A stretch of 64,000 nt of DNA from Nectonema munidae. Taxonomy: Eukaryota > Nematomorpha > Nectonematoida > Nectonematidae. The notes beneath the pieces are model-generated. The model saw only the letters and a list, made by a program, of their open reading frames with translations, did no database searches and was not told the origin of the DNA. Position numbers and translations under genes: made by a program. Position 1 is the first letter of the stretch. Each line of letters opens with the position of its first letter. Where the stretch lies: contig JAUIRK010000099.1 of NCBI GenBank assembly GCA_030549495.1, positions 1,116,001 to 1,180,000 on the forward strand, read 5' to 3'. This document shows, piece after piece, positions 1 to 64,000 of the stretch.

Positions 1-233
1 TTTTTGATGCAAATAAATCAGTCGTCCACAAGGATAAAATTCTTCAAATCAAGAATTATACGGCCAAAATTTAACCTAGAAATACTCTCATAATTCCATT
101 TTTGTTAGCTCTGATGAAATGTTAGCTCTGATCGTGTGCAATTATGACAAAATATAACCACGGTTTCTAAATGTTTCAAATTTCATAGCCATAATTTGCC
201 AAAACATCTTCCATTACCCCACATCCATCGTTA

Positions 234-381
234 AGGCTAAGGTACCATAGGGGGTTTTCATCGAGAAGGCACAATTGCGCCGCTTGTATCGAACTATGAG
301 AAAAGCAGGCTTGATGCGGGATCGAACCCAAGACATTGAGTTATCGAATCCAACATATAACCAACCCTACTCACGCCCCCA
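234..381 (-). repeat. SINE family 1 (tRNA-derived), copy 1 with target duplication
   Basis: Read on the minus strand this has a box A-like GTTGGTTA..GCTGG, a box B-like GGGTTCGATCCCG, then a conserved body (AGCCTGCTTT, CGGCGCAATTGTGCCTTCTC) and a GGTACCTTAGCC tail. The perfect 14-bp direct repeat CACATCCATCGTTA flanks it at 220-233 and 382-395. That is the target duplication expected of LINE-mobilised SINEs, and it fixes the element borders. Confidence 0.85.
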
Positions 382-497
382 CACATCCATCGTTAGCAGA
401 ATTTCAAACAGACTACCTAACTTGGTCATTGTTGGAAAGCGAATTCCCTGTCATCTTCTTTCGGAAGTAAATTGAGCAAGAAAGATTAGCTAAAATA

Positions 498-503
498 TTT
501 ATT
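498..503 (-). terminator. SET: Probable SET poly(A) signal
   Basis: AATAAA on the minus strand, 434 nt past the stop of terminal exon 7. Reading frames at 486-928 overlap this likely 3' UTR and show no recognisable protein. The UTR also holds short GATA/GGTA-type simple repeats near 525-560. Confidence 0.45.
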
Positions 504-936
504 TGATTTAATATTCACATACATAAATAGGTATAGGTATACAGATAGGTAGATATACAAAACATAAAAAACGCAAGAGAAGACAGATGCTGCACTATCA
601 TCACTAAAGATGTGTTGTAGTTGAAAGGGTGTGTTATGTATGGAGTATGTACACAGAGGCAAAGTGATAGGGAGTTTGTGTAACAAAGAGAATGAATGAG
701 AGGTTTTCAAATTAAAATACATATCACGTAGACTTGGTCACAGCGAAGCATACACACAGTTGTATCGCCTATAGTTTTTTTATCATCATTATCGGAGTTA
801 ATTGAAAACAGCATCACAAGAATAGATATCAAAGAAATGGGAGTTTGAGGATCGCGGCTAGTATATATTATGTACATATAGGAGAGAGTATATTGTAAAA
901 GTGAAGGGCTGAGATGAGAGATGCACACATCCCATC

Positions 937-992
937 TTAAGAATCCTGCTTGCTCTCACTCTCTTCCTTTTCTGCGGGAGTATCTGCAGCAT
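937..992 (-). CDS. SET: SET terminal exon 7 (spliced acidic C-terminus)
   Basis: After a strong acceptor (pyrimidine tract then TTTTTAG), the frame gives [17 protein letters not shown] and a stop. Joined to exon 6 it makes ...[12 protein letters not shown]. The phase matches exactly and the residues are acidic and serine-rich like other SET tails. The 3.1-kb intron and weak donor keep confidence moderate. Confidence 0.65.
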
Positions 993-3900
993 CTAAAAAG
1001 ATTGAAACAAAATTTTCGTATCAAAATCGTGGGGATTAATCGCAATCAGTAGAAATTCGTCGATTCCTCATTCAGGCTTAAGTTTAGATATAACATTTTT
1101 GGACACAACTTTTCAAGGCCTTAATTTTTTGGAGCAAACAAAAAAGTGCTTTATTTCAATGTATTAACCATTTTGTAGTAGTGGGACTATTAATCGGAAT
1201 CGTAAGAATTCGGATTTTTCATGAATCGGAATCACTCGGAAAAATTCATTGCTACCTCGCGATTCTTAAATTATTTTTTGAAACAAACATAAATAAACAA
1301 AGTTAACATTCTATGTATAGCAAGACCTATTGTTGACTAACTACTCTTTCTGATAAACATTTTCCACATTACTGACTGTAGTCAAAAACTGTAAAACGAG
1401 CATTATATGTTTTAAATTTAAATGCTATTTAGAATAACACCTTTCTGCTTGATTAGTATAATAATATTCTAAAATCTACATAATAGTAACACCTATGAAT
1501 GTATAGATAACAAACAATACTTGATTGAAAATACTCTACACTTCAAAGAGGTCACAATTCCATAAAACCATTTATTAAGATTTTGATGTTTTTTTTATGT
1601 TTTCTCAACGTAATCAAAAATCATTACTAATTGAATACTTAATTGAGTTGTGAAAAATAAATTTAAAAAAATCGCGATAGTACAAAACTTTAGTATCATC
1701 CCATCACTACCATTTAGAAATGGAGAAATTCAATAAGCAAAAAAAGATTTTTCATTCTAGATAATTCAAAACATTATTAAATCGCCTTGTTTTTTATTTT
1801 GTTTGAAAAAGTCAAAATCTCGGAAGATTGTGCGATTTTGAACTTATAAATGAATAAGAGGTAAAAACATATTTTTCTTTTTAAATACACAGTAGATACA
1901 TTACAACAATTTTATGGGCATAAACACGTGTTCCAGTAGATCCCTTATAACGCAGGTTCGTGGTTTGGACCTCACCATCCGCCTTATAAAGGATATACTG
2001 TGTAGTTCAAAACAGTGAGATGCACGCCATTATTTTTAATTTGCTTTAAAAAAATCTAAATTTGGGAAGTTTTGATTTATTTCGGTAAAAAGTCGAACTT
2101 TTTTTTCATTGGACACTGTTAATAGTGATTGATGCACAGATCTAATATTTTCCACTAGTTATAAAAGATGGTATCGATGTCACAAATTCAGAATTAGCAT
2201 TACACTGTTTACAGAGAATCCGAATTCAAGATTTTAAAGACAATGATGTATATCACAAATCACTTTGAGAGTCAAGCTTATTTCTTTCATCACAAAGATA
2301 TACTAAAATCCTTTATTGAAAATTGATATATCAAACTGTCTAAATTTTTATACTTCGAAAAAACATACATATTTTGAGTTTACCTCGCCCTAGAGGACAG
2401 CTCTGGAATGACCGTTAAAATGCGTAGCAAAAATGGAATTTGTAATGAAAATAGGAAAACATTTAGGCTTCATCGCAGTGTCGGCATACGATACGTCAAG
2501 TTTCAGAAGTTGTACCTATGAAAAAAACTAAACTACCAAAAATATCGATCTTTGGTACGTTTTATTTTATCGAAGCTATGCGTTGTAAATAGGTTTGTCA
2601 AATTCAAGCCCTTAACTTGAGTGATGCAAACACATTCCAGTCAATAAGGTTTGTTGATATATTTCTTCATCACAAACATATGTAATATACTCCATAAAGA
2701 ATATCACATGTTATAAAGTACCTTGGCGAAGCCTTTTTAAGATTTGACAAGGCGAGACCAAAAATATTTTTAAGGGATGATGTTGCAATAGGGGAAGCAA
2801 CATTTTTAATTGAATATACTAGCGTGTTTTTAAGGAATTGAAATAGTCAAATAAGTTCAAATAACAATTATGCCTTTTTTGGAATTGAAGTCGCCAAACG
2901 GGGAGACAGTCTGATAAACAATTAAGACTACCACCTACCAAGTTATACGATTTTCTCTTAAAATAAAAGATGAAAGAGTAGATACTCAGAAATTATATTT
3001 TTAATGTCATTTTAAATAATTAATTAATTTAATTAAGTGATAAAAGTTTGATCACCATAAAAAACGACAATATTGAGAGCATTCACTTTGACGTTGCAAA
3101 TATTGAATTTTGAATAAACTTTTTCGCCATTTATCTAACTGTGTGTGAATTTCATGTTTAACATTTTGAAATTTGAAAAAATATATCAAATTTGATGTTT
3201 ATGAATTTTGCTTAGCAAACTCTATTATTTCAAATCAACTTCCTAAAAGCGTCTCTTTAAACGGTGTACTAAAGAATATTGGAGGTAATTATTTATTCTC
3301 AAAGTATGCACTTCTTTTTCATCATGTTTGATGAAGAATTACTTTTCGATTTTTTTCTCAAAATTTGGATACGAAACAAATTGAAAATACGAAATTTCTT
3401 TTTGAACCGTAACGAAGGCTATCACTGCTTCCAAGTTTTAAAGACACGACAATAAATATTTTGGGTCTGGTTAATATCTCTTAATAGAATATTTCTTCTT
3501 CAATCGAGAGAATCGGAAAAATTTTGATTTAGTTTTAAGTTTAGAATCTAAATTTTGCTCATTTATTTTTAATGTTTTTAGCTTTTTGTGAAATAATTGT
3601 ATATTTTTTGACAATAAATTTCATTTATAACTTCTATTAAGTATTTTTTGTTTTTTAAAAAAATAAGAATATCAACTTTAATATTTTATATTCCAATAAA
3701 TAAAAAACGATTTTTTATAATAAAAAAAAGTAAACATAATTTTAGGACCATCAGTTACAAAAAATTAAAGATGTTATAAACCAAATTAAAAATGAGTAGC
3801 TTAAAAGTTATAATGTCATACCCTAGACATGTCACTCTTCATACTAATAATAATTAATGTTAGTAGCGAAAAAACAGGACGACTCAATGTTTTAATTTTA

Positions 3901-6900
3901 CGAGTCTGGGATGGTCAGCGCTTTTCTGACTCCAACTCCTGAGTTTCACCAGATACCAAATGCGACACCTATCCGTTAATAGTCCGTAAAATTTTTCCAG
4001 AAAAGATGAATGGTGGGTTAACTTCACCATGACAAAACACTGCTAACTGTTCATTAATGGAAAATTGTTCTTGACTAGAAAGATACGATGAGAACAGATC
4101 AAAAGAAATCACCAGCTTCGTTGTCTTCTTGCAAGTCGGCGGCATCTCCTTCGTTTTCTTCTCCGTCATAAATGTCATCTTCTTCGTCCTCGTCTTCGGA
4201 GCCGATACCCATCTCATCACTCACAATTCCATTTTCATCAGCATCCAACTCTTGAGCTAAAAAGTATTGTAGAGGATTCGGCCACAAATCATCTTTGATT
4301 GCCTGCGGGAAATAGAGAAAAGATAAAAGCATATGAATCTTGCGAAACCGCTCAATACATAGAAATTAAAGGTAAATTTCGGGTAAAAAGAGGCGAGCAG
4401 TATTGCTTTCTAGAAGCGTTCCTGAAAATAAATACATTTCTCTCCGAGGTATGATGTATAGTGAGTGCATCGATTCAAATCTTCACCCTCGTTTTCTATT
4501 CTTACCATATGTCTCTAATCCCTCGATATAGAGGTGCAAGTGACGCTTCAGTCAAATCCTCTTTTGTCGTTGCATGCTTAACTTGTAGAATCAAGATCAA
4601 CACGTGGTAACGTACAGTATCGCCATTTGATACAACTTATCGTATCGTTTAATCAAACATTTTGTGAGTTAAAATAAAAAGTCACTTTCTTAGCTGATCA
4701 GAAAATGCACAATTCCTTGTAAACAAGAATCTTCAGAGCTCTTTTTTCTGATGGGTCGACAAATTTTAAAGCACAATGATTAACAAAAACATTTTATATT
4801 ATTTTTTAAAATATATACATTTGGTTTTGGTATTTAATTTTTGGCATTTGAAATGAAACGATTACACGTGGTATTTAACTAAAAAATAAATTTATTTTAG
4901 TGTGCTTAGATAAAAACGTGTCACTCTTAACAATATGGCGAAATTCATGGAGGCTACTTTCATTGGTAAGGTGTGCACGAAGCTAGCCATAAAACACCTT
5001 CAAATCAAAATGGATCAAATTGACAAAATTTTAAAATCAGAGCTGGACAATGATTTCCAGATGCCAGCAGCATTTGATTTGACGACAATTTTAAAATCAA
5101 GAACTGCAAATATTCATGTCTAAGCAGAGAGAGTGTCCGAAAAATGAAGCAAGAACTCCTTTTGAGACTTGATTTTCAATTAGAAGCAGAGCTATCATGA
5201 TATTTATTTATAATTGAACAAAATGAATTCCTTTTCATTAAAATTAAGTTTACACATCAAAGGAATTTATAAAAAAAAATAAATTTAGAAAAATCCAAAA
5301 AAGATTTACATTCATCACATATTCTCCATTCATTGTAAAAAATATCTGGATTTGACCCCATTTTGGGACAGCCTAATGTCTCATTTGATGTACTATTTGA
5401 GCAAAAATAAGAAATTTTAACGCGTTAATGAACCGAATATACTCAGAAGATATCTACTGTAAAGAAGATTTGTAATGAAAGGAATTCATAAACGCATGCT
5501 CTCAATTTTTGTAAAGTTGACTCTGCTCACCAACCAAGCTTCAGCAGGTGTTATTATTTTGAATCCTTTTCAAAATAACACTTCATTTTTAAAATTAAAA
5601 AAAAGGACGACTTAAATTTAATTCAGCTCTTTTAAAGGCAATGCTTTTTGAAAAGTTATGTCAGCCATTCTTTTTGAACAAACTTCCATTCAACTTAAAA
5701 CAAATGACTTTAATTTCCTTATAAAAATTAATTATAATTCAATTTTTTTAATATACTTATATTTAATTTTTGTTTTATCAGGATTCTAGAAAATCAACTT
5801 CCACTTTTTGATATTTTAAAACGAATCTACCGTCATCTAGAAAGAGCTGATGGGCAGCAACTTGCGCATCACGGATCTAAATAAAACGTTTTTCGCAGGG
5901 ACCTTTTTAAAGAAATCATGAAGTGGGAGTCTCCTTGAAAAAGTAGAAATGAAAAATTACTTCTGCGATATCATCAGTGGAAGGATCGCCACATTCAGAG
6001 TACCACGAGAAGAAGGTTCTGGGAAAGTCTAACTTTTTGGTGGAATTTCTAGAGGCGGCAATCGACTTGACCTTGTTTGCGATCTCATTTCTCTCCTTCC
6101 AAATGATTGGCGTGCATTTGGTTACAGGGTCTGTTAAAGAATTAAAAAGCTGAAATTAAGATCGCGAGGCAAATGACGAAAAATTTTATCCAAGTCTTAG
6201 AGGTGTATCGGATGTGAATTTTTTTACATCCTTGGATGCGGATATTAGATTTGACATCCTAGAGGATGCGGATATCCAAACAAATTTTTATGCGAATATA
6301 AAAAATTATGTTTTATATTTTACAGTATCTTACTATATTAATCCCCTTTTCCCATTTTTTACTAGAATTTAAAGACATAACAAATCTTGTAAGTTTTAAA
6401 CAAAAAAATACGAAAAGTTACAATAGATATTTATAAAAATTGATTTTAAATCGCGAAAGCGGATGTTAACATGAAAAAAATAGATGAGGATGTAAATCGG
6501 CTGTAAAATTTTTGCGAATGATCCACATATGGGAAGCGGATATCCGATACATCTCTAGTGTAGCTTATCAAAATAATTGACCTCTGTTGATGAGCAGCGA
6601 AACAAAGTAATTAAATTTTGGTTATTGGTCGATGTGGAAACCAAATATGTTCTCAATATCATTTCCTATTCAGGCACTAAAGAAAAAGAAATGGAAAGAG
6701 TCTAGCAGAAGACGCTGTTTATCAGAAATAAAATAATCAGATCAAATTGTACAGTAATTATAAAAGAGTTAATTTTTATAGTCCCAGCATTAAAACAAAA
6801 AACCCGTTAATCTTATTTCTAGAAAGCACGATTCTCCATTTGTTTCAGACAAAAGAAAGCAAAAATCATATTTCATATTGTTTTATAATAAAAACAAGGT

Positions 6901-9900
6901 TGGTGTGGATGTACTTGATCATATGGTAAGAATGTAGTCTACACACTGTGCATCAAGGTGGGCATTTAGCTGCTATTTGACCAAATATATTAGACATTTC
7001 CTTGTTGAATGCTTGACTGGTTCCCTATAAGATCGCTTTGAAGACACAAATTCCTTGTAAAAAGTTATTAATAACCCTTTCGTGAACATTGTATCATATA
7101 TGATACATAAACAATTTTACCTCCGTCTGCTTTTTCAAATAGTAATCTTCTGCTTTTTAATAAATATCGTCTGATTTTTCTGCTCACGAAAGGGTTATAA
7201 TCTTGCTTAATGAAGAATTAAGAGAAACTTATGTAAAAGGTAAAAAGCATTTGGTAGCTAAAACAAAAAAAATGTTGAAAGAAAGGACGTAATAATACGA
7301 GTGTAAGTATTTGTCATACTTATTCAAAAATAAGCTGTGGTGGCAGCTGTTCCACCCAGCATTCAAGATTGATTACAGTTAAATGCAAGGAATCTTTTGG
7401 ATAGTCTTTTTTTCTCTATCTTTTAATGCTTTCCCAATACATTTTTTCCTCTATGTTGTCAATTTATTTATACCTTTAATTATTTAGCGTCGATTTCGAC
7501 ACACTGGTTAAGCTAGGCAGGTAGTAAAATTTTCTGGCCATTCCAGTGTTAAATATCCCAATCCAACTCTGCAAACCGGTTTTTTCCCTTTGTGATTGTA
7601 CAGCTAATCAGACGTGATTTAGATTTATAAAACCGACTCTGGTGATCTCTTACTTTGATTAGATGATCATTTAAAAATGAGGTGTTAACAGTTAAATATT
7701 CTCATTTAATTTTGTAACGACCACAAGAAAATCGGTTTTGGTCCCATTTTGGGCTTCGAAATAGCAGTTTTCAAGCACTATACATTGTAATAATGAAAAT
7801 CAACAGGGTATCTCTATACACTAAATGACAAATAAAAATTTTTTTATAAAAGTGTTGCGAAAATCAGTGAATTTTTGCTTCTGGAAATTGAATAATTAGT
7901 GCCACTCTGAGTTAGATCAGTTTTAAGCTAAAAGAGAAGAAAATATAGTAAAAATAGAAAATCTTGATAGTGAAAAAGGTGAGTGTTCGGTGAAATTAAA
8001 ACTGGCGAAGAAGGCCGACTAATACATTTGTAACCGAACCGTAATTCACTGGTTAATCCAATTCGCAAAATCTTTAGCAAATAATAATATTCTTACACGC
8101 ATAAAAACTTCTAAACTATTCTAACACATCTGCCTTATGTAATTGTCATGGTTTTTTAAAAACCTACATTCCATAAACTTGGCTTTACGTTCTCTTTCTT
8201 GTAATTATGTTTTAATAAAATCTCATTTGATTTTTTTCGTTTTCAAAAGAAATGCTTTTCAATTAAATAATCTATATGAAGAAATGTGTGATCATTAAAA
8301 ATCGCTCCTATTATCATGTTTGGGTTTCCTTCCCAATTGGCGCAACAAATATTCGTCCATCTTGAAATAATTCGCTATTAATCGCATAGCGTTAATATAA
8401 ATGGGTTATTTACCATTACTTTGAAACTATTGTAAAGGAATGTAACCTATTTGTTTATATTGAAAACCTCTATATAACGACTACTTTACTGTGCATATAA
8501 AACAAATGGTAACAAGACAATTTGGTTCTGAAAAAATGTATTTCTTGGTATAGGATAATATGGTACAGAAGAATTTATAGTACTAGAGCGCATCACTAAT
8601 GTTTGAAGGGAAATCCAAGCACCTAACTCTGAAGCATTTAACAGCACAGTGTGAATAAAAGCTGGACACTCATTAAGCCCTGAAAATGAAGGCTGATTAG
8701 CAAAAATAAATTGTGAAGCTGAAACAAGACCAAGTTATCGGGGAGCGAAGAGTGGGAGAGGGAATCCTCTAGTATGTAATTGATTTAGCAACAACACAAA
8801 TATTATCTGTTAAAAATGAAGGAAGCACCTTTAGAACAGATATGGAACTCTTTGCACAGAACTCTATTTTCAAAGAATGGGTTTTCGTCGAAATAAAATT
8901 TTATGAGGTAACCAGATCGAATATCTTCAAATTCAACGACTTCCAGCTTGAAAAAGAAAAGAACATAAGTGAAGGCCTTGCAACGCATTAGGGTGAAAAA
9001 GACATACTTTGGTCATGTAGTGCAGGCATTCTTCCTCTTCTTCATACAAGATAGCGGATATCTCAGGCTGATTTACGAACTAAATTAGGCAAATACAAAA
9101 TCGACTTTAAAAGATAAAATGTGTAAAAGCATTGATCATAATGTGAATGGGCGAGCTTGCGTGCACCAGACACTCCTAGCAATCACAGAGGCTACGACAG
9201 GGGGCGCCAAATTGGGTTTCGCCTCTCAATAATTTTGGCGCGTACACACATATATCTTTTATATATTATTATTTTGAATTTTGAAAAAAAAATAAACTTT
9301 GCTTAAAAAAGTGGGAACAAAATAAATTTCTATACTATATAATACTAATAAAAAATCAAAGACACTAGTAGAAAATTTTAAAATAAATCTAATTACATAC
9401 AAGTTCACCCCCAACACCCAAACACTTCAAAAATGTGGCTTCCGGTGTTAGAGACTCTATAAAGTGATTGGGAGTATAGAATTCCAATAAAAATAAGTAT
9501 ATTATGAGAACCAATAAAAAATTAGATCAAGAATATAATGCTTTTCTCTTCCATTTTCAAATTTTTTCAACATTTTAAATTGAAAATGGAAACATATCCC
9601 AAATGATTACCAATAAGTTTTTGCTGGAAAGTTTTCCAAATATTTCCAACGTATTGACATTTGACTAAAATATTTTTTAATTAAATGGCGATATATGATA
9701 TTTTCGAGACTTCAAGGGCTTTTAAGCTTTTTAATTCTCGAAGGAATAGACATCAGACCCAAAAGAAAATTAATCTCACGTTATATTGTCATTCCATCAA
9801 AAAATAAAATCTTTTAAAATGATTAGCATGATTGAAACTTCCAAACTATCACTACTGAGCTATCCACACAACCTATTTCTTGTTAATGCAACAAAAATTT

Positions 9901-12900
9901 TCAGCGGTATCTAAATTATGTCAAAAAATATAAGATATCATACATTAAAAGAAAAGTTTAATGTTGAATTTATAATTCTTGTTTCTGAATCAACTAGGAA
10001 TTGCAGAATTATTCAGAGAAAATGAAGACTGTTTCGAACACAAAAAATGTTCTTTTTATGGATAAAGTTGAATTTTTAGTGGAAGCAAGACCAAAAATGA
10101 CGTGGGTTTGTCAGGAACCACTTCTTATATCAGTGACAGGTGCTAGGAGCTGAAATAGTTGAATTGTAGCTGCGATGAATAAATATTCAATGATCGATCA
10201 TAGATCACAAAATGATTCGTTGAAATTAATGACAAATGTAAGGAAGCGAAAAATGATGAACCCCAAATCGATAATGCAAGAATTTATCACTACAAAGGAT
10301 CAGTATGAAAAATAAAAGAATTGCATATTGTAATTATCCAACTTTTTCCTTTTTCTCCGTTTACAAATCCTACCGAAGGTATTTTTCAATATGGAAAAAA
10401 TTAGTTATTTGAAAAATGAGAAAGAATTTTCCTGGCAACTACACTACCTTTTAAAAATAAATAATATATTTTTGCCTCAAAATCATATTTACATAGTGAA
10501 TATACTTTCTTAAGGACAACCTCAAGACGAGGTATTTGAAAATGAAAGTACTGGACTACTGGTACAACTGCATAAGATGGTATAAGAAAGCTAAACAAAT
10601 ACATACTATACTTTTTGAAAAAAGATTAAAATCATTTTTTTCTTCAAAAAAAATCATAATAGCAAAGGATATCATAAACAAGTTCTATATACATGTGATT
10701 AGTTAGAACTAATAAAATCATTTAACCAAAAATTTCGGGAATTTACAGATAATCTAGAATTTTCTCAAGAATTTACATTGATAAAAAATGTGTCCGTTTT
10801 ATGAGACCCAAAATTAACACACAAACATAAACCTTCAACATTTTTAGCTCATTTTATTGGAAATCTCTGAGAAAAGTATTTTTAGTGATCTTTTCATCAA
10901 GAACTTAATGTATTGAGAAATTTTGTTGACTCCTTCAATTTAGTTAAAGCGTCAAGGATTTAATTCCTATGTATTAATTGTGGATTTATTGAGGCCAATT
11001 TTTATGTCGTTATTTTGAGTTGGCGGAGACAACAAAGAAAAAGTTCAATTTGTCAAAATACGGTTTCTCAAATTAACTTTTTTTCCCGAATTTTAGTTCG
11101 GATATAACTAATCTATTAATTCCAGCGTTTCGGAGTACTCCATATGGTTACACAAAAATTCAGCTTCAAAATTCTATTCGATAAGGAGTTCGAATCCGTC
11201 ACTTTTCCTTGTAAAAGCTCTAAATCGTGATTAAACGAAATAAATTGAACGGTTCCTAGAAACAAGTCGTTATATGCAGCTTCTAATATTTATATAATTA
11301 TGAAAAAAACTGATATTACTGAGAAAGACAGCGATATGTGTTTGGCGTGAAATAATAAGTATTATTGATGAGTGGTGAGTCAACAAAAATGCTGTATTAC
11401 AAAAAAAGCGTAGTAATTATTATAATGAAGAAATGAATTACAGCAGAAACCCAAAAGTTGGGAATTTCTTGGATGAGTTTGTTGCGCTCTTCAAAGTGTG
11501 GCTTCCTCAGTTCATTGTAGGTTTGCTCCACCTTCAAAATTTCTTCGCTCGCTTTCTCGTTCAAAATGTCAATCTTGTTTTGACAAGCATCAATCTTTTC
11601 CAAAATTAATTGCGTGTGCGAGTCATAATCATGAGAGCCATTGTCGCCACTGATAGCTGCTTCTGAAGTATACAAAATTATCTGCTAAGCATATATTGCT
11701 CACATAAAACAAATTTCTATATACAATATTCAAATATAAAAATTAGTAGAACACAATATTCCTTCCACCCTCCCTTATAAGCAAATACCCCCCCCCCCCC
11801 CATGTAAAACATAATACAATTAAACTTCCTCTCATATACTCTCTTAAAGTTTTGTCTCCATTAAAACAAAATGAAATATCAAAGATCTTTGCTACTATGG
11901 AGCAAAATGACGAATATCGGAGGAAAAATTTTGATTTAAAAAGTTCTGCCACAGCAAATATTTTCATTTCCTTTTTTATCATATTCCCTAGGAAAGCTAA
12001 TTGATTTAAGATCTTTAAGAAAGGGCACAAACTGAAGACTTACTCATTTCCACTAGAATTGACTCAATTGTAAAACCTGCACAAAATCATCATATTTAAA
12101 AACAATAGGAACTAAATTACAATGTAATAACGAAGCATTTCCACTAAAAAATTTACTTATTTAAATAAATCACAAGTTAAAAATATCTTAGTCTTCCTAT
12201 GAGTAGGGTTGGTTTAGATGCTGGATTCGATAACTCAAGGTCTTGGGTTCGATCCCGCATCAAGCCTGCTTTCCTCATAGTTCGATACAAGCGGCGCATT
12301 GGGCCTTCTCGATGAAAACATTCCCTTTAGTTTTCCTATATTTTTTTGACTTTTTAAAGAATATTTCGTTATTCTATGATTAATTGAGAAATGTGCTATC
12401 TAAAATCGTTCAAACCTAGTTTATCAATTCTTAAATCTAGCAAAATATAAACAGAAATTTGATCCTGTCTCATTAAACATTTGTATCAGAAAACCTTTTG
12501 GTTGGAGATGACAATCAAGTTGTCTACCCGCGTTCAACCGTACAGGTTATATATATATGGGTATATACAATATATACCGATGTAAGTTAACATTTAAACA
12601 CCTTAAATATGCCTTCAAAAATAGGCCACGACAACAGTCGCTAGTCTTAACGATTGAAACAGAGGCCCCCCTCATAAATTAAGTAGAAATTTGATATTAA
12701 AAATAGTCTTGTAACGAGGCTAAACATGAACGCAAACTTCAAAATGACTAGTATATCATATATATCGGCAAAGTGGTCGATATCGACACCTGGGGGTCCA
12801 TAACAGATCTTTAGGGGTCGATAAGATAGAAAAACTTACCAAATTGTTCTATGCTTTTTTTAGTTTATAGTAGTAATAAATCTCATTTTTCTTTTAAAAC

Positions 12901-14699
12901 ATAGTTTAGCACATTGTATAGGGTAGGATATATGAAACATTTTTGGTTTATATTTCTCTCTTAATTGTTGACATTGATTAATGCTTTTATGAAACATTTC
13001 TATGTGGGGTGGGGGTCGATGCGAAGATTTGTATATTAACCCATTTACGGACAATGTTCCTATTATGGAACATAAGTAATTTCATCTTCGTCTGCTTTTT
13101 TCAATGACTTTGAATATAAATCGTCTGCGTTTTTTTAGATATCGTCTGCTTTGCTTGGCTTTAAAATTTATGTTTTAATTAAATTGTATTAAATTTGTAT
13201 TAAAGAGAATTAATAAACGCAAACGATTTTATTTTTGTAAAGTCAAGTTTGTCCGTTAACCGGTTGAGAAAGTAAGTTTGTATATTCAAATTTTTCCTAC
13301 GCTTCACCTAATATTAATGATTCAATCTTTTTGAATTACACGGTCATGCTCTCATAAATCCTCATAGGTAATATTGCACTATCCGTGCACATGTAGTAAA
13401 AACGAGTTGACTTCCCAGTTAAATGAACGTGAATCCACATTTTTTGAGTTGGATCCTTCATTTTATCATACTTTTTCGATCCAAAGAGTTGTTTTTTATT
13501 ATTATTAAAATTAGTTCATTAGTTTTAATGACTAAATCAAACGAAATGACGTAACAAAGAATGCTTTTGAAAAAACTTCGTAAAAATGGGCAATATCCAA
13601 CTAAATAAAAATTTCTATTTGCTAAAACCTTCTTGTACTAAATATTTATTATATTCAGCTTGTGCACGGATAGTGAAACATTGCCCTTCTCATAACATAC
13701 AAAAGATTTTAGATGAAGTACATTTATGAGCTTATAAAGTATCTTATTGTTTTACAAGTGTAACATACAGTGGTCTAGCATGTATTATTTTTGTGAAAAC
13801 ATTTTACAACACTTCATTGATGCAGACAGATTTATATTAGCTTTAAATTTTTGAGAGAATAGAAATAAGGGGTGGAGCATTGCACCACAGGCCCTGTTCT
13901 AGATATACAAGTGGTAACATATGATAGAGTTTATTCATAAACATGTGAATTAAGTTTGAAACAATTTAAATATTACACAGAAATTTGTTAATCCGGTTTG
14001 TTCTCATTTCTGGCTGCACCACTAATTGCTCATCTAAAATCAGCCTTAAATCCCACAATGAGATTCAAAATTTGCCGAACAGTGGTGACGAAAAAGAATA
14101 ATATATCCATTCGAATAGAAATTAATGTCAAGTTTTGTTTAAATCGTAGCACTGCGCGCATATTCAAGATATAATTAACGACTATCCCAGTATAAAAACT
14201 AGCAATCCCAAAACTACGTGACAAGAAAATTGAACAAGGAGATTACGAGTAAGCAAACCAACCAGTTATCCTTTGGAGGAAAATAAGGCATTGCTACACC
14301 GTGGGTAATTAAAGATAAACAAAACCACCTTGATAAACTCAGATGAAAAGGTTTTCATATATTTTTCGATAAAATATAGGTCTATATTAAAAAACTATTA
14401 TGAACCCATAAACAATACTGTCGAGGGATTATTTAATATGAACAGAAAAGGACATGACAACAAAAAATAATAGATAATTAGAAGAGAATAAAAGCTAAAC
14501 ATTATTGAAAAACGAGGACATTCTAATCTGAATTATAAAATTTTTAGATAAGGAAAAAGCCAAAAAATTTTAATCCAGTAAATCAAGTCAATAAATATTT
14601 TGATAAGAACATTAAGATAAGAATAAAAAACTTACCGTCAGATTTTCTCATCTTTTTAGATGGTGGAGGGGCTGCTTTATTTTCTGACTGAGAAGACAT
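937..14699 (-). CDS. SET: SET / TAF-I histone chaperone (I2PP2A), 7 coding exons
   Basis: Coding exons on the minus strand, in order: 14699-14636, 11662-11442, 9079-9008, 8946-8829, 6130-5961, 4302-4113 and 992-937 (stop 937-939). They total 891 nt and predict 296 residues; every junction keeps frame and every intron is GT-AG. SET is a nuclear NAP-family chaperone that binds histones, blocks histone acetylation and inhibits PP2A. Visible features: a basic KKMRK stretch near residue 15; a dimerisation helix at about 40-90 ([17 protein letters not shown]); the earmuff fold at about 96-230 ([30 protein letters not shown], then TFFSWYSE and [14 protein letters not shown]); and an acidic tail from about 231. 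Length matches the usual 270-290 residues. The start has A at -3 and begins the only N-terminal exon that joins in frame. Introns hold SINE, hAT and MITE copies. Family assignment is very secure; the last exon is less so. Confidence 0.95.
993..4112 (-). other. SET intron 6 (AT-rich, no recognised element)
   Basis: A 3.1-kb intron if terminal exon 7 is used. I see only AT-rich unique-looking sequence with homopolymer runs. There is no coding, RNA or terminal-repeat signature. Confidence 0.5.
4099..4302 (-). CDS. SET: SET coding exon 6 and acidic tail, with read-through stop
   Basis: Starts [15 protein letters not shown], the last conserved SET block, then an acidic run ([20 protein letters not shown]). 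If spliced at 4113|4112 (G|GTGATT) it joins exon 7 in frame. If not spliced, translation continues five codons (GDFF) to a stop at 4099-4101, giving a 282-residue protein. The donor is weak, so both forms are plausible. Confidence 0.93.
   Translation of the reverse strand, partial: AIKDDLWPNPLQYFLAQELDADENGIVSDEMGIGSEDEDEEDDIYDGEENEGDAADLQEDNEAGDFF
4303..5960 (-). other. SET intron 5
   Basis: AT-rich intron. A plus-strand 62-codon frame at 4935-5123 (start [12 protein letters not shown]) is antisense to the gene and resembles nothing I know. Its only oddity is two copies of ATTTTAAAATCA inside it. I treat it as non-coding. Confidence 0.5.
5961..6130 (-). CDS. SET: SET coding exon 5
   Basis: Encodes the split D and [15 protein letters not shown] through [19 protein letters not shown]. 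The W-K and FFSWYS motifs match the second half of the earmuff domain. Acceptor is TTAACAG and donor is GAA|GTAATT. The two junction bases complete a GAC codon with exon 4. Confidence 0.94.
6131..8828 (-). other. SET intron 4, containing one TTAA MITE
   Basis: A 2.7-kb AT-rich intron. The only recognised insertion is the MITE at about 7,071-7,199; the rest shows no coding similarity. Confidence 0.5.
7071..7199 (+). mobile_element. TTAA MITE (piggyBac-like), copy A
   Basis: Perfect terminal inverted repeats TAACCCTTTCGTGA / TCACGAAAGGGTTA. The perfect 18-bp palindrome TGTATCATATATGATACA is at 7090-7107. Three direct repeats of (C/T)(G/T)TCTG(C/A)TTTTT follow. No coding capacity; it lies in SET intron 4. 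Confidence 0.85.
8829..8946 (-). CDS. SET: SET coding exon 4 (earmuff domain core)
   Basis: Encodes [20 protein letters not shown] then [19 protein letters not shown], the most conserved part of the NAP/SET fold. It is separated from exon 3 by only 61 nt. Acceptor is TTTTTCAAG. The donor is inferred as AAAG|GTGCTT because it restores frame into exon 5. Confidence 0.95.
9008..9079 (-). CDS. SET: SET coding exon 3
   Basis: A 72-nt phase-0 exon of 24 residues ([20 protein letters not shown] then YMTK), too short to appear as a free reading frame. It follows acceptor AAATTTAG and ends at donor GTATGT. It fills exactly the gap between WVSA and LEVVEFEDI expected for SET. Confidence 0.93.
9080..11441 (-). 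other. SET intron 2, no recognised element
   Basis: A 2.4-kb AT-rich intron. Short frames at 10,401-10,604 and elsewhere show no family resemblance. A patch around 9,140-9,240 is less AT-rich but carries no pattern I can name. Confidence 0.45.
11442..11662 (-). CDS. SET: SET coding exon 2 (dimerisation helix)
   Basis: Residues 22-95. It runs from [10 protein letters not shown] to IPNFWVSA and holds the long amphipathic helix with [19 protein letters not shown]. Acceptor is TATACTTCAG and donor is GCT|GTAATT. An open reading frame runs on into the intron as hydrophobic residues; that part is not coding. Confidence 0.95.
11788..11801. repeat. Poly(C) run, 14 bases
   Basis: An uninterrupted run of 14 C in SET intron 1. 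Its length may be a sequencing artefact or truly variable. Confidence 0.8.
12200..12340 (+). repeat. SINE family 1, copy 2
   Basis: Same tRNA-like head (GGTTTAGATGCTGG, GGGTTCGATCCCG) and body as copy 1, in SET intron 1. The 3' tail is diverged. Confidence 0.8.
12755..13030 (-). mobile_element. Related non-autonomous hAT fragment
   Basis: Inverted relative of the element at 28,091-28,473. It shares TCGGCAAAGTGGTCGATATC, GGGGTCGATAAGATAGA, ACATTGTATAGG-type sequence and CATTTCTATGTGGGGTGGG. It has one 20-bp-type unit in place of five, and breaks off just before TTAA MITE copy B. Confidence 0.75.
13036..13266 (+). mobile_element. TTAA MITE, copy B (long, composite)
   Basis: Starts TTAACCCATTTACGGACA with palindrome ATGTTCC..GGAACAT at 13054-13073, then three TCGTCTGC-type repeats. 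About 90 bp of extra sequence lies before a right end resembling that of copy G (AAACGCAAACGATTTTA, AAAGTCAAG). It looks recombined from two copies. It abuts a hAT fragment in SET intron 1. Confidence 0.7.
13367..13686. mobile_element. Terminal-inverted-repeat element of unknown family
   Basis: About 320 bp bounded by GGTAATATTGCACTATCCGT and, inverted on the right, GGGCAATGTTTCACTATCCG. Both continue GTGCACA. It encodes nothing recognisable and is probably a MITE. The ends do not match a superfamily I can name. Confidence 0.6.
13806..13912. repeat. Second copy of the AACACTTCATTGATGC repeat
   Basis: Shares the AACACTTCATTGATGC..GACAGATTTATATTAGC block with 17,139-17,190. It is followed by AAGGGGTGGAGCATTGC, which may belong to a transposon end. 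Element borders are unknown. Confidence 0.35.
14636..14699 (-). CDS. SET: SET coding exon 1 (N-terminus)
   Basis: Begins [21 protein letters not shown] and ends in phase 1 at a strong donor (G|GTAAGT). The PPPSKKMRK stretch resembles the basic N-terminal tail of SET proteins and is a likely nuclear localisation signal. The context before the ATG (GAAATG) has A at -3. Confidence 0.85.
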
Positions 14700-15299
14700 T
14701 TCAAAAGAAAATAATGGAGGGCGAAAAGATTACAACGGGAAAATGTTCAGCAAAAGAAACAATAAGTGTGAAACGGTAGATGAATGCGCTAAATACAAAA
14801 TCTACGCCTAAGTAAATTATTTTTAAAATTAAAGAAAAAAATATTATAATAAATAAAAATAAATTAAAATTTTCTCTACTAAAAATAATCTTTAAAATTT
14901 ACTTTCTTTTTAAATTTTTATATTATTTAACAGGAAACGCAATTAATTATAAAAAATGTAAAACGGTTACAGTGTAATAATATTTTAAATAATAAAGATA
15001 TTTTTTTAAATAATTAAATATTCATAATAAGTATAAATTATTTGTATTTATACTCTTAAATTTATAATATCGTCCTAGATGGACTGCTATTAAGTGTCCC
15101 CTTGACTTTTTTCTCTTTTAAAATTTTTATATTTTCTTGTAATTATTTCTATTAACTGTTTTGTTTTATCAATAAAATTTTCTTCTTCTTCTTCTATTAT
15201 TGAATTTATATTATTGTATTTATATAATTAAAGATTTTTTCCCAACTATAAATATGCAATGTCTTTTTCTTTTTAAATTCTTTATTTAATTCTTCATTA

Positions 15300-15357
15300 T
15301 ATGTGAGCATATCAGCACACACTGGAAAGTGCTTTGAAATCTACCTACCTACCTACC
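15300..15357 (+). repeat. SINE family 2 3'-end fragment with (CTAC)n tail
   Basis: The piece with AGCATATCAGC and GGAAAGTGCTTTGAAATC matches the 3' end of family 2. It is followed by a pure CTAC repeat where other copies have AACC. Confidence 0.5.
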
Positions 15358-16982
15358 TTATATGTTTAGGCATGTATTCCAATTTAAAAAATATTCCAAT
15401 TTAATGTAATAGAACAAAAAAATATATACAATTATTACAAAAAGACAAAAAATAACTTTATAATGATTTTAATATTTTTATTAATAAAATAAATTAAAAA
15501 ATAGGATCCAACAAAGTTTTTTTTAGCCACCTTAATCTGCCTAACTACCAATTAGTTCCAGTCTAAAAAGTTTGTAACGACGTTAGAAATAAAAAAACAA
15601 AAATTCATAAGTTTTCATTCTAAAATTTTAATGATTGTCAGACTTGTGATTTGATTAATAATTTAAATTTCGAAACCAGGCTAATTAAAATAAACAGATA
15701 TATTATTTTTAAAATGTAATATAAAAGTTCAAGAATGTTTTGTCTTTTTGAGTGTGATTTTCTTATTCATATATCAATTAATACAATAGGTCTAGCTTGT
15801 CCGGATCAATTAGTCTTTCGATAATTCATTGAAATAGTTCAACTGTTCTTTGTTGCTTTGGCTCGTTACAACTGTTTGCTCTTGGACGCATTAGGTTGTG
15901 TTTCGAATGTGTCTACATGTTTAACAGTCAAAATACAGGTGGCTTAGAGGATGTGAGATATTGGCCCTTACATTAGAAGTAAGCATGTGTGAAATTTTAA
16001 GGCTACGAGTGAGGTTTGATCTTAGCTAAGGTAGATCTAAAGTTAAATGTTTAATCTTAGCTGTTTATTTTTTAGATTTTAAACTCTCTACCGTTGATTT
16101 ATTTAAGATCCTTCCGTCATGCTGCTTCCAATGACGAGCTATTTGTCATCACGGGGATTTATGTTATTGACCCCATAGAGTTATCCACAAGCCCAGAGAT
16201 TTCTATCTGCGTTTACAAATTATGTCAGCCAATTTTTAACTATTTTTGAACATATCCTGTCAACTTTTGACAAAATCATTCCACCTCCCTCTTTCTAACT
16301 TGATGTAATTTTATTTTTCTATCAATGAAAAAAATGTAACATGTTCCTAAATAACAATAGTCTTAGATATTTTATTTCGATTTTTTATAATATTATTCAT
16401 TTATTCAATCAAGACGAGAAAAAAACATTTACATAAAAAAACGATGAAATCAGTAAGAAGACAGCCAAGTATATCCTAATGTTTCTTTCATTCTTCTGTC
16501 TATATGTCGATCGGATCAAAAATATTTTTAGTAAAAACTTCAATAGTTTCACTCTCTTCCTACTCTTTGTCTTCATCATGATACGTGTCTTCCGAAACTA
16601 CGCCTGCATCTGCACTACGCACTCTCTCTTGTGCATTTATTCCTTTGATGCCCGAATGATATCGATTACATTTCAGACCGGTACACATCTTCTTTACCGT
16701 ATGACCCTTCTAATCCTTCTTCTGAAATGAACTGCTGAACACGTCAAAGCATTCATGTCTCAAGCCCAATAACTTCATAAGCAGCTCCTACAATTGTGTG
16801 CGAAAGTGGACATTTTTGGGTCAAAGGATAGACCCAAAAATGCATCAGTAGCACAATATGAATTCATTGAGGAAGAAAAAGTGTATGCAATTGTTATGTA
16901 TTTCAGGCTTGGGTCATTCTGATTTTATCATCGTAGCATCATCTATATTTGTGAAACTTTTTTGTGCTAGTTTAATATCCAT

Positions 16983-17195
16983 CAGAGGCGTAGCCAGTGG
17001 GGTCAGTGGCGCAGCGAAAAATATAAAATGGGTTGGCACAAAGGACACATTTTTTCATCTCTAATTTATCAGAAACTTAAAAGTCAAAAAATTTTTATTA
17101 AAAAGTTGAAGACTGGAAATTTTTGCAAAAAAAATTTAACACTTCATTGATGCTGATAGATTTATATTAGCTTCAAACTTTTAATCTTCATGGCT
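16983..17195. repeat. Dispersed repeat with hAT-like end (CAGAGGCGTAGCCAG)
   Basis: Begins CAGAGGCGTAGCCAGTGGGG, a hAT-style terminus. It later contains AACACTTCATTGATGC..GATAGATTTATATTAGC, which is also present at 13,806-13,856. The two copies share about 50 bp with few changes. No right terminus was found. Confidence 0.4.
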
Positions 17196-17214
17196 TTTTA
17201 TTCCAATTTCACTA

Positions 17215-17650
17215 GATGTATTCGCCTTTGGCTTTGGGGACAGCCCCGTGGGTGGACCTATCTCTGCCAGGCAGACCTGGGTCTTTCAGCTGGTATAACA
17301 AAGCGATGAGTTTTGCTTCCACACGTACAGCATACCTGCAGCTACTTAGTCTTAAGGATTTGACTATCATGTTCAGAAAGTGGATATAGAAGAAATGGTA
17401 TCATGTGATGTCATCTTCACTATTGAAGATACTGAAAACCGTGGTTTCAATGTTAATTTTGTCTGCAATGCTTAGGGCATGTCTTTGAATGAGGCAGCGA
17501 GCAACGTGTAGTTCTCCGAGTTGATCTGGTCTTAGCACAAGCCTTTCTCATAGGAGAAGAAGTACAGCATTTCTGATAGATTGTCTTTTCCTCATCTTTA
17601 TGAAAGGTAACGAATCTAAATCTATATACCCTGCAATCAGCCATTTGGAT
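17215..17650 (-). pseudogene. Decayed coding-like stretch, family unknown
   Basis: On the minus strand, overlapping frames look protein-like: MADCRVYRFRFVTFHKDEEK, then PDQLGELHVARCLIQRHALS and IADKINIETTVFSIFNSED, then LKDPGLPGRDRSTHGAVPK. They need frame changes and cross stops. Base composition is richer in G+C than its surroundings. I do not recognise the family. Confidence 0.3.
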
Positions 17651-18633
17651 TCATTGTTGATGATCTTCCAAAATTAAGCAAAGAACTTCGTCGTTCTAAC
17701 CGCGTCAGATCACCGATCATGCGTTTTTCTCTCTGTTTTCTCCCCGTTCTCGAATCCTAAATCTTTCAATTAATTTCTGACATTTTCTACCATCATCAAG
17801 TTGATGCTGAAGAAGTCTAAAATCTCCTTATTTGTCCTCCTCTCTGGGATTCTAAAGAGATGGAAATCATTTAGAATTTAGATGAAAACATAACTGACAA
17901 CGAAAGTAAACCAAATGCATAAAATTAGCAGTTGAAAATTGTCAATAAATATCATATTTACCCTTACGTGTCCGAAAGGACTTTGGTTAGTACAGAATCA
18001 TTAGCAATAGTTTGTATCATTGCACTTTACAATTTGCAGCTGCTGCTGTGATTGACAAATGTGGCAAGTCTTCGAACTTTTTGAGTTATTGGACCCAATG
18101 TCCACATGTGCTTTGGTCTAGAATCTAGACGAAAGCTTGTTAGCTTCATATCGTTACCTCTCCGTTACACTCCTTCCGTTAGGACAGAGTCTTTATAGTT
18201 CAGTAAACTTATGATATCATTCTTTCCTCATTCTGGCATAACAATCTTTAGAATTACTTGATAAGACTTTCATGGTGTCTTCAAACGGAGGTGTGCCAAT
18301 GAGTCCCGATTCAAGTTAGATATTCTCAATCTTATTAGCTTCTGCGTGTTCTTGCTTAATCTGCTTCAATACTTTTGCATTCTTCATGCGACTTTCATTC
18401 TGTTCTTTGATTTTTCTCCTCTATATCTTATCTTTATCATCTTATTTTCTGTAACTCATTAACGCGCTCTTTGTATTCCTCCTCACTCAGACGTTTTCTC
18501 TGCAATTTAGATTTAACTCGTTAGTTTTTGATTGATGCCTGCTTGTAACATCAAAATGTTAAAGTACATATAAAATACAATTCCGCCACATTTTCCCACC
18601 TTATTCCATACTCATCATTCATACCCGGGCATG

Positions 18634-18892
18634 AGTTATCATTGATACATGATAACTTACTAGACATATTTTATTCAACCTGTAAAAAAATAAAATGTAT
18701 ACAAAAAGTAATGAATATATCGACAAATTATTGTCGTGCTGCAAGACTAAGAGGTATGTTTTTGTAAGCAATATATATATACTAATTGTAAGCAATAAAA
18801 ACATACCTCTTTGTCATGCTCGACCGTGTAAAGGTAAAGAAGGGTATTTGTATAATCGGCTTCTTTCTTTCACACGGCCGTGCTGCACGACT
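18634..18892. repeat. Cluster of nested inverted and direct repeats
   Basis: Three hairpin-capable units. (1) 18634-18657: AGTTATCAT / ATGATAACT. (2) 18749-18763 and 18797-18811: perfect 15-bp arms AAGAGGTATGTTTTT / AAAAACATACCTCTT, with TGTAAGCAAT twice in the loop. (3) 18822-18841 and 18860-18879: CCGTGTAAAGG / CTTTCACACGG-type arms. GTCGTGCTGCAAGAC (18733) recurs as GCCGTGCTGCACGAC (18878). It lies just upstream of a Penelope-like tail on the same strand. Confidence 0.7.
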
Positions 18893-19014
18893 TTGCAAAT
18901 AAAATGTATATCCGCATTTTCGGGCCCTACGACATGGCGTATAGGCTAATCGGGCCCTGCTCATACATATGAAAAACTGACAGACCCCTACATCAACGCC
19001 TCCATGAACACCAA

Positions 19015-19205
19015 TACCACATCATAAAACACATAAGTGCAAACCCATCACATTCTTTTGATTTCACCTATGCCAAAATTTTATGCACCTTCTCATCTGA
19101 AAATTTACTATTTCTAGAAGCCTGGCACTCCCTATTAGAACCCAGTGCCATCAATCAACACATAGATACACCTAATATAAATCTTAACACAATTCACACT
19201 CATCA
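19015..19205 (+). pseudogene. Penelope-like element, C-terminal (GIY-YIG side) fragment
   Basis: The frame through NPSHSFDFTYAKILCTFSSE, then NLLFLEAWHSLLEPSAINQH and IDTP, fits the conserved end of Penelope-like polyproteins: an H-xx-HSFDF..AKIL block, then (L/F)LE(A/S)W and AINxH. This is family knowledge recalled without a search. No reverse transcriptase part is visible upstream, so this is an isolated tail. Confidence 0.6.
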
Positions 19206-20087
19206 CCTCCACCATCCATCCTTATATCCAATTGTTAACAAAACGAACCACACTACCTATTAATTAAACATGTGCAACCATGACTACCCTTTACACTATG
19301 ATCTTCATCATTTCTTCTTGATAATGAAACGTAGTTGTTCTGAAATATATTGTTTATTTTCAAAAAAAGCCTTACACAATGGAACAAAATATTACATTTA
19401 CTAAAACTGGAAATCAAAAATGTAATCGCCCCCTTGATGTAATAAATGCTGAAACAGCCTTGTAGCCAGATTCTCAACACTGGACCGAGTGACAAAGCTG
19501 ATTTCAGGGTGACTGAGGTAAAAAATTATCATGCTTTCGGAAATTCCTGTTGGTGTTTGATAACACATGGAAGAATCTATAACTGAGCGTTTTCCAAAAT
19601 TATTAAAAATTACTTTTCCTTTTTGGAATATAAAATATAATATTATGATTTCAAGTATTGGCGTATTAACACTTATTTGGCTTTTTAGCTTTCAAATAAT
19701 CGTATATTTGCATATTTCCAGGTTATGGAGTTGTTGAAGGAGTAAAAAAACAAAAAGATTTCAAAATTTATTTCTGAAAAAATTGAAATTTTTTAAGAGC
19801 AATCATCGTTCTTCAAAAGTGTAGTATCAGTGTATAAAAGAAATGCTAGGAGGGAATCTTCAGCAATGGATGGAGTTGAAACTAAGCCAAACTTTCGTAT
19901 ACGAAAAGCATGAGAGTGATGGAGAGCGCTAAAAATAGAAGAAGAATTTGATATTTTGGAAAAGAGAGCAAACTATGGATTCATTTCTTAACTTGTTAGA
20001 CCAATTTACAGAGGGAAGGGCCGGTCATTCTTTAAGGGCCAATGCCCAATGAATGAAAATAGTCTGCTTTATATATAGTATACTACA

Positions 20088-20950
20088 GTTAACACTCGAT
20101 ATAAGCACTCAGTTGGGACTGCTCAAACTGGTGCTTATATCCAAAAAACATGATAGAGTGAATTACTAATCACAAATAAAATTTAAAAAAAAAACTACTA
20201 TTTTTTTTCAAATAACCAATGACTTCATTAAAAGAAGGCAAATTTAAATTACTTTGAAAAATAATCACTAATAGGAAATTGTCGTAATCGTGTACCATCA
20301 ATAACTTCAACTTGAAATTTTTTCGCTTTTTTTAGATCCAATGTTGTAACCTTCTATTTTTCAAACACTTGTTTAAAGTTGATTGATCGATCATCTGTGA
20401 GACTTCTAAGAGAGATATTTTTGATTCTTCCTGTTCTTCTTCTGCGGGTTTATGTTCAAAAGTTGCATTAACTAAAACTTCTTTGACTGTTAAAATCAAA
20501 AAAATTCTAAAATCTGTTTTTTGCTTCTTCTTGTTCATCCAAACTAAAACATTAATTATTGTGTCAATTGAAACGCTGTTCCAGAAATCTTTCAGCAAAT
20601 GAAAAGCATCAAGTATTGTGATCATTCCCGTCACCAGACTCCAAACACAGGAAGGGTCAAGGCAGTGTATACATTTATATATTTTAGGGGAATTCCAGTG
20701 AGGACAAAATAAAACCAAGGGGGCAAAGACGCCTTATCAAAGGGCCTGGTTGTGATAGACTTTGCAGCCTTCTTCATTGCTTCATCTTAGCCACTATCCA
20801 AACGAGCTGATTAAATTTTTTGAAGGTGAGTCTTAATGCTCCGTATATGCCAGCATCAAATGGTTGTATTATGGAAGTTGTGTTAGCTCGCAAGAAAAAG
20901 TTTCGATATTAGAAGTTTTAATCTAAAAACTGAACCATATGTATACAATT
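20088..20950 (-). pseudogene. Tigger/pogo transposase C-terminal remnant with 3' terminus
   Basis: Reading leftward on the minus strand, NTTSIIQPFDAGIYGALRLT then FKKFN matches the block around the last catalytic region of Tigger-type DDE transposases. It is followed, through frame breaks, by LDAFHLLKDFWNSVSIDTI and NVLVWMNKKK. At 20,088 the terminus CAGTTAACACTCGATATAAG preceded by TA is typical of Tigger ends and TA target sites. The N-terminal two thirds are absent. Confidence 0.72.
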
Positions 20951-21415
20951 TATAAACGCTAGAAAATTGAATTAGAGATGGCATAGAAACAGAATTTTTG
21001 GGAAAATATACAAATAGTATTTAAGGAGAATGTTGATCTATGTATGTTAATCACTATAGTAGTAGTTACCTTTATGTTAATATCTGTTTCCATCCATCGT
21101 TAGCAAGCACTTAAAATGTCTATTTCACATTTCCACCCTCAACCACCCAACGTAACACATAAAAATTATGATTTGATAAAGAAAGAATATAATCTAAATG
21201 CTACTGTTTATTTTTATGATGTTAGATTTAGAACAGCTCTGTTTAAAAATGCAATATCTTTGACGGTTTGGCTTTTTGAAGCTGATTCTGCAGAAATAAG
21301 TTAGCCAGCAAGACTAATCAGCACTTGTTACTATAAAACATTACGCGCAACAATGGAAGGTGTAGGAAAATTCCTTCAATATAATAACGTATTGTATGTA
21401 TGCAATAAGATTAAG

Positions 21416-21562
21416 CTTAAGGTACCGTGGAGTGTTTAAATCGAGAAGGCACAATTGCGACGCTGGTATCCAACTATGAGGAAAGTGGGCTTGATATGGG
21501 ATCGAACCCAAGACCTTGAGTTATCGAAACCCAGAATCTAACCAACTTTACTCACGCCCAAA
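21416..21562 (-). repeat. SINE family 1, copy 3
   Basis: Minus-strand copy with the box B-like GGGTTCGATCCC and the conserved body, ending in a GGTACCTTAAGCTTAA tail. Somewhat diverged (for example GACGCTGG in place of GCCGCTTG). Confidence 0.8.
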
Positions 21563-21569
21563 AAATGCC

Positions 21570-24500
21570 TAACGACAAAATGGAGCTTTGATGATGTAAA
21601 AGTGGCAGTGTGCGTGAAGTACCTACTGATGTTAGACTTTATATAATCGGATATGAACTATGAATGAACTGAACATCTTTTAAATTATATAATTTTTTAA
21701 GAATTAATTCGCAAATAGCCACAATAAGTTTTTAGCAAATGATGCACACACCCCAAATTTATTATTGTTTATTTATTATTCCTGATCTCGGTCCCTTCTT
21801 CATTATGCCTATACAAATAAATTTTTTATCTTAAAAATTTTCCTTCTCTTTTCAACGTTGATGACTACAGGAAAAACAAAAAGATGATCATTGTTTTTTC
21901 ACAATCTGGAAAATTTCATAAAGCGAAGCGTTCTTTTACATGTTCTGTATTGTGGATGCACTATTAAACTGCCATTTTAATTATTTGTAAATGAAGCACA
22001 CACATGAGTACACGAGCACACTTTATATATTTCACACACACAACTTATCTTACAGTAAACGTAGAAGGAAATGGACTTTTATTTAAAAGGAGAAACACAT
22101 ATGGCAGATCTCACAATGCTGGAGAAATTTTAGAAGCGCATTCTTAAACGCGTGACGTTAGGTAACAGCTAGATAATAATTTTGATTTCCAATTCAAGCT
22201 GGAGTAGTCTTTGAATAGCTTTTTAACTCTGCAGAAGTATTATTCATATCATTTCTTCTTTTCATATTCATCATAGCTTTTGTTCACATATTTTGTTGGA
22301 CTCCCCAGCAGCGAGGTGTTGTAGCTAAATGCATGTTAACAATTGTAAAAAGGCTGACCAATCCATCAGTAGTTCTACCAGAGATCTAATACATTTGAGC
22401 AAATTAGGGTATCAGTTAGAAGTTCTCAGATCAGTTAGGAGAAATTAGGAGTTTAGTGGATAAGTGAATTGTATTATTCACGAATGTTTGATCAATTTAG
22501 AGTGCTATATTTTGATGACAAACGAAAAGCAAGATCGAATATTAAAAAAATTGAGTGAAGAGAAGCTTTTAGAACTGATTGAAGTTAGCAAGCTATATGA
22601 AGGCATAAATAGCAACAATCCCAAAGATAGGCAAATACACTTAAAACAGTAGATGCATAGCGCGCATCGAGCAACACCGCTGGAATGACATGCGCACGCT
22701 TTTTTGTGGAGAAAGTGTGAAGAAGCTTGGTGATAGTCCATCAGGAGAAAGACAGACCAGCGATGATATTCTGGATTCAGGTAGGAATTACGATCAGCCT
22801 AAAAGTATAAACACGGAAACTTCATTCGTTGTAAAGAATGGAGGTTTTCTTATGTAAGAAGAGGCAGCATATGGTGACAAAGCTACTAAAGACTTGAGTC
22901 AAATAGGGGAAGCAAGGCTTTGGAAGCAAATTAAGACGTAGAGCGAGGTGGGTTTGCTTTTTGTTTCAAACAGTCATCTTTTGAATAAGTGACCTAATTC
23001 TGTTAGTTTTTGTCGTAGGAAAATCCTAAGTCTAGTAAACAGGATATTTGCTACGATTAGACTTCTCGCACGATGTATAGTTACGGCAAAAATTCTTCTA
23101 AGAAACAATTGGCGAATTTTTTTTATCAGATTACAACAAACTAAATCTTAATTTTTGACAAGAACTTTGAGGATAGGTGAAAATATTGAAAATATATGTA
23201 ACTATTTTCTTTGGATTGGATTTATCATTATGTGATAAAATAAATCGATATTAGTACTCTCTTATACGCAAAGATGTAGACGGTTTTGGTGGAAATGGTA
23301 CATGAATTTTTGGGCTTTTAATCAATGGAACGAAGAACGCGGTGCAATAAAAGCCAGGTGAAAATGTTTTAGTAAGAGAAAGCGTTCAGTTAAAAAAGGA
23401 GGACGCTAAGAAAGATCATTGCGGTTGACAGAAAAGTTTTAGTTAGATAGAGAGATTTATGTGAAATAGAATCATGCTGAGTTTCTGTTGTACAGATCAT
23501 TATAGGCAAATGAGAGAACGTAACATTCAACCAAAATGCGAATGCATCATTTCATGGCTATTTGAAAATTGCACATTTGTGAGATCCAAGATTTGTTACA
23601 TAAAAGTGTGTTTTCTTTTACGTCTACCACAACAAAGTTAATCTATTTCTTGATAACTTTCAGACGTGTTGCAAACTCCGGATGTAGTAAATTAACCAAC
23701 TTTCTTCAACCAGCTTTTTTCGTGCTGAGAAAATCTTGAGGATTATTTACAAAAAAGAAAAGAGCTTTATGATTTATTTCCATCCATAACAATATTTGAT
23801 GCATCTTGCCGTCTAGTGAATTTTTCTTAATCAACGCTATGATCACCGTTCCTTTTAAGATAGTTAGTTAATTAAAAAGTTGATTCTTTAAAAAACCAAC
23901 CATTCATAAAATGTGTATTAGGCTGCTTCTTAATTTTACGATTTTTTCATTTTCATCAAAAATTATGCTTCTAACTCTCAAACTGGTTCATATATGGATA
24001 CTGATTGCACAGATAAAGTTTTATTGAAATATAAGCTCAACAACAAAAAAAAGGGAAACTAAATAATCCTTTGTGGAAGCTCTCATTTTCAGGCCATGTG
24101 TCTGAAGTTCACTTTGCAAGAAAAATGGATCGATAGCAATTTCTCGAGAGAATATTTGTATTTTCCGTGACAAAGTCTTCCAACTTTATATCAGGTATCA
24201 CGCGGAAAGGAACCTTGATTCTCTTGACAAGTTCATTCCCTCTTTTTTAGACTGATATGTATGAAATCTTTAGTGTCCGTGAATTTTATATCATTCGCTG
24301 TTTCAATCGCAAGTTAGCTAATACGACTACTATATTATAATGTATGTTTGTGGGTATTTTTGAAGCTCTTAAACGAATTTTTTGCTTTGACACTTTTGGA
24401 TATTCTTTTAACTTTTCAAAATAAAAAGGCTTAGATATCATATCTAAAGAGTTTTCATGGTCAAAGCGATTCTAATTATTTTATCAGTCTGCTCTTTTTA

Positions 24501-27500
24501 ATTTTTTTGAAGATTAATTTTATATTCACAAAAAGATTACTTTCATAATAGATTACACAAATATACTTGATGGAATTGAAACCTTTCAACTAAAGCTCCG
24601 GGAGCTCAAGATACAAAATTTAATCACGGCTCTTTTACGGAATATACAAAGATGTAGTTACAAAATACTCATTTATAATCTCATTTGAGCACACAAAGTA
24701 TCCTTACATGATCATATGGATACAAAATATGCATATGTCATCTCCTTTAAGTCCGAAATGTAGATACGGAATATTCATATGTGTAATGGCTAAGAAAGTG
24801 TAAAAGTATAAAAAGGAACTACTTGATATGATCACAGGGCTCAAAATACTTTTGACAGAACACGACTCGAAGATGAGTGCTTCTGACACAAAGTGCACAT
24901 TGGCGATGATGAAGGAAGCGAGTGTGCACCAAAAAATACTAAAAGCAAAAAGATTTCGTCATTAATTATGAAGAGCACTTTGAGAATGGAAGCTGGAAAT
25001 CGTGAGAACTTCAGAATAATAAAGCTAATAAATTTTATTTGCCAAAATGTTTGAAATACTCGCAAAGTTGAAGATGCCGTGTATCTATAAGGAAATATGA
25101 ATTGACGAAAATTTAAAAATGAATTTTATGAAATGTAACCTTAATAATACTTTACTTCAATGTAGAAATGGCGGGCAAACATACACAAATACAATGCACA
25201 TCATTTCTAATGGGACATATGCTTTTGAAGGAAAAATTTGGGGGGAAAATATACACATTCATTGAGAGCCTTGACATTTTAACGCAAATGAATAGAACAC
25301 AGAAGCATGGGAGTATGCAAGGATTGAAAAAAGGAGTAACTTGCTTCTCTTGGATTTTAAATACTTATATTATATAGTTCATTTTATACAATGGTAAATG
25401 AGTTTTTAATTGATCTTTCATCATAATCTTGGCCATATATTTATAGTATACTTTAGTTAACATTTATACCTTTATTTTATTGAATACTGTTAGAACAGTT
25501 GTTTTTGCAAAAACAAAGTGTTTTATTTTAAAAAGATGTGAAATTTTCAATAATCCATTTTTTTGTTTTTTATAACAGATTTATTAACTAATTTTTATTC
25601 TTTGCCCCACCTGGTAGAGTTCCAGTCGACTTGCATGCACACAAGTATAGATATTTGAGTATCGATGATTTGTTCAATGCCATCGGGTCTATTATAAGAC
25701 AAAGTGAGGAGATTTTAGAACTTGTTTTTGCTTTATATCTATTTTGCTTTTTTTTTGCTTTTTGCTTATATAATTTTTTATATTTTAGAGCTGGATTTTA
25801 GCGAAATCAAAAAAAACAAAGAAGGATGATGATATTTACCTTCTATCAAAGATAAAAAGCGCGCACAAGATGCGAGAGATGGAAGCGAGAAGAGTCCACA
25901 AGCCAAAGAGTCTTTGAGTTAATGGAGTCACTTTGGGCAAGAACAAAGAGAAAATGACATTAAAAAAGGGTGCATTTTCGCAACAAAAAAAAAGATACTT
26001 TGATTGGGAGAAAGGATGTAGAGGTTGTGGGTCAAAAATCTCGGCTTCATGAAGGAAAAGTAGGACGTGAGAAGGGCGATGCATCCGATCAAACAGAGCC
26101 AACAACGAACGAAGCTGATCAGAAACTCCCTACTCAGCATTATGTGTAATCTAAGTTGAACAATAGAAATAGCAGTTTGAATCAACTGGCTGGGAGCAGG
26201 AGCTTACGAAAATTTTAACATATTTGAAACATTTTTCAAAAATATAAATATCAGTTGCCGTTATCCTGATAAAATGCATACATTTATAATGGGAATCCAA
26301 AGAATTACCCAAATTTTAATAGGAATCAAATTCATCAATTCTTCATTCATACGTGGATAGTGGGAATATCGTATAATACCCAAGTAAGATATCAAAACCA
26401 ATCTCATTATTTTCCTTTGCAATTCTATTGTCTATAACTTAAATTTGTATGAACTATCATTTGTTACGATATATTGAAAACGATATATAAGTACTTTAAC
26501 CCCATTTGTAATCGGGCGCGTAAAAAAATAATAGTACAAAATTGGCTCAATTATATCCCTTCAAATTTTGTGACTTTTCCCAAAATTGATAGCTGCATCT
26601 TTTGGTATTATTTTTATAGTAGTTGAGTGCCCCTCTCCTGTAAAAAACTGTCAATCAAAATCAATAATTAACATTTTCAACTGTAGTTAACCTTATAACT
26701 TAGGCCACAGGGGTGGCCAACCCATGACGCCAAATTGGTGCAAATCGAGCATTCAAAATAACTTTGTATTTAATTCCAACCTTTAATAAATTTCATAATT
26801 AAATTATTTTGAAAAAGGGCAATTTTGGATACATCATAACAGATAAAAATTGAATTTTAAAATTTATCAATATAAACTTTATATTTATTAGAACGCTGAA
26901 TTTTTTAACTTTTTTGTTATTTGTATATTTATCTTAATGCGTTTAAATTGAAGTTGAAGTTCTTCATTACACAATAGGGAAAAATTGGATCTATGCAACT
27001 TTCCTCATTTGAAATAACAGTATAAAAGTGTATACGTACACGTCTACAGTGTATTTAGAATACTTAAAGTTATTGCCAGAGTCGTTTGGAAGTCGTTTTT
27101 AGCGATTTTGAAAAAGAAAAAATATCTTGATTAAGGAAGATTTGCTGGAAATAAAGAAGTTTTTTCAAAAAAAGCTTTTCCATCAATGATAATAATAATG
27201 ATTAAAAACAATCATGCTTAACAGATTCAAACTTGAATACTTATTTGTCGCTTTCTGATTCTGAAACGAACTCTAAATTTCATAGTGAAATCAATCCATT
27301 TCAAAAAGCTCATTAATTTCGTGTTTATCGTTTATTTTTTTAAACTTAATATCTAGACAAAAAATTCCCATTTTTTATTTTTTGCAAAAGTTTAAAAAGT
27401 CGAATATAAAAAACCAGTTAAAACTTTTAAATGAAAGAGGAAGAAAAATAATTTTTTAGCGCCTTGCAATTTGGTATTAACATGATTGGCGCATATTCTA

Positions 27501-28080
27501 GAAAAGGTTGGAAAAGACTTAGGGTCTATATTATATACTGCCTTGAAAATTTATAATTATATACAGCTTTGAACGCATTGATTTGATCAATTGATTATTG
27601 ATTTTTCAATAATCATGGCTTCTTTTTAGAGCCTGTCAATCAAAATTTTGATTGATGAGATATATATCTAATAAAATATTCCTTCAAATTTATATAAAGT
27701 GTAAGTTTTTATACTAAATCGACCATGTTGGTTTCATTTCTCGACTGTTTTTTTATTTAAAAATATCTACAAGTGTTACAATAATTTTGCTGAATTTAGA
27801 TAGAACATCTTTATTCGACCAGGGAAACAGTTTCTTGATGGTGTATATCCTACCTTTAAATTTATAACATTAACATAGCTTAGTTTTTTTCTAAACACTG
27901 TCTCCAAAAATCAGGAAAATATGTCAATGTCATTATACTTTGAAAGCTTTTTTTATTATATTTTTCCATGGATAAAAAAAGAAAAAATTATATTCTTTCA
28001 TTTTAAAATCCTAAGAAAATGAGAATTTGTTCTTGTTAAAAGTGGAAGCATCATACACAAAACTCATGATAAAGATTAGT
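21570..28080. other. Intergenic, largely unassigned
   Basis: Six kilobases with no recognised gene. A 62-codon frame at 22,464 (MTNEKQDRILKKLSEEKLLE) is lysine-rich but resembles nothing I know. Frames at 24,704-26,185 are low-complexity. 27,640-27,750 carries one copy of the satellite-like sequence also found at 57.3-57.9 kb. The rest is AT-rich. Confidence 0.5.
27642..27755 (+). repeat. Dispersed copy of the 57-kb satellite monomer
   Basis: TCAATCAAAATTTTGATTGATGA, then TTCAAATTTATATAAAG, TTTTTATACTAAATCGACCATG and TTTCATTTCTCGACTG. The same order of motifs occurs in the tandem array at about 57,335-57,850. Confidence 0.55.
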
Positions 28081-28090
28081 TGATCTAGAA

Positions 28091-28473
28091 GAGGGATCAG
28101 CAACTTTTTTACCCCTTGACCCCTATAACATTTGTTTTCATATCGACCCCCACCCCACATAGAAATGTTTCATAAAAAGATTAATCAATGTCCGAAAGAA
28201 AAAAACCAAAAATGTTTCATATATCCTATCCTATACAATGTCCTAAGCTATGTTTTAAAAGAGAAAGGAGATTTATTACTACTGTAAATTAAAAAAATGC
28301 ATAGCACAATCTGGTAAGTTTGTCTATCTCATCGACCCCTAAAAATCTGTTATCGACCCCCACGGATCGATATCGACCCCCACGGATCGATATCGACCCC
28401 CACGGATCGATATCGACCCCCACGGATCGATATCGACCCCCACGGATCGATATCGACCACTTTGCGACCCCTG
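28091..28473 (+). mobile_element. Non-autonomous hAT element with internal minisatellite
   Basis: About 383 bp. The left end reads GAGGGATCAGCAAC and the right end TTTGCGACCCCTG, which together resemble the hAT terminus CAGGGGTC(G)GCAA. Flanks ATCTAGAA (28083-28090) and ATTTAGAA (28474-28481) match at 7 of 8 positions, the target-duplication length of hAT transposons. It has no transposase. It contains the 20-bp tandem array listed separately, and a diverged relative lies at about 12,755-13,030. Confidence 0.82.
28351..28450 (+). repeat. Perfect 5 x 20-bp tandem array inside the hAT element
   Basis: Five identical units of TATCGACCCCCACGGATCGA, then a partial unit TATCGACC. The unit contains TCGATATCGA palindromes at each join. 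The relative at about 12,770 has only one unit. Confidence 0.95.
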
Positions 28474-29269
28474 ATTTAGAACAATAACTTTAATCATATA
28501 TATATATATATTATGTTGACTATATTTTTTAAGGTATACTCAGTAAAGATATAAACTTTATTTTAAATAAAACTTCATTTGCAAACTAGAGTTAGCAAAT
28601 AAATTAAAAAAATAATTCATTTTTTATTTTGCAATATTTATCTTTATTCTAAGCCCCTTCTATTATCCTTTTTATGATCCTGTCTACACTCTCTTCTTTT
28701 TCTAGTATATATATGGGAAAAAAGAAAGAAACAAAAAATAGAAAAGAATTTGGAGTCTTAGCAATGTAAAATTGAGTTATAATTGGCAACATTTATTTAC
28801 AAATACATAAAATACAAATATTTTTGCGAAATGATGTTTTATTTATAAGACTAACTTGCTAATACAGAAACCTATCTTATATTTTTGCATTGCTGTATAC
28901 AGTTAATCAATCTTTAGTATCACTATATAACGGAGCATGAGATGGTGGAGAAGAATATGCTTTTATTATAAAATGAATAATAGTTTTTTACTCATACATC
29001 AGCATAGATAAAAAGACACAATGTTAATAAATGATGCTCTTTATTTTTCATTTTTGTGTGCTCAATTTTTTCTCCTTTTAAAAATTGTTGTTATAGAGAT
29101 AGATACCTATGTTTTCTAAACTTAGCATAAAATATCCTACTATTACTGCTGTTGAACTAAATGTAAAATGAAAATCAGAAATAGCTGATGATTTTAAAGT
29201 AGTGCTAATACACTGCTAACTTGGTTGAAATCTTAGTATAAAATCAAAGTTTTTTATTAGAAAAGTTGA

Positions 29270-29885
29270 GCAAAGCGTAAAAGAATAAAAAGAGTTTTTA
29301 CACCGACGTTGAAGAGGTTCTTTTTCTTTGGTACAAAAATGTTAGATCATAAAACATTCTTATTTCAGGAGCTGTACTTTTGGCTAAAACCCAAAAATTT
29401 TACCTTAAATTTAAATGCAGTGAGGTTTGACTTCACAGGTTTAAAAAATGGCATGATATCACTTTTTGGACAATTTTTGGTGAATCAAAAGATGACTCGC
29501 AGAATCATTAAACAAATTGTCTGAAAATAGTTTGCTTCCCATTTTGAATACTTATGCACATGAGGAAGTTTATGATGTTGACGGAAATATTTGTTTTTTA
29601 AATTATTAACGTCTTCATCATTTATGCTAAAAGAAGAAGAATGCCATGCCTGCAAATTTTCTAAAAAAAAGACGAACTATAACAGATAGGGATAAACTTC
29701 CTCTGTTGGTAATTGGCAAATCGTTAAAACCCATTGTTTTAAACCTGTCAAAACTTTGCCAACACAATATAAAGCTAATAAAAAAGCTTGGATGGGTGGA
29801 AAAATATTTATTTCATGGTTGGAAAAGCTAAATAACCGTTTTCGAACCCAAAGCAGCATCATGTTCTTGTATTAGTTAACTTAAC
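29270..29885 (+). pseudogene. Tigger/pogo transposase fragment (CENP-B to DDE region)
   Basis: Plus-strand pieces in several frames keep the Tigger order: VEEVLFLWYKN and ISGAVLLAKTQKF (CENP-B-type helix), FKKWHDITF..IFGESKD, then RRTITDRDKLPLLVIGKSLKP and finally WLEKLNNRFRTQSS. Stops and frameshifts break it throughout. It ends where the Ty3/gypsy terminal repeat appears to begin, so one element probably interrupted the other. Confidence 0.75.
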
Positions 29886-29899
29886 ATCTAATCCAAAGA

Positions 29900-30195
29900 C
29901 AATTCTAACAAATATAACGTTAACGTAAATGTAAGATCAGGTATCCAACCTATGTGTGGTGTGAACAATGCTTGGGAATATTTGGCTTCTATTCTAATAT
30001 AATTTACTCCAAGTCATTCCTCATTCTATTCAAATGGCAAACATTGCGAGTATTTGGCTTCTATACTAACTCCAAGTTTTTCCTCATTCTATTCTAAATT
30101 TTGTTGATTAATTTAAATGCTATTTTGTGAAAAAATTGTGTATAAATAGTATGACTTCTGTATTTATTCCAATAAATTTAATAAAGGCTTGTTAG
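29900..30195 (+). repeat. Probable Ty3/gypsy 5' LTR remnant
   Basis: Directly upstream of the gag-like frame. It has a TATAAATA box (about 30,142), an AATAAA signal (about 30,171) and a near-tandem duplication in the U3-like part (TATTTGGCTTCTAT..CTCCAAGT..TTCCTCATTCTATT, about 29,981 and 30,050). No matching 3' LTR was identified. Confidence 0.5.
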
Positions 30196-30244
30196 GTTTT
30201 TCCTTTCCTTTTTTGCTAATTCTACATAAATTTATTCATCATCA

Positions 30245-33180
30245 ATTTATTTCTTCTATGTACAAAGTCATCCGTTTGGAAAAATTTGATATATCTTTTC
30301 CTCATCCTCAGGCTTCTAAACTTTGGAACAGGAACTTTACCACTTATTTGTCTGTTATTGATTCGCACAGTCCTAATAAGCTTGAAGTTCCTTACTTGTA
30401 CCCTGGAACATTTGCTGCAGACATCATTGAAGGATTTTAGTTTTTACCATGCAATTGAGCTTCTCAAAGAGGCCTATGAAAAACCATCAAGTATCGTTAA
30501 AGGTTGACATTTGTTTTCAACACGCCTGCAGCAGAAAAATGAGTCTGTGGATCAAAGCCTTTCAGTTTCAGCCCGTTTGCTGACGATTGTTGTTTTAAAG
30601 AGATAAGTGCTACAATATACAGAGATGAGTCTGTTCAGGGTTCGTTCATATGTGGACTCCGCTCTTCTGCAATACGTGTTACATTCTTAGAAAGTGATGA
30701 TTTGGTTCTTAAGGATGCAACATAATGTGCTAGCGCTTTGGAACAAGCTCATCTTCGTGCTGAGACCTAGGACTCAAAATTTCACCTGTAGCTGCTGCAA
30801 CTACAACAACTGGTCTTGAAGAATTACCTATTAATTCTAATTTTTATGAGAATATTCTGGCTGATTTTAACGATTCTCAAAAGGTGCCTCAATCAGAAAC
30901 GCTTTCTGTCACATTTCCGATAAGCCATTTTTTGAATGGCAAATGCTCCAACTACGGAGGAAACCGTAGATAATCAGAGAAACCAAAAGATAATCATTGT
31001 TATTGTCCTTCAAAATATAAGGTATATCTAAAATGTGGCAAACTGGGCCACTTTACTAAAGCATGCCGTTCTGCTTCATCAAACATTTGCCCTTCTACTT
31101 CTGCTGTGATTCTAGTTCACTTTGGCGAAGGCCAATGTTCTTTTTCCTTTACCAACATTGTCAAAGTAAAGAATAAAATTTTGAATGTTAAATAAAAGAA
31201 AATTGATTTCTCTTTACTTTCTAATTCTTGCACTGACATAATAGTTGGAATATCTTTTCCAAAATTTCACATTTTTCGACAATATGTGGTGAATCAAAAA
31301 ATGGATCTACATATCTTTTGGAGGATCACAATATGCCCTCAATGTGTGTGCTCTCATCAAGATCAAGTATAATCCTGTGAAACTGTTTCAAAATTTAACT
31401 CCTGAATGCACCCTAATTGCCACTAGATCTAGAACATATCACCCTGAAGATGCTAAATACATTGAAAAGGGCGTTCAAAAGATGCACCGAAAGGATGTTA
31501 TTGAGCCTAGCCATTTTCAATAGCGTACTCAAATTGTTGTGACCTCAGGCTCTAATAACAAGAAAAACTTTAATGGTTTATTTCTCTAAAACCATCAACC
31601 GTTTTACTTTGCTCGATGCCTATACTTTGCTACGAATTGAAGAGATTGTAAAGCAGATTGCTCAATAAAATATTTCCAGTGTTATTGACCTATCGAAAGC
31701 TTATCACCAAATTGAAATTTGGAAGGAAGGTCGTCGCCACAATGCTTTTCTAGTTGGAAACGAGCTGAATCAATTTAAACGTATTCCTATGGGTGTGACA
31801 AACGGAGTTTCTGCTTTTCAACGTTTCATGAAATCGTGTATATCAGAAAATAATTTATCAGGAACTTTCGCATACTTATACGATATAACGATTCGTGGAA
31901 AAACAAAAAAAGAACAGGACGATCATTTGAAATGTTTTTTAGAGGCTGCTTCAAGTAGTATTCTTAAAATAAAGCATGACAAGACAACGATTTGCGTTTC
32001 TTGTATTCATTTACTTGGATAGAAAGTTTGTAATGGACTCTTCAGCATGATCCTTAGCGTATGAAATCCCTTCTGTAAATGACTTCTCCATCCGATTTCA
32101 AGTGCTTGCAAAGATGTCTTGGCTTGTTCGCTTATTACGCAAAATCGTTACCAAATTACTCTTCAAGAATTCAACCACTTGTCCAAAACAAGCTTTATAC
32201 TTTGCCTCCTTTGGCTATAAAAGCATTCAAAGAATTGAAAAATATGCTGTGAAGAAAACCATCAAAAGATCAAAAACAACAAAATTATGCGGTGGACAAC
32301 AGAACTTCTCCCATATTCTTACGATATAAAATATCGTTCTGGAACCGAAAACACATTGGCTTATGTTTTATCCCGGACATGTGGTGCTACTGCTCCCTTG
32401 AGGGAACTGAAATCTCCGCATAATTCATCCTGGAGTTTAACGCGTTTGGCACTTTTTTGGATCGCGTAATATGGCATATTCAATTAATTAAGTAAGTCAT
32501 GTTAACTCCGAGTGTCTTGCCTGTGCTAAATTAAAACCCCATTTCTTCATACCTCGAAGTACTCTAATTCAAGTCACAGCTCCATTTCAGCGTCTTTCTA
32601 CCAACTTCAAAGGACCAGTCTCTTTATCTTTAAGTTGTCGCTACTTATTCACTGTTATTGGCGAATAAAGTACATTTCCCTTTGTCTTTCCTTGACAGGA
32701 TTGCACTTCCCTAACAGCTATGAAATTCTCAACCACTATATTTTCTATTTTTGGATTTCCTTCAGTTATCATTCTGATCGAGGTGCTCTTAGAATTAGTT
32801 CAAGTATTACAACTGCATACAATCCAAGAGGAAACAGCCAGTCTGAAAGATTCAATGGTATTATCTGGAAAACCATCATGCTATCATTCGAATCGAAGCA
32901 GTTACCACTAAGCGCTTGGCAAGATGTTCTATATGAATCTCTTCATGCCATCCGCTCACTTTTTTACACCTCTACTAATGCCACCCCTCATGAACGTATC
33001 TTCAGTTTTGAAAGGCATTTTTCGAGTAATGTCCTACCTTCCTGGCCTTGTAAACCAAGTGAAGTTACTGAAGCATTTTAATAGCAGAAGTAAGTATGAC
33101 CATGATAGAGAGATTGTAGAGCTTCTTGAAGCTAAGTCCAACTATGGAAAAACCCGCCATTAAAATGGACAAGAGAACTC
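30245..33180 (+). pseudogene. Ty3/gypsy retrotransposon, decayed gag-pol
   Basis: Order of parts on the plus strand: gag N-terminus (30,264-30,440, RLEKFDISFPHPQASKLWNR); zinc knuckle near 31,030 with the first Cys changed to Tyr; a short protease-like piece near 31,230; reverse transcriptase 31,380-32,022, with DLSKAYHQIE, an IPMGV..SAFQRFM block and the YxDD box reading YLYD; RNase H remnants 32,100-32,400; integrase 32,580-33,160, with SDRG and NSQSERFNGIIWK. Many stops and frameshifts make it non-functional. It lies in the SET-HTATSF1 intergenic region. Confidence 0.9.
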
Positions 33181-33269
33181 AGTTGCTTTAAAGTCTCAGT
33201 TGTTCATTCGATCATTTTAAAGAGTATAAATTAGGCTCAATATGAATGGCTAATTAAGATTTTAAAATA

Positions 33270-33910
33270 GTAGCACTTCTTAATTGACAACAGATCCCAA
33301 GTTTATGTGCTTTTTCTGCAAATGGGATAGTCGAACTAAATCGGAACAGTATGTTCGATCGAAATGGCCTGCAAAAAAATATATGACGTTTGAAAGTCAT
33401 AATGCATTGAAAAGTTTAGTTAACAAAAGAAAAAATCATTTTCCCACCATTACATATAACACTTGGTTTAATGAAACAGTTCACAAAAGCACCGCAACAC
33501 AACCAGCCATGCTTCGAGTACCTCACATCGTTTTTCCCTAAAATAAGTGTTGCAAAGGTAAAATAAAGCATATTTATAGGTTATAAAATTTTTGAAACAA
33601 CAATGGATGAAATTGAACTAGCAGCTTTTAAAGATACATGCAAAGGATTTTCGGAAAGCAACACGATAGCCAAAAAGAACTTATAGTAAAAACCGAATTA
33701 AAACTTTCCAAAGTTTAGGATGCATTCTCTCATTTCCTACATTCTCATCTTTCCCAACAAACACAGGGGATGTGAGTGATGAGCATGTAGAAAGATTCCA
33801 TCAAGACATAGTGGCCTCAATGGAAAAAAGATATAAAGAAAAATGGAACTCTGCTAGTTAGCTGATTTTTGTTGGAATCTTAAGCGAGACAACTCTGAAA
33901 CATCTTATAA
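33270..33910 (+). pseudogene. Decayed copy of an uncharacterised arthropod repeat gene
   Basis: The frame at 33,284-33,541 starts TTDPKFMCFFCKWDSRTKSE and has QYVRSKWPAK. After breaks, 33,742-33,855 reads FPTNTGDVSDEHVERFHQDI then EKRYKEKWNSA, followed by ADFCWNLKRDN. I recall this pattern (DPKFxCFLCxWDSR ... GDxSxExGERFHQDI ... DxCW) from predicted multi-copy proteins in insects, crustaceans and Hydra whose role is unknown. The match is from memory and was not checked. It follows the Ty3/gypsy remnant directly. Confidence 0.55.
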
Positions 33911-34228
33911 ACAAAAAACTAAATAAAAAATATTTTGAACAAAAAGCAAAACTTTTCATTTTGCTTTCAAATACTTGCATACAAGCAGGTAAAATATAAA
34001 AATCATTTTACATACATTTGTGATTCCACAGCTTTTATTGTAAAAAGACACGTTATATTTGATATAACAAAATATTGAATACTTTTGTTCTCATCAATTT
34101 ATATAAAAATAAGCTTGGACTGAAAGTGTTCATTTTTTATCTTCTCATGCTTACAGCCCAAGCATAGGTCTTGTGGAAATTATATACATATGGCTATTCC
34201 ATTAGTAATCAGTTAAAAAATGATAATC

Positions 34229-34234
34229 TTTATT
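34229..34234 (-). terminator. HTATSF1: Probable HTATSF1 poly(A) signal
   Basis: AATAAA on the minus strand, 83 nt past the stop. A normal position for a short 3' UTR. Confidence 0.55.
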
Positions 34235-34316
34235 TTGGAACATAAACAATAAAATTAATATGTATATATACAATTTTTTTATCATAAGTATAACACACGT
34301 CAGAAAAGCGAGACAC

Positions 34317-34556
34317 TTAAATAGTTTCCTCTTCATCATCTTCTAAGAATTGCTTCCATGTGGAAGATGCATCATTAGTGCTATCACTATCATTGTCACC
34401 ACCAATATTTGATTTTATAACAAATCTATCTCTGCCATTCCAATGGTCACATTGTAACTTGCGACCACCATACCACCTCCCATTCAACGCAGAAACACAG
34501 ACATCTGCTTCCTCAAATTCTTTAAACGTTATCGTGGCAATTCCTTCACTGTTTTT
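34317..34556 (-). CDS. HTATSF1: HTATSF1 homologue, coding exon 8 (UHM end, acidic C-terminus)
   Basis: KNSEGIATITFKEFEEADVC, then ALNGRWYGGRKLQCDHWNG and an acidic end with STWKQFLEDDEEETI and stop. GRWYGG is the UHM loop (R-x-F motif, here R-W-Y). WKQFL lines up with the short W-x-x-FL motif found after RRM2 in the family. Confidence 0.95.
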   Translation of the reverse strand, partial: KNSEGIATITFKEFEEADVCVSALNGRWYGGRKLQCDHWNGRDRFVIKSNIGGDNDSDSTNDASSTWKQFLEDDEEETI

Positions 34557-37500
34557 CTAAAAAATAATATTATTATTATCTTTGGCAGGTGACAAATTAG
34601 TAGTTCATTTGAACAACATTCGGACACCCACCCAGTTTGTGAAATTGTCCACTTCACAAAGTACCATAACTTTTGCTTAATTCACGAAGTGGACTTAATG
34701 AAATGAGCAACTTCATATATAAATCTTAAAACTTGTTTATAGACTATTTTAAGTCTTGTATTTAATAAAAAAATTTATTTTTTCCCGTTTTTTATGAAAA
34801 CACTTCGTTTTATGCAAAAAAACTGACTCGGTATTGATTGGTTATCTCTCCAATCAACTAACTTAATTTACTGTTAAAACGAACTAATTAACATTTAAGT
34901 TTGAGTTTTAATTAACTAGAAAGTTAGATAACCAGTTTGTTAGTTAATTGCACACTTTGGTAAGTTTTAATAAATATATAATTTATTATTTTTTCAAAGT
35001 AAAATGATTGTAAAATTAATTTTTTTTATAGAGTTAAGCAGAAACTGTTTATAAAGGCGATTGTAGTAATGTAAAATAATTTGACTTCTATAAAATGGTG
35101 GTAGTAATATAAAAATATTTGCATTCCTGTATGAAGTTGCCCATTTCATGAAGTGAGTAAACTTAAAAAATTGAGCAAAGCAATATACCTTTCACAAATG
35201 AAGTGCAACATACACCCATGGCGATATTGCATCGAATGCATACCCCTCCTAAAGGGTCAACGGTGAAGTCTTTTCCTCAGCACACTCACTTAAATATTTA
35301 TGTGTGTGCGAAGATTCCTAAAGAGACTTAAAAAATTGTTTTTATAAACATGTTCTTATTATACAAGAGTATTTCGTTATTTGCACAACCATATGTGCTT
35401 ATCGTTTTATATAAAAATAGTTTTGCAAATCGCAATCTAACACTGGATTACATTGTATATATAAATAAGAAACGAATTCGAAATATAATAGAGACAAAGA
35501 TATGAGGAAATAATAAAATAAAGAAATATTACATCATACACCTTAACTCTTTTAACTAGGCCATATGTCGCACATTCTTCTCGAAGATCTTTAGAAAATT
35601 CAAGGATTAGAGTCGGGTCTTTCTAAATGGAAATATAAAATACAATTGAGATTATCTTATTATTCGAAATAGAACAGATTAAAGTCAACACGTTGAAGCT
35701 GAGTCCAATATTTAAGAACTTCAAAAAGGAAAAGATGAGGACAATAATTCTAATTGGATGAAGTATCTTCTACAAAAAACTTTTTCTACTAATCACAAAA
35801 AAATCAAATTAAATTAGCTCAAATACTCAGAAAGATGTAAAGAGGGTGAAAAAAAAATCGATGCTACACACAAATTCATCCTACACTATACATACACGCG
35901 AGTACCCAAATCTTTTCTAGATGTAACAGAAACTGGACTTGGCCATGAAACACTAGCTGAATAGTAATGTCCAGTGGCGTACTCAGAGAAGGGGTCATTA
36001 ACCTCTTTATTAAAATGAAGTATCGATCTTTTATATTTGTTTGACTTTAGCAATTCAATGCACCACAAATCAATTACCTTCTAAAAGTTCAACTACCTAC
36101 TTATTTTGATTATTTTTTTATAAAATGATGAATACGCAACAGGCAATATCCTACATAGAATGAAGGCACTCTCAAAAAGCAGCCTTCACGTAATGCCTCG
36201 AATTAAAAACATTGGGACTGATTAGTGATTGTATTGGGTTGAGTGCGTAAAATATTTTTTTATCTAAAAAGCTCGAAAGCTTTTACTGGCCACCAGAGTA
36301 GGCTATCCTAATATGATAGTACTAGTTCGATAAATAAGATGTCCACTTATGGCTTTCAATTTATCAGTGTTTTTGATAAGTTGCTCCGAACCGTATGGTT
36401 CCGCAAATACTTCTAGTAGTTGGCCGGAACTAGAATTTTTTTTATTATTAAATTTTAAACTAGAATCAAAAGGTTTTATTTGCTTATAATAGCCTTATAC
36501 TTTCTGTACCTATTCTGCTTTTTTTTTTAATTTTAGTGTAAATGGTAAGTTGTGCATTAGAAAAAAGTCTATAAAAGTTCACAACTTTCTTTTCCATATC
36601 ATGTGGGTCAGTGCTTTCTAGAGTACACAGAAATGAAAATAATTGTGGATGCATCCTTCACCAATAACATTTGGCAGTTTTTTCAGAATTTAAAAATATT
36701 TTTAGAAGCAAAAATTTTAAGTATTTATTCTATTATCTTTTTCAACTTCAAACACTGCGATAAAAATATACGAACATAATATATTTTTGCGCAGGCTTCC
36801 TTGATAGAGTTTCCACGAAAGTAAAATGGTTGAGAAATATTGGGTTAGACCACAAATCAAAGGGTGTTAGTGTTGTGTCCATGTTGCAACAATTAGATAC
36901 CATGTATCATATAGAGCAAAACATAATTAGTCTATGTGCAATATAACCATCAAGGGAACACACCTTCAAAATTTTGGCAAAAAGTCGAAACTTTTTTTTA
37001 TGTATATATAATGTTCAAAATTTATTACTAAATAATTTTTGTACAGTGAACACAGCGCATTATTACTACACTGTTACTACCAGCTTCCAATTCCGATAAT
37101 TTAACAAGGTAGGATAAATGCCTTGATCATATTTGCTAATAATAATCCAAAGAAGCAAACATTGAGAAGTCTTTATTCAGTTATATTCTAGTTTTTATTA
37201 TTATCAAAAATGCCTTGAATTTTAGTTTTTCGTGTTTTAAAAAGCGTCCAATGTGGTATTGTGGATAACATTAAATGTTAGCTTTGCCTAAGTAAGATTG
37301 ACTTAAATCTGTTTGGTACCGCTGTACTCATTTGAGTAAGGTAGAAGTGTTCTAGGTTGTTTTCTATAACTTAATTTGTTTTGCTTTTCACTGGATCTAA
37401 TGAGTTAATTTTTTAGTTTATTTTACGCTAGTATTATTTTCTGAGCAAACTTTCATGTAATTATTCTGTAGCATTTATTTAGGGAATGGGCTAGCAACTA

Positions 37501-40500
37501 ATTCCTATAAATTTTACATTTTCATTTTCAACTAAAAGAGTCACATTTAAATTCACGACTTTATATCTCTCATTTCCTAGAAAATAATTCCTAGCAATAA
37601 TATGGTTTCTTCTTTTTCTAAATTACTAATCTGGTTTGAAAACATTTAGTTGCAAAAAAATTTAAAAATTAATTTTCAGTAGAAAAAAGTGTCTCAGTGC
37701 AGAGTAATTAATCCACCTAACCAATTCATTTGATATCAACCCGGTCTGTTAACAATAGGTGAAAGGAAAGGTTGAGAAAAATCTTTTAGCTGGAGTCTTT
37801 TTTTGCCATAAATAGACCTCTTGGAGTGAAATTGCTTTTTGTTTCAGACCCAATTTTTTTATCTCTAATAAAATGTTAAAACTACAAAAACTATTTTAAC
37901 AAATAATATATCATCTGTATTCTGTAAGTATACAAAAATGACTCAATGATCAGAGAAATACAGCATCAAAAAAGCAGAAGTCTCAAATAAATTCATAGGG
38001 ATGTGATAGAGAACGCTAATGACAGAGCCACAATCGTCTCTATCATGTCACAATTGTTTCACAGACATTTTTGTCGGATTAGGATGCCAGATTCAAAAAA
38101 TTCAACACCGTATACGAAACATAGGGAGCCTGCGTAGTTTTGCCAGTGTATCATTCTTGATGAACTGAATGGCGTTGAAGTCCCTGTCGAGCTGCTTTGG
38201 TTTTCATTGATTAAGTAAGGAGATGTGTTTTAAGCCGTGTGATCCCATGGAGTGCTACTATCTTCTGTTATAAATGGCGCTCTCAGGGAGATGATTTCTT
38301 GCTATCAGCTTGTTACCCCTTTAGATAGCTGTATTGACATTTGTGCAATCTGTTACTTTAATAATTATTTCAATTACTGATCTAATGAAAAGAGATTGAT
38401 CAAAGAATAAAAGAGTGTTGGTGTCGGAGTCTGAATGCCAGAATGACGTGGGAGAAAAATGTTGGAAAATTTAATTACACTCAATATTGTATGAAGTAAT
38501 GGAGCGAGGGATGAACGAGGTCTGAAATTTTTTCACAATGAGTCTTCTAATGCAAACATTCCTATGCAGATTCCAGAAGACAGAGACATTTTTGAAGTTG
38601 GAACACCAAATACTAGACCGGATCAAGTTAGAATTCTGTTCCTTAAATATTTACAAAAGATCGTTTTAAGCGCCCTGGTATAAAACATTTACTTGGTTAG
38701 AGCATAGTATATCTAGTGATAAAATCTGAAAATACGATAGATTTTGATAACAGACCAAAAACAGTATAGAGGGATAAAGCTTTATCCCAGTGCTGGTAGT
38801 CTTTCGATATCGCGATGATAAAGTCTTAAACAAATAAAATCAGGTGCAACTTGTTATATTGATTTCACTTTGGATCCAGATTGAAGGCCTATTTTCGTCA
38901 AGAACAGTAACTCTTATGTTCCACATACATAAATTGAATTAAATTTTCTTTCAAAAAATTGAACAAAGCAATATATTTAAAAAAAGAAATAAAATCAACA
39001 AAGAAAAGTAAATTTATTCAAAAATAAATGTTCTAGACGCTGAATCGTCTTCTTCAAATGACAAGCTTGTCTTTTAATTTTTTATAAAGAATGCGATTCT
39101 TTGCTAAAAAAACAAATGAAGCATTTATAAATGGAACTACAGTGTGAAATATCACTAAATTGAACTGTCAATAAATAATGAGAAAGGAGTCAGCATTCCA
39201 TTTAAAAGTTGTTACACAAATTCAAAAAAATATTAGAACTGGATAAATAAAGTTACGTCAAAATCTTCTGGTGCAAACATATTTTTAATGACAACGCTTT
39301 TTTCACTGTTAAATCGCTGGCCTTTCACCTTATCTGGCTTCCATTGTAAAAGTCTTAAAAAAGAAAAGAAGTGAATTTATCATTTTTTTGCCTATCCTAA
39401 CTTTTAAGATTCATTAGATACAAATTCATTTCAAAGCATACTTGATTCGTAATTATTAACTACATACTTTAATTCTAGATTTATTAACCTTCTCTAACTA
39501 AACGCTTTAAGCTTAGGATGACCGAGTGAAGACTTTTTGTGTAAAACAAAAGCTTCAAACTCAATTTAGTCAAAATAAAATATACCAATTAAAACAAATA
39601 ATAAGAAACACCGAAATTAACACCATCTACATTGTCCACAAATGGTTTTGTTTATTGAAAAACTTTATTTTTCTACACTTTAGGAGAAACGATTAACGGA
39701 AGCATTCAACAAACAATTCACAAGATCTTTACCCAAGCAACCCGATATTTCAAAAAGGAAAATCAATAAAACGCTAAAGAAATTAGAAACAAGACAGATA
39801 GCTATTCATAACAGCAAAGTCCTTGGTCCAGGCCAAACACATATAAACGGATAGAGATGCCAAGGCCAAAAACATAAACAAAACCATCGACACACAAACT
39901 GTCACCAATTACATAGAAACTACAAAACCAAACAAGATCACCAACAAACACCCTAGACAGATTATTACACACGAAGCTCAACTAGATACTCAAACGTGTG
40001 GATCTTTCGCACAACAAATAAACCAAATAAATCCCCATTCCTGTAACAATATGTACACAAAATCAGCCCTCACACACCCTAGCCGGTCGTGCTCTTTGTG
40101 CAAGACTCATCCTCACAATACAGCACACCTACACAAATGTCCCTGCCTATACACTCAACGTTCCCTAATGGACCTGTGGTCGAACCCTATTGCAGTTAGT
40201 AGTCTGCTAGCAAGTTGGAGAGAGTGTCTGGCCTTCAAGAGAAACAGCTCCGCCACCAACCAACACACAGTGGACACCGAGATGACAGTTTGTATGGACG
40301 GAAAACAACATTGCATTGCTTTTATACTCTATCATACTCAAGAGTACTTTACTTTTTTCAATATCAAGTATTTCTTTGAATTTCTTTTCACATACTTTCA
40401 ATAAATAATAATCAAGAAAAAAAGAAACAATTAGTTATTATTATAAAGATGCTGTAAAGACGGAGAGAAAACCAAAGCTTAATACCATATGTTATAAAAA

Positions 40501-43500
40501 ATTGTCCACCTCATCAAATATTTCTGTTGCTATTGTTCTTGTTAAGAGTTTCTCAATTTTTTTATTATCATATTGTACGTAGACGCAAGACTGAATTAAG
40601 TTCCGAATCAATAAATCCACCTCGACAGTATGCCATTAGACATCTCTCGTATTAACCTTCTTTAACAGTAGGGTATGCTTCAACTTTTCAAGTCTTCTTG
40701 GCATATTCAATATGATATCTTTTGCAGCAAGGTTATATCAACTGTTCTCCTATGTTGTGGATTTTTGAGGACATTTATTTTTTAAAAAATTTTATAGAAG
40801 GCTTTAAAACCCGCATTTAATATTTTGCAAAAATATTCCTATGTTATCAAACGTGGATTGTGCAATTTTGCCTTGTTTACCGAACATGAGTGCTCCACTT
40901 CTAAGTGTTTTTTTTAACTTACCGGGGTTTATAAAAGTGGATGTTAGCGCTTCAAAACACAAACAACAGTGTGGTTCCTTTTCCCCACCAGACGCTAATG
41001 CAGTAAAAACAAATTACAAATATGAGGCGCCATATTTCTTTTTTTAGGCCATTAAGAAAAAAACACATTTACATCCATAAAATTAGGCCTGAAAAGCAAT
41101 AAAAATTATAATTTAACTCAATTCAAAGACTAAATTTCTTCTAAATGTGACTTATTGACAAAAATGGCAAATGACCCAATATGGATGCAATATGTTGCGC
41201 AAAATGATGCACTCATTGACCCCTTCGAGATTCCCATGAAACTGCTTTGCAATCTTCTAGGGAACTTCGGACTCCTCCAGTGTGAGAACCAATGAGCTAG
41301 AAGGTAGTAATGCAATCAGAATTACAAACAAGGTAATTTGACCTGAGAAAATCCGCGTAGTTATAACGGAATTGGGAGCTTACTTGGTAAAATGGTGAAG
41401 TGTTTATTAGATGATAAATTCTGAAAAGTAGTAAAAATTAGTTTGGTATTTAAAGGTGAAACACCACTTTCGTGTTTCTAGTCGTAAAAGAACGGAGAAG
41501 GCGAGGAATTAAATTAATTTGATTCCAAAGGTACCAAGAAAAATTATGGAATAATTCAGTTAATAAAAACAAAAAAAATAAAGAAAAATTTTTTTCCAAT
41601 GGTTTCCTAAAACTAGAAATAAAAGAGAATCGTACACTTTAACCCATTAAGGACCAAAGTCAACTATAGTCGACTTTATGAAAAATACGATCGTCTGCTT
41701 TTATAAATGTTTTTTAATACAAATCGTCTGCTTTACACTAGATATCGTCTGATTGTTTTAGTCGTTAATGGGTTAATTGAAAGAAATGCAATTTCAATTT
41801 AGGTGATTGGAATTTTTTTTCCTGATATCTCATATTTTTATTTCGAACAAATCAATTTTGTCAATCGAATAAAAGAGTTTCATTAAGAATGAGGCAAGTT
41901 TGTTTACCTCGAAGAATGAGTAGTAGTGTGGGAAAAAATACTTTTCTTGTCCAGTTGGCTTCTTTCTATTCCTTTTCCTCTTGGCGGAAGGAAGGGGCTT
42001 CAGCTTTGGGTTGTATTCGCCTTTGAGGGTGAAGGTTGCTTCGCCAGCGTACAAAGTCGTGCCATCTCTATAACTCATTCCATCCAGCATTTGCTTCGCG
42101 AGATTCACAGACTCAATCTTCCCAAAATATGAAAGAATATTTAAAGCCGGCTTGCGTTTGCAAATCCTCCCAAGTTTTTGGGAAATACCTCCCACTCAAT
42201 CAAATAAAAAACATACAAACTTTGAAAGAGTTCCTAGTTCTGTGAATGTGTCCAGATGATTTGAATCGAAGGTTAATTTCTCTCCCGATATTCAAAAGAA
42301 AAAGTGCAATTAATTATAATGATACAATTTAGCATTTCAACTTTATGATTTCAATTAAAAAAATAACCTATGATTTATACCAAAATCTAAAAAGGCATAT
42401 ATACTTGCTATAAGGCGAGCAAAAAATGGACATACGCTCTTTTCAATTACTTAGACATCGAATGTCACAATAGTTGGATTGTTTCTAAAGCAATTCTTTT
42501 AATTTGCATTTTAAAGTTTAAGTCTGTCTAAGTTTCATGTCTAAAAATGTCTTGAAACATCAATGAAGTTAAGATCTCAAAACTCACGGACTCCTAGAAA
42601 TATAATGAATATTTTGTTGATATATGCATTTAAAAATTTATAATCATCAAGCTTAACCCATTAAGTACCATAGAAATCAGACGATATTTAAAAAAAACAC
42701 AGACGATTTATATTCAAAGTCATTGAAAAAAGCAGACGAAGATGGAATTACTTATGTTCCCAAATAGGAACATTGGGACTTAATGGGTTAATTCGATACA
42801 CGTACAGAGAGATAGTTAAAAATGAGGAACCAGAAAATGCAATAAGTGTCATGAATAAAGACAAAAGACTTTTGTCCAAACTACCAATGCTTGTCCACAG
42901 AAACGTACAATATGCTTATACTTTTAGTCGAAATTTTTACACAACGTAGTGTCGTGTACTCTCAAGCACTAATTAACGTCTGCCTTGCAAGCATATCCAA
43001 GCGCTCATCAAATGGAGAAGTTAATTGAGAGCATCTGACTTTCAAAACTCAACTAATGCGCACAGATCACCGCCACTTTTTGCTACTATAAAAAGACGCA
43101 ATGATTCGCCATTTCTTTCTTTTCACTAGTTGCTATATTTAACTAAATTAAGAAATCCTAGTTGCGCTTAGTGAAGAACTTCATTTTCTTCATCTCAAAT
43201 TGATCTTTTCTTTTTCTTTAATAAATGAAATGGGAATGCCCGAGTCAAAAATAAAGATGGCGATTGAATATCAATCAATATATTTAGTTAAAAATTTTAT
43301 AGCACAACGTAAATCAAACAAATTTTATATAAAAAAGCCCAAAATTTTCCAAAACTAATAACAAATATAACGAAAAGTATTTTACTTTTAAAAACTTAAT
43401 TGATTATTATGTACTTGTTAGTTAAGTATTGTTTCTGCCGCCCCCATGATATCCTTCAGATATCGTGGTCCCGCCCAGAATGCCGAGTTTAGGACTACCT

Positions 43501-46500
43501 GGACTTTCCATCCCACTAAATGCCTAATACCCAAATGTTTGTCGAAATCGCATCCAAGAAAAGAGCGTTTTTATGTGCTTGGACAGATGATAGGAATGAT
43601 CATGATGGGGAATTGAATCCAGGATCATTCGATCCCAACCATATGTTCTCAGCATTAGACTATCTGTCGACAAATATAATTAACTGATTATGTATTTGAA
43701 TGCATAATTCGTTAAATTTGCATGTTTTTGTTTTAAATCTCATGTGCTAATGCTATATTAAATTGAATCAAATCACTCCATTTTTAAACTTTGAAAAAAA
43801 GTGCATATAGAAAAAACTTATAATAATAAAAAAGTTATAAAGTGTAAATCCAGTAGCGTAACGTGTAGCAATAGCATGATTCCCATAAGGAAGTCAATTT
43901 AAACTATAATGCCAACCAAATTTTATTAGAAATTGATTAGAGGTCTCGATAGCAAAATAAGAGAGAGGGAGTGGATATTTCTGTTTTGAATCCTTTAATT
44001 CTTTTATACTTCTATTTCTAAGAAATTAGTCTAAGTAATTGAAAACTGTATCTTTAGCCATCATTTATCTTTAGTGTTAAAGCCAAATACTCACCATTTT
44101 GTTTTTATAACATCATTTTAGTATATTTGGAGGGTGGTGTGAGCAAAGTGAAACTTGCTGTTGGCGATGTCTTAGATGTGAATAGCAGGAATTGGGTGTG
44201 TAGTCGGTATGTGGATGGCTTATGGGTAGTGTGTAGATAAGGAGGTTTATTTGTATCTTATATCCATTTTGTTTAAGGAATAAAGGTAGTGTTTACGGTT
44301 TTTTCGTTTATCTATGGCTGAATATATTGAGGCGTCATATGCCATACCTTTAGGTAACAACAGCGTCCATCTCCTTTGTAATTTCCAGTTTCCGGATTCT
44401 CGTACAACTTCAATTTGGGCTTTTTTGTTTGCGGATCTTCCATGATGATGCCGTACTTACCCATTAGTTCACTAAACTCATCCAAAGTTATATCTGTTGG
44501 CAGCCCAGAAACATAAACTTGGGTGTTATTCCCAGCATCCACTTGAAACCATTCTAAAATTATTCAAAAAGTTGAAAGCATTATTTACTTCGCTTCTTTG
44601 CAAAGAGAGAATAAAAACAAATTAAAGGGTTAAAGACATTCTTCTAAGATCTCGGATTCGCGCCAAGGAGAAGAGAGCCTTTCAACATAAAAAATTGAAA
44701 AAGCATATCAAATTCAAGGTCAAAGAAGTCATAAATAATAAAAGATACAGATGATTTTAATAGCAAAATGGATTTTTGCTTCAAAAGAACAAGTGTTGTT
44801 TGCTTTCTTTGACAAGAATTGATATGTGATGAAAATATTTTGTTAGTGTGTTGTGCGAGTGTAAAAATTTTGTAAGGCTGAAAAATCACCAAAATGTGTT
44901 TCCAATATAAGAAAAAACTTAGACCAACATGCATGCTTTCAGTAATCAATTAGATTGAATCAAAGGCTGTACAAGTTGTATTTTTCCAAAAAGATTTTGA
45001 ATATGAGAATTCAACATCAAGAATTAAAAGAAAAATTTTATTCTTACGAGTTTTTGGTCAATTATTTGGAACAAATTTTGCGGAATGTTAATGTACCAAG
45101 ATTGTCTCTAGAAGCTACTGATATGAATTAAGTCAAAGCCACGCATTTGATTAAAACTTTCACCATTAAACTAAAATTGTGGAAATTAAGCATTACTAAC
45201 AACACCTGGTCTAAATTTGTGAAGATACAAATGAAAGAACTGAATGAGGAGAATATAACTATAATTTGCAATGATCGGGTATTTCTGCATGACAACTTCA
45301 ATATTCGATTTCACTCATTTGTTGATGCTTCACTGGAAACAACACCATGAGAAGAAAAATGTATACTGATAAAATTGTCTGACATTTTGGGCGAGCTTCG
45401 CTCTGAAATCGAATAAGAAACCCCAATTTATGTGAACAAGCTTCTTCATACTTCATATTTGACTGACCAAGGTTTTTTTTATGGTTCTTCATTCATTCAA
45501 TCAATCAATCAATTAATCAATCAACAGAGAAAGTGCTTACAGCTGGGAAAATATTGCGCATTACTCATCTACAAGCATGAATGTTAATTCGGTTGATAAA
45601 GAACAAACTCATAAGGAGAAAGCATGTTCGATTGTTAGTAAAATAAATTTCATAAATCTCCAAATTTTTGAAAAAAGAAAGATAATTTTTATTTTAACCG
45701 ATTAAGTCCAAATGCTCCCATTTGGGAACATAAGTAATTTCATCTTCGTTTGCTTTTTTCAATGACTTTGAATATAAATCGTCTGTGTTTGTTTAGATAT
45801 CGTCTGATTTCTATGGTGGGTTAATAAACTAGTTACAAGAATATGTCTGTTCAAAACTCACTTTCAGAACATTGTACATTCATACTACGAAGACATCTTC
45901 TTTTTTCAAATCCTATGTATTGGCGGCGCTCAAGATATTTTTAAATTTTTATGGGGTTCACAGCAAAAAAAGGTGGAGGAATCATGGCTTAGTTACATGT
46001 AAAAATTGACTTTTAATACACAAACACAATGAATATAAGGAAACCCAGAAGAAATTAAAATATTCAGCAACACGTACATGTGGGCGCAGATAACTTTTCG
46101 CTATTTTTCCACGATTCACTCAATACCAAAAAATGTTAGGGGCAAAAAAGAAAAGAACTTGCCCGGTGTTTTTTTAATCTCAGGCGCGCTTAGTTCCTTC
46201 TTGTTCTTATTCTTCTTTTTCTTTTTGTCGTTGTCTTCATCACATCTTTTGGTGAAAGGAATCCATGTTTGAAATGTTTGATCAAACTTGAAAGATTTTC
46301 CTGTTTCCGAATCCGCCCAAACGTATGCCTGGACTTGGTCGTCAAAGACCGGCTCATTAACTTTTTGGTCAGAGGAGGCGGGTTGTTGTTGCGATAGCAT
46401 TTCCCCACTTTCCTTATCTTTCCAGCATTCTCTTGGAAAGAGAAAGAATTAAAAAGTGGGTGAGAAAATGATTTAAAATACTCTTTCTTATCCCAAATAT

Positions 46501-49500
46501 AAAGACGATCGTTGTTAGTGTCTTTGTACAAAAACTCGCCGTCTTTTTCTTGCACGCCATAAGAAGCTTGATACTGCGCTAAATAGTAATCTGAAACCTA
46601 AATATTCGTTCAGAAAAATAGTGAGATGGTAAGTAAAGCAAATGAATGAATGAATGTCATGGAAAAAATGTAGGCCCACAACCAGGGTTAGAAAACTGGA
46701 TTTAACCTCATTTCATTGCAAATTGTCCAGAAAGTTTGAAAAACTTTAAAGAGAAAACATAAAAGGTTAATCAGATCTAAACTTTAGTATGAGGATTTAT
46801 TATAAAAACAGCATAATGTAATAATTTTGGCAAAATAAAAAAGTTATATTTTTTATTTAAAAATTCGTAGGCATTTAAATTTCGTTGATTTTTCGGTTAA
46901 AAAAGTGTTTTACCACAGATCTGCAACGGCTAGTGGAATAGACACAAAATCAAATGTCTACAGGCAAAGTCCTATAGTTAAAGGATTTTGATTGGTTCGT
47001 TTTTCAAAAAAGCAAGTTATCATTTTGATGCCATTTTTAAACTTATAAAAAAAAAGATAAAAAATTATTAAACTAAAATCGCATTAATTTTCATCTGAAA
47101 TCAAAGTGATCGAGTAAGCGTGTAAAAATATAAATGTTCTTTTTTTTCAAAAAAGAAAAAAAACGGATTTTATTGGGTCTTTTACCCAAAATAACATATA
47201 TGCGGTTTTGTACATTTATTATTGATTGAGATTGATGATTGGGTACATTATAATACATTTATTTAGATTGAGTACATTCAGGCTTATTTATTTCATCTCT
47301 AATCACTTGAATAACACTTTGGGCTAAAAAAGACTCCAATGCTGATAAAGCCAAGGCAGGGGATACTCTTATCATCATAGAAATGTCTTATAGGCGCGCG
47401 TCTCAAACAGCCTCTGACAGGGAATCTCTAGATCTGCCTTCTCGTGGCGGAGTTGTTTATAAACTAAATAATCTATAGGCGAAAAAATAGGAGTTTAACC
47501 TATAGCTTCGGGTAGATTCAACTCGTAAGTTTTTGGCCAACAATGATTCTAGGATAAAGATACTTCAAAATAAAAATTCCACTGCCTTGTGGGTGTAAGC
47601 TTGATTAGTTTAAGGCTAAAGATTTCCAAAACATTTTATGGGCGCGGTACAGCCCTAAGTAGCGTGTGGGTTTTACCAACTCCCTACGTCAGAAAGAAGG
47701 TTGTTAAACTGATGAAAAACGAAAGTTATGATAATTTGAAGTTTGGATTGCGATTTGGGTACTTGAATGTTGGTTCGCTAGTAGCAAAGAATTACGAAGT
47801 GGCAGAAATGTTGGAAAGAAGAAGAATTGACATTGCAGGAAGTTCGCTACAAAGGTGGAAAAGCCCAAACAATAGGCTCCTATAAGTTAGTTTACAGTCG
47901 AAATGATAACAGTAGTGCAGGTGTAGCAATTATACCGAAAAAGGAATTGGCGCGCAAAGTAGTTGATTTCATTTCTGTGTACGCTCCTCAAGTTGGACTA
48001 GGAATTGAAGTAGTTACTGAGTCCTACGAATATCTACATACAGTCTAGAAATGAGTTCATGGGGGTTATGGTTATGGTGATTGCAATGAGAGTGGAATAA
48101 CCTGTTTATCTTTTGCTGAAAGACAGGATATGTTTTTAACAAACAAGTATTTTAAGAAAAGAACAGAGCACCTTGTTACCTACACGTCTGGTGAGAATTC
48201 TTCAATGATAGAATTTATACTGATACCAAAACGCATCAGAAAGTCAGCAGTCAGCATAGATTTGTTGTAGCAGATATCGTCTTCCTGAATCAACTGTCAG
48301 TGTGTGCAAGTCGAACGTTCTGGAGTTCCAATTTTGCAGAAGTTGTTAAGAAGGGCATTTAGAGAATGGCAAAAAGTTGGAAGTGAATTTTTGAAACATG
48401 AATATATAAAAGCCAAGAAAGTATGCAAACAGGTTAGAACTCAAGCTAAACGAGCTAAATTGAATGAGTTGGAAAAAAATGTAAATAAGCCAGACGATGA
48501 GAATAGAGCATTCAAAATTGCAAAACAAAAGAGTAAAGTTGAAAAGGACATTTCAGGTATTCCTGCTATTAAAAACAAAAACGAGAAGTAGTTTGTTCCG
48601 TGAGAGAAAAACTATAAACATGGAAAGATTGAGCTTCTTAATAAAGAAAATGAACTTGTAGAATTGGCAGAAACGGATGCCATAAAGGGTCCCTGTGAGG
48701 AGATTACCTTTAGTGAAATAAATGAGATCTTGGATTCAATGAAAACTGGATAAGCACCTGGTCTGAGTGGAATAACTACTGAAATGTAGAAGTTAAGCAG
48801 AGCTCAGTTCCTAATAATTTTAAAAGAGCTTCTAGAAGATATGTTTGAAGGTAACTCTATTCCAGATTCATGGAAAAAAGTCTCTCAATACCTCTGTACA
48901 AAGGCAAAGGTTCTAACTTAGAATGTAACAATTATAGATCAATCAAACTCTTAGAACAAGGGATGAAAATAGACGAAACTGTTTTAGAAAAAAGACTGAG
49001 GAACGCAGTAACAATTGATAAAATGCAGTTTGGGTTTATGCCAAGAAAAGGAAGTAAAGATGCAATATTTGTTTTAAGGCAGTTAATGGAAAAATGGCTA
49101 GAAATGGTAATGCATTGTACCCTGTGTTTTATTGATCATGAAAAGGCATCTGATTCTGTACCAAGGCTTTTGATTAAATGGGGTCTTCATAGAAAAGGTG
49201 TAAACAAACATTTGATACACAGTGTTTTGGCTTTGTATGACAATTCTGAAAGAACAATTTGTATTGAAAGTAAATTGTTATCAGAAAATTTCAAAATTAT
49301 CGTTGGTGCGCACTAAGTGCCAGTTTTGAGCCCTCTTTTATTATAATAGTAGATAACGTTTTTTTCTGAAGTAAATAAGAATTGCATGTTTGAATTAAAA
49401 TGTATGCTGATGATATTGTTTTGATTGGTGGTACATCACTGGAGGAATTAAAATCGAAGCTATAAAAATAAAGCTTCTAATCGAAAACGATGGAATTTTA

Positions 49501-52500
49501 GTAAACATGAAAAAAACGAAGTGGATTGATAAAAAGAATTCCGTGATTGCCAAGATCGATCAATGCGGCATATGTTGTAGCAGAGTCAAGCATAACTCTT
49601 AAAGTTAGAAATATCATTAAAAAATGAGATCTCTTTAAGAGCAGAGTCAAGTTAGAAATGGGTTCATAGATGTTTGAATATCAAAGGAAATCTCATTAAA
49701 GCCAAAAATTTTACTTGCAAACGTTTTAAAGAAGAAACAAAACATGTAGTTCAACAAGAAGAAATTTTGGTTGTCTAAAATTATAATGTATAAAAAGTGG
49801 ATGAATTTTGTTATCTAGAGGACGTGATAGATGACAGTTCAGGTGTCAGCAGTGCAATTGATTTCAGAAATAAATTAAAAAGTAGAAGTAGTTTTTTGTG
49901 CTGTAAAGGAAGTGCGCTTAGATTAAAAAGCTTGGTTTATTCGTCTTGCGTAAGACACGTTCTTAGTTGTGGAGCCCCAAAAGAAATTGATAGAAGAAAG
50001 CTACAAACAAATGAAATGAGAATGTTAAGAATGCTATGTGAAATAGCTTTGAAAGATAAAATAAGTAATGAAAATTTGAAGTCAAACTGGGGTTATTTAT
50101 ATCAATAAAGTTATAAAAACGCAAAGACTCAGATGGTTTGGACATGTCTCGAGACGTGACAGCGGAGAACTTATAAAGGATGCTTCAGAACTAAGTTTTA
50201 ATAGAAAAGTGAAAGGTAGACGCAAAATGACCTGGACAGAAAATATAAAGAAAGATATGATAAGTTTAGAACTAAAACTTGGTTATGAAAAAGAAAATCA
50301 AGTTTATGTGAGTCAGTTTTATTAATTTTGTTGCTTCGTGAAGACAAATAGTTTGGAGATTTATAGCCCTTGATAAACTTCATTATGCATTTCTCTGAAA
50401 TAAGGATTTATAGCTATCATATGAGCTATAAGTTCGATGAATAAACAGTTATATTATGCCAGCGATAGAAATTTCAAATAGTTACGGTTCTTGACGAAAA
50501 GATACTGGCAAACAGGATCTAAAATAAAATTAATCGGCAGATGGCTTAGTGGTAGGAGCGTAGGGTCTTGATTCAGATGGTCTGGGTTCGAATCTGGATC
50601 GTGACTATCCTTACCATCCGTCCAGCAGTAGAATATTATTCTTCCCTATAGATGCGATACTGACAACTAAAAAAAATTGAATGAATAGCACAGGTTAGGC
50701 AAGATTTTTTTGTTTAGACTTCCCCATTAGGACATGGAAAGACAGTGATCGCAAGCCTTTATCCGTTCTTATAGCTTTTAAACAGTTATCAAAATCGATG
50801 GTCACAATTGCCCCTTCATATTCGGATGTTCTCGTACTGAAACAACTGCATGCCTAACAAAAAGTCTTATCGCTAGCTATGCTATACTCTGATCAAGTAA
50901 GGTTTTATACCATGACTCTAAAAACAATTTCTCTTTGTAAATCTTTAGGAAACAGAATTCTTGGCTAAGCCGAAGGTGTATTAAGTGTTCGAATGTTAGA
51001 AATGTCTTGTATTCTGAAGACAGTATGGAAATGCGTGCATTAGAAGACTTATTGGTAATACAATCAGTCATCATTTATTCAGCATTCGATTATTCGAAAA
51101 CCCAGAGCTATTCGATACAATATTGATTAGGAGCAAAAAGATTTTTCTTCCCCTCTCCTTTCACCAATTGTCAACAGATCCATTTCATATGAAATAAATT
51201 GGTTAGGTGAATTGATTACTCTGTACTGAGACACTTTGATGCTTAAAATGAAATTTTAAAAAACAAAAAAATATTTTATAAAATCTTCAAACTACACATA
51301 TATTGAGTTAAAACAGTAAATTATTTGAAAATATATTTATTACTTGAGTCGATGAATTGACAGGTATGAAGTTTGGTTTTAAATTTGGCCCTTTTGAAAA
51401 GAAATTGAAAGTTTAATATGTATGAAAGAAAATTTCTACCAAATCTTAAATTTATATGAACTAGCTATTTAATTCCGTAAGTTATATGCGATAAATCACA
51501 CGAAAACTAAATTATTTGTACAAAGTTATATTAACAAAAATTCCAAGGAAAGTATGAAACATTGCCAACTATCCAAAGTTTAAATTATGCTTAGAAAATA
51601 TGATTAAGCCATTTTTCCTAACTTATGTGAATTATATTAATTTAACTCTTTCAATTACAGTAATCAATAGGGATAAACGTTTTAAGCTTAAAATTATAGA
51701 GAAAACTTTCTTATATAGTTATGTGCAATAAAAAAATTGCACGGCTGAAAAAATTATCCGCTCTAGTTCAAATTAGTAAAAAATTGATTTTAAATATTCA
51801 TTCTAAGATTTAGTCTTAAAACAAGAAAAAGTCTTAAAAGTCTTAAATAATATAAAAAAGATATGGAATTGAGAGAAATCAAAATTATTGGGAGAAGGTG
51901 GCAAAAGGCTTTTTGGCTACCCCTTCTGGATGGAATAGCCTTTCTTATGGCTTTGTTAGTGGAGATACCGCACAGAAGGGTATTAGCCCATTAAGTACCA
52001 TAGAAATCAGACGATATTTAAAAAAACACAGACGATTTATATTCAAAGTCATTGAAAAAAGCAGACGAAGATGAAATTACTTATATTCCTAAATGGGAGC
52101 ATTGGGATGGGTTAAACTTAAAAAATCTTAAAAACTGTCTTATGTTTAATTTTTTGAATGAAATGCATAGCAAAACTTTTTAAAATTAAAAACTAGTTTA
52201 CATTTTGTGGATAAAAAAGACAGTCATGTAGAGCTATATTTTTTTTATGTCGTCCAATTTCTTTCAGTAGGGGGTCGAACTAGACTAGCGAGGGAGGCCC
52301 ACTACTATTAATTAAAGATGTATTGGATATCCGCCTCCAGATGCGCAGGTGCGAATTATCCGAAATTTTTTTTATATCCTCTTAACATCCTCATAAGTTT
52401 TCTCCATAAGTTGGGTTTTAAAAGAATCTGAAAAAATAGACTAAACACCACAGAGATGAGGATGTTAAGAATTATGTGTAAATTTAATTTAAAAACTAAA

Positions 52501-53428
52501 ATAAGTAATGAAAAGATAAGAAGTTTATGTCAAGTAAATGAAATAAATAAAGTATTAGAAATACAAAGGTTAAAGTGCTTTGGGCACGTAAATAGAAAAC
52601 TTTTCTATTAACTTTAAAAAAAAAAAAAATTTTTTTTAATAGAAAACTTTTCTATTAACTTTTATTAACTTCCTTCGGGTGATCAAATTAAAGAGGCTTA
52701 TAAAAATCAAACTAGAGTAAAGGCAGGCCAAAGATGACATGGATAGAAATAGTCAAAAAAGACATGAGCAAAAGACATTTAACATTAGGGGACGAGCAAA
52801 ATAGATATGAATGGAGACGCAAAATAATGAGAGATCAGTTTAATTTTGTCTAAAATGCCATTGTGGTAAAAAACAGACAAAACCTCAGCGTGATGGGAAC
52901 ATTAACCGTAAAATTGATAATTATAATCAAAAAGTTTTTTCAGAATTTTTACTTTATCCAAAATATTTATGACAAGTATTTCTTTATGAGATTGACATCT
53001 TCTCTCTAAATTTTTAAGAAGTATAAAATTTGCGTTTGCTTAGAAAAGCAATTATGATATCACTCCGCATCCACAAAGAGATACAAAAAATTCCACATCC
53101 GATACATCTCTACTATTAATCTTAAAAAACACCCTACCACGTAGAGGCTTTAAAATAACATTTTCGGGCTGCGCTACTGGATATAACTATGCACCTTGAG
53201 AAATTTCAACGCGACAAATATAAATACATAAAATTAAAAATCAAAGAAAAAAAAGGTTACTTTCGGAAACCAAGCTTTGTGTCTTTCATCCCACTGATAG
53301 ACAGTTCCATCATCATCTTCCCGTATATTGCTCTTATCTACATTCAAATTTGCATTGAATGAGGAGAGACGTTTCTGTTCAGCAGATTCTAACAAAAGTT
53401 GCTCTTCAAAGTCTACATTGCCTGACAT
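34317..53428 (-). CDS. HTATSF1: HTATSF1/Cus2 homologue, U2 snRNP-associated splicing factor, 8 coding exons
   Basis: Minus-strand exons: 53428-53261, 46597-46482, 46431-46163, 44553-44348, 42117-41942, 39353-39257, 35622-35542 and 34556-34317 (stop 34317-34319). Total 1,353 nt, 450 residues, all junctions in frame. The family acts in the nucleus, binding SF3B1 and helping U2 snRNP assemble. Residues about 40-160 hold three aromatic repeats (YQWDERHKAWFPK, LYIWDKK, YVWADSETGK..TWIPF). RRM1 is at about 194-280 (TQVYVSGLP, YKGDGRCCYL). RRM2 of UHM type is at about 330-410 (SVVIKNMF, EGIATITF, GRWYGGR). The end is acidic (WKQFLEDDEEETI). The long acidic tail of the vertebrate protein is missing. 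Large introns are full of transposons. Confidence 0.94.
34557..35541 (-). other. HTATSF1 intron 7
   Basis: 985 nt, AT-rich. It holds several copies of short words such as AAGTGGACTT and CACTTCATGAAGTG, so a local decayed repeat is likely. No coding similarity. Confidence 0.4.
35542..35622 (-). CDS. HTATSF1: HTATSF1 homologue, coding exon 7 (UHM helix 1)
   Basis: An 81-nt exon: KDPTLILEFSKDLREECATY then GLVKRVK, matching helix 1 (L..DLREEC..YG.V). Acceptor is ATTTAG. Donor is AAG|GTGTAT, chosen because the next exon continues KNSEGIATITF in frame. Confidence 0.93.
35623..39256 (-). other. HTATSF1 intron 6
   Basis: 3.6 kb. A hAT-style terminus CAGTGGCGTACTCAG lies at about 35,972. The patch 38,000-38,300 is less AT-rich and could be decayed coding DNA, but I recognise no family. 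The rest is AT-rich. Confidence 0.4.
39257..39353 (-). CDS. HTATSF1: HTATSF1 homologue, coding exon 6 (start of UHM RRM2)
   Basis: LLQWKPDKVKGQRFNSEK then SVVIKNMFAPEDFD, 97 nt, too short for a free reading frame. LLxWxP followed by VVIKNMFxPxDF is the hallmark before and in the first strand of the second RRM. Donor is GAC|GTAACT. Confidence 0.95.
39680..40265 (+). pseudogene. LINE (jockey/CR1-like) ORF2 C-terminal fragment
   Basis: Plus strand, antisense to HTATSF1, in intron 5. KTLKKLETRQIAIHNSKVLG comes upstream, then SALTHPSRSCSLCKTHPHNT and AHLHKCPCLY, then LMDLWSNPIAVSSLLASWRE. The C-x2-C..H-x4-C knuckle followed by (D)LW..P..VASLL..W is the C-terminal signature of many arthropod LINE reverse transcriptases. 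Stops occur upstream, and no reverse transcriptase core remains. Confidence 0.68.
40640..41060 (-). pseudogene. hAT (ZBED/SCAND3-like) transposase N-terminus with broken BED finger
   Basis: Minus strand: KYGASYL, then SGGEKEPHCCLCFEALTST, then INPGKLKK; after a frameshift at an A-run, HLEVEH. C-x2-C ... KLKKHLE-x2-H is the BED-finger pattern of ZBED5/SCAND3-type hAT transposases, and the preceding Y-x-x-FxFT also fits. Further downstream the frame is broken. It lies sense in HTATSF1 intron 5, next to the LINE fragment. Confidence 0.6.
41639..41776 (+). mobile_element. TTAA MITE, copy C
   Basis: Bounded by TTAA on both sides, with TTAACCCATTAAGGACC left and GTCGTTAATGGGTTAA right. The palindrome at 41656-41677 has arms AAAGTC.ACT / AGT.GACTTT (one mismatched pair), followed by three TCGTCTG repeats. 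It lies in HTATSF1 intron 5. Confidence 0.88.
41942..42117 (-). CDS. HTATSF1: HTATSF1 homologue, coding exon 5 (RRM1 end and linker)
   Basis: IESVNLAKQMLDGMSYRDGT then FTLKGEYNPKLKP and a basic linker (SAKRKRNRKK). FxLKGEYxPxLKP is the family's characteristic post-RRM1 motif. The acceptor (TTTTGGGAAG) is weak. The donor leaves two bases of a Lys codon. Confidence 0.93.
42653..42792 (-). mobile_element. TTAA MITE, copy D (best-preserved ends)
   Basis: TTAA on both sides and long terminal inverted repeats: TTAACCCATTAAGTACCA left, TGGGACTTAATGGGTTAA right. Inverted relative to copies A-C. Palindrome ATGTTCC / GGAACAT is at 42754-42773. Three AGACGAT / GCAGACGA repeats. HTATSF1 intron 4. Confidence 0.9.
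43430..43676 (-). repeat. Possible SINE family 4, tRNA-like head
   Basis: On the minus strand, GACAGATAGTCTAATGCTGAG followed by CCTGGATTCAATTCCCC resembles tRNA box A/box B at about the right spacing. An unrelated GC-richer body follows, ending in GATATC inverted repeats (AGATATCGTGG / CCATGATATCC). Only one copy is present, so this is a tentative call. Confidence 0.4.
44348..44553 (-). CDS. HTATSF1: HTATSF1 homologue, coding exon 4 (RRM1, first part)
   Basis: WFQVDAGNNTQVYVSGLP (RNP2 VYVSGL) through GIIMEDPQTKKPKLKLYENP to YKGDGRCCYLK (RNP1-like). Acceptor is AATTTTAG and donor is AAG|GTATGG. This is the best-conserved exon of the gene. Confidence 0.96.
44940..45350 (+). pseudogene. Possible hAT transposase middle fragment
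   Basis: Plus strand in HTATSF1 intron 3. The frame VKATHLIKTFTIKLKLWK then NNTWSKFVKIQMKELNEEN and FNIRFHSFVDASLE resembles the (V)xxFxxKLxLWxxxLxxxNxxxFxxL...FxxRFxxF region of GTF2IRD2/ZBED-type hAT proteins. The match is weak and only about 80 residues long. Confidence 0.35.
45491..45524. repeat. (AATC)n microsatellite
   Basis: ATTCATTCAATCAATCAATC and onward in HTATSF1 intron 3; about eight tetranucleotide units with small variants. Confidence 0.75.
45694..45824 (+). mobile_element. TTAA MITE, copy E
   Basis: Starts TTAACCGATTAAGTCC and ends GGTGGGTTAA. The palindrome at 45713-45730 is slightly decayed (TGCTCCCA / TGGGAACA). Its middle is nearly identical to copies B, D and F. HTATSF1 intron 3. 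Confidence 0.85.
46163..46431 (-). CDS. HTATSF1: HTATSF1 homologue, coding exon 3 (third aromatic repeat, basic stretch)
   Basis: Starts ECWKDKESGE, carries YVWADSETGKSFKFDQ and FQTWIPF, then a lysine-rich stretch (DKKKKKNKNKKEL) that is probably a nuclear localisation signal. It ends KKTP plus one base at GC donor G|GCAAGT. Only this donor restores frame to WFQVDAGNN in exon 4. Confidence 0.9.
46482..46597 (-). CDS. HTATSF1: HTATSF1 homologue, coding exon 2
   Basis: VSDYYLAQYQASYGVQEKDG then EFLYKDTNNDRLYIWDKK. The WFPK-V-x-D-x-x-x-x-YQ-x-x-YG join is the family's usual sequence. It ends after two bases of a Glu codon at a 50-nt intron (46,432-46,481). Confidence 0.93.
47580..50330 (+). pseudogene. 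RTE-like LINE with endonuclease and reverse transcriptase, decayed
   Basis: Plus strand, antisense to HTATSF1. APE endonuclease remnants: RFGYLNVGSLVAKNYEVAEM, LQEVRYKGGKAQ, SAGVAIIPKKELARKVVDF and SVYAPQVGL. Reverse transcriptase 48,840-49,440: SIPLYKGKGSNLECNNYRSI, QFGFMPRKGSKDAIFVLRQL, CFIDHEKASDSVPR and an intact MYADDIVLIGG box at about 49,400. C-terminal part 49,790-50,330: TNEMRMLRMLC and RFGHV/TW..KDM-like pieces. Order and motifs fit RTE-type non-LTR elements. Stops and frameshifts are frequent. The 5' end is unclear; 47,330-47,580 may be its UTR. Confidence 0.82.
50540..50675 (+). repeat. SINE family 3 (tRNA-derived), single copy
   Basis: GGCAGATGGCTTAGTGGTAG gives a good box A and GGGTTCGAATCTGG a good box B at tRNA spacing. 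A non-tRNA body and an A-rich tail follow. The head is not closed by a matching acceptor stem and it sits beside LINE debris in HTATSF1 intron 1, so it is a SINE rather than a functional tRNA gene. Confidence 0.6.
51983..52115 (-). mobile_element. TTAA MITE, copy F
   Basis: Inverted copy, close to D. The left end reads TTAGCCCATTAAGTACCA (TTAA changed to TTAG) and the right end GGGATGGGTTAA, with a small deletion next to the decayed palindrome (about 52083-52102). HTATSF1 intron 1. Confidence 0.85.
52440..52860 (+). pseudogene. Second RTE-like LINE, 3'-end fragment
   Basis: Plus strand: MRMLRIMCKFNLKTKISNEK, NKVLEIQRLKCFGHVNRK, then TWIEIVKKDMSK and QNRYEWRRKIMRDQFNFV before a stop. It matches, piece by piece, the C-terminus of the LINE at 47.6-50.3 kb but comes from a different copy. 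An internal duplication at 52,595-52,670 interrupts it. 5' truncation is typical of LINE insertion. Confidence 0.75.
52595..52670. repeat. Duplicated palindromic block around an A/T run
   Basis: AATAGAAAACTTTTCTATTA (itself palindromic: TAGAAAA.TTTTCTA) followed by ACTT occurs before and after a run of 14 A then 8 T. It lies inside the LINE fragment. Confidence 0.75.
53261..53428 (-). CDS. HTATSF1: HTATSF1 homologue, coding exon 1
   Basis: MSGNVDFEEQLLLESAEQKR through VYQWDERHKAWFPK, 56 residues, phase 0. It opens like family members and ends with the first W-D..WFPK repeat. Donor is AAA|GTAACC. The ATG has A at -3. Confidence 0.93.
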
Positions 53429-53429
53429 T

Positions 53430-53437
53430 TATCGATA
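53430..53437 (-). promoter_or_regulatory. DRE-like motif TATCGATA beside the HTATSF1 start codon
   Basis: TATCGATA sits one base upstream of the ATG. In Drosophila this is the DREF site found in many housekeeping promoters. It may be chance in AT-rich DNA, and would then lie in the 5' UTR. Confidence 0.25.
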
Positions 53438-53985
53438 TCGTATTTGCTTGTTAAACATTCATAAAGGAGATGTATTGTAAAATCTTTAAGAACAAGACGT
53501 TTACCAAAAGTATGTAGTCTTTTTTTTCCTTATTAAAATAATTAATCTAATTTAATTGCCTAAAAAATTATAACATCATAAAATAGAATAACATAATCTA
53601 AATCTAAGAAAGGATACACGTTTATTTTTAGTTTGAAAATTTGCAACAGAGAAAGGCCTTTTATAACGCACAAAAACATTTTACCCATTTTATTTATATA
53701 TTGGCATAAGAAATATATCTACCAAAAATATCCATGCAACAAAATAATATTAGATTTTTGCTATGTTGGAGATCACTTTTTTTAAATGTCAAGTCTGAGT
53801 CATATTTATTATTACGACTCCGATTCATTCTAAAAACGTGAAACTCCATCGACTTCAGAAGTCTGGATTTAGCCAAGTCTATTGATTATATAAGAGTAAA
53901 ATATAGGATGCAATTATTTTTATCAAAATTTTAACTTTAAAAATTTAAAAGATACTATATTTAAAATATTAAATTCAGAACAAAT
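53438..53985. other. Sequence upstream of HTATSF1
   Basis: About 550 bp before the first SINE. AT-rich; apart from the TATCGATA beside the ATG I see no promoter element that can be trusted. Confidence 0.4.
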
Positions 53986-54180
53986 CAAGGAGTTGGTTGG
54001 TTTTGAGATATCAAAGCACTTTCAGCAGTTAAGCTATATGCTCGCATTATGCTTAAGATGGTTAATCACAGTTTTTGTGAATTTGTTTTTAGAGTTGGGA
54101 GCCTTGGGGATCGAACCCCTGACCTTCAACTGTTAAGCTGAGAGGTACACCCTAACAACCATGAGGCTCCTAATCAAGGA
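53986..54180 (-). repeat. SINE family 2 (tRNA-derived), copy 1
   Basis: On the minus strand it starts GGAGCCTCATGGTTGTTAGG and has box B GGGGTTCGATCCCC with a closing CAAGGCTCC, so the head still nearly folds as a tRNA. The body carries GCATAATGCGAGCATATAGC and ends at AAGTGCTTTGATATC. It lies between the HTATSF1 start and the satellite array. Confidence 0.75.
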
Positions 54181-55882
54181 GTTGAAATCCAACTAAATTT
54201 TAATAAATTTTAAATATACCATCTCATCATTAATGACACTAGAGCAAATTAAACAGGATTTTTAAAAAAAATTAATGCGAAAAATGTTTTGAACAAAATT
54301 TATTAGACTATTCAATTATAAAATTTGAGATAGTTTTTTTACAAAAAAATAAAAGGATCATGAAGGCGAAATAAATTCCATAAATGGTATCCCCTCACAA
54401 AACGCATATGAAACGAAATCAGTTTATGAGCTTTATTTTAACGTCAAAACACAAGTGTAGAAAATCTGAATGGATCAAACCTAAAATTTTGATATTACTT
54501 CTATGTATTGATAAACTAATAGCAAAGCTAAATAAAGTTTCTTGATGCGCCATCATTACATAGGAGATTTAAACTGGTTTACATGCAACTGCACGCTACG
54601 CATTTTATTTATAGCTTGTCTGAAATGCAGTTGAAATTTGTTAAAATGAAATAGCTCTTATGATTATGGAAATATTTTATCTTTGAAATAAACTTTTGAT
54701 CATTTTATAAAATTCATTCTAAAAATAAAAAAGTGTACAAGTTAAATACAAACAATTATGGTCATATTTCTCAATAAGCATTACTAAAACAGAAGAAAGC
54801 CACTTTACTGAAATCGTGTAAAACTTTCTGTATTCTATTCTGATATTTATAAAGTCACACAATTGCAAAATAATTTTTTTTAGATTTTTTTTATTTTATA
54901 ATTTTAATATCTTAGTTAGATATCTCCAGGACTTCTTTAATCTTAACTGATCTATTCATTTTTGCTGCTTATCTTATATTTATATTTTTTTTATTTTTAT
55001 ATTTGTTTAGTATCTTATTTTAAATTCTTTGTTCCCCATATTTAATATCAAATGTGAAAATAAACTTACCATTTTACAGACTAAAATCTTCTAAACAATC
55101 TCTTGTATGGAAATTTACATAGTTTTGGAATGCAAACTTTTCCGTTTTTTTTTGCAACAATTCTTCTTATAATATTTAAAAAGATCAGCTATTAATGAAT
55201 TGTTACAATAGTATTCTGATCCTTGATTTTACTATACCTCTGTAAAATTATTGTTTTCTTTTGTAAATGTATAGGCGATATATGGTATCTTTTTTCATTT
55301 TAACTGGAAAAATCTTATTCACGGCCATATTTAGCTATTGATTTTTCGTATAATGATAATCTTGAAAAAGATGATATAGTTCTTCATGTGAATATATATT
55401 ATAAATATTAACATATATACACATTGTTTGCTCCACTTTATTATTTTTGTGAACTCTCTTTTTTTATAATAAAATTTTCTCTCTCTCTCTCTATTACAAT
55501 ATTATATATAATATTATATAACTAGTAGTGGGATTCCGGTTATGTTGGAAAAAGTCAAATTCTGTCTTTTTATCAAATGTATCATATATGCTAGCTTGAA
55601 CGTAAATGATAGTGAAAATCTAGGTATTATATAAGATACGTTGGTCATTAACCGGATAAAAACATAAATGTACAGAGAAAACATGTACGATACAAATAGT
55701 AACAAACCTGGTCATCACTTGTATAAATAAACTATGCACTAAATCACAAACGAAACGTACCGTTCCAACGCTTTCGGTTCTTTTCGGATGAGAAGCAGAA
55801 GGTTACTGACAGCGACTAGTCGGTTCGTCGAACTCACAAAATTCTGTGAGACGGTTCTAACGAACCGACTGTATCCCACTGC

Positions 55883-56019
55883 TTAACCCTTTATCGGCTA
55901 CAATAATCAGACGATATCTATTGTAAAGCAGAAGATTTGTATTAAAAAACATTGATAAACGCAGACGATTTAATTTTTATAAAGTCGACATATGTCAACT
56001 GTGGTTGATAACCACTTAA
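55883..56019 (-). mobile_element. TTAA MITE, copy G
   Basis: Left end TTAACCCTTTATCGGC and right end ATAACCACTTAA. Palindrome AGTCGACATATGTCAACT at 55983-56000 has one mismatched pair. Internal AGACGAT / GCAGAAGAT / GCAGACGAT repeats. Intergenic. Confidence 0.8.
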
Positions 56020-56165
56020 TATAACCATGCTACACTACAAGTATTATTTTTATAATATATGTGAAAAATAATTGATTCTGTCTATTATCTCAACAAAAAA
56101 TTATATTTGCTCGGATTAATGTAGTGTGTGCAAATAAATGCATCCTTCTTTTCTTCAAAAAGAGC

Positions 56166-56344
56166 CTCAATGGTTGTTACGGTGTACCTCTTAGCTTAAG
56201 AGTTGAAGGTCAGGGATTCATTCCTATAAGCTCCTGACTCTTAATAACAAAAACACAAATTTGTGACTAACCATCTTCAAGCATAACACGAGCATATAGC
56301 CTTACGGTTGAAAAAGTGCTTTGATAATCTCCAACCAACCAACC
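56166..56344 (+). repeat. SINE family 2, copy 2
   Basis: Plus-strand copy sharing GGTTGTTA, TTGAAGGTCAGGG, the AGCATATAGCCTTACGG body and an AAGTGCTTTGATAATC end, followed by an (AACC)n tail. Box B is decayed. Confidence 0.75.
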
Positions 56345-56654
56345 TTATCATAATATTTTTCTCCACATTTTATGGTCCCATAAATATATACACATATTTT
56401 TCAATTTTCCATAATGTTATAGAATAGAGTATTGGAAAGTTTTGCATATATATTTTTTGGTTTTTTCTTAAATTTATATTTAACTATTTTGTATAATAAT
56501 AGTATTTCCCAAAGTGGGGTTTTTTATGAAAACCTTTTAAAATACTCGCAATCGCATTGTCTTATTTTTTTCCATGGGATATTAGTTTTGTTTACCATGT
56601 AATTGTGTTATTTGATTTGTTTTTTTGCTTGATGGATATTCTTCTTTTTCATGT

Positions 56655-56778
56655 TGACAATTGAAGGTCAGGGGTTCGATCCGCAAGGCTCTTGATTCTT
56701 AAAAATAAAATCACCGATTAATCATCTCGAGCATAATGCAAACATATAGCCTTGCGGCTGAAAGTCATTTGAATGTTT
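56655..56778 (+). repeat. SINE family 2, copy 3 (5'-truncated)
   Basis: Starts inside the tRNA-like head (TTGAAGGTCAGGGGTTCGATCC) and continues through the body (CATATAGCCTTGCGGCTGAAAG). The first half of the head is missing. Confidence 0.7.
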
Positions 56779-57334
56779 AATTTGCGTTATTTTTTTAAAA
56801 TGGAGTTTTGCAACAATAAAATCTAGAAAAGAAATTTTTATATTTTTATATTTTAAATTTCAAGTTTAGTTATTAGATATCTATGGCTATATTATCGTAT
56901 AAAAGATTATTTTTTACAATATTTATTTAAAGGTTTTTTTTGAAGTAAACTTTATTTTAGTCTTTTATTTTTTGATGAATTAAGTACATAACTCAATCTA
57001 TACTTAGAAAAACATTTTTATTTATAACGAAGAGATATAAGTTAATTTTTTTTGAATATTACTCTATTAGTGGAATTTAGATTAGTTTTTCAAAAATCTA
57101 AAACAAATAGCTAATTTAACACTATCAGTGACGGCTCCTTCAACTAAAACTTCTATTGTACAAAATTGCTTATTTATACGCCATCAAACTGACTTTTCCT
57201 AAAAAAATCAAATTTATATTATAAAGTCTATAACTTAGTATTTATAATACACTCTTGAAAGTTTATAGCCGTATATATTTTTTAACATAACCCTTATACA
57301 TGCATATTTTTCGAATAAACAATTTTTTTAGCAT

Positions 57335-57850
57335 ATATAAATCAATTTTGATTGATGATAAAATTGCTTACGAAAACATTCATTCAAATTCTAAATAAAA
57401 TTAATTTTTTTATGCCAAATCGAAGATGCTGATTTCATTTCCGAATCAGTTTTCATAATTTGGATGTCAATAATCAATTTTGCGGTTTATGTCTGAAATT
57501 TTTCTCCAACTATATTATTCAAATTTTAATTAAAATATACATTTTTATGCTAAATCAATCATTCTCATTTCATTTCTGTAGTCAATTTTTGCAAATTAAT
57601 GTCAAAATATCAATCAATTTTTGCGGTCTGAGTGTGATATTTTCCTCCAAGAATATTATACAAATTTTAAATAAAATATATTTTTTACATAATCAATCAT
57701 TCTGCCTTCATTTTTGTACTTAATTTTAGCAATTAGGATGTAAAAAATTCTGAAAGTGTCAATCAAATTTGTGGTTTACTCTTGAAAATGCTATCTAAGA
57801 ATATTATCAAAAAAACGATTTATTGATACAAAATCAATTATTTGGTAGGT
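57335..57850 (+). repeat. Tandem satellite-like array, about 145-bp monomer
   Basis: Starts of similar units at 57,341, 57,467, 57,610 and 57,759 (spacing 126, 143 and 149). Each has TCAAT(C/A)A..TT(T)TG(C/T)GGT, a CTCCAA..ATATTAT block, CAAATTTTAA(A/T)TAAAATA and a TTTCATTT-type end. Monomers are diverged. The open frame at 57,460-57,723 is a by-product of the repeat. Confidence 0.65.
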
Positions 57851-58433
57851 TTAAGGAAAAATATTCAATATTTTAAGAAAAAAGACGGTGACTGAGGTTA
57901 AAATAGCCATTTCATATTGTTTTGCTGAGAGCGGATCTAAAAACGGTTTAACCTTAATTTTCTAATTATCTACATCATTTACTCGTTCCAATAAAATATA
58001 CTGTAAAATGAGGGAATATTGATGATAACAAAAAGATATCCTAAAAATTACAGTTTGAACCGGTATGTCTTTTCAACCAGTTACACACAAGTATGCCCAA
58101 ATAATTGGACTGATGGAGGTGTTTTGAGTTAGTTATATGATCCAACAAAATTAGAATGATTGAACTAATGGAGATGTTTTGAATTAGTTACAAAAGTTTG
58201 AATTAACTTCTCAATCAGAACAAAGTTTTTTATATACTTACTCTTCAGTTTCCAAAGTAATTGAATTATTTTTTTCAGTGATATAATACTAGATAAAATA
58301 ATAAAATATTCCGCTGTTAATGTCCGTAGAGAAAATAGTTAAAAACATATCTAAAAAAATCAAAAGAGAGTGAAATTAGCTAAATATGTAACCATTTAAA
58401 CCAAATTGAAATTTTGTACTCATTAAGATAGAG

Positions 58434-58548
58434 AGGTAAAGATACCGTGGGGTTTTCATCGAGAAGGCACAATTGCGCCGCTTGTATCGAACTATGAGAA
58501 AGTTGGCTTGATCTGGGATCGAACCCAAGACCTTGAGTTACCGAAGCT
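58434..58548 (-). repeat. SINE family 1, copy 4 (5'-truncated)
   Basis: Minus-strand copy with body and box B, but the sequence departs from the family at the box A end (after GAGTTACCGAAGC). Incomplete reverse transcription would give this shape. Confidence 0.75.
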
Positions 58549-58689
58549 GGTTAATTTCTGGAAAATGGTTAATAAATGGTTAAGAAGAATGAAGTTGTGA
58601 TGAAATAGAGAGGTCGATTTGCTAAATCGGAAGAAAATTATTCAAAAATCATAATAAAAAAAATTGATCACACAGTAACCGTAATTCAT

Positions 58690-59955
58690 ATCTAGAAGCA
58701 GGCTACGGGCCTGAGTGACAAGAAATACGTCAACGTGGATGCGGTATTACAGAAATTAGATACATATTGTAAAATTTTATTGGGAAAAAATATAGGCACT
58801 TTGTCAAATCTTTTCAATGCAAGAATTTCATGTGAATCAGTGAGAAGGTTAAGGTTGTTTGTTGAGAAGAAACACTTGGATATTCGGTTCGATGGAGAAG
58901 GTGGAGAGCACGAGAATGTCATGTAGATGTCGATGTGAGAGCTGGGAACGGAGGTGTATTTCATTTTTGAGAATAGCTGCTTGCAACAGTAGGTGCTACA
59001 AAACATGGCAATACTGCATTGAACATGCGCAACATATGTAGGAAATTTGTTAAGAGGGAGAACAAAGTTGCGGAAAAAGGACAGCGCAAAAGCGTGGAAC
59101 TTTGTTTTGAGTTCATCGCTGCATTACAGCTCTACCAACTGCATCTGCAGGAAAAGGGCGCGTTGTCGACAGGAAAATCAAATGGAGTCGTGAAAAGTTT
59201 GAAGTGAGCAGCCAATGACTTTTACTTCTGCGAAACGAGAGGCAAATTCATTCATCTTGCAGAGAGGTGACTACGGCAGTGCAAGTTTCTAGGTCTGCAT
59301 CTTCAAAGGCACAAGTAGCAAGGTGGAGAAAATGTACCAATTGACCATTTGCCAACTGACGCTTCTACAAACGAACCTTCACTTCAAAGGCGGTCATGTG
59401 TGCATGCATATCTGTCACAAGACTGTTTTTGCCTTACAACTTTGCGTTAAGTTCGTCCATGTGCGTAGAAATGTCTGTGAGAAAGGCCAAGCCATTGAGC
59501 CAGCCAACGCGATCCTGAAAAGTTATCTGCGTAAGATAAGTTATTCTCACAAAGGAAGGTGGCATTTCCTGCTTCAAGTCACATGCATGGGACAGCATAG
59601 CTCTACGACTCAGGCCTAACCCTTGTCCAGTAGTGGTTTTACGCAGGGAGACAAGTTGAAGGAATTCCTCACAAACCTGGAGGTCAGCACTAACCCCACG
59701 GGTAAAAACTGCCAATTGAGACATCTTATTTGTTTCGATGCTTTTGTCAAAAGCGAAAGAAAAGATGGCAGCGGGTCTTTAATTGGTCATCCACGTTGTC
59801 TGACATCTCTTCGATAAGACGCCAAACAGTGCGGCACAAAAGACTTATGCTCTCCAGAGTTGAGCGTTGTTCTGCGCAGATTGAGTCATGTACAGCAACT
59901 TTCAATATTTCAAGGAAAAAAGAGGGAAGACTAAAATAGCCCGGCCCGTTCACTG
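58690..59955 (-). pseudogene. hAT transposase remnant, GTF2IRD2/ZBED-like
   Basis: Reading leftward: RTVWRLIEEMSDNVDDQLKT (59,953-59,747), then QLAVFTRGVSADLQVCEEFL, then VGWLNGLAFLTDISTHMDEL and NAKLQGKNSLVTDMHAHMTA, then after several breaks AMFCSTYCCKQLFSKMKYTS (about 58,960-59,010). These match in order the DDE-adjacent, LAFLTDI..H(M/L)NELN.LQGK and C-terminal dimerisation (F.STY.CE..FS.MK) blocks of hAT proteins. Base composition is richer in G+C than the flanks. The N-terminal BED finger is not seen. Confidence 0.8.
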
Positions 59956-60320
59956 AGGAAATGTAAATAAACGTTACGGATACGCTTAGTCTAAATTGTG
60001 ATGAAAATCAATTAGTTTAAAAAACTTTTGAGTACAAATTGGAGATTCTTTCTTTACTTCTACTATAGATTTTTTTGCTTTATACTTCCTGGAATCCTTG
60101 AAGATATGGAAGGAAGCAGTTCGACTTTTCATTCACATTTTCTATACTTTCAAAAAGGATGCTTTGAAAATCTAGCTGCAAATGTCAATAATATTTAAGT
60201 AGAAAAAGTCATAATTTCAAAATGGGGAAACAGTTTGAATAATGACTTTTCTCTTGTATATATTATTAAGTAAAAAAATTTATTTGCTATTTCTTCTTTT
60301 GTATATTTAGAAAAAAGAAG

Positions 60321-60855
60321 CAAGGGCGTATCAAGGGATCGTGGCGCCCCAGGGCAAAGGTCCTGAATGGAGCCCCTCACCCCTTGCTCTTTCTTTTCTC
60401 ACTCACCCCCACCCCATTCTGGCTGAAAAAGTGATTTAGAAGAAAAATGCTCACATTTTGATTAAGCCATATAATTCAGATATATACTGACTGCGTCGAA
60501 AACAGTCTCCATTAGATGTTCATTTTTCGTGTTTTAGCAACAGCAAAATTATCGATGTCTTCCTCAAAATCAACGCAATCGAGAACTTCTTACTCAATGC
60601 TCATAAGAGCCAGACTTTGGAGGCAGGCTTGCCCCATAATGTTTCTTAGGTAGGACTTAATAAGTTTAAGCTTGCTGAATTGACCTTTCACAGGATGCAA
60701 TAGAAGTTCCAATTGTCAGTATGATCCTCAGAGCCACTTGTAGATTCGGGCAGAGTCCTGAGTGTGAGGACAGGAAACCAAGTAACTCCATACCGTTTGC
60801 CGGTTTTTCCTTCCGATGTTTCAAAAACATTTGAATGTCCACAATTTCCATAAAA
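60321..60855 (-). pseudogene. hAT transposase C-terminus, ZMYM1-like, with terminus
   Basis: Minus strand: MELLGFLSSHSGLCPNLQVA then LRIILTIGTSIASCERSIQQ, continuing in a second frame as KLIKS..LRNIMGQACLQSLA and DFEEDIDNFAVAKTRK. This is the conserved ALRI.LT.P...ASCERSFS.LKLIK..LRS.MGQ.RL..LALLSIE...DFE.I...FA..K.RK block of ZMYM1-type hAT genes. A hAT-style end CAAGGGCGTATCAAGGG lies at about 60,322. It is a different lineage from the 59-kb fragment. Confidence 0.78.
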
Positions 60856-61719
60856 AAAATAAAAAGTTAAAAAAAAAAGTTAAAGGTACATAATATATGA
60901 ATTAAAGTATTAATGGAATTCAAACGCATAAAGTGTTAGAACATAAAGTTAAAAGAAAATAGAAGGAGTTTAAGGGGATACTGCAGGTGTGTTGTGCGTC
61001 TCTGCATTGCAAATATAACATCGACTTGATGTACATGCTCGGTAGCTGTTCAAAATCGTTTCTTCAATTAATGCATCTCACCTTTTGCAAGCACATTTCC
61101 ACCAAGAAAATCATTTATAATGTGACTAAAAGAATTCCAACCATCACAAACTTTAAAAACCATACTTTGCTTGGATACTTTCTTTTTTCGCACGAAAAAC
61201 ATGAAGCTTGTAAGGAAATCTTTTTTCATATTTGTCAAAACTTCCTGATGTGTGAAAAAGTCAGCAAAGTTCAAGGGGCATTGACCAGAAAAAAACTTGA
61301 TGGCAGTTTTAATCAACTTTATTTTATATAGATAATTCTCTGGAATATGCTATCACTAGGACACCAAAAAGTTGATCGTATAAACATTTAATTAATAAAA
61401 TAATAAATTTATTTTACAAAGTTGAGCTCACATGATGTAAACTATCACAATTATAATCCATGGAAAGGTATTCATTCACCCACAGTTTCATCATTAAAAT
61501 TTTTATTTTATATTTTGCTTGAACATAGAAAAACTTCTCCTTACTTTTACTGATGTGGCTTGTCCATTATCTAGTAAAAAGTATAGAAAAGGGTCAAGCT
61601 AACATCAGACTTCGTTCTCTTCATAATTTTCTCAACGTTTTTTATCTTCTAATCTTTTGCTAATGTATTTATTTAAATCATAAACAAGATTGAGTATGTT
61701 CAATTGTGATATATCTTCA

Positions 61720-61945
61720 TATATGCTTTCTGAATACAATGACCTTCATCTTTGCGTTTTTCAACCAAATCCAGTAAAGGTTTATACTTCAACATTTCTT
61801 TCAAATCTTCACGTAGAGAAGGAACAACAACAGCTTTCTTCTTTTTATCAATTATAAGTCCAAATTCAGAAAAGTCTTGAACAATTCTTTTGACTTCAAT
61901 TAAATTTTCTGCATAACCAGGATGCCCACCATCTTTTTACAATGG
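61720..61945 (-). pseudogene. Open coding-like fragment, unidentified
   Basis: A stop-free minus-strand frame of about 75 codons with no ATG at its head: DGGHPGYAENLIEVKRIVQD then FSEFGLIIDKKKKAVVVPSL and REDLKEMLKYKPLLDLVEKR. The amphipathic IVQDFSEFGLIID-KKK pattern recalls the segment after the catalytic box in reverse transcriptases. That likeness is weak. It may equally be an old host exon. SINE family 1 copy 5 lies 55 bp upstream. Confidence 0.3.
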
Positions 61946-61999
61946 CTTTCGGTGATAAATAGATTTTGCTGAAAAACGTTTGTCTTTGCTTATCCAAGA

Positions 62000-62155
62000 G
62001 GGCGTGAGTAGGTTTGGTTAGATGCTGGATTCGATAACTCAAGGTCTTGGGTTCGATTCCGCATCAAGCCTGCTTTCCTCATAGTTGGATACAAGCGGCG
62101 CAATTGTGCCTTCTCGATGAAAACACCCCGCGGTACCTTTACCTTGACCTTGACT
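62000..62155 (+). repeat. SINE family 1, copy 5
   Basis: Full-length plus-strand copy starting GGGCGTGAGTAGG. It has good box A/box B spacing and a GGTACCTTTACCTTGACC tail. The tail is a short CCTTGA-type simple repeat, which varies between copies. Confidence 0.82.
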
Positions 62156-62363
62156 ATTAACATTCTGATACTACCTATCAAATCATCTACACTTTCAAAT
62201 TTTAAATCTCACAGCTAAGCAACAGTTTTGCAATAAATGTGCTAAGCAAAAAACATGAAACAAACGGGGGTACAAAATTTCTAGCGTTTTTCCACCTGTC
62301 ATCTAGTATTCCTGCTGCATCAGTTATGGGAAGCACAAAATTTTCTCTTTCTATTTCTAAATA

Positions 62364-64000
62364 CAGTCAAGCCTTTGTTAAGCGACTACTCAATGGAAGA
62401 CTTAATCATGGTAGCATTTGACAGGCGGTCGTCTAAAACAGGGAGAAAGAAAAGCATTATATGCAAACTGTATATAATTTGATATACTATAAACGAAAAG
62501 ATAACAAATTATATATTTATTTATAGATTAATACAATTCTTGAAAAATACAAAAAAAAAATTTATCCAAATTTTGAAAAAAATCACTTATTTTGTTTTGT
62601 TCAAAAACGTTAGCTTACAATTTGTCAAGCTCGTAACCTGTTTTCATCATATTGTCTCCACGCTTTTTAGACCGTGATGAACCATATCAATTGCTTCTGT
62701 CAGAGAGTATGCATCACTTTGTTCAATTTCTCCATCATGTTCAGATGCGATTATTTCTGACTCATTTGTTTCCTTTTCCATTTTTTCTAGTATTTCTCTT
62801 GCAGATAAGTCCAAAACTTTATTTTCAGCCTCACACGTGTACAATTCTTTATCAACATTGGCAACCTCTTCATATTCCATCCCGAAAACGTCTTTATTGC
62901 AATAGGAATTGTCATCTCTGTCCAACTCGGGATTGCACATAGGAGAGTTTGCTTTACCACAAAATCCAGCCTTAATAAAACATTTTCTAATTGTGGCTAC
63001 TTCAACTTCCCATACTGCACTGCATCTAAAAGATTTCTTGATTTCAAAAGTTGACCCGCACTAACCAATCTTGATTCGTCTTTGTCCATTTGTCTTACGA
63101 TATGAAGAAGCTATAAAAAATATTAATGAGTTTGAGATTTGGATGGAAGGAGCATTGTCGATGAATAAAAGAACATTCCTTTTTTTGGTTTTCATTTTTC
63201 TATTAAAATTGTGCAGCCATTCTCCAAAGACAAAACTTTTTTATTAAATTTGCAGTCGACTGGTAATGAGCTTAATTTTATCTTTGAAAAGCATCTAGGC
63301 GATTTTGATTTTGCAATCACTAATGGTTTGATTTTTCCTCCAGTCATACTGTCACAGAGTGCTACTCTTATCCTTTCTCTAGATCTCTTTCCACCGGGAC
63401 ACTCTTCCACTAAAAATTAGCAAAGCGTATACTAATTGAACTGTTTAAAATGCTCTTTACCTTCTAAATGAACCCTCTTTTTCTTGTGTCTCTAAAAAAG
63501 TCCAGTTTCGTCCTTGTTAAAAATGTTTTCTTCCATATACCCCTGATATTTTTTTGGAGCTTTTCCCTCCATTCTTCAACTGTTGATTGACAAACATCAT
63601 CTCTTTCACCTGTCATATTACCAAAAACCATGTTATTTCTACGAATAAAACTCTCCAGCCAACCCTGACATTTTTGAAGCTCTGAGAGCATATGTAAGGT
63701 GGGCTTGATGTCTAGCACTGGAATTTCGACTCTAGTTCTTTTTTCTCTAACTTTATCTTGATAAAAACTAGTTCTAATTTTAATCTGACTGTTGTGTTTT
63801 TCTTTTGGCGAAAACATCCTAAGTTAAACTTACCTTTTTCATATGAAGTATTAGCTGAAAAAAATCTCCAGAAAAGATTGAGTTTCATTTTATTATGAAT
63901 GTACATAAAAGAGAATAACGGAAACATACACTTTTGCTGTTGCAGAAAAATACCTTTTCAGTCATTGAAAAGTGTATATGAAACATATTATTTTAGAAAT
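62364..64000 (-). mobile_element. Tigger/pogo transposon, 3' end and most of the transposase (runs off window)
   Basis: Terminus CAGTCAAGCCTTTGTTAAGC at 62,364 preceded by TA is a typical Tigger end. On the minus strand the transposase reads: KCQGWLESFIRRNNMVFGNM then STVEEWREKLQ (CENP-B/HTH, 63,464-63,817); GGKRSRERIRVALCDSMTGG and PLVIAKSKSPRCF (DDE, 63,192-63,410); NVLLFIDNAPS-like, then KCFIKAGF; and an acidic C-terminus (62,647-62,940). Frameshifts separate the pieces. The 5' end lies beyond the window. Confidence 0.85.

Follow-up and report, generated by a model that had tools for sequence, protein, structure and literature searches.

The window, the whole 64,000-nucleotide stretch of the Nectonema munidae genome that was analysed (contig JAUIRK010000099.1, positions 1,116,001 to 1,180,000), harbours seven copies of a TTAA-flanked MITE, denoted A to G, and a relic of a piggyBac-type transposase:

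7071..7198, + strand: copy A, class 3; its TTAA has become ATAA/TTAT by mutation; palindrome TGTATCATATATGATACA at 7090-7107
13036..13173, + strand: copy B, class 1b; decay at the right end; palindrome GTTCCTATTATGGAAC at 13056-13071
41639..41776, + strand: copy C, class 2b; CpG decay in one arm of the palindrome, GTCAACTATAGTCGAC at 41659-41674
42400..42489, + strand: piggyBac-type transposase relic of 30 aa, situated between C and D and sharing 73% identity with the L132 transposase
42653..42791, - strand: copy D, class 1; palindrome GTTCCTATTTGGGAAC at 42756-42771
45694..45824, + strand: copy E, class 1; part of the right tip is deleted; palindrome GCTCCCATTTGGGAAC at 45714-45729
51983..52115, - strand: copy F, class 1; left tip with a 5-bp deletion; decayed palindrome at 52085-52100
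55883..56019, - strand: copy G, class 2a; palindrome GTTGACATATGTCGAC at 55984-55999

Bases within the element are numbered from the first position after the TTAA, and symmetry was scored over 8 pairs. A palindrome near one terminus of the TTAA copies had been noticed in an earlier, sequence-only reading of the window, and it was indeed located in all seven, with its dyad 24.5 bp inside the TTAA. The numbers of paired positions of 8 at this dyad are 8 (A), 5 (B), 7 (C), 6 (D), 6 (E), 4 (F) and 7 (G), and in copies A to E, which were scored in this respect, the best 10-pair symmetric stretch also sits at 24.5. The small deletion and the decay of the palindrome reported for copy F were found as well, 5 bp of its tip being lost. 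GTCAAC in copy C and GTTGAC in copy G look like one GTCGAC arm after CpG decay; these two copies were rejected as an instance of paired changes, the change being confined to one arm in each.

The seven TTAA MITEs are members of one genome-wide group of thousands. A pattern for the right end matched 1,941 times genome-wide against 0 control matches, and the left-end frame TAACC-N2-TT-N5-CCA-N2-GT-N12-AC 3,250 times, with 1 match for the reversed pattern used as control. TTAA starts all subfamily consensuses and closes most aligned copies, the tips are of the CCC type (CCG at the left tip of class 2a), and within each subfamily left and right tips are identical at 13-15 of 16 bp. The consensuses, 137-138 bp long, leave no room for a transposase gene, and the elements are non-autonomous MITEs of the piggyBac superfamily. 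Their palindromes are built from the half-sites GTTCC (classes 1 and 1b), GTCGAC (class 2), GTATCA (class 3) and GTGACA (class 4). Three unrelated classes had been claimed; the half-sites are distinct and now number at least four, but GT at bp 17-18 and AC at bp 31-32 are common to all of them. Between half-site classes, 47-58 of 72-73 interior positions and 8-11 of 14 tip positions are identical. In a consensus comparison that covered 6 of 8 between-class pairs, the inner 12 bp of the palindrome diverge more than the interior, both for 2a and 3 (0/12 identical vs 49/73) and for 1 and 3 (3/12 vs 58/73). TCGTCTG motifs of the interior are kept across MITE lineages. Contrary to the statement that the terminus stays alike, the tips differ by class, in step at both ends.

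Individual copies were sampled from 90 of the 100 listed right-end places (30 together with, by manual count, 60 of the remaining 70) and from further loci, comprising 8 loci, 30 left-frame loci, five 10-kb stretches, two 3.3-kb stretches and the window. This yielded 191 matches, of which 129 were full-length and 118 of these distinct, in a sample biased towards low contig numbers and towards copies in which the right end or the left frame is intact. For the dyad, pair-loss, between-class identity, pair-change and first tree counts, class labels were taken from the best-matching full-length seed, interior included. The best 8-pair stretch lies exactly at 24.5 in 87 of the 118 distinct copies (class 1, 19/28; 1b, 29/32; 2a, 18/26; 2b, 11/21; 3, 10/11), where a tie was not credited to 24.5 if the rival dyad was larger; five class 2b copies have their best symmetric stretch at 23.5. 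The dyad of all five subfamily consensuses is at 24.5, that of class 1b in a tie, at 6 of 8, with a dyad at 15. At the right ends of the consensuses symmetry reaches at most 6 of 8, and at other places than at the left ends. Palindrome symmetry is not absolute, since pair 18/31 is missing in 13 of 28 class 1 copies and the centre of class 1b is non-pairing. Furthermore, in 11 of 47 class 2 copies a single GTCGAC-type half is retained. These collapsed sites require 10 changes on a tree of poor resolution, and recurrent loss of half a class 2 site is therefore likely.

Both arms of the palindrome had been proposed to have changed together. Between subfamilies this was borne out: a comparison of six subfamily sequences showed changes in 6 of 8 pairs, always on both sides and never on one alone, and across the four classes bp 19 and 20 take all four bases, mirrored in the other arm, so that all four base pairs are in use at pairs 19/30 and 20/29. 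The covariation score was 0.883 vs 0.205 after shuffling (reached by 0/500 shuffles) and at most 0.211 when the position was slid; the count of 6 both-sided pairs was matched by 39/500 shuffles, while the other covariation measures were not reached. Within subfamilies, by contrast, single-arm changes were counted in 52 pair cells and pairing-preserving double changes in 0 of 715 cells, a count over pairs 17-23 that leaves out gapped cells and the class 1b pair with a non-pairing consensus. Each of the three half-site classes examined forms one lineage: they require 2 changes on a tree of the interior, the minimum, although this tree has few columns and 1 of its 87 inner branches starred. When the test was repeated with labels from the half-site letters alone (100 copies labelled, 18 of 118 unclear), 0/100 labelled copies combined the half-site of one class with the interior of another. 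The fourth half-site, GTGACA, turned up in a search at the predicted dyad, and a similar interior motif is present in 3 of 4 fetched class 4 copies; the search pattern itself showed no enrichment (30 vs 37 in the control). A class 2-type left end (C114) was also found with G-C instead of C-G at pair 19/30, a double change of the kind for which the search selects.

The layout itself is known from MER85 and from piggyBac sites; new is the occurrence of several half-site classes in one genome. In piggyBac of T. ni, left-end bp 17-33 are bound by a dimer of the transposase's cysteine-rich domains (CRDs), with a minor groove centre at about bp 25 (PMC7351741), and the palindrome described here takes the same position. 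MER85 is a human 140-bp TTAA MITE, and its palindrome, GTTCCATTATTGGAAC, is separated by 3 bp from the 13-bp 5' TIR, hence at bp 17-32, and present at one end only (PMC3459987). The elements studied here resemble it in length (~140 bp), TTAA, 13-bp TIRs and a single palindrome at bp 17-32 of one end. In vitro, 80% of PGBD3 binding was lost when the palindrome was replaced and 60% when the TIR was replaced (PMC3459987). The MER85 half-site GTTCC/GGAAC, part of a palindrome shown to bind transposase, equals that of class 1: classes 1 and 1b match 10/10 MER85 half-site letters, classes 2 and 3 4-6/10. This match may be a coincidence, because the C-termini of transposases in this genome look piggyBac-type while the PGBD3 CRD is thought to be piggyBat-type (PMC11707139); by our own estimate, for four classes and three free letters, its chance is ~6%. 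One palindrome sequence is described for MER85 in the account consulted (PMC3459987), whereas at least four half-site classes occur here in related lineages of one genome. The piggyBat palindrome is read by a CRD dimer too, is unrelated to that of piggyBac and has no right-end counterpart according to PMC11707139. The palindromes of piggyBac and piggyBat ends are almost as far from the left tip as those reported here and differ in sequence as the present classes do, but both elements are autonomous and come from different hosts, and the piggyBac palindrome is present at both ends, that of the MITEs at one.

In this genome piggyBac transposase genes are numerous, and some belong to young families. 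A search for transposase relatives gave 43 matches, at 25-34% identity. The C-termini of the L129, L130, L133 and L135 transposases, where readable, look piggyBac-type by eye. An autonomous family encoding a transposase of 590-608 aa has a palindrome of its own, GTGACTACATTTTGTAGTCAC, present in up to three copies per element. It occupies bp 43-63 of the inferred 3' end with its dyad at bp 53, the dyad that also follows from the printed spacings of the piggyBac 3' repeat (PMC3459987); the palindrome was read by letters at a single 3' end, and the C617 copy lies outside the 11 exact sites. These 11 exact genomic sites (0 in the control) include 8 that adjoin a listed transposase match, 6 of them lying 121 bp beyond the end of that match. 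When as many as 3 mismatches are allowed, four loci have three GTGACTACATTTTGTAGTCAC-type palindromes, two of them 178-179 bp apart; three is also the number reported for PGBD3 (PMC3459987). In the TTAACCTTCGC autonomous family a strong palindrome is absent from that place: of 10 left ends, comprising 6 different sequences, 0 score 7/8 at any dyad, and the best symmetry, 6/8 at dyad 24, occurs in 2 of 10. By eye, none of the 100 listed of 302 class 3 tips pair 1-6 kb apart as expected of an autonomous element with MITE-class ends, and transposase coordinates showed no matching ends among the listed MITE ends. Element ends sought from single copies were not found in L134 and L135. A frame match shared by L108 and L132 was rejected as the end of an autonomous element, since homology runs on upstream of the TTAA. 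The one case of closeness seen is a complete MITE ~2 kb from a transposase match (C163).

The palindromes are probably docking sites for a transposase dimer, the specificity of which has diverged by lineage. A dimeric protein site had been one of the causes suggested for the symmetry, and it is well supported by the positions of the piggyBac CRD-dimer and PGBD3-bound MER85 sites together with the in-step differences of the arms. By analogy with piggyBac, piggyBat and PGBD3, each of two CRDs would read one half-site, the two being oppositely oriented; a change in specificity must then show in both arms, and the distance to the cleaved tip would hold the dyad in place. The MITE lineages would have diverged in half-site and tips, with the outer GT/AC and the interior TCGTCTG retained, most likely because the transposases that mobilised them differ in their CRDs; we infer a link of each half-site class to one transposase. 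The frequency of asymmetric or collapsed sites counts against the docking-site reading, as do the missing autonomous element with the ends of a MITE class and the lack of a strong palindrome in the TTAACCTTCGC family. More tentatively, and with our confidence a little short of even, the docking palindrome may have diversified into a small code, by which lineages use, and perhaps insulate among, transposases of different CRD specificity.

Another rival is a DNA hairpin, as had also been suggested, or a cruciform, for which symmetry matters structurally and any sequence would do. It would account for symmetry that stays while sequence varies, and such potential has been discussed for the inner repeats of piggyBac (PMC12324416), but it leaves unexplained the fixed 24.5-bp distance from the tip, the fixed GT/AC and the match to piggyBac and MER85 sites with measured protein binding, and class 1b retains a non-pairing centre; we regard it as unlikely. 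Slightly less credit is given to a dimeric host factor that binds the palindrome and aids transposition or expression. Such factors read palindromes too and cognate transposases were not found, yet the position is that of sites bound by piggyBac-family transposases in the systems studied, and an autonomous family of this genome has palindromes beside its own transposase gene. Rewriting of the palindrome block by template switching or gene conversion is the least probable. The excess divergence of the inner block over the interior, the class 2 sites collapsed to one half and the double change in C114, selected for by the search, are in its favour, but the interior tree requires the minimum of two class changes, albeit from few columns, and no within-class double change that preserves pairing was seen. 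Nothing points to block rewriting, since in all 100 labelled copies the half-site and the interior belong to one class.

These palindromes form a natural series of matched site variants, all symmetric and all at the same position, that is repeated over thousands of copies. The CRD recognition code, known in detail from two solved systems, could thereby become readable from sequence and directly testable, and the series could also reveal how MITEs switch transposases.

The remark that no MITE family had been described in this way was too strong, given the layout of MER85 (PMC3459987) and the coral CMITEs, whose ends vary while their conserved interior contains the TCGTCTG word found here (PMC2872659). 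The coral elements resemble the present ones in TTAA, a short length (~100 bp), CCC-type tips and tandem arrays, and perhaps in combining families of differing ends with a conserved interior. The account in PMC2872659, as far as consulted, describes no palindrome. The class 2b interior has TAAAATCGTCTG in common with the coral CMITE consensus, a longest shared word of 12 bases, a length reached in 8 of 2,000 shuffles.

The seven TTAA MITEs of the window belong to one related group, which is filed under the piggyBac-superfamily MITEs. In the 211.6-Mb assembly containing the window, the shared right-end pattern of this group has 1,941 matches compared to none in reversed controls, and the shared left-end frame has 3,250 compared to one. 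The working set consisted of 118 distinct full-length copies extracted from fetched loci, which fall into five subfamilies:

Class 1: 28 copies, half-site GTTCC
Class 1b: 32 copies, half-site GTTCC
Class 2a: 26 copies, half-site GTCGAC
Class 2b: 21 copies, half-site GTCGAC
Class 3: 11 copies, half-site GTATCA

Counted from the base after TTAA, the symmetric stretch in the subfamily consensuses is located at bp 17-32, with its centre (dyad) at 24.5; in class 1b, 6 of 8 base pairs match symmetrically there, tied with a stretch at 15. The best 16-bp symmetry lies exactly at dyad 24.5 in 87/118 copies. Every class begins the stretch with GT (bp 17-18) and ends it with AC (bp 31-32). No comparable palindrome was found in the right ends of the MITEs, where the best symmetry is 5-6 of 8 and its location varies. 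Among the right-end and left-frame matches listed, head-to-tail runs of copies were also observed, some with a common TTAA, for example:

C32:241504-242933, head-to-tail series with right ends 279 or 558 bp apart
C5:95548/95682, head-to-tail series
C47:35683-36519, head-to-tail series

Each of the three half-site classes is one lineage. In a tree of 71 interior columns, without palindrome and tips, every half-site class lies on one side of a branch, with 2 changes for 3 classes (supporting SH-aLRT values 83, 99 and 92); the tree is otherwise poorly resolved. Because its class labels were derived from full-length matches, the test was rerun with each copy labelled solely by its half-site letters. 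This made 100/118 copies assignable and again gave 2 changes, and none of these 100 combined the half-site of one class with the interior of another. Identity between half-site classes is 65-79% in the interior; the palindrome's inner 12 bp agree at 0-5 positions. Assuming that the block has the identity of the interior, P is < 0.003 in five of the six class pairs tested and 0.024 for the pair 2b/3.

Since bp 19 is T, C or A in the three classes, a fourth class was searched for with G at bp 19 and C at bp 30. This pattern was not enriched (30 matches versus 37 in the control); however, 4/30 matches combine CCC tips with pairing throughout bp 17-22. The four fetched loci (L149-L152) carry GTGACACCCGTGTCAC or close variants, scoring 7, 6, 7 and 6 of 8 at dyad 24.5; L150 has an equal score elsewhere and L152 a higher one in an AT-rich stretch further in. 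AAATC[GT]TC-type motifs follow the palindrome in L149, L150 and L152, and in decayed form in L151. The MITE at L150 is complete and about 125 bp long, and its right tip is similar.

The sequence-only reading had held that both arms must have changed together. This applies between lineages: in six sequences, the five subfamily consensuses and L149, 6/8 pairs changed on both sides, 2 are invariant and none varies on one side only. All four base pairs occur at pairs 19/30 and 20/29. The covariation score is 0.883; shuffles give 0.205, with 0/500 reaching the observed score, and sliding gives no more than 0.211. Of all cells, 91.7% are pairing versus 57.8% in shuffles (0/500), whereas the bare tally of doubly changed pairs was matched by 39/500 shuffles. 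The central pair 24/25 is unpaired in 3/6 rows and pair 22/27 in 1/6. Within subfamilies the pattern is another: the 715 pair cells comprise 659 without change, 52 with one-arm changes, 4 altered on both arms without pairing and 0 altered on both arms with pairing. Symmetry was therefore reset at lineage formation, and single copies decay afterwards. In a class 2-type left end on contig C114, outside this sample and found by a search that selects for such change, pair 19/30 is altered on both sides. Many class 1 copies are asymmetric and many class 2 copies have collapsed; either they are dead or the site need not be perfect.

Docking palindromes of known elements have the same dyad as these MITEs within about one base pair. 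At a left end of T. ni piggyBac (pB), the palindrome that spans bp 17-33 is bound by a dimer of the transposase cysteine-rich domain (CRD) (PMC7351741). The piggyBat CRD has a different fold and recognises a palindrome of unrelated sequence, for which no counterpart is described at the right end (PMC11707139). Human MER85 has the architecture of the present group, with half-sites equal to those of class 1: its palindrome GTTCCATTATTGGAAC lies 3 bp inside a 13-bp TIR. In vitro binding of PGBD3 dropped by 80% on replacing the palindrome and by 60% on replacing the TIR, and a perfect palindrome match occurs in 291/363 bound versus 48/526 unbound genomic copies (PMC3459987). Coral CMITEs are likewise reported to form head-to-tail series with common TTAA, have a conserved interior with changing ends, and share the word TAAAATCGTCTG with the present group (PMC2872659). 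No MITE group with several half-site classes of docking palindrome at one fixed dyad was found in open-licence full texts.

Two protein searches for piggyBac transposases gave 5,564 and 5,647 candidates at first look; 150 of the former and 74 of the latter were scored. Among these 74, one family has six copies with near-equal scores, reading frames of 590-608 aa and about 35% identity to pB. Downstream of its copy L153 lies TTAA-CCCTTATTAGGATGG, whose tip is the sole basis for taking it as the putative 3' end; GTGACTACATTTTGTAGTCAC occupies bp 43-63. The pB 3' palindrome lies 31 bp inside its TIR; assuming a 13-bp TIR, its dyad is bp 53, equal to that of GTGACTACATTTTGTAGTCAC. Exact GTGACTACATTTTGTAGTCAC occurs at 11 sites versus 0 in controls, 8/11 adjoining a listed transposase match, and with at most 3 mismatches at 183 versus 35. 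Thus, autonomous elements here are accompanied by palindromes of yet another sequence. Among the sites listed, three such palindromes were seen on each of contigs C59, C19, C87 and C198, with a spacing of 178-179 bp between two of the three, and on C59 and C19 a listed transposase match lies among them; PGBD3 is likewise described with three copies. A second, young autonomous family has TTAACCTTCGC as its 3' end (582 tip matches versus 87 in the control). Among 40 candidates scored, at least 15 other copies are 100% identical (rounded) over about 2.5 kb of locus L135, and at least 3 further copies 96-99%. Ten of its left ends (6 different) have no strong palindrome near bp 25. The design is not common to all piggyBac elements here. 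The analysis found no parent element for any MITE class.

Other repeats and relics in the window are:

42400-42489, piggyBac-type transposase relic near copies C and D
6863-6970, piggyBac-type transposase relic near copy A, weak match (E 0.03-0.08)
55552-55664 (-), dispersed repeat with two palindromes, GTATCTTATATAATAC and GTATCATATATGTTAC, that look subterminal; also at L132:4085-4235; 38 matches
230-378, 12207-12298, 21411-21531, 58449-58545 and 62000-62148, dispersed repeat with GGTTCGATCCC
28351-28458, perfect tandem array, 20-bp unit, 5.4 copies

The GTATCTTATATAATAC/GTATCATATATGTTAC repeat was rejected as a piggyBac end, because homology runs beyond its TTAA. ARAGORN found no tRNA gene in the GGTTCGATCCC repeat, which is possibly a tRNA-derived SINE; GGTTCGATCCC resembles a tRNA B box. 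The inverted repeats adjoining the tandem array are shared with 12775-13025 of the window.
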